This document shows positions 1 through 64,000 of a DNA stretch of 64,000 nt, in pieces. Both the position numbers and the translations under genes were made by a program. This DNA comes from Nothopassalora personata (taxonomy: Eukaryota; Ascomycota; Dothideomycetes; Mycosphaerellales; Mycosphaerellaceae). The notes below the pieces were generated by a model that saw only the letters and a program-made list of their open reading frames with translations, was not told the DNA's origin and did not search any database. Within the stretch, counting starts at the first letter, position 1; each line of letters begins with the position of its first letter. The stretch is from the NCBI GenBank assembly GCA_033816765.1, contig CM066287.1, forward strand, positions 6,386,001-6,450,000, read 5' to 3'.

Positions 1-1125
1 TTCGTCACCCTCCTCGGTTTCGTTGAGCTCAGGATCTACCCAACCTTCTGTATAGCTTCCACCGAAGTCGATGATCCAGAGATCGTCGTTGGCATCAACC
101 ATGAAGTTGTCTCCCTTAGCGTCGCCCCAGATAATGCCGTGCTGGTGCAGCAAATCTACCATTCTGGCACTCTCTGCCGCCCACTTCGACCGCTTCTCTT
201 CTGGTACCTCGGAATCTAGCATATGTGTGAGCGGCGTCGGACTTTCTATGGCATCCATGAGGAAGCCCATGGCGTTAGGGCTCTTGTTTGAGTCCTTGGT
301 TGCAAAGTGGACCAAACCATGTAGCAGCGGTACCCTCATCTCGTTCTGTAGGCCTTCGGCTTCGATGCGCTTCATCACGTTGATCTCACGCTTCATTGGT
401 TTGTACTGCGTGATGTCGACAACCTTCAAGAAGTATTCGTTTCCTTTGTGTCGTACCAGAGCTGGATGTATCGGCGGAGGATCTGAGCTTTCGCGGACGA
501 CCAGGACATCGCTAGCCATGATCGTAGGAATGTCCAGCTCCCGAATATACTTTGGCAGTGGCATAGAAGGTATCAAAGCGTCCGTTCGATTTGTAAGCGA
601 GGCAGGAGGCGACGTCTCTTTTTCTGCCTGTAGCTTGCCATCCTGGATGTGAAGTTCGTAGAAGTGTGTTGGACAGTGGTACCAATCCTGCACGGTCCGC
701 TCTTCATCAAGACTATGCTTCGAGGACGTCTTGAAGACATCATTGAAAGAGGACAGCATCCACCGCTTCAGTGCGCCAGAAGGTCCATCGTCGTGTGAGT
801 CGTTGTCCTCGTCCGTCGCTGCATTGATATCGATGCCGCTGTCTTTGCTGTCGTCCGAACTACTATCGATGTCTTCGTTCTTCGTCACGAATAATGCTTT
901 CGTGCCGTTGGCTTCCTCGCCCTCGTCGGCTTCAGCTTCCTTCAGAGTATTCAGCAGCTTGCGGTATTGGTTCGAAATCCTCTTCCCAGCTTTCGATCGA
1001 TCGTTCAGGCGTTTAGGATCTGCGATGATATGGTATCGTTGGCGATGGACAAGAGCAGTCAAGGCACAGTTGTTGTCATTGTCGTGGTGGAAGTGGATGG
1101 TGTGGTACTCTGGCAGTTTGACCAT
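1..1125 (-). CDS. Protein kinase-like domain protein, partial (C-terminus outside window)
   Basis: The frame starts at an ATG at 1125 and stays open to the left edge (375 codons seen). The first ~150 residues are acidic and Ser/Asp-rich with no recognised domain. A kinase-like fold follows: a VAIK-type Lys in EYFLKV, an alphaC-type Glu in REINVMKRIE, a hinge-like GFLMDAI, a catalytic-loop variant HGIIWGDAKGDNFMV (HRD replaced by WGD, with the Lys and Asn kept) and a DFG-type IDFGGS. This order matches the divergent protein-kinase-like genes that are amplified in plant-associated Dothideomycetes. Substrate and pathway cannot be told. The altered HRD motif leaves it open whether the protein is an active kinase. 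It is divergent to the nitronate monooxygenase gene, across about 740 bp. Confidence 0.75.
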   Translation of the reverse strand, partial: MVKLPEYHTIHFHHDNDNNCALTALVHRQRYHIIADPKRLNDRSKAGKRISNQYRKLLNTLKEAEADEGEEANGTKALFVTKNEDIDSSSDDSKDSGIDINAATDEDNDSHDDGPSGALKRWMLSSFNDVFKTSSKHSLDEERTVQDWYHCPTHFYELHIQDGKLQAEKETSPPASLTNRTDALIPSMPLPKYIRELDIPTIMASDVLVVRESSDPPPIHPALVRHKGNEYFLKVVDITQYKPMKREINVMKRIEAEGLQNEMRVPLLHGLVHFATKDSNKSPNAMGFLMDAIESPTPLTHMLDSEVPEEKRSKWAAESARMVDLLHQHGIIWGDAKGDNFMVDANDDLWIIDFGGSYTEGWVDPELNETEEGDE

Positions 1126-1868
1126 GGCTACGGTATTTGATGGGATCGGAATGGGCTGGGCACACGGGAACACGCAAGGGGAAACAGCAGATGGACAGAA
1201 TTACCTTGACGACGGCTGTCGACTCGTAAGTCGTCTCCCCAGCCTCGTGGCTGCTTACCTCTGCAAGACAGATCATGGATGTCATCATTGTTTCATGGGC
1301 CTCTTTGCATCACCAAGTCCCGAAAGCAGTTAAGGTCGTAGATTAGGTTCGCGGAACCCAGATCCGCGCACATCAGCGAAAAATTCCCCTGGCACTAATG
1401 TGGCTTAATCTGGGACATGAGTCAGCACTCGACGCGTGAGAAGCGCATCGTCGGGCGGCTCGGCCAGTGGCGGGCCGGGGCTTCGTACCGCGCGGCGCGG
1501 GCACATCATTTCGACTGTCAAACATGTTCTTGAGATCAGGTCGACATTACTTTATACACTTGTCACCATAAAGTCATCGTCATTGTCATTGGACTCTGGC
1601 AATCGCACTGGTCGAGACACCCCAGTCTGCAGGTATGTCATCGGCTATGGACCTGGTCCCGCCTTGCACATGCTCACCGAGGCACGTGTCAGCCTCCACT
1701 CGCACTGTACCCGAGGTCAGTAAGATCGGTGCCTGTCTGTACTACATCGTATTCAGCAGAACAATAAGGGAGCCGTAAAAGTCGATTCAGGTATTCCCGG
1801 TATCACCAAGTGCATCGTATATTCTTCTCATCTCGTGCCCTGTTGTTGCCTTCCACATCCAACACGTC
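1126..1868. promoter_or_regulatory. Divergent intergenic region (kinase-like / nitronate monooxygenase)
   Basis: 743 bp between two divergent starts. Short open frames here (e.g. 1436-1723) are GC-rich, lack homology-like features and are not called. It must carry both promoters, but no specific operator or TATA box stands out. Confidence 0.4.
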
Positions 1869-3052
1869 ATGGCGTGGCCACCACTATCTACAGAATTGAC
1901 GACCCTCCTGGGGGTTAGACATCCAATCATGCTGGCAGGTATGGACCAGGTTGCCGGCCCAAAACTCGCTGCGGCAGTCACGAAAGCCGGTGGCTTTGGC
2001 ACAGTTGGTGGAGCTCGCTACACCCCGGACATGCTGAGGAGCATGCTCGCTGAGCTCAAGGAAGAATTGAGAGGCGAGGACCTGCCCTTCGGAGTCGATT
2101 TGCTTCTTCCACAAGTTGGCGGCAGTGCACGAAAGACCAATTACGACTACACCAAAGGTCACCTCGATGAGCTACTCCAGATTTATCATCGACAGCGGTG
2201 CGAAGCTGTTCGTTTCCGCAGTGGGTGTGCCGCGTAAGTCTGCAATCGACAAGCTCCACAAGGCGAGTGTGTTGGTGATGAACATGATCGGTCATCCGAA
2301 GCATGTGCACAAAGCATGTCAAGCAGGTGTAGATATCATTTGTGCTCAAGGGGGCGAGGCCGGTGGCCACACTGGAGATATTCCTAGTATGGTACTCCTT
2401 CCCGCATATGCCGATATATGCAAGCAATACACTTCTCCACTGAGTGGCAAGCCGGTGACACTAGTAGCCGCTGGTGGTATCAACGACGGGAGAAGTGTTG
2501 CAGCAGCATTGATGCTTGGTGCCAGTGGTGTATGGGTCGGTACCAGATTCATTCCCTCAGTGGAGTCGAAAGCGCCAGACAACTGGAAGAAGCAGTATGT
2601 GTCCGAAGGCCGGACGTGAAGACATCCTACTGACATCTACAGAATTATTGAAGCAGGCTATGACTCTCTAGTAAAGCTAACGATTTGGTCTGGCCGGCCA
2701 CTGCGAGCGATGAGAAACCCCTACCTCGATCACTGGGACAAGTATCGACAGACAGAGATTGCCGAGCTCACATCGAAAGGAATCGTTCCTCTGGAGTATG
2801 AGCTTGACAAGTTGTATAAGGACGGCACGCTCACTGATGAGATTGAGGATCAAGCTGCGCTGAGGTAAGTCCAAGCCTTGTAGTCGGAGGAATGTTACTA
2901 AACGATCTATTAGGCCTGCCGGTATTGCGGTTGGCTCGGTGAATAAAGCAAACCAGACTGCGGCTGAGATCGTGCACGAGATGGTCACAGAAGCTGCGGA
3001 ATCATTATCAGGTGCAAAGGACTTTGCCAGTACTGCCACGGCGAAGTTGTAG
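1869..3052 (+). CDS. Nitronate monooxygenase (2-nitropropane dioxygenase family), frame broken once
   Basis: FMN-dependent oxidation of nitronates, TIM-barrel family. The start MAWPPLSTELTTLLG leads into the family N-terminus (HPIMLAGMDQVAGPKLAAAV, then KAGGFGTVGG). Later come VSAVGVPRK, the conserved AQGGEAGGHTGDIPS around the active-site His, the phosphate-binding VAAGGINDGR and ASGVWVGTRF, and SGRPLRAMRNPYLDHW near the C-terminus. Two introns are supported by GT-AG, branch sites and frame restoration: 2595-2642 (GTATGT..CAG) and 2865-2913 (GTAAGT..TAG). Exon 1 carries one extra T at about 2182-2184: LDELLQ and IIDSGAKLFVS lie in frames offset by one base with no possible intron. This is either an assembly indel or an inactivating frameshift. 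The stop is at 3050-3052 and the intact product would be about 360 aa. Confidence 0.8.
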
Positions 3053-3640
3053 TGTCCGTCACTGGCTGGCCATCGTCGAAAATGCAATATTGTCTTGATC
3101 GCTCCAACGATGAGCACGAGACGATTACCGACTAGCAATCTTGTCGTCCTGATTGATCCCGGGGTATCTGCTGGAGCAAGTCAGTGAATGAGTTAGATAA
3201 AGCTGCCAATCGTTGACTTGGAGTGGTGGACCTAGCACCAACACTCTGTTATATACATCTGCTGACAGTATATGATGTCTCTACCGACATCAATTCTGAA
3301 ACTCCCTGCCAGATGGTTGTCTACCACAGCAGTCAGCGTGCAGTGAATACATCTGTTCGCGCACGACACAATGCTCTTGATACCCATCACGAAGGAAATC
3401 GCGCTCGTCATGCCCAGTCTACAAGCATGAACGCCTTGAAGAGGCCTCTCCTCGCTCGTGAACGTCTCCAACAGCAAGCAAACTTTCAGCACTCAGAGCG
3501 TCACCATGGCTGCCCTGGGCCTTCTTCTTCTACAATCTCAAACAACCAGAACACCCCTTCGACAACATCGACACGAAGCGCTTTCAAGCACAAGCTACTT
3601 TCCAAAAAGAATCCGATACTTCAAAACCAACCGACCCCAA
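3053..3640. other. Intergenic, no supported gene
   Basis: Several short overlapping frames exist on both strands, but none shows a recognisable domain or splice structure. The stretch leads into a small disrupted ORF that carries the MITE insertion. Confidence 0.35.
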
Positions 3641-4255
3641 GGTGCCATCATGTCCTTCTCCAGAGGCCCTCCGTACAATGCCGCCTGCGGCATTCGTCAA
3701 GATCCGGTGAAATACTCCCACATCCATCTTTATAGTCGAAAATACTGCGGTGTCCACATTATCTAAAAAGTGACTGCCGTGTCCAGCTATTATGGTCAAA
3801 ATATACTCCCATGTCCGGTGACTTTCGTCGTACCTACCTAACGGCTCTTCTTCTTAGCGGTAGGTGTAGAGGTGCTATATAAATGTTAGTGATACGATCT
3901 CTAGACCCCATCCTCATCTTGTTTCTAAGTTCAATCTATAGCAACAATACGTGACTAGGGTACAGGTGCAAGGCATTCACCTTTTTGCACCTGTTACTAC
4001 ATTTGCACCTATCTTTGCACCCATTACACAGCTAGTCAGTACTTGTAAGGACCTTACAGTACTTTTGCACAATATGTGGACATGGGAGTATGTTTTGACA
4101 ATAATAGGTGGACATGGCAGTCACTTTTTACATAATATGGACACCGCAGTATTTTCGACTATAAAAGTGGATGTGGGGGTATTTCACCAGTCAAGATCCT
4201 TACCTGTCCCGCAGTACCATCCATGGCATGATAAAAGCCCAACACTTGAACTCGG
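3641..4255 (+). other. Candidate small ORF split by the MITE
   Basis: Reading across the two copies of the 10 bp duplication (GTCAAGATCC) and skipping the MITE keeps at least two frames open. One frame begins at an ATG near 3649 (MSFSRGPPYNAACG...) and stops shortly after the insertion. A second frame, containing FFFYNLKQPEHPFDNID, stops at GCATGA near 4224. I do not recognise either product and cannot tell which frame, if any, was coding. The insertion would have truncated it. Confidence 0.25.
3706..4188. mobile_element. Mutator-like MITE with 111 bp terminal inverted repeats
   Basis: A non-autonomous DNA transposon. The left arm 3706-3816 starts GGTGAAATACTCCCACATCC, and the right arm 4078-4188 is its near-perfect reverse complement, ending GGATGTGGGGGTATTTCACC. 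The 10 bp GTCAAGATCC directly precedes the left arm (3696-3705) and follows the right arm after one base (4190-4199). A 9-11 bp target duplication with long TIRs is the Mutator/MULE pattern. Each arm repeats a short core of the form ACTCCCATGTCC four times with small changes. The ~260 bp interior has no ORF but repeats TTTGCACC. It is not RIPed, so it is either young or low copy. Confidence 0.8.
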
Positions 4256-4689
4256 TCGATGACCGCTACTCCAGCTGGCCGGCTCAACAGTGAGCTCAGG
4301 CTGGCGGGTGGTATCACCCAGCCAATGCTCGAGCCGCCTATGGACCATGGTGGCTTTCAGAGCCAGTGGATGGGTATGCAGCGTCCTTGGGTTGCTGGCC
4401 ACTCAGGAATGAGCTATGGTGGAGGATTTCCGGGGTATGGGGGGTTTTTATTACTAGGGTGTCTGGGAGTATGGTGACTTCATGGTCGGGAAAGGTAGGG
4501 GTTCAAACCATGTCTCTCTTTCTGCGGTGAATGTGCTTTTGGACGGAACTCAATGGTGATGCCGACAGAGTAGCGCTTTCGTTAGGATGATTCCTCCTCC
4601 GTTCAATTCCTATCACATGTCATCCCCTCACCCATCCCCTCCACCAAGCCAGCCCATCGACCAGGAATGGTCCTCATCCCCGACTCGTC
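4200..4689. other. No supported gene
   Basis: A Gly/Met-rich frame (4259-4477) resembles low-complexity coding sequence but has no recognisable domain or start context. Nothing else is seen. Confidence 0.3.
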
Positions 4690-4935
4690 TGCATCACCAT
4701 CTTCCCAATCGCAATCCACTACATGACCCCATGCGCAAACACGAACTGCCTTTTATCATTCATCCTCGGAAACGCCCCCTCCCGCACCTCTCTCACCAAA
4801 AACTCACAAAGCGGCCCCCATTCCTCCTGCACTTTATACCCCAGCAGACCTGGGTGCTGAAGTGCATTGAAGTTGTTGGAGAAGTCAAAGCGGCGCGGCT
4901 TGAGAACAAATATACTCGGAGTCGAAAGATCTGTA
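4690..4935 (-). pseudogene. Sulfotransferase-like gene remnant (C-terminal piece)
   Basis: On the minus strand one frame reads LLGYKVQEEWGPLCEFL followed by PFPRMNDKRQF. This closely follows the C-terminal signature W-x-PLC-x-FL...PFPxxND of the fungal P-loop sulfotransferase family (Sulfotransfer_4 type). Only this piece can be recognised. No upstream P-loop exon is in frame, and stops lie on both sides (about 4723 and upstream of 4940). I call it a decayed fragment 3' of the P450. The family assignment rests on one motif block. Confidence 0.4.
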
Positions 4936-5091
4936 CACGTCAGCCGCGAATGTGTCGCAGGTGGCTCTAATGATCCTGACTAAGGAGGGCATCGCTCGCT
5001 AGGTCCTTCAGCTCCTTCGCCAAGTAGTACTCTTCGAGGACATGGGCTAAGCACCGCTTGCAACATGTTGACATCCTTTGACTCTTCCCAC

Positions 5092-6707
5092 CTACTCTTG
5101 CTTCCGCAGTCTGACCTGTACATAAAACTCCGTCGGTCTCACAAACCAGAAATTCTCCGTCTTTAGCTCCGTGGTCGGTTTCGTCAGAGCAAAATCAAAA
5201 TTCGGCACAATCATCGGAATTACCTTACACATCTCCAGAAACGAGATATGCCTTCCGATACAAGTCCTCGAGCCCAGGCCAAACTATCATAATGTGTTAG
5301 CACAGTCTCTGCCGCAATTTTCATAGTTCAACTCACCGGCATGTAGAAACTCTCCATCTCCCTCAACCTCTCCTTATCCTCCTGCGCCTCAATCCATCGC
5401 TGAGGTCTGTACTCTCTCGCATCCTTTCCCCAGACGTCTTCATCGTAATGCGCGACCCATGAATTGATTCCAACCTCCGTCCCTTCAGGAAAGTACTGTC
5501 CTAGCATCTCCACGCCACCCGGGGGCACAACTCTCCACATGGGCAGACCGGTTGCCGCGCACATCCTCAATGCCTCTTTGATACAAGCTTGCAAGAATGG
5601 CAAGTCTTGGCTCTCCTTGAACGTGATCCTATCCCTGCTCATCTTGCCTTCTGCAATGGCGGTGTCAAGTTCCTGGCGGAGCTGCGCAAGAACGGAAGGA
5701 TTGGTGGTAAGATGCCAAAGAATCGAGCTAAGGCTCACAGCAGTTGTATCGCTTCCTGCAACGATATTGCTCATGCCCATCATGAACACATTATACTTCG
5801 TCATGCCCTTCTCCTCATCCTGCTCCGCATCCAGCGCAAGGTCTAGGAAATCTCTCGGCGCATCAGCGTCTTCTGGTCCAGGCCTTTCCCCTTCGCTTTG
5901 GCCAGCTCTCGAACATGTTGCCGCTTTGCAATTTGCGCTCTGACGAAAGACATGATATAGCTCCGCCCCGCCGCTCCAGAGTTCGGAAAGTATTTCTCAA
6001 GGAAGTGGTACAGATACGGATGAGCCCAGGCGTAGACGCCGACCAGGGTTGAGTATATCATACTCGATTCTAGGCTCGTCATACAGCGATCGATATCTCT
6101 CCCTTCATCGAGAAACCCGAATCGGCGACCGTATGTGATATTTCCAATCACATCAAAGGCGTACGTAGCATTGCAGCCAGTGATGCAAGTCTACACTCTG
6201 CCCACTAGTCACCATCTCGCTCAGGCGAGTCTTAAAGACGTCCCCAACACTGTCGACGAAAGGCTCGTAGTGGAGAAGACTTGTAAGGGAGTAGATGCTC
6301 TGAAACTTCCGCCTTGTCTCTGCATGACGCTTGATGTCCCTATCCGTGAAAAGCGTCCACCGGTCAGGAGAGGGATGTTTCCAGCCTTCGTACCATGCGG
6401 ACTTGGGCATTTTCGAGCCGATCCCGTAGACGGCTTTTTCGGGGCGTGTGATGCTGTACATGTTCGGACCGAGGCGGACTATTGGAGCGTAGAAGGCCCC
6501 ATCTTTGGCGTATTCGCGGTGGAGGATGATGTTGTCCCATTGGGCTTGGCCTTTGTAGATGCTGAGAAGATACCATAGCTTTGTGAAGCGAGCGAGGAAT
6601 GGACCTGGGATGGGCCGGAGGGGTGAGTTAAGAAGAGTGTAGAGGATGTATGCAAGGCGTGCGGTGGCAGCGATCAATACCGCTAGGAAGACTGTTTGTA
6701 GATGCAT
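5092..6707 (-). CDS. Cytochrome P450 (pisatin-demethylase-like), two frameshifts
   Basis: Haem-thiolate monooxygenase, ER-anchored. The N-terminal segment MHLQTVFLAVLIAATARLAY is a membrane anchor; an upstream in-frame ATG at 6728 is the alternative start. It is followed by RPIPGPFLARFTKLW (proline hinge). Later motifs are the I-helix AGSDTT, the K-helix EALR, YRPQRW (PERF region) and the haem loop FGLGSRTCIG. One intron, 5284-5336 (GTGAGT..TAG), separates the haem-binding exon, which stops at 5092. The frame is broken twice: a tandem CGTA duplication at 6160-6167 separates LQCY from the following FDVIGN, and a shift near 5870-5876 separates KGLDQ from DAPRDFLDLALD. No intron can explain either. 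The gene is either a recent pseudogene or carries assembly indels. No pathway neighbours are present. Confidence 0.8.
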
Positions 6708-6880
6708 GTTCGATGCTCCGTGTGACACGGGGGGTGGTTTATAGTAGCCTCATCGTGCGTAGTCACTTTTTTTCGTAGAAGCAGTGAGTACGCAGCATCG
6801 TGCAGCCGGCCAATGTTATCAATACATGAGCTCATTGCGTTGCTGGGTGTAGTTATTGCTGCCATGATGGTGTCCCGGTC
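6708..6880. promoter_or_regulatory. P450 upstream region
   Basis: Short upstream stretch of the P450. It ends at the 14 bp duplication that marks the inserted block at 6895-9895, so the original promoter has been interrupted or shortened by that insertion. Confidence 0.35.
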
Positions 6881-7066
6881 GTGTGCTGACATCCTTTATT
6901 ATTATTGTTATTATTCATTCCATTTAGCCGTTACCTCCGCTTGTGCGGAGGTGCGGGTTTCGGCTATCTAAGCTGCCGAGCCTATCTAACCACTGCCCAC
7001 CAGCAGCCCTTGTTAGGCGCTATACTAGCTTATTCTATGTTATAGAGCCTGTAGGAGGTGTGTAGA

Positions 7067-7525
7067 AGAGTAGTGTAAAGCGCTAGGATAATATATAGAT
7101 AGTAGGTTTTAAGGGTAATATAACCTAATTAAGCGTTATAATTACTTACTTTTAGGAAATAAGATTAGGCACCTAAATTATAGGGATTAAGGGCTTCTTA
7201 TTAAGAGAAGACTTATATAAGTACCTTAAGGGTACTACTACTTATAATAAACATAGCATTTTATATTCTAATATTTAGACTTAATACCCTAGTTCTAGAC
7301 TTCTATCCCTAGTGTCACGGGCAGCCCGCGACCCTTCACTGACGATGCGTCGTCCCGGCGGAACCTCGGACCTTCCGCATCGGGTTAGCGCGGCTTGGCG
7401 ATGCTTTATCTATCCGCTGCGCCTCGCGCTCCTCTTTCGTAGCTTCGTAGAACAACAACTATCTCATTCGGACCCTATGGTACGCGCGCCCTTACACCTA
7501 GTAATTTTACAGTTATAAGCCCGAG
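7067..7525 (+). mobile_element. Truncated second copy of the small TIR element, split by a solo LTR
   Basis: 7067-7312 is the reverse complement of 7727-7965, i.e. the 3' part and terminal repeat of the element at 7726-8891 in opposite orientation. Its end (CTTCTATCCCTAG) is cut by the LTR at 7313-7496 and resumes with CCTAGTAATTTTACAG. CA and TG are depleted (RIP). Confidence 0.65.
7313..7496 (+). mobile_element. Solo LTR related to Gypsy-C
   Basis: It starts TGTCACGGG, ends CCCTTACA and is 184 bp long. It is flanked by a perfect 5 bp duplication CCTAG (7308-7312 and 7497-7501). It shares GGACCTTCCG, ATCGGGTTAGCGCGGCTTGG and CTTCGTAGA with the 186 bp Gypsy-C LTRs at 29,736 and 36,589, so it belongs to the same or a sister family. 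It is not RIPed although it sits inside RIPed DNA. Confidence 0.75.
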
Positions 7526-7723
7526 TTAAGCAACTTAGGGTCTCTATACGGTACTGTATATATCCATTAGTCTAAATCGAGGCATATAATAGATCTTAAG
7601 CAATACCTTTAGGACTACCCGTCTGCTACGACAATTAAGGAACTAGACTACTACGATCCCTTAAAGTTTAATAACTTCTATCTTTAAACTTAGGCAAAAG
7701 CAGTTAGGCTAGACCTATAAAAT
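7502..7723. other. RIPed non-coding spacer between two TIR-element copies
   Basis: AT-rich, CA/TG-poor sequence between opposite-facing copies. No ORF or repeat could be matched. Confidence 0.3.
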
Positions 7724-7725
7724 TA

Positions 7726-8891
7726 CTAGGGATAGAAGTCTAGAACTAGGGTATTAAGTCTAGATATTAGGGTATAAAAAACTATATTTATTATAAGTAG
7801 TAGTACCCTTAAGGTACTTATATAAGTCTTCTCTTAATAAGAAGCCCTTAATCCCTATAATTTAGGTGCCTAATCTTATTTCCTAAAAGTAAGTAATTAT
7901 AACGCTTAATTAGGTTATATTACCCTTAAAACCTACTATCTATATATTATCCTAGCGCTTTATATACCCCTTTACTCTATATAGGAACTAAGTAGAGTAA
8001 CCTTAGCGCTAAGGACCTTTATATCCTTTATAATCTTTTTTATATAACCCTTAATTTCCTTAATAAGTTCCTCCTAATCGTTATTAGTACCCTTTATCTT
8101 CTTCTTTAGGGACTCTTCTTCTTTAGTCTCTTCGTCTTAGGGTACCTCTCTCTTTTTAGAGGCCTTTCCCTTCTTTAGAGTAGACTTAACTATGTCCTTT
8201 TAAATACACTAAAGTAGCTTAGTAAGGTTATTAATGTCGTATATAGCCTTATAGTTCTCGTTATCTAGAAGGTTTCCCTTATACTAATCTAGGGCCTAAT
8301 TGTTAATCTATGCCTTAGAATTATCGCTAAGGTCGTTATAGATGCCTAAAAATTGCTTTATAAGGCTAAGGATAGGCTTAAAATCCTAATTCTTCTCTCT
8401 AAGGTTGAATTTAGGGATGCGAGGCTTTCGTCCTTTAGAGAGGGCCTTAAGTAACCTAAAAACGTAGTCTCGGAGTTAGCCTTTCTACTTAGAGTCCTTA
8501 TACACCTTATACTAAGCTTATAGCTTCTCCTCTAATACCTCTTTTGTAGGAATCTTCTTTGCTCTATACTTCTTCTTTAGGTAAAATCTCTTTAGCTTAG
8601 TGTTAGATTCATCGTCCTTGTCCTTAAGTCCCTTAAGAAGGGTTTCGAGGTCAACGAGGTCCATTATAGGCTTGTTTCCCAGCTTTGGGGGTACGTCGTT
8701 GCCTTCTAGTGTAATTGGTAGGGGTGGCGCGTTCTTAGGCAAGGCTGGACCTGAATTGACTGGTGTAGGTGTCTGAACTTCTGAATTGGGGTCCATTTTG
8801 AAGGTTCTGATGCCTTTGTTCTGATGTTCTGAGGTGTAGGCATACCCTGATATCCAGACTTAATACCCTAGTTCCAGACTTCCATCCCCAG
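7726..8891 (-). mobile_element. Small TIR element with one ORF
   Basis: Both ends carry the same ~50 bp sequence in inverted orientation: the left end begins CTAGGGATAGAAGTCTAGAA, and the right end finishes TTCCAGACTTCCATCCCCAG. Each TIR is itself a double copy of a ~21 bp unit (CCAGACTTxxATxCCC). A TA dinucleotide abuts both ends, compatible with a TA duplication. The right end is nearly RIP-free and the left end fully RIPed. It is about 1.17 kb with a single minus-strand ORF. Confidence 0.6.
7985..8796 (-). pseudogene. Coiled-coil ORF of the small TIR element, RIPed
   Basis: An ATG at 8796 opens MDPNSEVQTPTPVNSGPALP and runs 92 codons to the first stop. Reading TAG/TAA as the original Gln, the translation continues as a Lys/Glu-rich, coiled-coil-like chain (for example YNDLSDNSKA, DNENYKAIYDINNLTKLL and ELIKEIKGYIKKIIKDIKVL) to about 7985. 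There is no DDE signature, zinc knuckle or other catalytic motif, so this is not an obvious transposase. It may be a DNA-binding or gag-like accessory product. I do not recognise the family. Confidence 0.5.
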
Positions 8892-8929
8892 TAATTTCAC
8901 AAGTAGTAACGCCCCTTGTTAACCGCAAT

Positions 8930-9745
8930 CGCCCTTAAAAACAAAGGAAAGCCCACTTAGTCGCTCCATTCAGCCTCTTACTCGTTGCAGGCTGCGAGCA
9001 TTAGTCTGTCCATTGACCTCTCCCTTTCTATTGCCTTCATCGAGTTATAGCACTCGAAGGAGGGCCACTTCCAGTCCCGCTCCCTTATCCTTAGCCCGTT
9101 ATCCCTCTAAATCGCCATCCTGTGAACCCAGTAGTAGGTGTTGTTTAGGCACCTGTTAGCTGTATACCGCGGGTCCTTGTAATCGCCTCGCTTGGCCATA
9201 TAGTATGGTCATCGGGGACATTGCCTATCCAGATTGCCTCTATCTCCGCTCTCCTATGTCTTTATTCCCTCACACTGCCTGAAGGAACTTCGCCTGTGAA
9301 TTGGCTATTTTCCGTGCGTTGCTGTACGGGTAGTCGCAGTCGTAGATAACTACTGTTATCCTTCCTTTTCTATCTCTTACTATAGCCGCCGCCTATATGT
9401 GCCACCAGTACTGGTCCTTGTTGTCCCAGTATTTACCCTTCCCTACCCAACTCTAGGCTGGTGTGTTGCACATAGCGATGTACGTCCTGTAGTACTCGCC
9501 GTTGGCGTCCTTCTTGTAGATTGCGCTGTGTATAAATGCCTTAAAGGTGTCGGCTAGCCAGAGGTCAGATTCTGGATAGTGCGCTGCCTCGTTAACCTTG
9601 TTTGCCCTGGAGGTGAAGCAGAGCGGCTTCGGATGGATGTAGGCGCCTCTATTGGCGCCCTCCGGTCCTCGGTTGCGCGCCGCTCTGTCCTGCATAAGTC
9701 GCAGGAAGTCTGAGATGTTCTGTGTGTAGGAGGTCTTTGGAGTTC
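8930..9745 (-). pseudogene. Unrecognised ORF remnant, partly RIPed
   Basis: The frame opens upstream of an ATG at 9695 (SDFLRLMQDRAARNRGP) and runs to a stop at 9453. The same frame continues after it as SWVGKGKYWDNKDQYWWHI, then RKGRITVVIYDCDYPYSN and ANSQAKFLQAV, with stops mainly where CAG or TGG is expected. It looks like the body of one ~250-residue protein. I do not recognise the family; aromatic-rich blocks (DQYWWHI, YDCDYPY) are the best search handles. It forms the 5' part of the tailed insertion on the minus strand. Confidence 0.45.
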
Positions 9746-9909
9746 GCTAGATTTCGGTAGATCGTGGCGATCGCGCGCTCGTCACTCGTATCGAAAGGCC
9801 GCATTGCCGGTTCGTGTAGAACGCGTGCGCGGTCGCTAGTTGTGGCCGTTTTGCAGGCCGTGGTCGGTGTACAATGTCAGAGAAAGGATGCAGGTGTGTG
9901 CTGACATCC

Positions 9910-10144
9910 GGTCCATCCAGCCGCCAGAAAGTGATGGCTGAAAGTTCAACAGCGGAACCAGAACTCATGCCTTGCAGGACAATAGGCTTGGTCGGATCCT
10001 CGTCACAACGAACAGTCTCCACCCTCGATATACACATTCCCAAGCAAGCACTCACGCTTATAACCATAAACCCCTTCACCCTATCACAGCACCCCGTGGC
10101 AACATCCTATGCCTTCAAGTCATGCCGTCAAGAACAATGCTCTT
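9910..10144. other. 3' flank of DNA2, no gene
   Basis: About 235 bp between the insertion duplication and the DNA2 stop. It is C-rich on the + strand, with no supported ORF. Confidence 0.4.
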
Positions 10145-13100
10145 TCAAAACTCCTCCCCTGTCAAATCCTCAAATATCTCGACCGCAACCTGCTCCCTCA
10201 TCATCCTCATCTTCTTCGCTCCCGCGCCTCCCACAAGCCTGCCATCAATCTTTCTCACCCCACTCTTGCCCTGGCTACTCTTCTTAACATGACTCCGATT
10301 CGCAGCATTCTGGCTCGGCTCCAGAATCCTTTCCTGTTTGCCGGGACTCTGCTGACTTCCAACGTTCTTCGCTTGGCTCAGCTGCAACCTTCCCTTATCA
10401 GCCGGACTGACACCCTCCAGCATCAACTGCTGCGTGACCTGAGTGCTGAAGTTGAAGGCATGCATTTCATCAGCGCCCCTCGGGAGATGCAGAACCCAAC
10501 GCTCGCGTTCGACGAGGGCAAGGAATTTGTTCAACAAGTCGTTGTGCTTAAGAGTCTTCCCATGTCCTAGTACTACCATCTTACTCCTGGCCCGCGTGAG
10601 GGCTACGTTCACACGGCGCCAGTCTTTCAGGAGATCACCGACGATACCTTGTTCATTTGCTCTCACCATGCTTAGGATGATACACTCCTTATCTCGACCT
10701 TGGAAACGGTCGGCGCTGTCAATTTCGACGTCGGCTGAGATGCCGGCTTTCTTGAAGAGTTGGCGGATGAGGGCGAGTTGAGAGCGGTAAAGCGTAATGA
10801 CGCCGATTTCTGAAGCTGGAACTCCCATCGCCAGTAATGCGAGGATGAGTTGAGCGGCGAGCGTGGCTTCGAATTGGTTCGTGATGTTCTTGCCGCTGGT
10901 CAGAGTCTCCAGGGCGGTCTTGCCGAGTACGTCGGTGTTGGCGTATATGACTTTGCGATTCGGATCGGTGGCGTGGCGAAGCCAACACGTCGAGTCACTA
11001 ATGCAAATTGTCTGAATAGTGGACGAGCGGTGGTATCTGCCGAGAACATCTTGGTCGTGGGAGCATTGCAAAGTCCGTTTGGCGACGTCGTCGTTGCCGC
11101 AGCGCAATTGACCATGATAGATGAGCTCGTTTGGCAGCATCATTATCTCCTCACACATGCGATATTGTCTACCGAGCGCCGCCACGGCCTGGGGATGCTG
11201 CTCGCTGAGCTGCCGGAACAAGCTGATATCCAAACCACCTTCTAGAGCATTGCGACTTTGCACCAGCGGAGGAAGCTGAAAGTGATCGCCCACCAGCACG
11301 AACTTCCTCGCATGCAGAAGTGGTCCGAGGATGGTTGGCAGAGTAATCTGACTGGCCTCATCAACGATGCAGACATCAAAACTCCTCCTCTGGAACAGCG
11401 CGTGGTTGGTACCCATGCAAGTCGTAGCCACAATCTTTGTCTCCATATACGCAGCATCAATCTCATGGATGCTTGTGCGAGGGGTTGCAGCAAGCTGGCA
11501 GAATTCGTGGACTTGAGTATTGATCTTCGCGGGCACGCCCAGTCGAAGAATACTGCCAGCAGGTGCAATGTCGCGGAGCTTCAGGATGATGTTGTCGACG
11601 GCTGTGTGAGTGAAACTCGTCAGTAGGATGCTCTTGTCTTGTGCTAGCAGGGCGCGGATCAATTGTGCAATCGTCGTCGTCTTGCCGGTGCCCGGCATTC
11701 CTAGGATAAGCGCGTAGTCCTGTGCCGCCAATACCTTTGCAACAGCATCCTGCTGATCTTCGTTCATGTCGCTGAGCTGCGTTTGCTGCGCGATAGGTAC
11801 TGATGAGACTTCTTTGAAAGTTGGCTCGGGATTGAAGACAACTTGTTCTCGAAGTTTAGTATGAATCGGATGGCTGCTCATCAGGTTGACAAGATTGTTG
11901 CGGACCAACGCAAGTCCGTTCGAGAACTCGTCTTTGTCGAGACGGTAAAGCTGACGTTCTGGACCAGCAGCTGGTGGCGTCTCGTCTTCCTTGCCGACAG
12001 TCATAGTGCCTTTGAAGACCTGATTGTTGGTATTATGGAAGCCTTCCAACCTCTGTCTGCTATTGCCAAGTCTTCGGTCAACAGCAACGGTTATTTCGTG
12101 TCGACTGATCGCAACGATATAGCCATTAGCCAGAGCCCACTGGCCCTGTTCCGAGGAGACAACGATTGGCTCACCGAGATGAAGCTGGCTGCCTTCGGTG
12201 AAGCTCGCTCCTTGGGTCGCCCTGGCTCTGCTGAAGACATAAGCAAAACGATTGATTCTGCCACCGCTGCCTTCGATGCCATCAACAACCTGCTGTGTCA
12301 CGTTCGTTGCGGCGTTTGTCAGGTCGCGGGTCATGACAAGGTTGCCGAAGCAGCGACCATGAGCTTCGCGCTCGGTAGAAGGCATGGTCCAGATCTCTTT
12401 CTTGTACTTCGCCTGCTCAATCTCTTCGAAAGTAAGCAGTCGGTCCCACTTGCTGAACCATTGCTTGAGCAATTCTGCCTGGTCGCGATCGGTGGATGAG
12501 CCGAGCAGATGGCCAACAGCTTCATGCCAGGTCAGACTGTGGTTCTTCTTCTTGTCGTCCACCAAGCCAGCACTGTCTGCACTTCCCTTCTCGACAAGAG
12601 CATGATATGTGAAACAGCTTTGCTTAGCATAGCATCTTCCGCACTTGAATGGGTTCTTCAGCAAGGATGGCAGACCAGACTCCTCTATCTCCTGACTTGG
12701 CATTGCCTCGGCTTTCTCTTCGCTCATGTTGACGTCGCCGTACTCATCCGGACTGGAACTCAATGACTCGATGGTTGGCGCCGGCGCCTTCGTTGGATGT
12801 CTAGCGTGAAATATGAGAGCTGCTAATCGGTTCCGTTGCTGCACCATCTGTCGTACCTCCATCACTGGTGGCGCGATCCTGGACATGCTGGAGCTCTCGA
12901 GATAGTATAGGATCCCCGCTTCGACAGCGACGTCGTATCGGTCAGATAGTAACAGAGTGTACAGTGCCGTTTGTGCTCGATGAGCCGGGCTTTGCGTCGT
13001 TCGGCCAGTCTTGACCTCGAAGGGCACAATCAGGTTCTTGGTGTCCATGCCATCATGCAGCGTGGTCTGAACAGTGGCGTCGACGTTTCCCTTCAGTCCG

Positions 13101-15625
13101 AATTGTGGACTCCAGATGTGCTCCTCAATCGCGATGAGCTTGCTGACAGTCATTTGGACTTTCTCGCCGTTGCGATCATCAACGAGAGTGTCGCTGCCAG
13201 GCTGCGCCGCAACAAAAACCTTCGCCCATGCACCAAGCTCGCCCATCTTAGCTGTCACTTCTTCAACAGCCGTGACAGTGTCACACATGCCCAGCTCCCA
13301 GAGACCTTCGACGTGGGCTTGTATCGTGCGTTCCACAAGTTGACAGAGGAACTGCGGGTCCCATAGATTGTTGCTAAGAGCTTGTTGGAAGATCTCGTGG
13401 AGGATGCTACCATAGACCATGGCTTTACTCGTCTCGCCAGTCGCTTTGATGCGGTCCTGCAACACAGCTTTGCGAGTACAATCAAATGAGTCAGCCACAG
13501 TTGTAGCGGAAAGCATGTGGTCTGGATGGACAATAATGAGCGGGCTATCCTCTGCGTCCGAGACTGTGACCTGGCTTGGCGGCGACGCGACTGCGTCCAT
13601 GGCAACCTGCGTCCGGCGAAGGTAAGTGAGATGAACGATGTCGTTCTTGCCGACAGGTGTCGTGGTCCATGATCCATGGAGAGCAATAGCTGTTGACCTG
13701 GATGTTCTCTCGTGCTCGGCGAAAAGGACCTTCTCATCACAGACGCGGCCTATTTCGTTGGTATACTCTCCACTGATCACTTGTTTCACAACATATCGGT
13801 GTAGTCTCGAAGTAGAACCGACAGTCTGGCTATCCGCAGGACGGCTTTGAGTCGTCCTGGACTTGCGCGGAATCTGCCCCCTTCGAGGCGAGCGCTTACG
13901 TGGTGATTTCTGCATAACATAAGCTATATACTTAACATGAAGGAAGATTCATCGAGGACGACTAACCCTTAGTGTCTGCGTAGCAGACAACTCTGCCTGT
14001 GCAAACGAATCGTCGTCAACATCGTCTCCAAACTCGTCATCATCGTCTAGTACGATCGCTTCCCAATGCCCTTGAGGCGCTGTTGGGAGCTGATCCGTCG
14101 GCGCAGGTTGGGCAGCTGGTGGCTGCGGGTGAGGCGGGATGTCGTGTAGTGATCGTTGTTCAAGCGGCTTCTGAGACAATAGCTCATCCAGGTCGTCTGC
14201 AGTCAGGTCGAAGGCATCCTCTCCAAACTCGTCCACTGGCGGGGGCTGCGCGACGACTTGCGGCACTTTTGGCTGACTTGGAGGGCGCGTGATCGATGGC
14301 CTCTTGTAGGCTGGAAGAGGCGCACGACTGCCCAAATGTAACGCACTAGGTGCACTTGGATTGAGCGGATCTCCAACAGACCTCGCATATTGAGATCGTA
14401 CGCCACCAGATTGTGTCGGTCTGATATTCTGTCGCGAGGTCGGCCTCGCTGAAGGTAGCTTCTGTGAGGGCGGCTTCCCCAGCATTCGCGGGAGAGGGTC
14501 CGCAGCTTTGGCAGGACTTCTCATGTTCGGCTGCCGTGTCTGAAGCGGACTGGTGGTGTTTGGAGACGGGAAGTTCTCAGCACCCATCCCAGGCAAAGGA
14601 CTCGAGCTTGATGGTGCGTCGACTGTCTTCGCGAAAGCGTCGCTCTTCTCTTGCTCCAGCCGTTGGGTTGCGAGTGACTCTTGTATCTTCTGCACCATTG
14701 TCGCGACCTTGCTCTTTCCATTTGCTTCGGCGGCAGTCTGATCTTGCCAGACACTGATGCTTTGTCTCCCGGTGGCACACCGTCTCTTGTTCGTCGTACT
14801 CGGCCAGTCGTTACCAGTACTTGCCCACCTTCGCAATGGCCCATTCTTCACTGGTGTCTCCATTGGCCGGGGCGAACCTTGGAAGATGAGATTGCTGATC
14901 TCTGGCAACTTCATGCTCTCCCCTGTCGCTTTCCCACTCGCATAGCGCTGCCATAGATCTGCTGCCGGGTCTGCCGCGGGCGTCTTCTTCGCCGTCGAAG
15001 GCGCGCCATTCTCATTAAAGAAGGCTGAAGTTCTGTCTGGCTGGGAAGAGGAATGCGGCCCAGGTGATGAAGAGCTCTTCGCCCGCTTCCGCTTCCGCCT
15101 GTTGGGTGTGAGGAGTTCAGACGAGCTGTTCGGTATCCAGCCTATCTGCTCTTCGGGAGATCGTGGTATCGGGGCAGGCTTACTCGTCTCATCGCAGTCG
15201 CCGATCAGATCTTCGATCGACAATCGTGCTCCCGGTGTGCACGGAAACGTATTCGGATGCGGTACTTGCGGAGTTCTGTTGATGCTAATGCTCGACGTGG
15301 CTGCGTCGCTTGCTCTCGCTGCATCGCCACGCCCTTGTGCCATCTGGTTCCCTTCTGGCCTCAATTCCTTGTCCGCCGTCTCGTGGGGCACGAATTGGAA
15401 GGCCTTCAGCTTCGTCTTGGCCTGTGAGGTGGCAGGAATGGGAGGCGGCGGAGGTGGAGCGGTCGGTGGTGCTTCATACGTGTTGTTGGTGGTGTACGGT
15501 CTTCTCGTCCAATGACGCGGTCGTGGCTAGTAGGTCCCGTATCAGACAGTGCTGTGTTTCGCATGTGAATGAAGCACTACCTTTCTCTGCTCTTGGTCGA
15601 AGAAGCTCTTAGTGCGCGTCGCCAT
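10145..15625 (-). CDS. DNA2: DNA replication ATP-dependent helicase/nuclease Dna2
   Basis: Nuclease-helicase that processes Okazaki-fragment flaps and resects double-strand breaks in the nucleus. There are three exons: 15,625-15,581 (MATRTKSFFDQEQRK), 15,526-13,967 and 13,909-10,145. The introns 15,527-15,580 (GTAGTG..TAG) and 13,910-13,966 (GTTAGT..CAG) keep frame, giving about 1,789 aa. The long, low-complexity N-terminus carries TKLKAFQF and TPGARLSIEDLIGD, both typical of fungal Dna2. A RecB-type nuclease follows (GNVDAT near residue 809, FEVKTGR near 832), with Fe-S Cys at FDC (~679) and CGRCYAKQSC (~958-967). The SF1B helicase has GMPGTGKTT (~1272), DEAS (~1385), GDHFQLPPL, LGRQYRM, DRFQGRDKECI and NVALTRARSK. 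All motifs are intact. The start lies only 190 bp from the giant transposon's target site. Confidence 0.93.
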
Positions 15626-15814
15626 GCCCACCCATCGCAGGTACTAATATTCGCGCTCCGGAGCGAGGCATTTCACATGCAACTTGTGGATGCTTATTGT
15701 TTGTACGACATCTCTCCAAGACGACGCGAAGTGGCGCGTCCAAAGTGGTGGGACGGATCGGCACGAATGGAGCCGAGGATCCCGTCTTCACCTGACCCAA
15801 GCCTCCAGTCGCCA
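15626..15814. promoter_or_regulatory. DNA2 promoter, truncated by transposon insertion
   Basis: 189 bp between the DNA2 start and the left 8 bp duplication. Any DNA2 control element further upstream is now displaced by 40 kb. No clear core motif (MluI-type box, TATA) is seen. Confidence 0.4.
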
Positions 15815-15822
15815 TCGGCAGC
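15815..15822. repeat. 8 bp target-site duplication, left copy
   Basis: TCGGCAGC, repeated exactly at 55,615-55,622 in direct orientation, immediately outside the two inverted termini. Confidence 0.8.
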
Positions 15823-15962
15823 TTACCTCAGCAAGCTCAGACGCTTCTCCTCGGCTCGGCACCCTTTAGCTCCGTTTAGCACGGTTTAGCACCGTTCAGC
15901 CAATCGGGTGATTCCGCCCCAGCGAGCCTTGGCGAAGCGTCTAAGATCGAATGGGGCGTGTT
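15823..15962 (+). repeat. Left terminal inverted repeat with internal hairpin and 10 bp array
   Basis: From outside in: TTACCTCAGCAAGC; an outer hairpin arm CTCAGACGCTTC (15,836-15,847); then an array of 10 bp units (TTTAGCTCCG, TTTAGCACGG, TTTAGCACCG, TTCAGCCAAT; 15,866-15,905); an inner inverted arm GAAGCGTCTAAG (15,934-15,945); then AATGGGGCGTGTTTTAG. This stretch still contains CA and TG, so it escaped RIP. Confidence 0.7.
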
Positions 15963-16667
15963 TTAGTATACCTTATTTTAATATAGCCTTACTACTAGAT
16001 TTCACGACGCGATAGTAACTTACTACTACCTCCGAACGAGCTCCTACAGATTTAAATAAGAGCGCCGATAGTAGAGATTACGAGGGCATTAACATCGAGA
16101 TTATATAGTAGCGCGTTATATACGAAGTACATCCTCGAATGTAAAATCTAACATCGCCTACCTCGATCGAATATCGTCCACCGGCCGAGTAGAGTACGCT
16201 ACACCTCTATAACTACTTTTATTCGATGCGCGAGGGTAAATAAGCAAGATTTACCTATAGTAAAAGCCCTATACTATAGCGAGTTAGCGCGTTAAGACCC
16301 GAAATAAGTCGAATATATACCTATTAAGTCCATTGTATAGCGCGTAATTGCCTATCGTGTCGTATACTATACCTATACCCTCTTAGGTGATTGTATGCAT
16401 CGCAGTCGCACTAGTATAGCTATGTCGTCGTAGAGCGTAGTATACGCCGTGTTTTCGACACTCTATTTACTACTATCTATACGGGTCTTAACGGGTTAGT
16501 ACCCTTTTATACCGTTTAGCTAATAAGAGCGTAGCGCTAGGTGCTATATAACGCGTTATTTATAGTAGGCGGTATATAAAGTAGTCTCTACCGGCTAGTA
16601 TCGCTAGGTATCTATCTTCGTAGCTCGAAGGCCGTCTACGCTCTCTCCGCGACGATTGCATACGATT
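15963..16667. other. RIPed 5' non-coding region of the giant element
   Basis: No ORF. It contains one copy of the internal core ACCGTTTAGCTAATAAGAGC near 16,514. Confidence 0.45.
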
Positions 16668-16671
16668 GTAT

Positions 16672-16712
16672 ATGCTTTAGCACGCTTTAGCACGCTTTAG
16701 TACGCTTCGAAC
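16672..16712 (+). promoter_or_regulatory. 10 bp motif array directly upstream of the helicase start
   Basis: Three consecutive 10 bp units, CTTTAGCACG, CTTTAGCACG and CTTTAGTACG, are followed by CTTCGAAC and the ATG. The same motif builds the terminal repeats and recurs upstream of the DUF6589-like ORF, suggesting binding sites for an element-encoded protein. Confidence 0.55.
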
Positions 16713-19700
16713 ATGCCTCTAGTAGCAAATAGGTTATCTAGAAAAGCCGATAGGAGAGGTAAGCGGGCGAAGGCGAAACGCCTAAAGCCGTACACGCTAG
16801 ATACGACGACATCCTTAGCCTCTCGTCTCTATACTGTTCGATACCGATATCCCCAAGAGCGTCTAAAGGAGGCTATAGATAAGGCTCGAGCCGAGTGCTA
16901 CGTTAATATCTAGTAGCGTGTTATCTATAATTGTCTATATAACTTATATAGATTCGAACTACATTATTAGTAGGTCCGTGTATTACGGCGTCTAATCTTT
17001 AGTAGCGGAGACACTCTATTAATCGCGCGGACTAGGTTTAGTAAGAGTATAATCTTCTATATATATAGTGTTCTTATAGACCGCATTACTATCTAGATTA
17101 TGCCGTTAGTTAAGCTTAGAGATAAGTAGTTACGTAATATTTGCTAGCTTAGCTATAGTACGCGACCTATCTTAATAGTAGAGGGTACTAAGTCGGAGGA
17201 TCAAATAATACTATAGAAGATAGCCTTAGGTTAATATACGTACGTGTTACTTAGGCCTAAGTAAGCCTCGACCGCATCTTTTCGGAAGTTATTAAAGGAC
17301 TCGATATTTACCTCTCGTATCGGACTCGTTATAATCGATAAATGCTATACTGTCCGATAGTAGAAGGACTTTAGACCGGCTTTCGTAATACTCGGCTAAC
17401 TACGAGATTAGCTACCGCGAGAAGTTTACTAGTTTACCTATTCTACTACACTCGATAAGGCTACTAAGGAGGATGTTCTCCGGAACGCTAGATTTCGGTA
17501 TCTTAGTCTATTACTATACTAGACTAAGGTAATCCGAACGTCTATTAACTGTATTAACATATCTATCTACCTACGATAGATTCCGAAGGGTAAACTTAAC
17601 TAGTAGTATTAGCTTAGGTTCTTATTAGAGTATACTATAACGGACGGTAAGGCGACACCTAATCGAATCCGTAAGGCTATTATCTTTATTAATAGAATTG
17701 GTACTATCGCGGCTACTACGGCGTTCATCGCTAATGTCTTAGTTAGGTTAACCGCTAATACCTAGCCGTAAGACCGATTTTATCGTAAGCGCGTGTCGGT
17801 TAGTTACTACGTCGCTAATGTCGTGTAGACTTTTACGTTAGTTACGGCTAAATGGGATAAGAACTTCCGGTATAACGAGTTTAAGAAAGAGAACTCTCGA
17901 ATTAGGGTAATCTTCGCTACTACTTCCCTAGGTATAGGTGTTAATATTCTAGATGTCGAGGTCGTAGTATATTAGAAGTTCCCGCTCGGTATAGATGTTA
18001 GCAATGTCTAGTAGAGGCTCGGTCGTAGTAGTCGCGGTAAGGGCCGGACGAGCATTAGTATAATATATCTACCGTACTAGGCCTTTAATTATAACGGCAT
18101 TAATCCTACTAGCGTAATAGATAGTAATAATCCTAATACGAAGAAGGCCGTATAGAAGAAGGTACGTAAGACCGTATAGAAGAATTAACTGCCTTCGTAT
18201 CGTAAGGTAGCTAAGGCTCGTACGAATGTAGCCGCCGTTATATAACTAAGCTAGTGCGAGTTTAGCGAGGAGTCCGAGGCTAGTACTAAGTCTAAAGCCG
18301 AAGTATTTAATCCGGATAATAGGCTAAAGTAGACAGCGGACGAGAGGTATAACCGTAGGCTACTACCTTTAGTATAGCGAGACATTATTAATAGCCGTTA
18401 TTATCGCTCTAGTTTCCTCCACTTCCTTAGTAAAGGGCGTATGCCGCCTAGCGAGGAAAGGCTTATTATGTTACCGCCGGACTTATATTATAATACGTGT
18501 ACGCTAGACGCGTTCCTATTGTCGACTTTTCGATTACTACCTATACTAGCTATACCTATAGCTCTACGGAAAGGTTCTCGCCCTACGATCGCATTATCGG
18601 CACTAGACGAATGGGCTTACGAGTACGCTACTAAGCTACGTCCTAATGCTATGTTCCCTATACCGCTAGATGCATTTATAGCGGATAGGATCCGCTAGGA
18701 TGTCGTTACACTATATAACGATAAGTTATATAAGTCTCTAAATACCTCGAGTAGCTAGGATTGCCTAATAGTCGATATGTTATACGAGAAGCTACTTCGT
18801 ATTACCGAGTAGAAGTACTAGGGTACATATTAATCGACATTACTAACCTAGCTTAAGTAGGTGTTCTCTATCGTCTAGTCCGTACTTATAGACCGTTTAG
18901 CGGCGCGGAAGGCTAGTTGCAATACTAGTAAGACTATATATACCGACGACGAAGACATACTATATTAGGATAATAAGGATGCTACTTAGTTATTAAGGCG
19001 TACGGAAGAGGATAGGGATAATAACCTCGTACTAGTTGCGGCTCGTAATATCCTACGGTTACGGTAAGAGCGAGAAGGTAACAATCGGTAAGTCTATAGT
19101 CTAAGTAGAGGTACGTACACGCCGTTCGTGTCGACTAGTCCTATAGCATTGCCTTCTACTATTATAACTAGTGCTACATTAACACTATGTCTAATAAATC
19201 GATTGCCTATCCGTCCGTAGTACTTACCGATTATGCCTAAGTCGAACATGCTACCGCTAGTACGAGTTTCGATACTACTAGCATTATAGACATTACTTAT
19301 AAGTGCGACTAACTATACCCTCTCTACTAAGAAGACTAGTTAAGAAGTAGATGCATTTCTTACTAATCGTAGCTCTCCTATTACTACGCCGAAGATTACT
19401 ACGTTTAGTACTAGCGATGTACCGGATCTATTTACACCGGACGAGACTAAACTCTAAGTATTGTAAGCGGCTACCGACATGTTGCCCGAGGCGAGTAGAT
19501 TAATATCTCCTACTATTATAGTATTAGACTCCTAACCTATCGTACCGGATTCGTAGGTCTTAGTACTAGACTCCTAGGATATAGTACCGGAGTCGTAGAA
19601 TATGTTACTAGAATTATAATTATAGGGCGCGACGATTAATAATATATAGCTACTTAGTATACCGAACTCCTCGCCCGTATCTACTACCGCTATTACGATA

Positions 19701-20006
19701 CTAAGTCGGCGGTCGTCTAGTGTACCGAAGCGTAAGGTCGATATAGCTCGTACGCCTAGGAAGAAAACACTAAGTCGAAAGAAAGGAAAGCGCCGAAAGC
19801 CGCTTATAGAGCGTAATGCGAATGCCGGAGTAGTTATTAAAGAGGATAAACTAGAGGATAAACTAGAGGATACACTAGATAATGTATAGATATTATAGGT
19901 AGTAGTATCTAGATCCGGTCGGAAGCGAACACTATCGTAGAAGGCGTAGAGGAGTAACTAGTATACTAATGCACTATCCGGTATTAATAGCTAAGACGAA
20001 TAGTAA
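16713..20006 (+). pseudogene. RecQ-like helicase of the giant element, RIP-inactivated
   Basis: One frame of 1,098 codons from ATG at 16,713 to TAG TAA at 20,001-20,006, with no frame change. The stops that I read are TAG or TAA, as expected from CAG, CAA or TGG. Order: basic N-terminus (MPLVANRLSRKADRRGKRAK); Walker A region ARTRFSKSIIF (expected ARTGFGKS, both Gly lost by TpG to TpA); DECH box now IIDKCYTVRQQKDFRPAF; motif IV-like IIFINRIG; motif V VIFATTSLGIGVNILDVEVVV; motif VI QQRLGRSSRGKGR. The C-terminal 600 residues hold a Cys/Leu-rich block, a Ser/Pro/Thr-rich region and a basic RKKGKRRKP tail. Motifs V and VI match RecQ/telomere-linked helicase families. It reads inward from the left terminus. 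Confidence 0.8.
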
Positions 20007-20059
20007 TGTTGTATACGTTTTATATACTATAGTTATATCGGGTCTACTCGGCGCTAGCT

Positions 20060-20460
20060 TATATACCCTATTTATACCGTTTAGAACCCTTTATAATATA
20101 GATTAGTACGGTTTAGCTAATAAGAGCGGTCGGGTGAATCCGCTCGGCCCGATATCTATAACGACATCCTCTCTCCTATAAGATATTACATCGTCGCGTA
20201 GCCTTACGATATTAAGGGTAACCTTATTACTATAACGCTACCTCTCTCGCTTATACTCGCTTATTCGCTTTAGCTTCGTTTAACACGGTTTAGCTAATAA
20301 TATCGCTCGGTATATACCGCTCGGCCCGCTGTCTTCGACAATATGTCCTCTTCCCCGTGCGATATTACATTGTCGCGTAGCCTCGTCGCTCGCTTATGTT
20401 CGCTTATAGTCGCTTTAGCATCGGCCGCTACGGTTTAGCTAATGATATCGCGTTACTAAA
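20060..20460 (+). repeat. Internal copies of the terminal core motif, ~190 bp direct repeats
   Basis: Three units each contain ACGGTTTAGCTAAT (near 20,094, 20,287 and 20,428). Two share a downstream block with CTCGGCCCG and ATATTACAT[C/T]GTCGCGTAGCC. 10 bp phased CGCTTTAGCT / TCGTTTAACA / CGGTTTAGCT units are visible near 20,268-20,300. CCGTTTAGAACCCTTTATA near 20,067 mirrors the right-side TATAAAGCGTTCTAAACCG. Confidence 0.6.
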
Positions 20461-20829
20461 GGCGCTAATAACTATCGATTAGGTAGGTAGTATTATCGGG
20501 CTAGTATTATCGAAGCGTCCTTACATAAGGTGAAGTATCGATAATAGTATATACTATACTATTATTAACTACATCTCGGACGCTCCCTAACGATAATAGA
20601 CGGCTATAACTAGATCCTACCTAAGCTACCTTCGAAAGATACCCTACCGGACGAGAAAGTAGTGCGGAATATAGTAGATAATAATATACCATTTTTATCG
20701 TTTAAGAATAGTATACCGACTAAGACGACTAGCTTTATTACTATAAGTATAGGCCTAAGCCCTACTAAGTACGGTAGTTACGCGACTCGTGTCGGAGTAA
20801 AGTAGTAGTATGTTAGTTAAAGTCGTTAA

Positions 20830-20995
20830 TAGGGTAGTAGCATTCTCTTAAACTTCTTATAGGTAGGCCGGTATATTAGGTAAACTCGTTGTCGGGGTAG
20901 TAGCATCTTCTCGAAGGTCTTTACGGACGTAGCTATATATTAGTAAAGTTGTCGTCGGGGTAGTAGCTTTGTCTTAAAGTAATTACGGATGTAGT
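20830..20995 (+). repeat. Three ~60 bp tandem repeats
   Basis: Units contain AGGGTAGTAGCATTCTCTTA, CGGGGTAGTAGCATCTTCTC and CGGGGTAGTAGCTTTGTCTT. Non-coding, inside the giant element. Confidence 0.5.
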
Positions 20996-20999
20996 AGCC

Positions 21000-21960
21000 T
21001 AGGTCCTTAAATGAACGGTATATGTTAAGCTTAGTATTATAGGCATAGATATTATCGATAGTATTCTAAACTGCCTTTAACTCCTACACCTTACGGATAA
21101 GCCTATGCTTCTTAACGCCTAGTAGGTATTAAGGCCGATCTTAATAGCCTAACCTAATACATCGTTAGGGCGGACGGTTACCTAGCTAGCTATACTTAGG
21201 TCGAAGTTTCTAGTGTCTATAATCGGCTCGGCGGTAGATAGGTTACGTATCTAGGAAGATGCGATACCCGCCCGGGAAGAAGGATTGCTAGAAGAGGAAA
21301 AGTGCGGACTTTACGCTCTATGTAACGGGATAGCTAGTCGGTCGAATAGGACGTATACGAGGAGCCTAAGGCTATAGTAGGGAAGCCTACTTACGGTATA
21401 GGAAGCTCGCATAGGTAGCGGGTAGCTACTATTGTGCCTTACTCCTTAATGAATAATATTATAAGGATTCATTATCCTTTAATACGATTTAGTACCGTTT
21501 AGCTAATAAGAACGCGCGCTAAGTCTATAATAGCGCGGATCGTATTGTTACTTTATATACGTATATAAAGTTTAGCGCGAAATCTAGGGTCTAGTTACAC
21601 GCTTTATATCGATTTAGTACCGTTTAGCTAATAAGAGCGCGCGCGCTCTTATAATACATCTCTATACTATTATAAGAGAGACGCCTTTACTCTACGGTAC
21701 CTAACTAGAGCGTAGGACTCCCGAAAGAAGGCTCTACATTACTCGCGCTTTCCTATCGATAATAGTATGCTTCCCGCTATTATAAGGTCGAGGCATATCT
21801 TTACGCTTCTTTCTTCTTTTACTTCCTCTTTTCTTTTACTTAACTTATATCCTTTTACTTAACTTATATTACTTCTAACCCGTAAGCGATCTACGACTCC
21901 GCCTCCTTTAACGCCTTAACCCTAACCCGTAAGCTATATAAGTCGATTGTTAACTATACC
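21000..21960. other. RIPed non-coding spacer with two more core-motif copies
   Basis: GATTTAGTACCGTTTAGCTAATAAGA occurs near 21,485 and again near 21,607, giving two ~120 bp direct repeats followed by GCGCGC tracts. No ORF is convincing before the polyQ gene. Confidence 0.5.
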
Positions 21961-21966
21961 GCTAAG

Positions 21967-23020
<1,054 letters not shown>

Positions 23021-23086
23021 TTTTTTTTGTTTTCTATAAGGCTTTATCGTTAGGGTGTAGTCGGGTGTCTCCTACTAGTCGGGTGT

Positions 23087-23248
23087 TATAAGGGGCGGGC
23101 CTCTATTTCTTAGTATAGGCTACGCCTATACGTTCGGATTACTTTCCGACACCTTTTCTTCGGATAGCGTATAACTTCCCCTTTCTTCTATATTGAACTT
23201 ATTATAAACTTTATAGAACTTTAGTATATACGTCGTTCATCCGTAACA
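23087..23248 (+). repeat. Gypsy-A 5' LTR
   Basis: 162 bp, aligned with 51,770-51,931; differences are mainly RIP-type transitions. Confidence 0.85.
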
Positions 23249-23499
23249 TTAAGTTCGATCTATTCGAATTAGCTAGGCACCTACTATTAAAGAGACGGGA
23301 TACGTAATAACGTCGCCGGGTAGCGAGAACCCCGGGACTAGTGCCCCGAATAAAAACTTCTAACTTATACTTTAGTAACTATACTAGCGATAGGAAGAGA
23401 TGTAAGCCGAGTTAATTACAACGCGCGCCGCTTTAAAAGAATCGGAAGACGCTCGACGTTAGTTAATACCTACATTCTCGCTACTAGTTTATAATAAGA

Positions 23500-25420
23500 C
23501 GACTACTAGTAACCTAATGAGATAGCTACTATAGACGCTAAACGCCGCCGCGCCCTCGCCGCGTACCGGAGAAGAACCGTCGGGTCCTAGAGGTTAGAAC
23601 CCCCCTTCCTAGGACGGTAAGGTAGAGACATTCCGCAATTACTTCTTAAGGTTAAAGAGCTCTTTTAGGGTACGATCCGCCCTGAAACCGACGCTCTCTA
23701 AGGAGTATTACTAGGACGCGATTAACGACACCTTACTAGCGAGAGAGCGTACTAGGATACGGCACTTCTAGGACAAGGGAGACGGCGAACTTAGGAAGGA
23801 CCCCGTTACTTTCTTTACGTAACTCGAGAAAGTCTTCGGTAATAGTAACGAGCGCGCTAAGGCCCTAGAGTAGCTTACTAAGATTAAACATGCGAACGGT
23901 TAACCTTAGTACGATTACTAGATAAAATTCGACGGACTCCTACTAAGCGCCGGCGGAGAGAACTAGAGCGCCGGCGGAGAGAACTAGAGCGCCGGCGGAG
24001 AGAACTAGAGCGCCGGCGGAGAGAACTAGAGCGACGACGCAAAGATTAGTTACTTACGTAACACCTTCTCGAATACCGTTCGGATGTATACGGCGGCTAT
24101 GCCGAAGGAGGACTACTACGAGTTTACGGGGGAGGTCGAACGGATTATAACTAACCTCGAGGATACGGACTAGTTTAAAATAGCCTATAAGAGGTAGAAG
24201 GATAATAATAAGGACTCTAGTACGACCGCTATAGTTACTAACCGTTCTTTTATAAGAGCGGCTAGTAGCTAGGTTAATGCCGATAGTAACACTATTATAG
24301 CACTAACCCGGATAAGCGGAGGCCGCTCTAGAAGTCGTAGAGATCGGAAGGAGGATAAAGGGAGGTAGAGAGTAAAATAGGTAGACACCGCGGAGAGGGA
24401 TCGTAGGCGCTAAGAATAGCTCTACTTCCGCTATAGGGCGAGCGGACATCGAGTAAAGGAATGCCCGTACGCCGTAGTAGTTAATCCTACTAGGATTAAT
24501 GCGGCCTCGGTCGCGCCGATCCTAGAGGACGACGGGTTTAAGTCGGATCCCGAAGAGATAGGAAAAGACTAGCTCCTAGTCGAAAGCTAGAACTAGGAGA
24601 TAAAGAAGCACTAGTAAAGGGGTAGAACGCAGTTAAGAGTTCTATAAATGGGAATCTTATATATACCGACGTACTCCTAAACGAAATTTACGGAACGTTT
24701 ACCCTTATCGATAAAGGATGTATATACTACGCTATAATTAACGGAGACCTAGCAAAAGGCCTCGGTCTTACGTATGTTAGTAACGAGAGCCGCAAGGCTA
24801 TAGGGTTTACGAAGGCGATGCGGAACTCGATCGAAGGAGTAGTCGCCTTCCGTATAGAAACTACCGGGATCTACTAGGTAGTTTATACTTACGTCGTGCC
24901 TAATCTAGACTTCCCTATAATCCTAGGGAACCCGTAGAAGGCGTATAACTAGATCCGGACTACGCCTAAAAAGCGCCGGTACTACTATAGCTTAGTAAAG
25001 AAATGGGTACCCGAAGGACGTAACTACGAAGAACACGAGTCGGGTAAGCGTTCCGCTACGATTACCGCGGTAACCGTAGAAGATATTAAGAAAGCCCTTA
25101 GTAAGAAGAAGCCGCCTACGTAAGAGGAACTTAAGAAGGGCTTACCTCTAGAACTTTAAGATATGTTACCGCTATTTTCTACTAGGGAAGCTAATAAACT
25201 AGCTCCGTACCGCGGCGACCTTAACTATAAGATCGAGATACGGGCAAAAGCCGACGGAAGCCCGGAACTATTATCCTAGGGACCGCTCTATAGTATGTCT
25301 AAAGACGAGCTACTTATCCTCCGGAAGTTACTAACGGAACTATAGCGTAAGGGTTATATTCGCCCTTCTACCTTAGAAGCGGCGGCTCCCGTCTTATTCG
25401 TAAGGAAGCCCGGGGGAGGA
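23500..25420 (+). pseudogene. Gypsy-A gag, protease and start of RT
   Basis: Gag-type block (DPVTFFTQLEKVFGNSNE, ALEQLTKIKHANGQPQYDY); a four-fold 21 bp in-frame repeat encoding SAGGENQ (23,945-24,031); a zinc knuckle near 24,425 that reads FRYRASGHRVKECP (first Cys pair changed to Tyr by TGC to TAC); a protease LIDKGC (from DSG or DTG); and the RT entry KGYIRPSTLEAAAPVLFVRKPGGG. At that Gly stretch Gypsy-B is inserted, duplicating GAGGA. Many in-frame TAG/TAA. Confidence 0.75.
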
Positions 25421-25616
25421 TGTTAAGGGATGTCGTAATATATAGTACGCCTACGACCTACTAGTCGTAGATGAACTAATTCTTGCCTTTTATTTAAGAC
25501 GCATCGCGCGTCGTAAGGTGTACGTATACATGTTACGTGCGGCTTAGTAGCCGGTCGCGACTATATATTACATGTAAGGCTATATATAAGGGTTAGCTAC
25601 TAGGCTACCCCTTACA
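25421..25616 (-). repeat. Gypsy-B 3' LTR
   Basis: 196 bp; ends retain TG...CA. Confidence 0.85.
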
Positions 25617-25903
25617 ATTGCCTCCCCTCCCGTGCGAGCTGTCCTTAGCTCGCTAGTTACTACGTAGAGGTTCCTACGTACTTCTAGAACTATAGTTGCT
25701 ATGCGGCCTATATACGGGTTACGTACGTATCGTTATGTAGGTATAGGTAAGTAAGGCTTAGTTACTATACCGACGTAGCTAGTTAGGGGTATAAAACTCT
25801 AGCCTAACCTAGCACGTTCCCTAGCGCACTACCTCCGTTATACTACTACTACGTACCTATACCGTACCCTTACCGTAAGCGCCTTACTAGCATTATTATT
25901 ATT

Positions 25904-26935
25904 ATGTCTAATGGGCCCTCCTCGCCTCCGTCCTCCGGCCGCTCCGCCTCCTTCCGTAGTATTAGTAGCGATAGTACTACTAGCGCCTTAGAAGACAAGC
26001 GCCGCTAGGCGGCTCTAGTACGCGACGTACCTAGAACGCCTAGTAGTCGTAAGCGACTAGTATCCCCCTCGTAGCTACTAACGCCCTCGCCCGCTACTAA
26101 GCTCTCGTAGAGGATTAATATATACATACGGTACCTCCTATACTTCGTTAAGGGTAAGTCTCTACGCGCGCCGCCTACGATTCGTATACTAACTACTTAC
26201 TAGACGAAGCCGATAACTATAATGGTGTTACTACCAGCGAGCTCTTAAAGAAGTGCGGCCGCTATAGGCGTAATAGACATAAGTACGCGCCTAATACTAG
26301 CTACGCTATCGCCTCGCTAGTAAGCCGCCTACGCGCCGCGCGCTCCTAGCGCGACTTCCTTACGGCTATAATAGGCTAGGCGCCTATAGACCTCTAGTAG
26401 TAGGAGCTAGTAGAGTAGATCCGCCTATATACCTAGCTAGGTAACGACATTACGGAGGTAAGTCGCTACTTCGCTCCTACGAGTCGACTACTACTCGCGG
26501 GGGGGGCTCTAGTGCGTCTCCTATACTTCGGCTAACCCTTTCTATAGGCTATTAGGCAGTTTAATGCCTATAAGTATAAGCGTGCCGGGGAGACCCGTAT
26601 ACGTGCCCCCGCCGCCGCTACTACTACCGCCGTAGCCCTCGCGCTCTAGTAGGAGTAGAACCGCGCCCTTAATGGGCTGTTCGAACTCGGCCGCGCCGTA
26701 AGTCGTATGTTCCTCGTATACGTGTACCCTACTAACCGTAGTCCTAGTTCCTATAGGCGTAGAATATCGATACTACCGCCGCCGACTAGGCATTCCTACC
26801 TAAGTTACTACGCGACAACGACAACTAAGGCGCTTACCTTATACGCTACTCGCGGGCTCCTCGCCTACTACTACTCTACGTAGCCCCTAGTAGGCGCGCT
26901 GCTCTTTAGCTTTTATTCTATTTATAGTTAAGAAA
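25904..26935 (+). pseudogene. Antisense ORF in Gypsy-B between integrase and 3' LTR
   Basis: ATG at 25,904 opens MSNGPSSPPSSGRSASFRSI, and a Ser/Arg-rich stretch runs to about 26,150. After one frame change it continues as LLDEADNYNGVTTSELLKKC, YAPNTSYAIASLVSRLRAAR and DFLTAIIGQAPIDLQQQELV, to about 26,930. It is opposite to gag-pol. No domain is recognised. It ends next to the tail-to-tail integrase frame. Confidence 0.5.
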
Positions 26936-26954
26936 AGTTTTATTTATACTCTAG

Positions 26955-29735
26955 TACTTCTATACTAGTCTTATTTACTTCTCCTTAACGCCTTATAGTC
27001 GGCTACTATACGATCCGCATTCGCGAGGCCCTCCGCCGGTTCCTAGCTATTATACTCCTCTAGCTAGTCCTTCTACTAGACTAGATACTATAGCTTACCC
27101 TTACGCTTACGCCTATCTAGTACTGCCTCTACCTTATACTCTCCGTCCTTATTAGCTAGAGGGGGTACGGATCTATCCTTATCGCTACCGATATACGGCT
27201 CAAGAAGAGAGACATAGAAGACGTTATAGAGCCTTAAGTCGGCTAGTAGCGCTAGGCGGTACGCCTACGAACCGATAGCGTCCGTAATGCGGTATAGGCC
27301 GATGAACTTCGGACCTATCTTCTTCTTTAGTACTACTAACTTAAGGTTCTTCGTTAATAATAGGACTAAGTTACCTACGCGGTAGGTCTTAGCTTAGTAG
27401 GTCTTATTATAGTAGCGAGCCTAGCTTTCTACTATAGCCTTCTATCGCTCCTCGAGTATAGTACGTAGTTTTCGCATGCGACTCGCAGCTATTACCGCTA
27501 CTAGTACTTCCCCCCCTAGGTCTCGTCTCGAGATCTAGTTAGTATAGGGGTAATCTTAGGTCGCTAACCGTACGCTATCTCGAACGGACTCATCCGTAGT
27601 GTTAGGTAGATACTATTATTAGCTACGAATTTAGTAACTATAAGCCACTTAGCCCACTTAGTTTAATTGTTACTATAGTAATAACGAAGATATTATTCGA
27701 GGGTTTAGTTTACCCTCTTAGTTTAGCCGTTAGTCTAAGGGTAAAAGGCCGTAGATAGCTTACGCTTTATACGCGCCTCGAAGTAGAAGTTACTCTAAAA
27801 CTAACTAGTAAAGACCGGACCTCGGTCGCTTACTATGCCTAAAGGGATACTATAGTATCGCACGACTTCGTCTCGTAGGAGCCTCGTAAGCTCTACGGCT
27901 ATATAAGTCTTCGTCGTCGGGATGTATAAGCTCATTTTTAAGTAGCGATCGACTATTACTAGGATCGCATTATACACGTAACCGGCTCGCGTACTTAGAG
28001 GTAGGTCCGTAATAAAATCTATAGTGATTTCCTACTACGGCCGCTCCGGTCTAGGAAGCGGTTATAGCCTAGTATAGGGTCGATAGCGTTTAGCCTTCGA
28101 ACCCTAGTAGGTTCTATAGGCTTAGACGTATTGCTTTACGTCCGTACTAAGTAAGTCCTACTAATAATTACGTCGTAATAGCTCTTTAGTCTTAGTCCTT
28201 CTAAAGTAACCCGCGAGGACGTCGTCGTAGTGTATACAAATTAGATGCGACCTAATTGCGTAATCCCTAGGTACTACGATCGCGTCTCCGTAGTATATAA
28301 GGTTATTCTTTACATACTATCCCTTAGCGTCCCTCGCGCTTAGCGCCTACGCTAAGTATGCGATATACTAGTCGTCTCGCTACTACGCGATCTTTATTAA
28401 GAGTAGGATTAACTTACCCGTCGAGCTATAAGCTTAACCCTATATTACTATAGCGTACACTACTACTAGTAACGACGGCTTATCTTAATAGGGAAGGTTA
28501 CCTCTCCGTACTACTATTACCGCGCCTATGTCGCCCTATATTGCCTCGTAGGTAGTAAGTACGCGCTTTACCGTCGGCTCGCTTATCCCTTCTAGAGACT
28601 CCTTCTAGAAAGATAGCTTACTTTATAAGGTAGGTAGTAAGTTCGAAGTTTATTACGTTATAGCTACGTAGTTACTACGTCTCGAAGGCGCGTCGGCTAG
28701 GTTAGTCTTACCCGGCCGATACTCTACTATAAAATTAAAAGACTATAGGAACGTAGCCTATCGAGCTTACCGCCCATTTAGCTACTTTACTATTATAAAG
28801 CCCTATAGGTTAGCGTAGTCGACTAGTACTCGTACCGTATACGTAGCGCCCTCTAAGTATAGCCTCTAATACTTAAAAGCCTTAACTACTATAAGTAGCT
28901 CCTAATCGTGCGTCTCGTAGTTATACTCGGCTAGTATTATCTTACGTAAATAGAAGGCAATTGGATGCTACTTAGTACTAAACAATTAGGATATAATACC
29001 TACGATCGCGAAACCTAAGGTATCCGTCTCGACTCGCGTACGTAGCGTAGGATCGAAGTGCCTAAGTATTAGTACACCTAAGAATCCGGCCTTAAGCTAT
29101 CGAAACGCCTACTCTTCGCTTAAGGTCCACGTAAGAGGGCCGTGCTTCTTACCGTCCTTAGATCCCTTTAGTAGGTCCGTTAGGGGCTTGTAGACCCTTA
29201 AGTATCCTTCTATAAAACGCCGGTAGAAGTTGTAAAACCTAAGGAAGGACTAGACCTTATAAAAGGTCGTAGGTGTAGGCTATTCCTCGATAGCGGCTAC
29301 CCTACTCCTATCTATCGACACGCCTACGGCGCTTACGACAAACCTAAGGAACTCTATACTCTCCTAGAAGAAGTAGTACTTCTTAGGGTTTACGAATAGA
29401 GTAAACTTCCGTAGCCTCGTAAGCACTTCACGCACGGCTCGTACGTATACCTTACGCGTCTCGCTATAGATAAGGATATTATCTAGGTAGACTACGTAAA
29501 TGTTATTAACTAAGCCGGTTAGCGCCTTGTTAATATACCCTTAAAAGGTTACTAGTGCGTTAGTTAACCCGAACGGTATTACTAGGTACTTGTAGTATCC
29601 GTATCGCGTACGAAACGCTATCTTCCACTTATCGCCTCGCTTAATAGAGATACGATAGTAGGCGTCCTTTAAATCGATTGTAGTAAAGAACCTAGAACCT
29701 AATAGCCTATCTAGCGTCTCGCTAATTAGGGGTAG
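26955..29735 (-). pseudogene. Gypsy-B RT (3' part), RNase H, integrase, chromodomain
   Basis: The RT fragment at 29,541-29,735 reads SRFFTTIDLKDAYYRISI and VIPFGLTNALVTF. Downstream on the minus strand come RNase H and integrase blocks with many TAG/TAA. The C-terminus is a chromodomain (EYKVEAVLDRRKRKGKLQYL ... EEYNSQEPAEGL) ending at about 26,960. Confidence 0.7.
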
Positions 29736-29921
29736 TGTCACGGGGTGGCCTTGACCTTGGACCTTTCGCCGGCTTAACCGCGGACCTTCCGGATCGGGTT
29801 AGCGCGGCTTGGCACGAGATCGACCTTGCTTCTCTCTTCTCTCTCGTTCTTAGACTCTTCGTAGATTGTATTATTCACGACTTGACTCCTACACTCTCCG
29901 GATCTCATATCGCCCGTGTCA
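29736..29921 (+). repeat. Gypsy-C 5' LTR
   Basis: 186 bp, starts TGTCACGGGGTGGCC and ends CGCCCGTGTCA. Confidence 0.92.
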
Positions 29922-30058
29922 TTACAATCTACCGCTCATAAGCTGCACGCGTCCGCAAGGATCCGTACAGCGCGCTCAAACTAACAGCGCATTGTCAGCT
30001 CGAGCAACGCGCTCTAGCACCAGACCCGAGTGGTAGCGATTGTCAACATCCCACCATC

Positions 30059-32104
30059 ATGGAAGGCGAACAAGCAGTTCCAAACCCTCCTCCTCCGCAG
30101 CGAGGCCGACGACAGTCTCGAGGCGAGGACGAGGAGCGACCCGACTTACCAAGAGACCGATCACCACGAGAGCGATCCTCTATGCCACCCACCACGCGAC
30201 TTCGGCGCCAACTCGACAGTGCTGACGACGCAGTTACACCGAAAGTAACAGGCAACTTCAATCTCGACGAGCCGACGCCAGGGCGCCCGCTCAAGCAGAA
30301 GGGAACTGTCGTCGCCGACACGCAAGAGACGATTGGCCGACAGTCAGAATCAGCATCGGCAGCACCGGCTCCGAAGCCAGCGAAGAAGTACCCTCTGACA
30401 GAGGAGCAGCGCGAAGAGTATGCGCAGAGGAACTCCACGGACCGCCTCACGTACAACAAGGACGAGGGAACCGTGGCTAGACAGACAGAGCACTGCGACC
30501 TCGGCTGGGCAGTGCCACGCGACATTACCACCTACAAGAATGCCGAAGGTCACAGACTGCTACAGGCCCGGTACAAGGTCAACAACTTCAAGTTCGGCAA
30601 CGCGAAGGACCTCAAGCTGGTCGTCAACCAGGGCAATGAGGAACACCCGGATGCCGGTGCCAAACGCTTCCTAGACGTACTCGACAACGTCAACCTGATT
30701 ATCGCCAGAAGCGAGGAGGCCGTTGAGGAACACGATGCGCTCATCGAGCAGCACGAAGATACTATCGCCCAACAGGACAAGACTATCACCCAGCAAGAGA
30801 AGGTGATCACGCGCTTGGAAAAGAAGGAAAAGACTTCAACAAAGATGATAGAAGAAGCCATCGACAAGTTCGCCGCGTACAAGACTGAGCTGGCGGCCCT
30901 TCGACAGGACAAGCAAGACCTAGAGCAGCGTCTCAAGGCCATGGAGGCAAAGGAAACAGAAGCTGACGACAGTGAGAAGGAGGGTGCAACACTTGCACGA
31001 CTAGGCAAGTACCTCCAGGATACCGACGGCGACGATTCCGACGTCGAGTCGGAAGCCAATCTCAGACGTCGGTACACCACCCACACCACGAAGGTCCCGC
31101 TGCGCAAGGCGGCCGGATCAGCTGGTGGTACACCAATGCCGAAGCCGCGGCCACGAGGCGTCTCCCCAGCAGGTTCCGGTATCAGCGCTATACTCGGTCG
31201 GAAGCGCAGCTCACATGCTCAAGAACTCATCGACGACGATGATGATGCTCGGCCGACCTGTTCAGGCTCCGAAGCACGCGCCAGCGGCATCAAGGCGCCG
31301 GATGCATTCTCCGGCGAGGCAGGCAAGGAACAGAAGCCTTACCTCGAGTGGAAGCAGAAGATGAAGTACTACCTACGTATGGGTTGCAAGGGCTTCAGCG
31401 ACGAAGACTTGAAAGCTACTGTCATCAACTGCACCACTGGATTCGCCTACAGTGTCCTCGAACCTATCGAGTCCACACTGGCTACGGCGGATCACGTCTT
31501 CGAGGTGCTCGACGAGGCCTGCGGCGATAAGCATACGCGCACCACGAAGCGTGCAGAGTATCAGTACCTCAAGCAGGGTGACGGCGAGGTTTTCAGCAAG
31601 TTCTGGGCCAAGTTCGTGTCATATCTGCCATACATCTCACACGACAAGGATGACCCAGATGATTTGCCCGAGCAGATGCGGGCAAAGCTCAGCAAGGCTT
31701 ACCGCGACTGCATCCGTGGCGAGCGTTTCAAGGATATCATGGCTATGAAGGACAAGCTCCACATGATCGAGGCTGACTTCCTTCACGATAAGGCAGGCGG
31801 CAGTAGCGGCGGAGGTCGTCGCCATGGCGGAACTGGTGGCGACGGCAACGACAAGTCACCTCTCCAGAAAGCCAATGATGCACTCAAGAACGGCTATGAT
31901 TGGGACAAGGCCAAGGATGGCGGTCTCTCATCTTTCCGGCCCATTACCCAGAAGGAGTTCGACGACCGCACTAAGTGCTTTGCTTGCAAGAAGGAGGGAT
32001 GCCGCAAGACCCTTCCAACATGCCCGTATGCACCATACAAGAAGGCCTCGCGTCGTCCGAACAACAGCACTCTCGACGTGCCTGGTGTTGAGGAAAAAGT
32101 CTAA
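30059..32104 (+). CDS. gag: Gypsy-C Gag
   Basis: Structural capsid protein, 681 aa, starting MEGEQAVPNPPPPQRGRRQS 137 bp after the 5' LTR. Residues ~1-110 are Pro/Arg/Glu-rich. A coiled coil spans ~220-310 (IEQHEDTIAQQDKTITQQEK). The retrotransposon capsid-type domain spans ~420-570 (PYLEWKQKMKYYLRMGCKGF, later YQYLKQGDGEVFSKFWAKFV). A Cys-rich end, CFACKKEGCRKTLPTCPY, is probably a variant zinc knuckle for RNA binding. There is no internal stop and no RIP damage. It ends GAG GAA AAA GTC TAA at a likely frameshift site that feeds into pol. Confidence 0.88.
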   Translation: MEGEQAVPNPPPPQRGRRQSRGEDEERPDLPRDRSPRERSSMPPTTRLRRQLDSADDAVTPKVTGNFNLDEPTPGRPLKQKGTVVADTQETIGRQSESASAAPAPKPAKKYPLTEEQREEYAQRNSTDRLTYNKDEGTVARQTEHCDLGWAVPRDITTYKNAEGHRLLQARYKVNNFKFGNAKDLKLVVNQGNEEHPDAGAKRFLDVLDNVNLIIARSEEAVEEHDALIEQHEDTIAQQDKTITQQEKVITRLEKKEKTSTKMIEEAIDKFAAYKTELAALRQDKQDLEQRLKAMEAKETEADDSEKEGATLARLGKYLQDTDGDDSDVESEANLRRRYTTHTTKVPLRKAAGSAGGTPMPKPRPRGVSPAGSGISAILGRKRSSHAQELIDDDDDARPTCSGSEARASGIKAPDAFSGEAGKEQKPYLEWKQKMKYYLRMGCKGFSDEDLKATVINCTTGFAYSVLEPIESTLATADHVFEVLDEACGDKHTRTTKRAEYQYLKQGDGEVFSKFWAKFVSYLPYISHDKDDPDDLPEQMRAKLSKAYRDCIRGERFKDIMAMKDKLHMIEADFLHDKAGGSSGGGRRHGGTGGDGNDKSPLQKANDALKNGYDWDKAKDGGLSSFRPITQKEFDDRTKCFACKKEGCRKTLPTCPYAPYKKASRRPNNSTLDVPGVEEKV

Positions 32105-32133
32105 CCTCTGAGCGTACGCACAACACTCAGAGG
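32086..32133 (+). promoter_or_regulatory. Candidate -1 ribosomal frameshift signal (gag/pol)
   Basis: The last gag codons GAG GAA AAA GTC TAA hold an A5 run. Slipping back one base there enters the pol frame (AGT CTA ACC TCT GAG), which is open into the protease. Six bases downstream an 8 bp perfect stem CCTCTGAG/CTCAGAGG (32,105-32,112 with 32,126-32,133, 13 nt loop) could act as the stimulator. Confidence 0.6.
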
Positions 32134-35100
32134 GCTGACATTCCCCAACGTGCAACGTCCGGTAAGGACCCTCCCGTAGATTCCAACCTCTACGAGCATC
32201 TCGCCTATCCTCGCCTGCAGGCAACAGCATCAGTGTTTGTACCGTCGGCTCGTCCAGCTGCCGCTTCAACAGTGCAGCTGGGCGGACGACGGCAACCTAT
32301 CGCCCTAACTGCTGACCTGCCAACGGTTTGTTCTCTCTCGGTTTCACCGCACATGAGCCTCCCACCCATATCGAAGCATGTCGTGCTTTGCGGCATGGTC
32401 GGAGGGCAGCTCGTACGCTGTATGCTCGACACAGGTTGTACCTCTCTCTTTGTCCATGAGAGGTTTGCGAAACTAAATCTACAGCGCAAGCGCCTGCCAG
32501 AAGCGCTGCCATATACTGGCTCGAAGGGCAGCACTGCGGGACTGATCACACAGATTGCCAGCATTCCAGACATCGACTTCAACGGCCAGCACGACAGCTT
32601 CAATGCCTGGGTCGCTGATCTCGGGCAATACGACCTCATCCTCGGCATGCCATGGTTTGAGTCCAACCTTCCACACATCGACTTCGTCACGCGCACGCTT
32701 ACCTTCGACAGCGGGATCTCCGCTCGCTGCGAGACCAAGTCCGATCCCAAACCTGGCACACCGCGTTTCGCCTCTGAGCCGGTGGTGGAAGGCCCTCTCG
32801 AAGACCTTCCAGACATCAACATCATAACTGTGGGAGAAGCGCAGTCTGCAGTGGACGAGGGCCAAGAAGCATACCTCGTCTGGGACTACGATGACACGTC
32901 TGACACAGCAGCAGTGCTCGACGACGTCGGATTGCACATCTGCGCCATGAACCCAGATGACCTGGAGCGCTACATGAAGGGCAAAGAGGAGGTCGACGCT
33001 AAGCAGCTCTTGCCACCTGATTTCCACCAGCGCGTCCAGGCATTCAACCCCGAGCTTGCGAAGTCACTTCCGCCACACAGGGAGGGGGACCTTGCGATCG
33101 ATTTCATCCCTGGTGCTAAGCTGCCTTTCGTTAAGCCCCGGCCGGCAGGACGAGATGAGCTGATTGTGACCAAAAAGCACATCACGGATCTCGCGTCCAT
33201 CGGCTACGTTCGTCCATCGACATCACGGGTCGCATCACCGCTTCTCATTGTTAAGAAGCCTGGTGGTGGACTCCGGGTGTGCGTGGACTACCGAGCCATC
33301 AACGAGATCACCATCAAGAACAGGTATCCCATACCTCAGATACGTGAAACTCTAGCGCGCCTGTCCAAGGCCAAGATGTTCACTATCCTCGATATCATTG
33401 CGGCATTCAACCAGCTCCGTATCAAAGCCGGTGACGAATGGAAGACTGCTTTCACTACGCGCTATGGAACATACGAGTACTTGGTCGTGCCTTTTGGGCT
33501 ATGTAACGCACCAGCGGCTTTCCAAGCCTACATCAATTCCGCACTGCACGACTATCTCGATGATTTCTGCACGGCGTATTTGGACGACACTATCGTGTAC
33601 ACAGAGCCGCCGGAGCAGGGAGGTTTCGACGCGCTTCGCAAGCTCCACGTCGAGCACGTCAACAAGGTCCTTGACAAGCTTATCGAAGCCCGCCTGCCCT
33701 GCGACATACTGAAGTGCCGTTTCTTCCAGACCGAAGTCAAGTTCTTAGGGATCATCATCACGGCGACCGGGCTGAAGATGGATCCCAAGAAAGTTCAAGC
33801 GATCCAAGAGTGGGCGACTCCAAGCAATGTTACTGACGTCCTAGCATTCCTAGGGTTGTGCAACTTCTATCGCAGATTCATCGCCGAATTCGCTACTATA
33901 GCATTCGCCCTTACATGCTTGACCCGTGGCGCCAACAGCAAGGACCCAAAGCACCGTCCGGTCTGGCGCTGGACTGCAGAGTGCCAGGAGGCTTTCGATG
34001 CTCTGAAGCTGGCTTTTACCAAGGCACCAGTACTTAAGCATTTCGATCCGGACCTCCCAAGCACTGTCGAATGCGACGCCTCTGACACGGTTACAACTGG
34101 AGTCCTGTCCCAGCCAGATCCAGACGACGGCTGGGCACTCAAACCAGTTGCTTTCTACTCTACAAAGATGATTCCAGCGAAATGCAATTACGAGATCTAC
34201 GACAAGGAACTTATGGCAATCGTGCACGCATTCGAGGAATGGCGGCCCGAGCTTATGTCTTGCGATCCAGCTACACCAATCAAGGTGCTATCCGACCACC
34301 GCGGCTTGGAGTACTTTATGACTACCAAGCAGCTTAACAGACGTCAAGCCCGGTGGGCGGAGTTCCTGTCTGCTTTCAACTTCAAGATCACGTACAGACC
34401 TGGCAAAGACAACGTGAAGGCCGACTGCCTTACACGACGATCCCAGGACCAGGACAAGTCCGATGATCTGCGCAACCGCCGCCAAGTTCTGCTCAAGGAG
34501 GACAATCTCAGCGACGAGGTGCGTGCGACACTGCCGCAGGTCGCTTGTCTCGAGGTACCCGATCCAGCAGCAACAGCCAAGCGTCAGTACGAGCTCGCCA
34601 TAGCTGCACTGGAAGTCCTAGACGGCGCCACTCCAGGCGATCCTTCCATTGAGGAACAGATCCAGCTTGCGTACGCCAAAGACGAGCTCGCTTGTGACAT
34701 TCGCGAAGCAATCAAGAAGGATCTGCCCAAGCTGAAGGACGCACGCGTATCTATCACCGATTGCCGCATCGAACATGACACGATCTTCGTGCGCGACAAG
34801 GTGTATGTACCGGATTCTGAGGACTTGCGAGGCGAAGTCATGCGCCAGCACCACAACACTCTCCTCACCGGTCATCCAGGCCGCGAGAAGACGTATGAAC
34901 TGATCGCCCGCGAGTACTGGTGGCCGGGGATGTTCAAGGATGTTCGCAGGTACACAGATGCATGTCACGTCTGCACCCGCATACGCGCTTTCACTCGAGC
35001 ATATTCAGGAGGTTTGCGGCAGCTGCCAGTACCACAAGGAGCATACCGCGAAGTCACGATGGACTATGTGGTTGAGCTGCCAGCTAGCACATCAGCCGAG

Positions 35101-36339
35101 GGCGTCACCTTCACCAACATCCTGACAGTCACGGAGCGACTCACCAAACGCAAACACTACATCGCAGTTAAGGACTTGACCGCCGAAACAGCGGCAGATG
35201 TCTGCCTGCGTTACATTATCAAGGACCAGGGACTTTTCGACGTCGTTTACAGCGATCGCGGGTCCCAGTGGGTCAGCGCATTCTGGAAACGCCTGTTGCT
35301 ACTGATGCGCGTCGACCAGCGACTGTCTACTGCTTTCCACCCGCAAACAGATGGGCAGAGTGAAAGCACCAACAGGATTATGGAAATGTATCTCCGCGCA
35401 TTCGTCAACTACGCGCAGGACGACTGGGTCCAGTTGCTTCCTATGGCCGAGTTCGCCGCCAACAACGTACGGTCTGACACTACAGGTGTGTCACCGTTCT
35501 TCGCAACTCTGGGCCGCCATCCGCGCATGACTTTCACACCGCCATCGGAGCTCGCCAAGCATTCTGGACCTACCGCACAGCGCATTGACCAGCAAGCTGC
35601 CGATGACTTCGCCGCCAAACTTGAGCAACTTCATGACTACTGTGCGACTCAAATGCGTTGGGCGCAGGCTCGATATGACGACAGCGCGCTCACTTCTCGA
35701 CAAGCAGCACCGCGCTATCGCGTCGACGACAAGGTTTGGCTCGACACGCGCAACATACTGACTCGCCGACCAAGCAAGAAACTCGACCACAAGAACAACG
35801 GCCCTTGGCCAGTCGAGAAGGTACTAGGCAACGACGCATACCGACTTACCCTGCCAGCCACTATGAAGATACACAACGTCTTCCACACCAGCCTCTTGCG
35901 CATCGCCGACTCGAACCCGTTTCCCAACCAACACGATACCGAGCCACCGCCAGTTATCGACGCCGAAGGTCAGCAACGTCACGAGGTGGAGGAGGTGATT
36001 AAGAGCAAGTGGACAGGCAGGGCGCTCAAGGAGGTTCGCTACACATACCGATGGGTCGGCGGCGCCCACACCTCAGAGGTCTACAAAGTCAACATCGGCG
36101 GACCCGATGACTTGATCGCAGACTTTCACCACAACAACCCTGATGCTGATGGCCCGCCGCCCGGATGGAAGCCGCCAGCGCTATGGATACCGAACGAGAA
36201 AGTTGGGTCAACCGCATTACCCGCGCACATGGCAGATGCTGGACAACCACCTGTCTCCGCACCGACACCGACCACAGAAACGCCGGTCCTCCGCCGTTCA
36301 GCGCGCACGCGAGGAGATACAGCTGTCTCGCCGAAGTGA
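32098..36339 (+). CDS. pol: Gypsy-C Pol (protease, RT, RNase H, integrase, chromodomain)
   Basis: Open without stops from the frameshift site to 36,339; the first ATG-independent stretch suggests a Gag-Pol fusion product. Aspartic protease MLDTGCTSLFVHERF; RT with GGGLRVCVDYRAIN, PFGLCNAPAAFQ and catalytic AYLDDTIVY; RNase H (VECDASDTVTTGVLSQ, YEIYDKELMAIVHAFEEW); integrase HHCC finger (HHNTLLTGHPGREKTYELI ... ACHVCTRI) and DDE core (MDYVVELP, YSDRGSQWVSAFWKRL, FHPQTDGQSESTNRIME); then a GPY/F-like module and a chromodomain-like end (EEVIKSKWTGRALKEVRYTY, DLIADFHHNNPD). All catalytic residues are present, so it could be competent for transposition. Confidence 0.9.
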   Translation, partial: SLTSERTHNTQRADIPQRATSGKDPPVDSNLYEHLAYPRLQATASVFVPSARPAAASTVQLGGRRQPIALTADLPTVCSLSVSPHMSLPPISKHVVLCGMVGGQLVRCMLDTGCTSLFVHERFAKLNLQRKRLPEALPYTGSKGSTAGLITQIASIPDIDFNGQHDSFNAWVADLGQYDLILGMPWFESNLPHIDFVTRTLTFDSGISARCETKSDPKPGTPRFASEPVVEGPLEDLPDINIITVGEAQSAVDEGQEAYLVWDYDDTSDTAAVLDDVGLHICAMNPDDLERYMKGKEEVDAKQLLPPDFHQRVQAFNPELAKSLPPHREGDLAIDFIPGAKLPFVKPRPAGRDELIVTKKHITDLASIGYVRPSTSRVASPLLIVKKPGGGLRVCVDYRAINEITIKNRYPIPQIRETLARLSKAKMFTILDIIAAFNQLRIKAGDEWKTAFTTRYGTYEYLVVPFGLCNAPAAFQAYINSALHDYLDDFCTAYLDDTIVYTEPPEQGGFDALRKLHVEHVNKVLDKLIEARLPCDILKCRFFQTEVKFLGIIITATGLKMDPKKVQAIQEWATPSNVTDVLAFLGLCNFYRRFIAEFATIAFALTCLTRGANSKDPKHRPVWRWTAECQEAFDALKLAFTKAPVLKHFDPDLPSTVECDASDTVTTGVLSQPDPDDGWALKPVAFYSTKMIPAKCNYEIYDKELMAIVHAFEEWRPELMSCDPATPIKVLSDHRGLEYFMTTKQLNRRQARWAEFLSAFNFKITYRPGKDNVKADCLTRRSQDQDKSDDLRNRRQVLLKEDNLSDEVRATLPQVACLEVPDPAATAKRQYELAIAALEVLDGATPGDPSIEEQIQLAYAKDELACDIREAIKKDLPKLKDARVSITDCRIEHDTIFVRDKVYVPDSEDLRGEVMRQHHNTLLTGHPGREKTYELIAREYWWPGMFKDVRRYTDACHVCTRIRAFTRAYSGGLRQLPVPQGAYREVTMDYVVELPASTSAEGVTFTNILTVTERLTKRKHYIAVKDLTAETAADVCLRYIIKDQGLFDVVYSDRGSQWVSAFWKRLLLLMRVDQRLSTAFHPQTDGQSESTNRIMEMYLRAFVNYAQDDWVQLLPMAEFAANNVRSDTTGVSPFFATLGRHPRMTFTPPSELAKHSGPTAQRIDQQAADDFAAKLEQLHDYCATQMRWAQARYDDSALTSRQAAPRYRVDDKVWLDTRNILTRRPSKKLDHKNNGPWPVEKVLGNDAYRLTLPATMKIHNVFHTSLLRIADSNPFPNQHDTEPPPVIDAEGQQRHEVEEVIKSKWTGRALKEVRYTYRWVGGAHTSEVYKVNIGGPDDLIADFHHNNPDADGPPPGWKPPALWIPNEKVGSTALPAHMADAGQPPVSAPTPTTETPVLRRSARTRGDTAVSPK

Positions 36340-36588
36340 TGAACTGCTCGGACACGGCCTTCAATGCGTGTGTAAGCACCGACTGTAGCCTCTCGCTGTT
36401 ACAGCACGGCCTTACTGAAGCACGCACACTGAAGCACCGGTCCGCGGTATCTACACGCACCGCTCGAGCCGACCATGCTACACATCCCTTACACGCCAGA
36501 CGAGGCCGCTGTCGCATTGGTTACATACTGTTTGATTTTCTTTTTACGCACGTCGCAGGCGCTCGTGGCCATTTTGGAGGGGGGGTAC

Positions 36589-36774
36589 TGTCACGGGGTG
36601 GCCTTGACCTTGGACCTTTCGCCGGCTTAACCGCGGACCTTCCGGATCGGGTTAGCGCGGCTTGGCACGAGATCGACCTTGCTTCTCTCTTCTCTCTCGT
36701 TCTTAGACTCTTCGTAGATTGTATTATTCACGACTTGACTCCTACACTCTCCGGATCTCATATCGCCCGTGTCA
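36589..36774 (+). repeat. Gypsy-C 3' LTR
   Basis: 186 bp, no difference from the 5' LTR seen by eye. Confidence 0.92.
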
Positions 36775-36779
36775 GGTAG

Positions 36780-38720
36780 GGGGTATCGGTTCTTTACTAT
36801 AATCTCATTTAAGCCTCTATAGTCTACATAGAGCCTAAGGGTACCGTCTTTCTTTAGTACGAATAAGATAGGCGTACCCGCCTCGCTTACGGACCGCCTA
36901 ATCTACCCCTTCTCCATTGCTTACGTAAGGTACTCCTTTAAGGCCTCTAGCTTAGTTAAGGACTAGTAGTATAGCGGCTTAAAAGGGAGTTTCTTTCCTT
37001 TAACGAGATTAATCGCATGCTTAACCCCGTCGGGCATCTTACGCTTCGCCTACTTATTAGGTGCGTATATATCTCGGAAGTCTATAAATTCTTTAGGCTA
37101 CGAGGGGCCCTCTCCTTTGGGTACTACTATAGTAATAGCCCGAACACTTATCGTATAAACCTACTTTAAGCTCTCGAGATCCTTAAGGAACTCGCGTACG
37201 TCGCGCTACTAAATCGTAGGCGTCTCTACACCGTAGTACTACTAGTTATCCTTATCGGCCTTTACTATCCGATTACGATACCGCTAGGGTCTACCTAAAA
37301 TTACTAATAGCCTACCTATAGGTACCGCGTAGTAGATAGCGTTACTTACGCGCTCTACTCCCGCGTTATTAGCGAGTCGTAGCTAAACCGTAAAGGCGCC
37401 GTAGTAATACCCTAGGTTATACGTATACGACTCTAACTTCGGTAGCCTTACCCTATTGATAGGTTACATTTAATATCGGAGTATATACTTATACGATACT
37501 AGGCTAAGATCCGTATAGTTATCTAGGAGAAACGTAGCCTCGCGAAAGCCCTTACGAGTCTCGACTACGCCTCGTAAGTAACGCGCTAGATACGTATCTA
37601 CTCGCCTTAAAGGGTCGACTTTAGGAAAACTCGGACTTAGGAGCGACCTACTTCTAGTCCTCTCCCTTTTCCCTAGTCGCTGCGCTAGACACACATCTAC
37701 TCGCCTTAAAGGGTCGACTTTAGAAAAACTCGGACTTAGGAGCGACCTACTTCTAGTCCTCTACCTTTTCCCTAGTCGCTACCCTTCTTAGTTAGAGCCT
37801 TCGTAGCGTCTACCCTACGAACCGCTTACGCGTTACGGTCCTTCTATAGGTGCCTATTTGGGTAATCCGTCTTAATATAACCCTTCTTATAGCATCTATA
37901 GCACTCCGCTTTAGTCCTATCGAAGGTTATAGACGATCCGCCGGCGTCCCGCTAGTAACTCGTACCCGGGTCGCGCGACGCCTAACTATGCTTCTACTAC
38001 TTTAAGCTACGATCGCTTCGCCCTTAGTCGCCCTTAGTCTCTCGCCTACGGCAACTATACTGCCCGCGGTCGTGCCCTCCGCTACTACGCTCCGTGCTTT
38101 TAATACGCGAAGCTAAGATTACTAGTTCCTCTCTAGTTATTAGGATGTTATAAAACTTAACGATTACGGACCGTAGGCTAGGCGTAAGCTTAGCGAGCAT
38201 ATGTCGTACGCGTTGCGCCTCCGTATAGTCCCCTAACTAATCCTCTATAACATCTAGCTTAGTCGTAAACTAACGCACTATCTAGTTATCCTTCTATTTT
38301 ACCGCCTTATACTCTAACATTACGTTAAGTACGCGGTTTATAGGGTTACCGTATACGTCTCGATAGAACTCCTTAAAGTCCTAGTATATATACCCTTTAA
38401 GGTTAAGGACGCTATAGTTAGCGTACTATCGCTTACTTACCTCTCCGCTTAGGTACATAACCCTATATAGGACCTTTAACTCGTTCGTCGTATACGTGCC
38501 GCCTAAGAGGGTAAAGATAAGAGAGAGCTCCCTTAGAAATACCCGCGCTTTCTTAATCGAGTCTCCTCTAAAAGGCGTAGGTTCTTTAAGACGTAAACGT
38601 GTCGTATACGATGCGACCGCGCCTCGAGCTACGATATTATCGTTAGTTACTATAGATAGAGGAGAGGGAGGGGGAGTAGGGGATAGTTCTCCGCCGGATT
38701 CGCCCTAAGGGTCCGCCGGC
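36780..38720 (-). pseudogene. Gypsy-B gag, protease and start of RT
   Basis: The gag zinc knuckle reads ECYRCYKKGYIKTDYP (from CxxC..H..C) near 37,905-37,860. The RT entry [20 protein letters not shown] and NRYPL is cut by Gypsy-C, whose duplication GGTAG falls inside this codon run. Gag lies further upstream. All are RIPed. Confidence 0.65.
37597..37790 (-). repeat. 99 bp in-frame tandem duplication in Gypsy-B
   Basis: TCTACTCGCCTTAAAGGGTC begins at 37,597 and again at 37,696, and the two copies match almost completely. The period of 99 bp equals 33 codons, so it kept the frame of the gag/protease region. Confidence 0.75.
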
Positions 38721-38939
38721 GGCACGCTTACGTCCCGTAAGATCTCTAACTATTTAATCTCCCTCTATATCCCCTTCTCTTTAACCTCTACCCGAAGGGC
38801 ATCCCTCCTTACGACTAAGGCTACACGCCTCGCTTATTACTAGGCCCTAGGGCTTAGGGGAGCCGTAGGCGTAGCGCTACTATCGTTACGTTCGGACTCT
38901 ATAGCGTATATAGATTGTAACGAAGAGAAGAATTAGAAC

Positions 38940-39135
38940 TATCAAGGGATGTCGTAATGTATAGTACGCCTACGACCTACTAGTCGTAGATGAACTAATT
39001 CTTGCCTTTTATTTAAGACGCATCGCGCGTCGTAAGGTGTACGTATGCGTATTACGTACGGCTTAGTAGCCGGTCGCGACCGTATATTATATATAAGGCT
39101 ACATGTAAGGGTTAGCTACTAGGCTACCCCTTATA
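38940..39135 (-). repeat. Gypsy-B 5' LTR
   Basis: 196 bp; the terminal TG and CA have become TA by RIP. Confidence 0.85.
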
Positions 39136-41474
39136 GAGGACTTAGGTTCTACTGTAATTATAGAGCATTAAACTCGATTACTAAGTAGGACCGTTATCCG
39201 CTACTATTAATCCCGGAAACTATTCGGAACCTAACGGGCGCTAGATAGATTACGAAGATTAACGTTATTACCGCATTCTACTACCTTCGGATAGCTCGAG
39301 GCGAAGAGTATAAGACGGCTTTTCGAACTAGATTCGGTCTATAGGAGTAGCTAGTATGTCCGTTTGGTTTGTCCGGGGCCCCTATAACATTCTAGCGGTA
39401 TATTAATAGTTTATTACGGAACTACCTAGACGACTTTACCTCGGCCTACGCTAACGACGTCGTTATTTACTCCGACGGAACAAAAGAGGACCATTTCTAG
39501 AAGGTTCGTATCGTGCTCTAGAAGCTTTAGGACGGAGGCCTTTTCCTAGATCTAGGGAAGTATAAGTTTGTATAGAAGAAGGTTAAGTACCTCAGGTTTA
39601 TTATACATGCCGACGGGATAGGAGTAGGACCCGACCCCGAGAAGGTAGTAGTAGTAAAGGACTAGAAGGTACTAGTTACCTAGAAGGAAGTGCGGCGTTT
39701 CTTAGGCTTCGCGAACTACTACCGGATGTTTATTCTAAACTATTCGAAGCTTACCAAGCCCTTAACCTCGCTAACCGGTAAGAATAAGGTGTTCTCCTAG
39801 GGAGATCGTTGGGCTAATACGTTTAAGTCCCTAAAGGATAAGTACTACAAAGTACTAGTTTTAGCCTACTAGAACCCGGAGCTCCCTACCTTTTTAGAGA
39901 CGGACTGTAGCGGCTTTACGCTTAGAGGCGCCCTCCTATAAGAAAGGGACGGAGTCGTAAGACTAGTAGGATTCTACTCGAAGAAGCTTAATAAGGCTAA
40001 GATTAACTACGACATTTACGATAAGGAGATACTCGCGGTAGTGTCCTATCTTAAGAAATAGGCTCCCGAGTTAAAAAAATATAGGCCCTTTATAATCTAG
40101 ACGGACTATAAGAACCTAGAATACTTTATAACGAAGAGACAGCTTTCCGAACGGCAGATCCGGTAGGTTAAGGAAGTTATAAAATTCTAGTTTTTACTAG
40201 TGTATAGGCCGGGTACCGAGGCGATTATACCGGACGCCCTTTCTCGAAGGGAGTAGGATACACTTAGGTAGGACGATAAGTTATTACGGTATCGTAGGTT
40301 TCTTAAACCGGACATCGTAAAGAATTAGCCGGGCTCGAAGGTAGACGCTAGCTCTACTATAAAGGTTTCGTTAGTACGAATCTTAGCTACGCAGTTCGAA
40401 GGACTATCTACCGTAGAAGAGGCGGATTTACCGGGCGTACTACTAGGACCCTTTTAAGACTAAGAGCTAAACAACCTCTAGGAAAGAACTATCGAGAAGG
40501 ATAGCACGTTCTAAGCGGTACACCGCGCGATTAAGGTAGGAGCGCGTTTACTTCCTAGCGAGGTAAAACTTAAGGTATAAGTAGGTAACTATAGCATCGA
40601 CCGTAACGGGTATCTTCGCTACCGCGGTAGGATTTAGGTGCCTAGAGCTTCTAGTTCTACGGAGTCCGACTATAAGGAGGCGGACATAGCGATTCTATAG
40701 AACGACACCCTTCGAACTAAGCTAATCCAATCCGTACACGATTTACCGGTGTACGGCCACCCTAGCCGGGACTCTATAGCATCGATACTAAGTCGTAACT
40801 TCTACTAGCCCCTATAGTCTAAGCACGTAAGGCAGTTCTTAAGGAACTGTAACTACTACGGTAGGAATAAGGTATAGAGGGAATAAAAATACGGCCTCCT
40901 ATAACCCTTACCGGTCCCCGACCGATTCTTCTAGGAGATCTCGATAGATTTTATAACGGACATACCCGAGTCGTAAGGGAACACTTACCTCTAGGTAATT
41001 AAGGATCGACTAAGTAAGACCGTCGTTTTAGAAGCGATGCCTACTATAAAAGCCGAGGACTGCGCTAAAGGGTTCTTAGACTACTAGGTAAGATACTATA
41101 GCCTCCCTTAAGCTATTACGAGTAACCGGGGTACTAACTGAACGAGTACCTTCTAGAGGACCTTCTATCGTTTAACCGGTATAAAATAGAGGCTTAGCTC
41201 CGCCTACTACCCATAAACCAACGGAGGCCCGGAACGGTTAAACTAGAAAGTCTAGGCTTACCTTCGTAACTACATTAACTATAAGTAGTCCGACTAGAAA
41301 CGCTAGCTCCCTACGGCGTAACTTGCTCTAAACGCGCGGTATTACGCTAGGCTAGGAATAAGCCCCTTCTTTGCGGTATACGGATACGAGGTACCATTAC
41401 CCGTTTAGTTATAACCGGATCTAGAGACCTCTTAGTTAGACGCCGCGTAACGGGTAACGCTATTCGTAGAAAGG
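39136..41474 (+). pseudogene. Gypsy-A RT, RNase H and most of integrase
   Basis: Continues at exactly the residue where B interrupts (GGLRFYCNYRALNSITK). The RT active site reads SAYANDVVIYSD, where the first Asp of Y-x-DD became Asn (GCTGAC to GCTAAC, a RIP change). RNase H follows (FLETDCSGFTLRGALLQ, YDIYDKEILAVV, QTDYKNLEYFITKRQLSERQ), then HPSRD-type integrase zinc finger and core (SNRGTN, YYP-TNGGPERLNQ). Gypsy-D interrupts after QRVTLFVE, duplicating AAAGG. Confidence 0.75.
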
Positions 41475-41906
41475 TGTTATTATCTCGTTCTAGGGCTAGT
41501 CTTAAAAGAGAGATAAGTTAAGTCACGTAGCGGTATTCTTTAGAGAGGCTAAAGTAAGCTAAGCGAAGAGAAATAATAGGAATAAGAGTTATATTCTAAT
41601 TAGTAAGATAGTAACATAAGTTGAACGCGTTAGAACTATAAGGGTTTCTAGCGTTCCTAAATATAAAGGAGGCTCGTATACTATCCGGTGTTAGGCGTCC
41701 GTCTATCTACTCGACCGGTCGCCTAGTCGTGTAGTCGTGTACGTCTATACGCTACTTCTACGGTCGTGTTCGACTATGTACCAATAGCGCGGTCGTGCAC
41801 GTAACCCGGACGTAGGGTCCCTTTCTCTTCCTAGCGATTAGTTCTTATCTTCTAATTCTTCCTCCCTATACTACGTCCTATACCGTTCTTTATCCGAACC
41901 GTAACA
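41475..41906 (-). repeat. Gypsy-D 3' LTR
   Basis: 432 bp, highly similar to 49,314-49,745; differences are C/T and G/A. Confidence 0.87.
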
Positions 41907-42051
41907 CTATCCCCCTTCCTACTAAAACTCGTCCTCGAGTTTTCTTTTCTTCTCCTATAAGTTCCTATCTTTTACTATAAGCGGCGAGTAGCTAATACGT
42001 TAGGAGCGCCGCGAACGTTAAGTACTAGGTATCGAAGCCGAGGGCCGCGAG

Positions 42052-42576
42052 ATGCCATCCCTATGTTCTAGTTATCGAAAGGCTAGAGTGCCTAAAGGAA
42101 AGAAGAGTCCTCGTTATGTAGTAGATGTGCGCTTTAGGTGTTGTTCGGAGTACGTTCGTAAGGGTATTAAGTGTAACGTAACTATTACGTAGACTAAGTA
42201 GGAGCGGCTTCGTAACTAGCGTCGAAAGCTAAAGCGAGAGCTTAATAAGGCTAAAGAGAAGGTAACAGAGGCAATGTTAAAGGTGCATCGTCTTAGGAAA
42301 CAGCTACGCGTTACTAAGGATAGGGAGAAAAAGGCGATAGCGAAGGATTTTGAGGATCTTTGTAGTTTACCGAGCGTAGGTGTCGATACCCTTTCCGCGC
42401 CTTCGTCCTATCTTCTCGTTCCTAAAGGTAGCCCCGAAGAGCTAGAGGGGGTTTTCTAGATGTCGATTCCTTCCTAGGAGGACCTTTCGATAATTCCGGA
42501 TAATGCCCTCTAGTTATATCCGACCCTTAAGGAAGCCGTAGTAGCTTCTTCGAGCGCTAGCTCTTCTAGTGGATAA
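42052..42576 (+). pseudogene. Antisense ORF in Gypsy-D between integrase and 3' LTR
   Basis: From ATG at 42,052 to TAA at 42,574 the frame is open apart from TAG (174 codons). It starts MPSLCSSYRKARVPKGKKSP, has a Cys cluster FRCCSEYVRKGIKCNV, a Lys/Arg/Glu coiled coil (RRKLKRELNKAKEKVTEAML, then RLRKQLRVTKDREKKA) and an acidic Ser-rich C-terminus. The Cys pattern plus basic coiled coil suggests a DNA- or RNA-binding product. It is opposite to gag-pol, as in A and B. Confidence 0.55.
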
Positions 42577-42631
42577 GTGTTAGTTTCTCGTAGGAGATAT
42601 ATTTATGTAAGTTCTCCGTTTCCCTTATTAA

Positions 42632-42713
42632 ACCTAGTTATGTAGCTTAGTAGTAGAGCGTAAGCTGTCTACACTCTTAAGGTCGTAGGTTCGATTCCTA
42701 TCTAGCTGTTTCC
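42632..42713 (+). tRNA. tRNA-like pseudogene (RIPed), anticodon unclear
   Basis: TAGCTTAGTAGTAGAGCG matches an A box/D arm, and GGTCGTAGGTTCGATTCCTA matches a variable loop, B box and T arm with a pairing 5 bp stem. The anticodon region (TAAGCTGTCTACACTCTTA) does not fold into a standard 5 bp stem and 7 nt loop, and acceptor pairing is poor. It could be a tRNA remnant or the head of a tRNA-derived SINE. Confidence 0.45.
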
Positions 42714-42779
42714 GGCCGACTAGTCGCTAATCGGTAACTTAGTAGGCTAGCCGTTTTTTAGTCTTATAGTATTCCTAGA

Positions 42780-45700
42780 TTTTTTGCTAACAGTTTCGTA
42801 GGTTTTGTTTTAGTTCCTAGGTATTTTCTAATTCGTCGTATCCTTTCTACTTAACAAGGTATCGCTAACCTTTCTTATCTAGGATTTTTTCGACTTTAAA
42901 TTCGTTTTCTACTTCCGGCTCGAAATGGAAGCTTTCCTAGTAGGGTGTTTCGGTATCTACGGGTTCTAACTTAGAGACATGGAAGACTAGGTGGATTTTT
43001 ACGTCTAGTGGTAGTCGTAGGCGGTAGTTAACTAGTCCTATGACTTTATCGATGAAAAATAGTCCGACCTTAACGTGATCCAGTTTCTTAGTCTATCTTC
43101 TTATTCTTAAGTTTTTTATAAGGAGATAGACCTTATCCCCCTCTTTTAGTAGAGGTGCTATTTTTCTCGTGTCCTACCGTTGTCGAGACAGTTTTTATTG
43201 TGCATCTTCGATCGCCTTACGTGTTTCTTTATGCACTTCCTTAAGAGTATCCGTCGTTACGATTGCTCTTTCGGCTTGTAGGTAAGATCTAGGTGTTCTA
43301 AATGAGTTAGGATCTTTACTAAAGTTCGTATAAAATGGTGTCGTTAAAGTTGTCTCCGATTTGTGGTTGTTTAGTGCAATCTACGCTATTGGCAGTAATA
43401 AAACCCAGTTGTCTTATGCATAATTAATGTAGTGTCGTAGGTATTGTTCTAGCGTTTAATTTATTCTTTCGGTTTGTCCGTCTATTTCCGGATAATATAC
43501 TATTAATAGCTTATGTTTAATTCCGATCGTTCCTATAAGCGTCTTCTAGTAATTTAATATAAATAGCTTATCTCTGTCCGTTATAAACGCTTAAGGGAAT
43601 CCGTGGTATCGGATAAGTCTATCTAGTACGAGGTATCCGAGCTGCTCTATATTGTACGTTTCCGATGTAGGAATGAAGTATACGTATTTCGTAAGTCTAT
43701 TAACTATAACTAGTATTATGTCGTATGGTTATTTCGTAACTTAGTCTCTTAACGGTAGGAGTTTCGTAATAAAGTCTATTATAACTTCGTCCCATGGTTT
43801 CGTCGGTAGTGTCCTAAACTGTAGGTAACCGTATTTTGCATGTCTCGTAGCCTTGTTTCGCTAGTAGTGTACGCATTGTTTAATGTAGCGTAACACCTTA
43901 AGTCTTATCTATAGGAATAAGAAACTGTGTTATATTAGGTCTATTGTCTTTAAAGTTCCGGGGTGTCTATAAGTTAGTCCGTCGTGATGTTGTCGTATGC
44001 ATTCTTCTTCTCGATCCTTTAGTACCTAGTATTTTCCTTACGATATAGGGAATTGTTTGTCCCTATCGCCTAATATCCGTACGATGTTATTAAATTCTCT
44101 TATGTTAGTACTAAGACTTCCGTTAAGGTTTGTCTTTAATATTTTATGTTGTACTAGTTTCTTTCCTTCTATATAGTCGCTTCTTCGGCTTAGCGCGTCG
44201 GCGCGGCCATTCTCTCGTCCTAGAGTATATTTAATTCCGAACTTATACTATCCTAGTAGCTCCGACTAGCGGGCTTGCCTTCGGGTAAGTTCTTTCGTCG
44301 TCGTAAAGTACGTAAGATTCTTATAGTTAGAAAGAATCGTTAACTTCGGTAGGCCCTCGACATATACTCTCTAATGTTATATAGTAGTAACAATAGCTAG
44401 AAGCTCTTTATTATAGATGTCGTAGTTCTGTTCCGCTATAGTTATTTTCCGGGAGTAATAGGCTACTAGGTGTCTCTACCCGTCGTGTGTCTATGTTAGA
44501 CACGCGCCTATTGCTATATTAGACGCATCGGTCTCGATATAGACTTCCTTACTACTATCGAATAGTCGAAGCGTAGAGGCTAAAGCGCATTGTTCTTTAA
44601 GTTTCTTAAATGCTTTAATCTGTTCTTTTCCCTATTTCTAGGTAACGTCTTTTCTCGTAAGCATCGTTATTAGTGCTACTGTCTTTACGTAGTCCTTAAT
44701 GAATTTCCGGTTGTAGTTCGCTAGTCTAAGGAATGATTGTATGTCCTTAACTGTTTTTGGTTCTAGCTATTTGTTAGGAACCGCTGTACGTTATCACAAC
44801 TCGGACTTGGATCTTTGCAGGGATGTCTCAATCAGTTATGAAGGTAGTGGTTCCAAACAGTATATAGTGTATACTTAAAATGAGTTGAGCACGAGGCTCC
44901 TATCTATACTCGTAAAGAAGCGTCGTCTATATAGTGCCATGTCTTGGCGTGACTGATCAGTCGGATCAGTTGATCTGTCCTGCTCTCTCTGCTCTGTTAC
45001 AGAGCACGCAGATCGGAGAGAGCACTCTGCATATCGGATCCTTCCACTAGTGTGTAGGCATCGATTGGTTGGCTGGAGCTTCTCCGGATCGATCCGTAAC
45101 ACTATTCTCTAATTGACTATATCTTCGTAGGGTCGATCGTTATCCCTATAGTACTAATAATAAAGCCTAAGAATTTAACTTCTTTCTTATAGAATTCGCA
45201 TTTCTCGGGTGCCGTCTTAAATCCTAATTGCGTAAGTCGTTCGAAGACGTCCTAGACTTGTTTTATATACTCCTATAGGGATCCTTTTGTATAGACTAGT
45301 ATGTCGTCCATGTAGGCGATAACGTATACGTCGAGTAGGTCTCTAAGTATTTCGTTAACAAGGTCCTAACAGGATGCGGGTGCGTTAGTTAATCCCATTA
45401 GTATAACTAAGAATTCGTAGAGTCCGTATCTTATTCTAAAGGCGGTTTTCCATTCTTCTCCTTCTACTATCCGTATAGCGTAGAAGGTATCTCGTAGGTT
45501 AATCTTCGTATACTAGTCTAATCCGGTTAATCTATCTTATGCTTCTTCGATGTTAGGTAGCGGGTATCGGTTCTTAATCGTAATCTCGTTTAACTTCATA
45601 TAGTCTTATACGAGTCGTAACTTCCCGTTTACTTTTAGAACGAACATGCATAGAGTTCCTACACTCGAGGTAGATCTTCTTATCTATCCTTTAGCTAGCT

Positions 45701-47786
45701 TCTCCTTTAGCTATTCTCGTAGGGTCTGTAGCTCTTTCTTAGACATTTAATATAGGGGTCCCTATAGAGGCTCTTTCCCTAGCTAAATGTTAATCTTATA
45801 ATCCTATAGGCGGTACTTAGGTAAGGCGGTTTTGCCTCTCTCCTCTTTAAAGAGTCGCGACCACTTACGATACTCCTTAGGAATACTTAACTCTAAGATG
45901 TTAGTATTCTTCGATAGTGCGTTACTTCTATTACTTCTAGTAACTTCGTAACCCGGCGGCCCTACGCTAGTGTCTATCCCGGTCGAAGGTGGTTCTTCTA
46001 TCCTTCTATACGGCGTAAGCTATATCTCGTTTAGCTATTTCCTTGCCTTATCTACTAGTGAACGCTACTACTACGTAGGCTAAATGTCGATAACGCAATC
46101 GTATTCCCTAAATGTAAGTACTCCTCTTCTCTTGTCGATTACTAGATTATGCTTTCTTAACTAAGGCATACCTAATACTATATCATAACTAGCTATATTA
46201 GTAACATCTAAGGTAATATTCTCGTAGTGCTATTAGATAGCTAGTGGTAATAGTGTCGTCTCTTATTCTACGCTAGGTAACGATAATCCGTTTACTACGA
46301 TTAACTCGTAACCCTATTTCTTCTTTAGGGTAGCAAACCCGTTTCTTCTTACGAAAGACTCGGAGATAAAATTCCCCGCTACTCCTAAGTCGATTATAAC
46401 ACTAGTCTTATGTCCGTTAACGATTACTTATGTCTAGAAAACTATGTTTAATGTCGATGCGTAAGCCTAAGTGTTACATAACTCCCTTTAGTCGCTCATT
46501 CCTAGGGAGCTAATTCTTTTCCCGAATGGTATATAGTTCGCTATACTTCGTACCTAGAGGCTTCGGCTAGAACCTGTAGCCCGTTGCCCTATGTCTATAC
46601 TTGTAGTCTATTACGTTCCTAGATCTTCTACGTTTCTAAGTGGAGTGCGCGTACGTATTGTACTATGTTACGTAATTCATTCGATATAAATGTTCCTAAC
46701 GGTATAAGATATCCGGTTCCTATTATTCGGCTTCCTATCGGTAGTCGTTCTATAACGGCGGTTGCTAGATTCTCGGTTGTTTCTATAAGTAGGTATCCCT
46801 AGGCTATGCCTCGTAGGGTGTCGAGTGTCTTATTAAACTTAATAGAGTGTAGCCTCCTTCGTCCGCCTATCTTAGGTAGGAATTCCTCGTGCCTTCTTTA
46901 TAGATAGATGATTATGTCGTACAGTTTCTTAGGTACATCTACCGTAAAGGTAAGTTGTTCGTTATCGTCGTTAGTGTTGCTCTCTTCTCCTTCGGAGGAA
47001 TCTTCTTCGCTTAATTCTTCCGGATCCTGTTCTTCCTTAATAATATTTAGCCCGGTGGTTTCTTAACTTTCTTCCTATGGTTCTAGTAACTATAATCCGT
47101 TCTATCCTAGGTCCTGATTTTCTTTGTTGCTTCTATCTTCGTTAAAGTAGGATTCGTCGATGTCTACTTCTCGGAGCGTAGCGTTTTGCCTATACGTTAC
47201 TCCTAGGGTTACTCGTAGTTACTAAGGCTAATACCCTACGCCTAACTTCGCGGCGTAGTGGACTTAACACGAGTCTTAGTAATAGAATCGCTAATAAAGG
47301 CTTCTATAACCATTTCGAGACTCGGATTCGATCTCGTAGTCGACTCTTCGTGTTATTATGTTAAACTGTCGTAGTTGGTTCTTCGCATTAAATAGAATAA
47401 CTACCATTTACTACCTATAGTATCCTCCTCGTCCTTCTAAGGGGTCTAGGAGAGGCATCGTGCTTCTATTACTAGCTCTCTCCCCTACTCTCCGAGTATA
47501 GTCGGTATCTCCTCGAGATCTAACGCTACTCTCGGATTTACTAGTTCGGGGTTGCATTATATTAAATTGCTCGCGGCGCACTATATTCTTACCGCGGCAA
47601 TCCCGCGCTATGTGGCCTTCCTTACTATAGGCATAGTATGTAAGTTTTTCTTTTCCTTTAAAGGGCTTTCCGTAGCCCCTACTCTTATCGATTCTCCGTC
47701 CTCGTTAGGTAACGTCTAGTTCTATTAGCTGTGGTCTATAGTAGGGCTAGCTTTGTCGTAAGAATTCTCTCTTCGTAACGTATCCT
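42780..47786 (-). pseudogene. Gypsy-D pol (and end of gag)
   Basis: Minus strand. RT site VYVIAYMDDILVY near 45,315-45,355; integrase zinc finger near 43,990 (QHHDGLTY.HPGTLKTIDLI); chromodomain EFKVEKILDKKG.RYLVK.KGYDELENT near 42,920-42,800; gag zinc-knuckle and protease region towards 47,600-46,100. Numerous TAG/TAA. Interrupted by the solo LTR at 44,772-45,101. Confidence 0.7.
44772..45101. mobile_element. Solo LTR in Gypsy-D
   Basis: 330 bp from TGTTAGGAACCGCTG to GATCGATCCGTAACA, flanked by CTATT (44,767-44,771 and 45,102-45,106). CA/TG are common, so it is not RIPed. The family is different from A-D. The small minus ORF here is not a gene. Confidence 0.8.
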
Positions 47787-47797
47787 CCTAAGGGTCT

Positions 47798-48565
47798 AGT
47801 CGTCCTATAGAGAGCGCCTTCACGCGGCGGACGACGTAAGTATCTTCGTTACGACGAAGAGAAACTAAGACTCTCTCTCTCGAAAAATACAAGCCTACTC
47901 GACTCGAAACAAGAAAAGACAGGTCGGACGAACCGAACGAACGAGATACGCTCAAAATCTACAAACAAGAACTCCGGAACTGCGAGAAGGGAAAGCGACG
48001 TACATAGCGTACACGTCGCTCGAACAACGAAGGCGCTGTCTACCTGTCGTCCCGGCAAACCACGTAAACTGCCGGCTGGAACCAAGAGAGGCGTTTAGGG
48101 GCGCAAACCACGTATACTGCACGGCTGGAACCAAGAGAGGCCGAGGGGGGGACGACAGCGAGGCCACTGCGACCGAGGAGCTACACTCGAGACCGGAGAA
48201 CGCGACTGGATTGAAACAGAGGCAACGGGTGTTTCTTGGGATTTTGCTCGGTGCGTACGGGTACGGCCGGCTTGGCTTTTTAAAAACAAGAACGAGACAC
48301 GGGCGCAAAACTTGTCTCGCCCGGGGCAAGGCGACAAACCGCAATTCTCGACAAGACACGACTACCGGGTACGCGCGTACTACGCCGCAATATATTCGAT
48401 TTACGGTTCGAATAGCGAGCGTTGCTCGCATCTTTTAAGGAGTTTTTACGTCCGGGGTACGACGGGGCTTTTCTCCTTCTCTCAAATTTTGGTCTCGTTC
48501 TCGAGACCCGTGTTGCATAGTCTTTGACTCAAATAGCACGTTAATGGAATAATCAATCAATCAAT
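47798..48565 (+). mobile_element. 768 bp tailed retroposon (SINE or truncated LINE) in Gypsy-D
   Basis: Flanked by an 11 bp duplication CCTAAGGGTCT (47,787-47,797 and 48,566-48,576). The right end is a tail AATAATCAATCAATCAAT, so it is plus-oriented. It is not RIPed. Inside, a ~55 bp unit (GCAAACCACGTAAACTGC, CGGCTGGAACCAAGAGAGGC) occurs twice at 48,052-48,145. A hairpin GGTCTCG/CGAGACC lies near the 3' end. No convincing ORF or RT motif; the frames on both strands are short and mutually overlapping. Confidence 0.65.
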
Positions 48566-48576
48566 CCTAAGGGTCT

Positions 48577-49296
48577 ACGGTCCGGAGTGTATCCTACTAT
48601 TCCTCCTACTTTAGAGTCGTATTTCTTTTCCTAGTATCGTTCCTAGAGCTAGTTATCGATATTGATCGACGCCTTTATTAGCTCTTCGAGGTTCATAATC
48701 CGTCCCCCATGTCTTATTAACTCGTCCTTAACGGAGTCCTTAAGTCTACGTCGGAACATAGTTATTAACGCCGTCTAGTCCCATCTAGTAATTTGTCCGT
48801 ATTCTTCGAATTTAGCGGTATACTCCGAAGTAGACGTCTTCTACTTTAGGTGTTGAATGATTCGTATAGCCTATTAGACTTCGTTCGAGGTTCTAAAGAT
48901 TAACTTCATCTTTTCTTTAAAAAGGGTATAGCTCCTAAACATTCTAGTAGGGTCTAATCGTCCTATACCTTTAAGGTATTCCTTAAGGTAAGGTTTAATC
49001 CAGTTCTACGCACTTCCGCGAAGGTACGTAATAGCGAAGATAGTTCTTTTATCGGCATCGACTAGGTTAAATATAAGATACATATCTATCTAATTGATCC
49101 AGTTGTCGAACTTAGCCCTGTCTCTATAAAAGAGGTCTAGCTTAGTAGCCTTAACGTCGTTCTTCCTTAGAGTAGGCTCGTTATCGTTATTAGACTTATC
49201 GTCCTTCGTAGTAGTCTATTATAGTAGCGTACGGCGGATGCTTCCTACTTCGCTAGGGGCGGGTGTTCCCCTACTAGCTGCTTAAGTAGCGCTCAT
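48577..49296 (-). pseudogene. Gypsy-D gag
   Basis: ATG at 49,296 just inside the 5' LTR. The capsid-type block reads KLDLFYRDRAKFDNWINQI, DADKRTIFAITYLRGSAQNW and TAKFEEYGQITRWDQTALIT, with Gln/Trp codons converted to stops. Its continuation is split by the 768 bp retroposon. Confidence 0.7.
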
Positions 49297-49313
49297 CCTA
49301 AGGGCGTTTAAAG

Positions 49314-49745
49314 TGTTATTATCTCGTTCTAGGGCTAGTCTTAAAAGAGAGATAAGTTAAGTCACGTGGCGGTATTCTTTAGAGAGGCTAAAGTAAGCTA
49401 AGCGAAGATGAATGATAGGAATAAGAGTTGTATTCTAATTAGTAAGATAGTAACATAAGTTGAACGCGTTAGAACTATAAGGGTTTCTAGCGTTCCTAAA
49501 TATAAAGGAGGCTCGTATGCCATCCGGTATTAGGCGTCCGTCTATCCACTCGACCGGTCGCCTAGTCGTATGGTCGTGTACGTCTATACGCTACTTCTAC
49601 GGTCGTGTTCGACTATGTACTAATAGCGCGGTCGTGCACGTAACCCGGACGTAGGGTCCCTTTCTCTTCCTAGCGATTAGTTCTTATCTTCTAATTCTTC
49701 CTCCCTATGCTACGTCCTACACCGTCCTTCATCCGAACCGTAATA
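49314..49745 (-). repeat. Gypsy-D 5' LTR
   Basis: 432 bp; the end CCGTAACA has become CCGTAATA by RIP. Confidence 0.87.
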
Positions 49746-50335
49746 AAAGGATGTAAAAGATTACGGACCTATGTTAGGCGAGTATAGCGGAAGCCGCCTA
49801 AAAATAGGAGGACTACGCTAAACGGGATAGGAAGCCCGTACTAATCTATCGTGTAGGTAATAAAGTTTAGCTAGATCTACGTAACTATGTTACTATACGA
49901 CTAAAGAAGAGCCTCGACTATAGACACGCGAAGTATACGGTAGTAGAAGTAATCTTACCGTTATCTATACGCTTATCTAGAATCCCCGACGGGATCTACC
50001 CGGTCTTCTATCCTAACCTACTACGACCTATAAGCTAAGACCCCTTACCTAGATAGGAGATCGATAACAAATAGCCGGACCCTATTATAATTTAGTCTTA
50101 CGAAGAGTAGTAGGTAGAAGAGATCCTTTACGCTAGAACTAAGGTTAGAGGTAGAGGCCGATTACGCGAAGTCCTAGTAAAATAGACCGGATACTACAAG
50201 CCTACATAGGAACTATTAGGGTACCTCGCGGACACAGTGGCCGCGGATAACTTCGAGAGGAGATATAGTAACCTAATAACGTATAACGGACCGAAGGAGG
50301 CATAGGATACGAATAGAAGGGGGAAAAGGCGAAAA
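49746..50335 (+). pseudogene. Gypsy-A integrase C-terminus and chromodomain region
   Basis: Resumes after D with KPVLIYRVGNKVQLDLRNYV, then KKSLDYRHAKYTVVEVI (GPY/F-type module) and EEQQVEEILYARTKVRGRGR, then KPTQELLGYLADTVA, a degraded chromodomain. Stops are TAG/TAA. Confidence 0.65.
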
Positions 50336-50667
50336 GGTAAGGATTACTAGGGATTTAGCGTAGACATAGGCGTTTAGGAAAAGGTAGGCGTTCTTTTAGG
50401 TTAGGGAGTCTTTTTAGGAGATAGAGAGAAGTAAGAAGGTATAGGTAAGTTTAAGAGCGTTTCATTTTAGCGGCGTCCGCCGTAAAAGCAGCGGAGCCCG
50501 ATCCCTTTCGAGATAGCTACATACTATAATAGCCCGGTCGCGGCCCGCGCGAAAGACGAGGGTGCCCGAAGGCTAGTTAGTAGAGGCCGAGGCCTAACGT
50601 ACGCGGCGCTAGCCTAGCTAGAGGTCGCGTAGGGCGCCCCCGGGACTAAGAGGTCGGTTAGCGATAG

Positions 50668-51265
50668 TTTTATAATAGGGCCCGTAGTACATACGTCTAC
50701 TTAAAGGTGAGCTAAGCATTAGCTATAGTGCCTATAACCTTAGCGGCGACCGTACTAAAAGAATCGGTAAGCGCGTATAAAGAGGCGGGGTCCGTAGAAA
50801 CTTACCGGGAGAGTATACTAGCACGCTAGAGAGGCTTTAAAGCCTTCTAGGCTTTAAGGACGGCGCGGAGCTTAGTACGAGCGTCGTCGCTAAAAGACTG
50901 TAAGCCGGTAGAAAAGTCGCGGAGGACGCTAGGGAGGATACTTACGCACGGTTCTAGTTAGTAGCGCGGGTCTACTTAGTATAGGCGGCGTAGGCGAGCT
51001 CCGGCCTAAAACGCGCGGTTAGCGATAATTTTCCCTCGGGGTTCGCGCGGTATATACATGTCCTCGCAATACTTACGATTAGTATTATAGGCCTAGTAGG
51101 CGCGCGCGGTTACGCCCTAATGATAATTAGCGGACCCCGATAAGAATAGGACGAGGACCGGTACTTATATGCTAGGAGACGTAGTCTACGCTAGTAGAGG
51201 CGTAGGGGACGTAGTAGATGCGGCGTTAGGCTATTTTATGCTAGGCTCCGGTTAGAATGTTTTAG
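50668..51265 (-). pseudogene. Antisense ORF in Gypsy-A between integrase and 3' LTR
   Basis: On the strand opposite to gag-pol, one frame of ~195 codons stays open except for TAG/TAA. It reads PEPSIKQPNAASTTSPT near its start, later YCEDMYIPREPRGKIIANRA, VSILPSVLRDFSTGLQSF and SLYALTDSFSTVAAKVIGTI. No domain is recognised; the chain is Ala/Ser/Leu-rich. Comparable antisense ORFs lie in the same place in Gypsy-B and Gypsy-D. Confidence 0.5.
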
Positions 51266-51769
51266 TCTCCGTAGGAATTCATTCGGACTTACTTAATAGT
51301 ATTAATAGGAGATATGGTAGTAGTGGTTTCTATTTACGGCATGCTATTAGTATCTATCGGAACCCGTAGGGAAAATGTCGTCTCCCTAAGCGATAGGTAT
51401 AAGATACGCGAATATACCCCTAAGGCTAGAGACGCTTAGCTAGGGGGGAGGGGGAGGGGCCACTTACGCGTATAGTTAGTAATAAGAAAAAGAAAGAAAA
51501 GAAAAAAGAAAAAAAAGAGAACGAGAACCTAAAGATATGTTCTAGGCTCCTATTATTTACATATAACAATAGCTATTGTTACTAGGTAGACAATAGTAAA
51601 CCTTATACTTACCTAGGTAATAACACTTCGTCTTAGCGTCGGCGGGGCTAGACAATAAGGAAGAGTGGCTCGGGCACTTCCTATTACGAGCCTAATAAAA
51701 ACACCTAAGATAATAGGCTCTAGGGCGGAGCCATAACTAGGGGCGGCGGAGGAGGAAGGGGGGGAGTAG

Positions 51770-51931
51770 TATAAGGGGCGGGCCCCTGTTTCTTAGCATA
51801 GGCTACGCCTATACGTTTGGATTGCTTTCCGACACCTTTTCTTCGGACAGCGTGTAACTTCTCCTTTCTTCTATATCGAACTTATTATAAACTTTATAGA
51901 ACTTTAGTGTATACGTCGTTTACCCGTAATA
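51770..51931 (+). repeat. Gypsy-A 3' LTR
   Basis: 162 bp partner of the 5' LTR; the terminal CA has become TA by RIP. Confidence 0.85.
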
Positions 51932-52004
51932 GGTGTCTATAATAAACTTCTTCTCGGTACCGCTAATGTCGTCTTATACCTCGTCTTATGTACTTTATTG
52001 TCTT

Positions 52005-53909
52005 TTAATCGTTAAGATACGTTAGGTCTATAATCTCTACGTCCTCTATAGCCTTAAGTGCTTTAATATCGATAAAGTCCGATGGCATATCGTCTATGGT
52101 AGTATCTAGTAGCTATCGGATTAGCCTTAAGTTAAACTTAGTAATACGCGAGCCTACTACTCGCATACCTTCTCGACGAATGTCGAAAGAGTCGTAATAC
52201 TACTTAGGAGAATATAACGCCTAGTCTCCTCAAATAGCCCCGAGCTTACTATTAAATAACATCTTCGCCCGAGTAAACATATTAAGACGGGCGTCTCGAA
52301 TAGTATAATTGTCTAGCATATAATTACCGAATTCCTACTCGACGCTAGTACGGAGATAGCGAATCTAACGATTTAACCGACAAATGCGATTAAATATCGT
52401 ATCTATATCGTAAGTCGAGTTCTTAAAGTAGTTAAGTTCGGTCTTGTAGCTACTATTTAAGTGTTCGAGACTTAGGTCGATAGGCTTAAAGGTTATCGCC
52501 TTGCCTTTCTAGTTAACGAGATCGGATACTAGTATTAATCGCTATAACTCCGGCGTGTATATAGCGTCCGAGAGAAGCTATCGATAATATAGTATCTCGC
52601 GGCCGTAGTTATACTACGATACCCCAAAAAAGACTAGTATTAATAGGTCTACTGCCCGCCGTAGTATACCGATGTTAGTATACTTAACTACATACCGTAT
52701 CGTTAATAGTGACTCTACCTCCTATAATAGCCGACACATAGTACGGAATTCGATATCGTTATGTCTAACACCGGAGACGGTTCTCTCTTCCTATACGTTC
52801 CGCGTAAAAGCCTCTAGTCGTATCTCCTTAACGATCTCGTTAAACATCGCGGCAGTTAAGTTAGACCGTAGTATTTTATCTACGGATGCGAAACTATTAA
52901 TATTAAGCTAGCTACTATCGATTTAGGACATGTTAGTATTAACTCCTACCCGTAGTATAATCTTACGTCGCTCTAGTACTTTATAAAACAATAATAAGAC
53001 CCGCGAGTTAAAGCCGTGCCGGACTAGAGGCTCTATAAGGTAATACTTAATATTCTCGCGACTGTATTAGGTCCGGTTCTAGGTAGTACAATTAGAGGAG
53101 ATAGTATAATAATAATGCTCTTTACGAGATGGAGGGTCCTAGTACGTGCGGACGATAGTATAGAGTAGATTCATCTAGATATAGAACTATGCTAGTACCC
53201 TAAGGAGCTATTCTCTACGATCGAATCGGCCTTAGGTATGCTACTACTAAACCTTAGCTACTCGAATGCGCTCCGATATAAGCTAATTACTATAGACCAG
53301 CTAAAGTCGCTTACTAAATACATCCTTAACGGACGACCTTAGATTAGCGTTAGACTTAAAGCCTAGTTCCACTTTTATAAGTCGCTCGTGTACCCGTATA
53401 TTGCCTTCGGTAGTGCCTTCGTCCTCGGGAATAGAGCTACACTATAGATAATCCGTCGGTCTAGTATTAGTAAGTATATCTAGCTAAGGTATTACTAGGT
53501 AGGTGTAGAGTATCTCCGGATTTACGATCGCCTTAAGCTTTAGTATCTCGTTAATCGGCTTATTATAGATAGCCTTAATAGCATTAGTAATAATAGCTCT
53601 TAATATCTCCCGCCCCGTAGTATCGTCTTATAGGCTAGGCGTATCGTAGATGTCGTCTACATCGAGGGAAGTAGACGGAGTATACATATCTTATGTTAGG
53701 CTAGAAGCTAGAATTGTAGAATAATAGACGACTTAAGTAGTAGTTATAGTACGCTACGTTACCTTATGCCCTAATACCTTATAGCGGGTAGGATCCTTAA
53801 AGTTTATATTATCGTAGTTAAGTACCGTCTACTTATCGTAGCCTATAGTACGGAGGTGGATCTAGATATACGTAAGCTACGGATTCGATATAATAACGGC
53901 TTCGTGCAT
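52005..53909 (-). pseudogene. DUF6589-like protein of the giant element, core ORF, RIPed
   Basis: From ATG at 53,909 (MHEAVIISNP) one frame of 635 codons runs to TAA at 52,005, interrupted only by TAG/TAA. Blocks: NYDNINFKDPTRYKVLGHKV; AQFYIQMNLLYTIVRTYQDP; YLIEPLVRHGFNSRVLLLFY; KYTNIGILRRAVDLLILVFF; then the C-terminal SYNYGREILYYR-like, SDLVN(W)KGKAITFKPIDLSL and EHLNSSYKTELNYFKNSTYD. I recall this order as the fungal DUF6589 family, whose role is unknown to me. It faces the helicase gene. It lies at the position where a transposase would be expected, but no catalytic triad can be assigned. The true stop may lie slightly further if TAA was CAA. Confidence 0.65.
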
Positions 53910-53930
53910 CGAGAGTAGGGAAGTTAGGTC

Positions 53931-54200
53931 TAAAGTATACTTTAGTATGCTAAAGCATACTAAAGCGTAGAGTCCTATCTACGAACGCGTCTCGATTCGC
54001 TTCGTAAATAGAGGATTACTATAGCTATAAAGCGTTCTAAACCGTGTAGTTTAATCTATAGAAGCGCCTCGATGTAACGCCTAGCTACTAGCTTTACTAC
54101 TTAAAGAGGACTATAGTTATAAAGCGTTCTAAACCGTACATCCTACCGTCTCGATACTAGTGTCACACCGTAGTAATTAAGCGTTCTAAACCGTGTAAGG
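53931..54200 (-). promoter_or_regulatory. 10 bp motif array and three subterminal repeats upstream of the DUF6589-like core ORF
   Basis: Read on the minus strand, CGCTTTAGTATGCTTTAGCA lies ~30 bp before the ATG, the same 10 bp phased unit as before the helicase. Further out, AAGCGTTCTAAACCGT (plus strand) occurs three times, near 54,037, 54,123 and 54,180, two of them following TATAA or TATA. The left-side relative is CCGTTTAGAACCCTTTATA at 20,067. Confidence 0.5.
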
Positions 54201-55300
54201 CGTAGCGAGCATATAAATCGGTAGCTATATATATATAGATATAAGGCAAGACGGCGATTAAGCATTATAAAGACGTAGTAGCTATTTAATAGCACGCCTA
54301 TAGCATACTATTACGTATATTTATAGACTTGTCCTACGCACCTTACTATGTTCTATAACACTAGTTAATAACCGATTACTAGTAGTATAGCTCTAATAGA
54401 TACCTAGCCTATATAGTACATTAACATACCGTCGCTTAGTACTAGATCCTTATAGATATATCGACACGAGCGAATAGAGAGTGTTAGATCGTTTAGCTAT
54501 TCTCGAATGTAATACCGACGCTATAATAAAGAACATACGCTATTACACTAACCGGTCTAGCGCGTTACTACGAAATTGGCTCGTCTAGTATAATCGGAAG
54601 TTACTTATAAAATGCAGTAGCATTTAATGCTAGATAGGAGTATTAGTTTAGATAATCTTATATACTACCGTAAAATCTATGTTATTTAAACTGTCGATGT
54701 TAGTACCGCCGGTTAACTAAAAGGTACCGAACGGATAATAGCCTACTAGACTATTAAGCTCCTCTATAGCGCAAAAGATCGGGGTCTAATTACGGCGGGA
54801 CCCTCGTCTATATAGTATAGCGTTAATCGACCGATGTTTAATTGAACGACGTAATACTTTCCGACGTAACTCCGTAGTACTATAGTACCTTAACTTAAGC
54901 GATGCGCTATAGCTCGAGGTACTAGGCGCTACGCCTACCTAGGCCTATAGGAATTTATAAAGGCTCTAGTTATAGCTACGTAAGAGGTTTACGATAGACT
55001 ATAACTTCTCCTACGCCGGTATACTATCGTCCTACCGTCGTGTGTACCTCCTCGTTAGTCTAGTCGGTCCGCGTGCTACCTATGTTTATATCGACGTCGG
55101 GCGTAGGCGCGGGCGTACTAGTATACTTAGAGGGAATCCGATATAATCCTCCTCTTTATCGCTATCTAGAGGGTTAATGTCGACGTCGGAGTAGCCCTCG
55201 GATAATCCTTCTAACTCTACGTCTTCGAATGCGTGTAATAAGGAGTAGTGTCGCGCGGACGGTAATTGTAGGACGTTCTAATAGGTAGTGGACGCTATTA
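54200..55300 (-). pseudogene. N-terminal DUF6589-like segment of the giant element, RIPed
   Basis: On the minus strand one frame reads AFEDVELEGLSEGYSDVDIN (acidic), then LRRKVLRRSIKHRSINAILY, AIEELNSLVGYYPFGTFQLT and SIYLQGSSTKRRYVNVLYRL, then YTTSNRLLTSVIEHSKVRR, again broken by TAG/TAA. The last blocks resemble the N-terminal half of DUF6589 proteins. Either this and the ORF at 53,909-52,005 are two exons of one gene, or two separate genes with the repeat array as promoter between them. Start about 55,300, not fixed. Confidence 0.5.
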
Positions 55301-55433
55301 TTAATTCAATTGAAAGTGCCGAGCGTGCGCTATCGAATGTAGTAGTTATTAAGGCGGTAGAGTAACGTAGTAATAGAGATGTATGCCTTTAAATGTAATA
55401 GTGCTTATTTATATATAGGGCTAAATTCGTATG

Positions 55434-55614
55434 CACTAAAACAGCCCCATTTAGTCTCAGACTCGCCGCGCGAATTGGCACTCCTAGCCCTCTAATTGGC
55501 TAAACGGTGCAGAACCGTGCTTAACGGAGCTAAAGCGAGCTTAAGCGAGCCTAGCGCGTGCGCTAGGCGAAGCCAAAGCCAATTCCTGCGGCGAGTCTGA
55601 GTTTACTGAGGTAA
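55434..55614 (-). repeat. Right terminal inverted repeat with internal hairpin and 10 bp array
   Basis: Read inward: TTACCTCAGTAAACTCAGAC; an outer arm (55,578-55,601) whose inverted partner at 55,456-55,479 matches in 22 of 24 bases; between them a 10 bp phased array (GCTCGCTTTA, GCTCCGTTAA, GCACGGTTCT, GCACCGTTTA, GCCAAT). RIP-free, like the left end. Confidence 0.7.
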
Positions 55615-55622
55615 TCGGCAGC
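55615..55622. repeat. 8 bp target-site duplication, right copy
   Basis: TCGGCAGC, identical to 15,815-15,822. Confidence 0.8.
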
Positions 55623-55689
55623 AGCGGATACTGTAGCAACATCGGCTGCGACTTACGTTCATGGCCATTGAATGCCGCACCATTATGTG

Positions 55690-56010
55690 CGGCCGTCCCC
55701 TATCCTTGGGGCGCCGATGCGCAGAAGCGATTCATCGTCGTGAATGGAAAGCCTATGCACGTCAATGTCGGTTGCCACTACGTACTCCAGCAGTTGATGG
55801 CTAGATGCATAGAGGGCTTGCACTATTTCTGATTGACGATCAACACAACCTTGACAAAAAGTCTGAGCAAGTCCAGCTGATGTGCGAAATATATCGACAA
55901 ACGCAAGTCGTGCTAGCCTATATCGGCTCATGCCAAGGAATTGCTACCATATGGCCCCATACATGTAGCGAGGCTTTCGAATCGGCGTCAAACACCTGAA
56001 GCATTGATAC
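55690..56010 (+). pseudogene. HET-domain (heterokaryon incompatibility) remnant
   Basis: The frame PYPWGADAQKRFIVVNGKPM, then HVNVGCHYVLQQLMARC, is the start of a HET domain (S-Y-x-WG...I.VNGK...V..N...L). After CACTATTTC the homology moves by one frame to LIDDQHNLDKKSEQVQLMCE, then IYRQTQVVLAYIGS, the signature WIDAxCIxQ..D..EKS.QV.LM..IY. Both ends of a normal HET protein are missing. It is a fragment with at least one frameshift, directly beside the transposon's target site. The insertion did not cause the frameshift itself. Confidence 0.7.
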
Positions 56011-56246
56011 TTGTAGGCTCACGGCGTATGTCACCTATGGCGTACAATGGGATGGTATAGGAACAGATGAAGTGCGCATATACTGGTAGGAGATTCCGGC
56101 CTGTTGATTTCAATAGACAGAGTGTGGGAAGGGGAGCTCTGCGCTGTATTCGAGTTTTGACCACTGCTCTTTGCCATCATGACCGCCTTTCATCTGGGCA
56201 GCTTTTTTGTGCATTTCGTGTCGTATCCGTCTACAATGACTGCACA
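56011..56246. other. Intergenic
   Basis: Tail of the HET remnant to the CCT4 stop. No further feature is recognised. Confidence 0.35.
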
Positions 56247-57869
56247 CTATCTCGACAGAGCAATGTCGTCAATCCTCAAGATCATCTTGACAGTCTCACT
56301 CGCCAGCTCGATGGCGCTCGTGCTCACCAGCAATGGCTGCATCACTCCCTCTCCCGTGCTGCTCTTATCCTCACCACCCATGACTCCTACCCCACCACGC
56401 TTGATGCTGACACCAACATTCGTCTCACCCTTCGCGTGCCGTGCTCTCAGCTCGGTGACGACCTTGATGCTATTGAGTCCGGCATTCTCCGCAAGGGTGA
56501 CCGGCACGATCTCCAGCGCATCAGCGAAAGCTTTGAAACATGTGCTGTCAGGGTATCGTGCTGTGAGTGACTCTTGTGCGAGTAGTGTGGAGACTGCCAT
56601 CTCGGGTGCACCACCTCCGGGGAGAAGAGCGCGCTTCTTGACCAGACAGCGGATGACACACATGGCGTCGTGTAAGCTTCGCTCTGCCTCGTCGAGGATG
56701 AGAGGGTTGGCACCTCGAGCCACGATCGAGACAGTTTTGGGTGCGTTCGGGTTTGATAGCTTCACGCCTGAGACACGAGTATACCGTGAGCCGAGATTTG
56801 AGACCTCTTCCACCAGATCTGCTGAGCCGAGCTTGTCTTCCGTGAAGGAGTCGATGTCTGCGATTGGCTTGCATCCTGTTGACTTGCAGATGAACTCGAC
56901 CTCGTCTCGCTCGATGTCCTTGAGAACCATGATGCCGAGCTTGTAGAGAAAGTGGAGGCTGAGATCGTTGACGGCGTCTCTGAGGATACTCTTTTGTATG
57001 AGCAGAACGTTGCACTTGGCCTTCTTGATCTTCTTCACCATGTTCAGCAGGTACGTCCGCTCCTCCTTGAGGATCTTATCCATTTGCCTGTAGTCGTTCA
57101 CCACAATCTGATTCTCCATGTCTGGTTTTGGCGGGCTCAGCTGGAACTGGATCAGACCGATCCTGGCCTTTTCTATGCGTGTGGGTCCTCCTGCGCTCTT
57201 GATGGCTTGCTGGCTGAGCACGAGACCGTCGACCATTTCCGAGTCGTCAATGACGCCGCCCGCCTTCTTCAATATGCGAATGTTGCGCAGGTCGACGTTT
57301 TGTGCGTTGTTCGGGTTGATGGTTCGGAGGACGGCGTCGACGGCCATGGGAGGGAGTTTGGGCTCTTGTGCAATGATCTTGGAGGAGAGGGACGTGGATG
57401 CTGCTTTGAGGAGCGTCTGTCGATCTGCGAGGTTGATGGGCACCGAGATGTCTTCCAGGATGTGGACCGCACGTGCTGCTGCTCGTTGGAAACTCTCGCT
57501 GATGATGGTGGGGTGGATGCCTTTGGCCAGTAACCGCTCGGCCGCCGCCAGCAGACTGCCAGCAATGATGACGACCGAGGTGGTGCCATCGCCTGCCTCA
57601 ATGTCCTGCGCGTTGGCCAGGTCGACCAGCATCTTGGCGGCCGGGTGCATCACACTCATGTCCTTGAGCATCGTGTTGCCGTCGTTGGTGATGATCGTCT
57701 CGCCTTTGCCCGTCTGAATCATCTTGTCCATACCGCGCGGTCCCAACGACGTCCGGATCGCATCTGCCACTGCACGTGCTGCTGCGATGTTTCCCTCTCG
57801 GACTGCCTGCGGCTTGGCCTTGTCCTTGAAGGCATTGTTGCCAGCGTTTGCAGACGCCGTCTGCGCCAT
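56247..57869 (-). CDS. CCT4: T-complex protein 1 subunit delta (CCT4, TRiC chaperonin)
   Basis: Cytosolic group II chaperonin subunit that folds actin, tubulin and other clients by ATP-driven lid closure. A single exon of 540 aa, the normal length. The N-terminus [20 protein letters not shown], then [19 protein letters not shown], is characteristic of delta. ATP-site motifs are [10 protein letters not shown] and [14 protein letters not shown] (Asp of GDGTT at ~93). Later blocks are the apical-domain [19 protein letters not shown], the GGGAPE motif near 408 and the C-terminal [20 protein letters not shown]. No intron or damage. It is divergent to RPT1 across 401 bp, joining two essential proteostasis genes. 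Confidence 0.95.
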
Positions 57870-58270
57870 GTTCGTGGTCCTTGCTCCGTAACTCCAGCGT
57901 GATGTTTTATGTGCAGCTCTGTGTGTGCATGAATGTGAGATGCATGTGTGTGTTGGCCGTATTTTCTACAGAAGTACCTTGAGCGCGTGCTAGGCGAACA
58001 ACAGTTCGCGTTGGAAGAATTGTGTCGGCAGACCTTCCGCCGGTGAAGCTCAAGGTGGAGGAAGGAACTCTACGCAATCACGAGCGCCTTGCCGCAGCGT
58101 GCACAGGTACAGCAGCATCACCGGACAACCAAACAACACAGCCCATCTCATCACATCTCACCTGCCCTCCCGATCGCATCACCTTAATATCGTCCAAACG
58201 CCACCAACGATACCCCCGATACGCTACACGATCTCGACCACATCACACGACCTCGGAACGGTGATCCACG
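57870..58270. promoter_or_regulatory. Bidirectional promoter CCT4 / RPT1
   Basis: 401 bp between two divergent housekeeping start codons. TG/GT-rich on the CCT4 side, C-rich (CACAT.. and CCCGAT..) on the RPT1 side. No yeast-type PACE box (GGTGGCAAA) or perfect heat-shock element is seen. Confidence 0.6.
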
Positions 58271-59653
58271 ATGCCTTCGGCGACGGGCTCGAACTGGGAA
58301 AAGTACCAGAAGAAGTTCGCCGACGACGAGCAGGAGGAAAAGAAGATCACACCACTGACAGACGAGTATGTGTAGACCAGTCTGTATGGATGTGATGGGT
58401 GATAAAACGTCCGGCTAACACTCCCCAGGGACATCCAGGTTCTCAAGACATACAACAGCGCGCCCTACGCTGAAGCGTTAAAACAGCTCGAGAAGGCCAT
58501 CAAGGACAAACAGACGTCGGTAAACGAGAAGATTGGCGTCAAGGAATCAGACACGGGTCTCGCGCCACCACATCTCTGGGACATTGCCGCCGACCGACAG
58601 CGCATGAGCGAGGAGCAACCCCTACAAGTGGCGAGATGCACCAAGATCATTCCCGACGAGAAGGACAGCGAGAAGAGCAAATATGTCATCAACGTCAAGC
58701 AAATCGCCAAGTTTGTCGTCAACTTGGGTGAGCGCGTGTCGCCAACGGATATCGAGGAGGGCATGCGTGTGGGTGTCGACCGAAACAAGTACCAGATCAT
58801 GCTGCCACTACCGCCCAAGATCGATCCCAGCGTCACGATGATGACGGTCGAGGACAAGCCAGATGTCACATACGGAGATGTCGGTGGCTGCAAAGAGCAG
58901 ATCGAGAAGCTACGAGAAGTCGTCGAGATGCCACTTCTATCACCGGAGCGATTCGTCAACCTCGGCATTGATCCGCCCAAGGGCGCGCTGCTTTATGGTC
59001 CACCAGGAACCGGAAAGACACTGTGCGCAAGAGCTGTTGCAAACAGGACCGACGCGACCTTCATCCGCGTCATCGGTTCGGAGCTGGTTCAAAAGTACGT
59101 CGGGGAGGGTGCACGTATGGTGCGTGAGCTGTTCGAGATGGCACGGACAAAGAAGGCATGCATCATCTTCTTCGACGAAATCGATGCCGTGGGAGGAGCA
59201 CGTTTCGATGACGGTGCTGGTGGAGACAACGAGGTCCAGAGAACTATGCTGGAACTCATCACACAACTTGATGGCTTCGACAGCAGAGGAAACATCAAGG
59301 TCATGTTTGCAACCAACAGACCCAGCACATTGGATCCAGCGCTCATGCGACCCGGCCGAATAGATCGAAAGATCGAATTCGCGCTGCCCGACATGGAGGG
59401 CCGTGCCAACATTCTTCGCATTCATGCCAAATCCATGTCCGTGGAGCGCGACATCAGATGGGAGCTCATCTCTCGTCGGTGCGCGAACGCGACTGGTGCT
59501 GAGCTGCGATCAGTAGCAACCGAAGCTGGCATGTTCGCCATCCGAGCACGGAGAAAGGTCGCGAGCGAGAAGGACTTCCTGAGTGCCGTTGAGAAGGTCA
59601 TCAGAGGTGGCACCAAGTTCAGCTCGACTGCTGTGTACGCACAGTACAACTAG
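58271..59653 (+). CDS. RPT1: 26S proteasome regulatory particle AAA-ATPase Rpt1
   Basis: One of six base-ring ATPases that unfold ubiquitinated substrates and feed the 20S core. Exon 1 58,271-58,365 ([20 protein letters not shown]) and exon 2 58,429-59,653; intron 58,366-58,428 (GTATGT..CAG, branch GGCTAAC) gives 439 aa. An N-terminal helical/coiled segment lies at ~35-90 ([20 protein letters not shown]). Next come the OB-type region, Walker A GPPGTGKT (~222-229), Walker [10 protein letters not shown] (DEID ~281), sensor/arginine fingers [12 protein letters not shown] and the C-terminal helical domain. The end STAVYAQYN fits Rpt1 rather than Rpt2, Rpt3 or Rpt5 (no HbYX). The first in-frame ATG of exon 2 is residue 91 and would lose the coiled coil, so the spliced start is preferred. 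Confidence 0.94.
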
Positions 59654-59905
59654 ACGACGAGGCATGGATGGTTGAGTGCTTTTTGCAGCGTGGCGTTTGT
59701 TTCCGACTAGACATGCCACACGAGGGCTCGCTTAGCATGAGCTTTGTATCATATGTAGCATCAGCGCGATAATGTCATGATCGCTCAGTCTTCAGCCTTC
59801 CTGGCATTCCACGACTGTCATACAACAAGAAGGCCTACTGGCACCTCTACGTTTCTAATGCACCCCATGGAACGACTTTGGACCTAATCCTTGTTCACTT
59901 CGCCA
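59654..59905. other. RPT1 3' flank
   Basis: No gene; terminator position not assignable. Confidence 0.35.
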
Positions 59906-61158
59906 GCCAGGACCGGCTCCCTGCCGAGCTCTTCACATTGATCGCTGGACAGTGTGGTCATGCGTGACAGAAACACCTTCGACTCGCCACCAAGGCTCTC
60001 TGTCATGCTGGGACACTATTGATATTCGAACACTTGTATGTGGGACTTTTCATCCACTGTCTCGACAAACTCATAGCTCAGGCATCGTCAAACCATGCGA
60101 AACATGTCAAGAGGTTGACGTTCACGGCCGATGTGATCCCTGGGGCCGGAGATCCTCAGTATTCGAGAGGTCCCATAGTGGATGCAAATTTCCACCCGCA
60201 GATCGTGAAGCGGGCCCGGGAGGCGAGTGTTGACGAGAACATGGTGCGGAACCGAGTCAATGCTCGACTCTGACCTGTATGCGATGAGCTTAATTGTAGA
60301 TTTACGATAGATGAGGTGTTGGACGAGGGATTCGACTGGTTCTTGATTCTGCTGCGCGACCAGAACTCCTGGAGGCACGATGTTCATGGCAAAGCTTTCC
60401 AGGAAGCCATTCCCAGTCTACCAAACCTCACACACGCCAGTGTCAAGTGCGCTTTGCCATCCGACAAGCATTGCAACGATTTCCTTGTATCGAAGAGAAT
60501 CCCCCAAAAGGTCTATGTTGTATGAAAGCGCAAGGAGCTCCCTCACAGCCGCGACCACGAGTGGCTAGAAATCGCTAGAGCGCCAGATGGCCGTGCTGTC
60601 CGTCACAACACAAGAATGACCAAGATACTGCATGCTTTCGACCACATCACGGACCTCTAGATTGTTCGAACGGAGCGCACTGGGATGACGATGCTGGAGA
60701 AACTCGTGCAAAGAACTGCATAGATTCCTGCAAGGTGCGCCTAAGCTGACGCGGCCCGAGCTCGATATTGATATTGGAATCAGTCTCTAAGCGCAAGGAC
60801 TAACGGATCCTAGAGAACGTTATAAACTGTACGATACCCCTCGGTACGATCCCTGTTTTCCTCTTCGGTCCTTCGAAGACGATATGGCTGGAGATTGAGC
60901 ATCTTTCCGCCCTCGATCAACGTTCTAACCCTTCCGTTGCTGGACTTCCTCAAAGCGCATGCTGCGACCGTCCACTCACTTGAGCTGAAGCGGATGCTGG
61001 TTCAAGACGTCCCGGCCCTACTTGAACAGATCCCGAAGATCTTAAAGCTGGAGCACGTGCAGACACAGTATCTGTGGCATGATGGTCGACGACTTGCGGG
61101 GTCTGATCCGGGGGCGTTCTATGTTTATGACCCGCAGAAGGATGATGGTGTCTTTTAA
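59906..61158 (+). pseudogene. F-box-like gene, decayed
   Basis: It begins with QDRLPAELFTLIAGQCGHA, an F-box-type helix. An in-frame TGA at 59,965-59,967 (from CGA) is followed in the same frame by QKHLRLATKALCHAGTLLIF and HAKHVKRLTFTADVIP, then a stop at 60,271. Later pieces in other frames are DEGFDWFLILLRDQNSWRH, SLPNLTHASVKCALPSD and, at 60,895-61,158, LELKRMLVQDVPALLEQIPK ending in YDPQKDDGVF. The pieces together make one protein of ordinary length for fungal F-box/LRR-like genes, broken by at least one nonsense change and several frame changes. Confidence 0.5.
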
Positions 61159-61515
61159 GTTGTGGCAGATGTATCTCCTTGGCAATGCCAACGAAATGCC
61201 GGGACTTAGGGGTTGGAGTGAGGATGGGTCATGTATGCCACTGTGAGCGATCTCCGGATGAGAGCGGGATACGTCCTATGAGCGGCTCATCTCTGCAGCT
61301 GGAGATGGCCCGGCAGCTGCCTTTTTGCGGCCGAATCGCTCTGCTTTGAAGGCGAGAGTGGTCGCTCGAGTCTACCAAAGTCAACAGGGAGCCTGCGCCG
61401 CAGAACAGCTCCGATCCCCCACCCTGAGTCGAGGATGGCGGCTCTTTTTGGCCAGGAGCCAAAGTTCGTCTCCCATTTCCGGCTCACACCTCACCCGGCG
61501 TCATCTCAGATGATC
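61159..61515. other. Spacer between two F-box-like remnants
   Basis: GC-rich. The opening codons of the 61,435 frame are here, but the F-box signal starts only near 61,545. Confidence 0.3.
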
Positions 61516-61539
61516 CTACGTACATCACAAACGACTTCA

Positions 61540-62499
61540 AAAGACTATTATAGAAGCATTGCCTCCAGAGCTGACGACACACATCGTGGAATACTGTATT
61601 CACAAGTCACAGAAGCACTTGAGACTCACCAACTGAACCCTTTGACAAATCGCTACATCGAGCAGATACCTCTCGCTTTGCTGAACGGACCACTGACCAA
61701 CGCTTTCAAAATCGCGCACTTGAACGATTCGGAATATGGCTTGGCAAAGCATGTCACGCAACTCAATTTCTACTGCAATACCTTGCCGCGTTGCGAAATG
61801 ATAGAGGACTACGCGAACCGGCTCCGGACCAAGAACTCCTTCAGCGAGTGGCTCGATCATACTGAGCGGTACACATCGTCTTCAGGTGATGGGCAAGCGT
61901 TCAAAGACGTCCTTGGCGTCGTATTGAGCCCGCACGACATTGAGACGGCCTACGAGATCTATCATTGTCTGTGGCACGATCAGCAGAGATGGAGTATGGT
62001 ACATGACACGCGGACCTTCACGCAGATCATGCTATGATTGCCGAATCTCACCATCGTCAATGCTAAGTGTGCCATCCGTCATATGGAGCAAGATTCCGAT
62101 GCTTGGCCGGTCTGGCGTCGGCTCCAGAAGTCGATGTTCATGCGACCGAGCGAATGGACGGCTGTCGAGGAGCGGCCGACTGAGCAAGATATCGAGCACG
62201 AGCACCTCTTCCACCAATTTATCACGAAAGCTATCACCAGGTTACTTAAAGGTCTTGCCGCACGGGCTCAGGCTGCTGGAGAGGCGGTGAATTGTCCGGT
62301 CGTCAAAGTGCAGTTGCAAACTAGAGGTCAAGACTCCATGTGCACCCTTTCCACCGTAAGGGTAGGTACATCGACCTTGGCAGATCTCACCCATCATAGG
62401 AGTGGCATTTTTGACGAAGCGACTCGCATCTTCGTCCTGGCTTGCTGCAGTGTAGATGTACCTGGTGGTGGCTTCTCGCGGTCATCGAATCTTGCGTGA
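61540..62499 (+). pseudogene. F-box-like gene, decayed paralogue
   Basis: The F-box helix IIEALPPELTTHIVEYCIHK, then SQKHLRL, is in one frame. The body (LAKHVTQLNFYCNTLPRCEM, then FKDVLGVVLSPHDIETAYEI) is in another. The body frame meets TGA at 62,035-62,037 and then continues unbroken as LPNLTIVNAKCAIRHM to the stop at 62,497. The TGA looks like CGA (Arg) or TGG changed by one transition. The QKHLRL and LPNLT blocks are shared with the upstream remnant, so the two are tandem paralogues. Confidence 0.5.
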
Positions 62500-62886
62500 T
62501 GATCTGATTCGAGACGTGCTGTTCTGACGTGTCGCTTGGCGAGTATGTCGGCTGCTTGTCAGGCAAAGTATGGAGAAGCTACTGCCCAGCCATACTTACG
62601 AGCTCGTCATTTGCCGCTATCTGGATGCTCTTGTTGACGGAGGAAACTTTCTGGGCGAGGAGAGTTCGGACCGCTTATGACGTCGAAGTATTATTAAGCA
62701 CGAGCAAAGGTGCGAATAGCTGTCACGCATGTATCTGCTGCCTCGGACACGTGAGATTCGAAAAATATGAGACGACTTCTCAAGGTAAGTCAAGGAATGG
62801 ACACTGTACGTGCATAATGCACTGGTCTCGAATATTCTGGCTAAGTGCATACACCATCCAAGCGAATGCAGCACAGACATACTTCA
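62500..62886. other. Intergenic, no gene supported
   Basis: Overlapping short frames on both strands without domain or splice evidence. Confidence 0.35.
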
Positions 62887-63804
62887 CTACGCGAACAAGT
62901 GCTTGTTCTCCCTCACCCAGTCCTCAAACCCTTGACTCTCCCTACCAGTGTATTTCTTCACATTCTCGACCCCTTGCTCATAGTGCCGTCTTGGCACTGC
63001 CTCAGCTTCGTTGTCGCCAATTCGCCTGATCATATAATCGATCACCGGCTTCGGTACGCCCGCCTTCGAGAACTGCTCAGTCGCCTCCTCCGCTGTCAGT
63101 GCCTTCACTTCCACCTTTGTTCCGATTACCTTGGCAATCGTCTCGGCCATCTCCTGCTGCGTCAGCACCTTCGGCCCGTAGAGATAGACGCGTGTATCAC
63201 CATCCTTGGGCCCGTTGACCAGGATCGTTCCGCTGACACGCCCCATGTCGCCCGGCGTGATTCCATCCCCCAGAGACTTGAGTCCATAGAGCGCGAGTTT
63301 TCCGGCTTTGATTCCGGGGCCCCAGCGAGCAGAATTTGTCGCGAAAGCTCCTGGCCGTATTGCGACAAAGTTCCCAGCTCCATATATATCCTCTAGATTT
63401 GCCTCTATAGTGGCATGCCAGTAGGGAATCACTTCTTCCTTCGGCACATCCCGGATTGACTCTGGAACGGTAAAACTACTCAAGAAAACCACGAGCTCGA
63501 TGCCGCTGTCTTTGAGCGCTTGGATGGTGGATCTCATGCCGTCTTGCGAGCCATGAGCTGCATAGATGAAAGCGCTCTTCGCACCGGATTGGGTTACAGC
63601 GGAGGAGACAGATTTGGGGTCTGTCAAGTCTGCTTTGACTCTGGAAAAGTTTCCAGCTGCCTCCTGTTCGGCCGACAGACCCGGGATGGGCTTGGAAGTG
63701 TCACGCATAGCTAGGTAGACTTTGGCGCCATGTTCTGCGGCGGTGCGAGCGCAGTAGGAGCCGATGTTGCCTGTAGGGCCGAAGACGATGACGGTCTTGG
63801 ACAT
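62887..63804 (-). CDS. NmrA-like NAD(P)-binding protein (atypical SDR)
   Basis: A single-exon 305 aa protein, the usual length for the family. The N-terminal Rossmann strand MSKTVIVFGPTGNIGSYCAR has the G-x-x-G-x-x-G motif at residues 9-15. The conserved KADLTDPKSV follows, then FLSSFTVP and the HATIEANLED region, where the Tyr-x-x-x-Lys of classical SDRs is absent (YWHATIEAN). The C-terminal half reads VYLYGPKVLTQQEMAETIAK. Such proteins are either redox sensors or reductases acting on small molecules, and the substrate cannot be inferred. No biosynthetic cluster is visible next to it. Confidence 0.85.
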   Translation of the reverse strand: MSKTVIVFGPTGNIGSYCARTAAEHGAKVYLAMRDTSKPIPGLSAEQEAAGNFSRVKADLTDPKSVSSAVTQSGAKSAFIYAAHGSQDGMRSTIQALKDSGIELVVFLSSFTVPESIRDVPKEEVIPYWHATIEANLEDIYGAGNFVAIRPGAFATNSARWGPGIKAGKLALYGLKSLGDGITPGDMGRVSGTILVNGPKDGDTRVYLYGPKVLTQQEMAETIAKVIGTKVEVKALTAEEATEQFSKAGVPKPVIDYMIRRIGDNEAEAVPRRHYEQGVENVKKYTGRESQGFEDWVRENKHLFA

Positions 63805-64000
63805 TTTGATGGAAGTTGAGGGTTACCAAGAAGACATGTGAATGCCAAGTTGAGGGAGCATGTATAGTATATGTAGGTATGAGGTTGTGCCAAGTTCAGC
63901 TAGGATATGCACGCGAACGGAGTTACTGCATTGACTAATGTCCGACAACGCCGCAAAGTCGCTCCGCTCCACCTTCTGCTAGGTATGAGAGGTTGGGCCA
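63805..64000. promoter_or_regulatory. Upstream region of the NmrA-like gene (window edge)
   Basis: About 200 bp. No distinct motif; a further gene may start beyond the window. Confidence 0.35.

Follow-up and report, generated by a model that had tools for sequence, protein, structure and literature searches.

What is a gene for a RecQ-like helicase doing between the same pair of inverted ends as a gene for a DUF6589 protein, and what moves the DNA that the two genes occupy? The answer that we favor, at a probability of roughly 85%, is that the locus is one copy of a fungal family of cut-and-paste DNA transposons, in which DUF6589 would be the DDE transposase and the helicase, less surely, would act at the excision break or on the transposon ends. 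The evidence comes from the window (the whole stretch of DNA that was analysed, 64,000 bases, C1:6386001-6450000) and from searching the 54.5-Mb, 40-contig assembly to which it belongs.

The element is delimited by a left terminal inverted repeat at 15823-15842 (plus strand, the helicase end, TTACCTCAGCAAGCTCAGAC) and a right one at 55595-55614 (minus strand, the DUF6589 end, TTACCTCAGTAAACTCAGAC), both located by the end pattern. Read inward from 15823 and 55614, they follow TTACCTCAGyAArCTCAGAC and are identical at 18 of 20 positions, with the C-G form on the helicase side and the T-A form on the DUF6589 side; an exact 8-bp target-site duplication, TCGGCAGC, flanks them at 15815-15822 and 55615-55622. 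Ends and flanking repeat had both been called in a sequence-only reading of this DNA, and both are borne out. Just inside the left end, 10-bp subterminal repeats (GCACCGTTTA, 4.2 copies) occupy 15859-15900, and 15864-15970 is 74% alike, in inverted orientation, to the opposite end of the C4 copy of the element.

Assembly-wide, and with up to two mismatches allowed, the end pattern has 76 forward and 80 reverse matches; the same pattern reversed, as a control, has none, as against these 156. Joining ends by hand according to orientation and distance, and reading their flanks, yields 36 end pairs: an exact 8-bp duplication is present in 28 (31 if one mismatch is tolerated), no pair is exact at 6, 7, 9 or 10 bp, one is exact at 5 bp, and mismatched pairs of flanks provide no exact 8-bp repeat in 1,260 cases. 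Chance as the origin of the ends is ruled out by these two controls. The 31 duplications (28 exact and three with one mismatch) are every one different, with a weak base preference, and TTAA is not fixed among them. The element, in short, is a family of copies in this assembly; three further gene-bearing copies (C4:2243458, C10:1839193 and C12:2306078), for each of which one end was located, lie outside the 36 pairs. The 8-bp duplication is absent from five pairs. One of these is a palindromic copy, C5:4980770-5010221, with two DUF6589-type ends and with outer flanks whose 14 bases read on each side are reverse complementary without a mismatch: either a rearrangement or an assembly artefact.

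How much of the DNA between the ends is the element itself? Its core is made up of window 15823-23091 and 51932-55614, 10,952 bases. The four long blocks of this core match the 12.2-kb copy C10:2585306-2597517 at 95-96%, and it is on the strength of that alignment that the lengths given at the outset, 10.9 kb and 39.8 kb with insertions, turn out to be right. Against the C4 copy the core stands at 77-94% over its two blocks. The compact copies C4:20581-31752 (11,172 bp) and C10:2585306-2597517 (12,212 bp) have both genes together with exact duplications.

The two genes are convergent, the helicase reading inward from the left and DUF6589 inward from the right, and both are broken. The RecQ-like helicase gene, placed by protein relatives and third-position bias, occupies 16749-18986 on the plus strand; two full-length relatives match 16749-18986 and 16974-18719. 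With the NCBIfam model for this RecQ subfamily both relatives score about 110 bits, short of the 219.8 that it requires, and helicase relative P0042 matches the WRN, BLM and RecQ5 chains in the PDB. The DUF6589 gene, on the minus strand, comes in two portions: a C-terminal part with the putative DDE transposase catalytic region at 52017-53861 (33 in-frame stops), within which 52326-53468 matches the Pfam DUF6589 domain at 137.5 and 134.5 bits in two scans, and an N-terminal part at 54324-54998 (13 in-frame stops), the portions being separated by a stretch at about 53.86-54.26 kb that has no codon-phase signal. Counted in frame, the helicase stretch has 43 stops and the two DUF6589 portions together have 46, TAG or TAA in every case except one, and no open reading frame of at least 150 codons is listed in the core. 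What had been said of a helicase frame on the left and a DUF6589 frame on the right consequently holds for positions and strands and fails for open frames: those of 1,098 and 635 codons appear only when TAA and TAG are read through.

The RIP composite index lies between 1.34 and 4.05 in the ten 1-kb bins wholly inside the core and is -0.44 and 0.36 in the two edge bins that include flank; the pattern of stops in the core is that of RIP-like mutation. Across the assembly DUF6589 has 21 matches, of which 20 contain stops, among them every one of the 14 that cover at least 300 of 410 positions; stops are likewise present in 34 of the 37 helicase matches. All the near-complete copies that were found are broken by mutation. 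A degenerate DUF6589-like relic at C6:1356744-1357046 has no stops within its match and no convergent helicase match on its contig.

Do both genes belong to the element? Among the 28 pairs with exact duplications, seven hold both genes, seven hold pieces of the helicase only (C5:1798209, C6:3400738, C5:700623, C7:2425907, C9:358927, C7:473204 and C4:2930755), 14 hold neither, and none holds DUF6589 alone. At least 300 of the 410 DUF6589 positions remain in the both-gene copies of the window, C4:20581, C10:2585306, C7:4155479 and C10:2067828; 150 remain in C2:2703680, and 73, below the family cut-off, in C11:1262485. Counting DUF6589 matches wherever they occur, 17 of the 21 lie no more than 64 kb from a helicase match that converges on them (raw distances); the one near C2:2721463 sits in another end pair. 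For the longer matches, 14 in all, a convergent helicase is present within 50 kb in 12 cases, one helicase serving two of them. The other two are an arm of the palindrome and a copy on a contig of 14 kb, which stops before a helicase could be reached.

Differences between the window and the C4 copy are biased toward third codon positions in the helicase (17.0-18.6 kb; p 0.005 to 1.2e-6, uncorrected) and in DUF6589 (52.26-53.86 and 54.26-55.06 kb; p 0.003 to 3.4e-10, likewise uncorrected), with no such bias at the element ends, at 53.86-54.26 kb or in the middle segment. Comparison of these mutated sequences suggests that selection acted on both proteins while the subfamilies diverged; since transitions make up 0.63-0.85 of the differences in the biased bins, part of the effect may come from RIP working on codon composition. 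This bias, and the co-occurrence of the two genes within exact pairs, where DUF6589 is never alone, support the proposal that the element's own machinery comprises both proteins.

The only evidence in this analysis for co-occurrence beyond the main family is a pair on C11, which represents a second, old family. Over 391 of 687 positions its helicase is 34% identical to that of the window copy, its DUF6589 is 25% identical to the window copy and 28% to the C4 copy (mutated copies), and the two, again convergent, are separated by 20.1 kb. Set against a paralogous stretch of C1, the C11 pair falls inside an apparent 25.8-kb insertion, whose left flank reaches base 566 of L054 and whose right flank begins at C11:1450950; its inverted ends, judged by eye, are imperfect and start TGC. 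An 8-bp duplication was sought at this insertion by comparison with the C1 paralogue and no clean one was found; the far part of the paralogous stretch is a high-copy repeat.

Could DUF6589 be the transposase? The suggestion that it hides a nuclease gains support from structure prediction: the model has the RNase H-like fold of a transposase, with a helical domain placed ahead of the presumed catalytic Glu, and the D/D/E acids are conserved. In a structural comparison of the model, the best 14 VIA-align rows were DDE transposases or RAG1, and the best structural matches were Hermes (hAT) and the P element; Foldseek returned nothing significant for the same model. The putative catalytic acids, placed by fold order, are D19 (10 of 10 rows with a residue there), D186 (34 of 34) and E397 (38 of 38). 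By sequence, DUF6589 has no match in the PDB at E up to 1. In a Pfam scan of 24 DUF6589 proteins with the E limit set at 5, where HMMER filters drop most matches above E ~0.1, no hAT, P or KDZ model is listed, which covers the hAT dimerisation domain, the THAP domain of the P element and the KDZ transposase domain. No helicase or XPG domain is precomputed for any of the at least 40 DUF6589 proteins listed within the length window applied. A full-length query added two proteins to the relatives, the named sources of which are three, all fungal; these sources and the RIP-like mutation are the grounds for taking the host of the element to be a fungus. Viral relatives were also considered and rejected: 21 stretches of viral contigs matched a DUF6589 pattern, and none is a relative, while a BFVD fold search returned nothing at E up to 0.001. 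DUF3435, the tyrosine recombinase of Starships, has no match in the 12 of 63 long frames scanned.

How would such an element move? What the copies directly show is inverted ends, strict 8-bp duplications, convergent genes with third-position bias, internal deletions and RIP-like mutation. On the predicted fold and the motifs, DUF6589, as a DDE transposase with an RNase H-like core and a helical insertion before the Glu, would bind the inverted ends, cut the element out and reinsert it with an 8-bp stagger. The part assigned to the RecQ-like helicase is more conjectural: it might act at the excision break or at the ends of the transposon, for instance by favoring a template-copied gap repair that restores a copy at the donor site, and gap repair that is aborted would generate internally deleted copies. 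There is precedent in Drosophila, where gaps left by P elements are repaired less well when BLM, HELQ or FANCM is missing; without BLM, repair synthesis is shorter and deletions arise, some of them in the flanks (PMC8951532). Short copies of the present element, 218 bp to 3.7 kb in length, consist wholly of element sequence in 13 of 15 cases, typically as two ends joined (element coverage is 0.84 and 0.47 in the remaining two); the many internally deleted copies are compatible with aborted gap repair and do not prove it. A 1,229-bp internally deleted copy is present at three sites (C1:3696785, C9:434137 and C12:2108488), on which account it is taken to be an amplified non-autonomous form. Four pairs 26-41 kb long (C9:1003646-1043660, C10:36992-78013, C4:3962317-3988640 and C4:3150604-3185951) have exact 8-bp duplications and no helicase or DUF6589 match; they may hold nested insertions or cargo.

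One can be tempted to go further, and to say that DUF6589 founds a separate eukaryotic DDE superfamily, strict in its 8 bp, for which a RecQ-like helicase is obligatory in re-copying the donor site, and whose convergent gene order predates the split of families now at ~25-28% (DUF6589) and 34% (helicase) identity. This larger claim is tentative, and we would bet against it, if not heavily.

Is the family new? DNA transposons that encode helicases are already known in AcademH and KolobokH, and these are such close precedents that the statement that no described fungal family has this pairing is not confirmed; among the papers listed in searches for such a family there was no other candidate, and in the open-licence literature no paper that names DUF6589. 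AcademH was reportedly introduced by Kojima in 2020, as Academ DNA transposons of animals and fungi that encode a helicase. It is a serious prospect, falling not very far short of an even bet, that the present element is a member of the Academ superfamily, either within AcademH or in a sister lineage, and that DUF6589 is the described Academ transposase; the mechanism would be the same and the novelty would differ. The likeness is a helicase (here RecQ-like) beside a transposase (here a putative one), in elements of animals and fungi, to which may be added low-copy AcademH members in Ascomycota (PMC10799480) and the place of Academ among superfamilies with a DDD/E transposase (PMC9587614); on the other hand, AcademH duplications are reported as 9 or 10 bp (PMC10045372), as against 28 of 36 pairs exact at 8 here and none at 9 or 10. 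The strict 8 bp of the present family is at odds with AcademH as so described. Kolobok elements duplicate TTAA at their targets, unlike the variable 8-bp sequence found here. KolobokH, which is restricted to fungi, resembles the present element as a DNA transposon with a RecQ helicase, and Kolobok-1_CCri of a red alga resembles it in having the helicase on the complementary strand, whereas the helicase of KolobokH lies downstream of the transposase domain (PMC9587614).

The 8-bp duplication, the DDE/RNase H-like core and the inserted helical domain (the last two predicted here) are also shared with the P element and with hAT transposons such as Hermes, and raise the thought that a helicase was picked up by a highly divergent member of the hAT, P or KDZ (Zisupton-like) transposons. 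We know of no helicase gene in a P element or hAT transposon, the 24 DUF6589 proteins have no listed match to the corresponding Pfam models, and 8 bp together with an inserted helical domain is common to several superfamilies. The duplications are indeed the usual ones for hAT, P and Zisupton/Dileera (PMC12730594 and PMC7776569), and Zisupton/Dileera occur in fungi, but those studied in PMC12730594 have TET/JBP genes; this origin is unlikely. We also think it improbable that the helicase is a passenger, such as a telomere-linked RecQ gene caught between the ends. Genes of that kind are reported in several fungi (PMC4522978 and PMC4994206), and short copies without a helicase exist, though helpers could provide it in trans; yet the helicase keeps its position and orientation in both subfamilies and has third-position bias, the diverged C11 pair keeps the convergent order, and for six of the seven both-gene exact copies the nearest contig end is over 160 kb away (for C4:20581 it is 21 kb away). 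Finally, DUF6589 might be an accessory and the true transposase lie elsewhere, for instance in the middle segment (20475-23086, defined by copy alignment). This segment is specific to the element (it is found in element copies and otherwise as one 123-bp piece at C4:716826) and is the least diverged part, with 9-32 differences between window and C4 copy per 400 bases at 20.2-23.0 kb vs 60-101 in the gene regions. A search for a third gene there met no codon-phase signal, and neither of the two plus-strand frames that were scanned matches Pfam; the "polyQ protein" once proposed for it corresponds to a tandem tract of about 59 TAG units, (TAG)59, at 22220-22396. Against an accessory role, too, stands the transposase-like predicted fold of DUF6589, and we give that reading very little credence.

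If the favored reading, a cut-and-paste family with DUF6589 as transposase, is right, a Pfam family of unknown function gains a testable one, and the tie between DUF6589, defined ends and a fixed 8-bp duplication should allow fungal genomes to be annotated for the element and its short copies. It would be one more DNA transposon that brings along a RecQ-type helicase of its own, and would pose a testable question: do such helicases drive gap repair, and hence a gain in copy number after cut-and-paste excision?

The remainder of the 39.8 kb is an inserted mass of LTR-type retrotransposon DNA, foreign to the element, at 23087-51931. It is bounded by direct repeats of about 160 bp (23087-23246 and 51770-51929) and by a 5-bp duplication, GGTGT, at 23082-23086 and 51932-51936. 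Within it lies a second-level nested element (25425-39133, with 190-bp direct repeats at 25425-25614 and 38944-39133), and a third-level LTR retrotransposon at 29729-36774 (plus strand), which has 193-bp repeats that are 99% alike and codes for reverse transcriptase, RNase H, integrase and a Tf2-1-like SH3 domain. RIP-like bias is absent from this retrotransposon, though it is nested in RIP-mutated elements; it is a recent insertion. The element's neighbors are a Dna2-like gene (10148-13915) and a TCP-1 chaperonin gene (56250-57869), both on the minus strand. Also outside the element, in a RIP-mutated stretch of its own, window 7076-7962 holds an inverted repeat with 238-bp arms that are 97% complementary and 411 bases apart.
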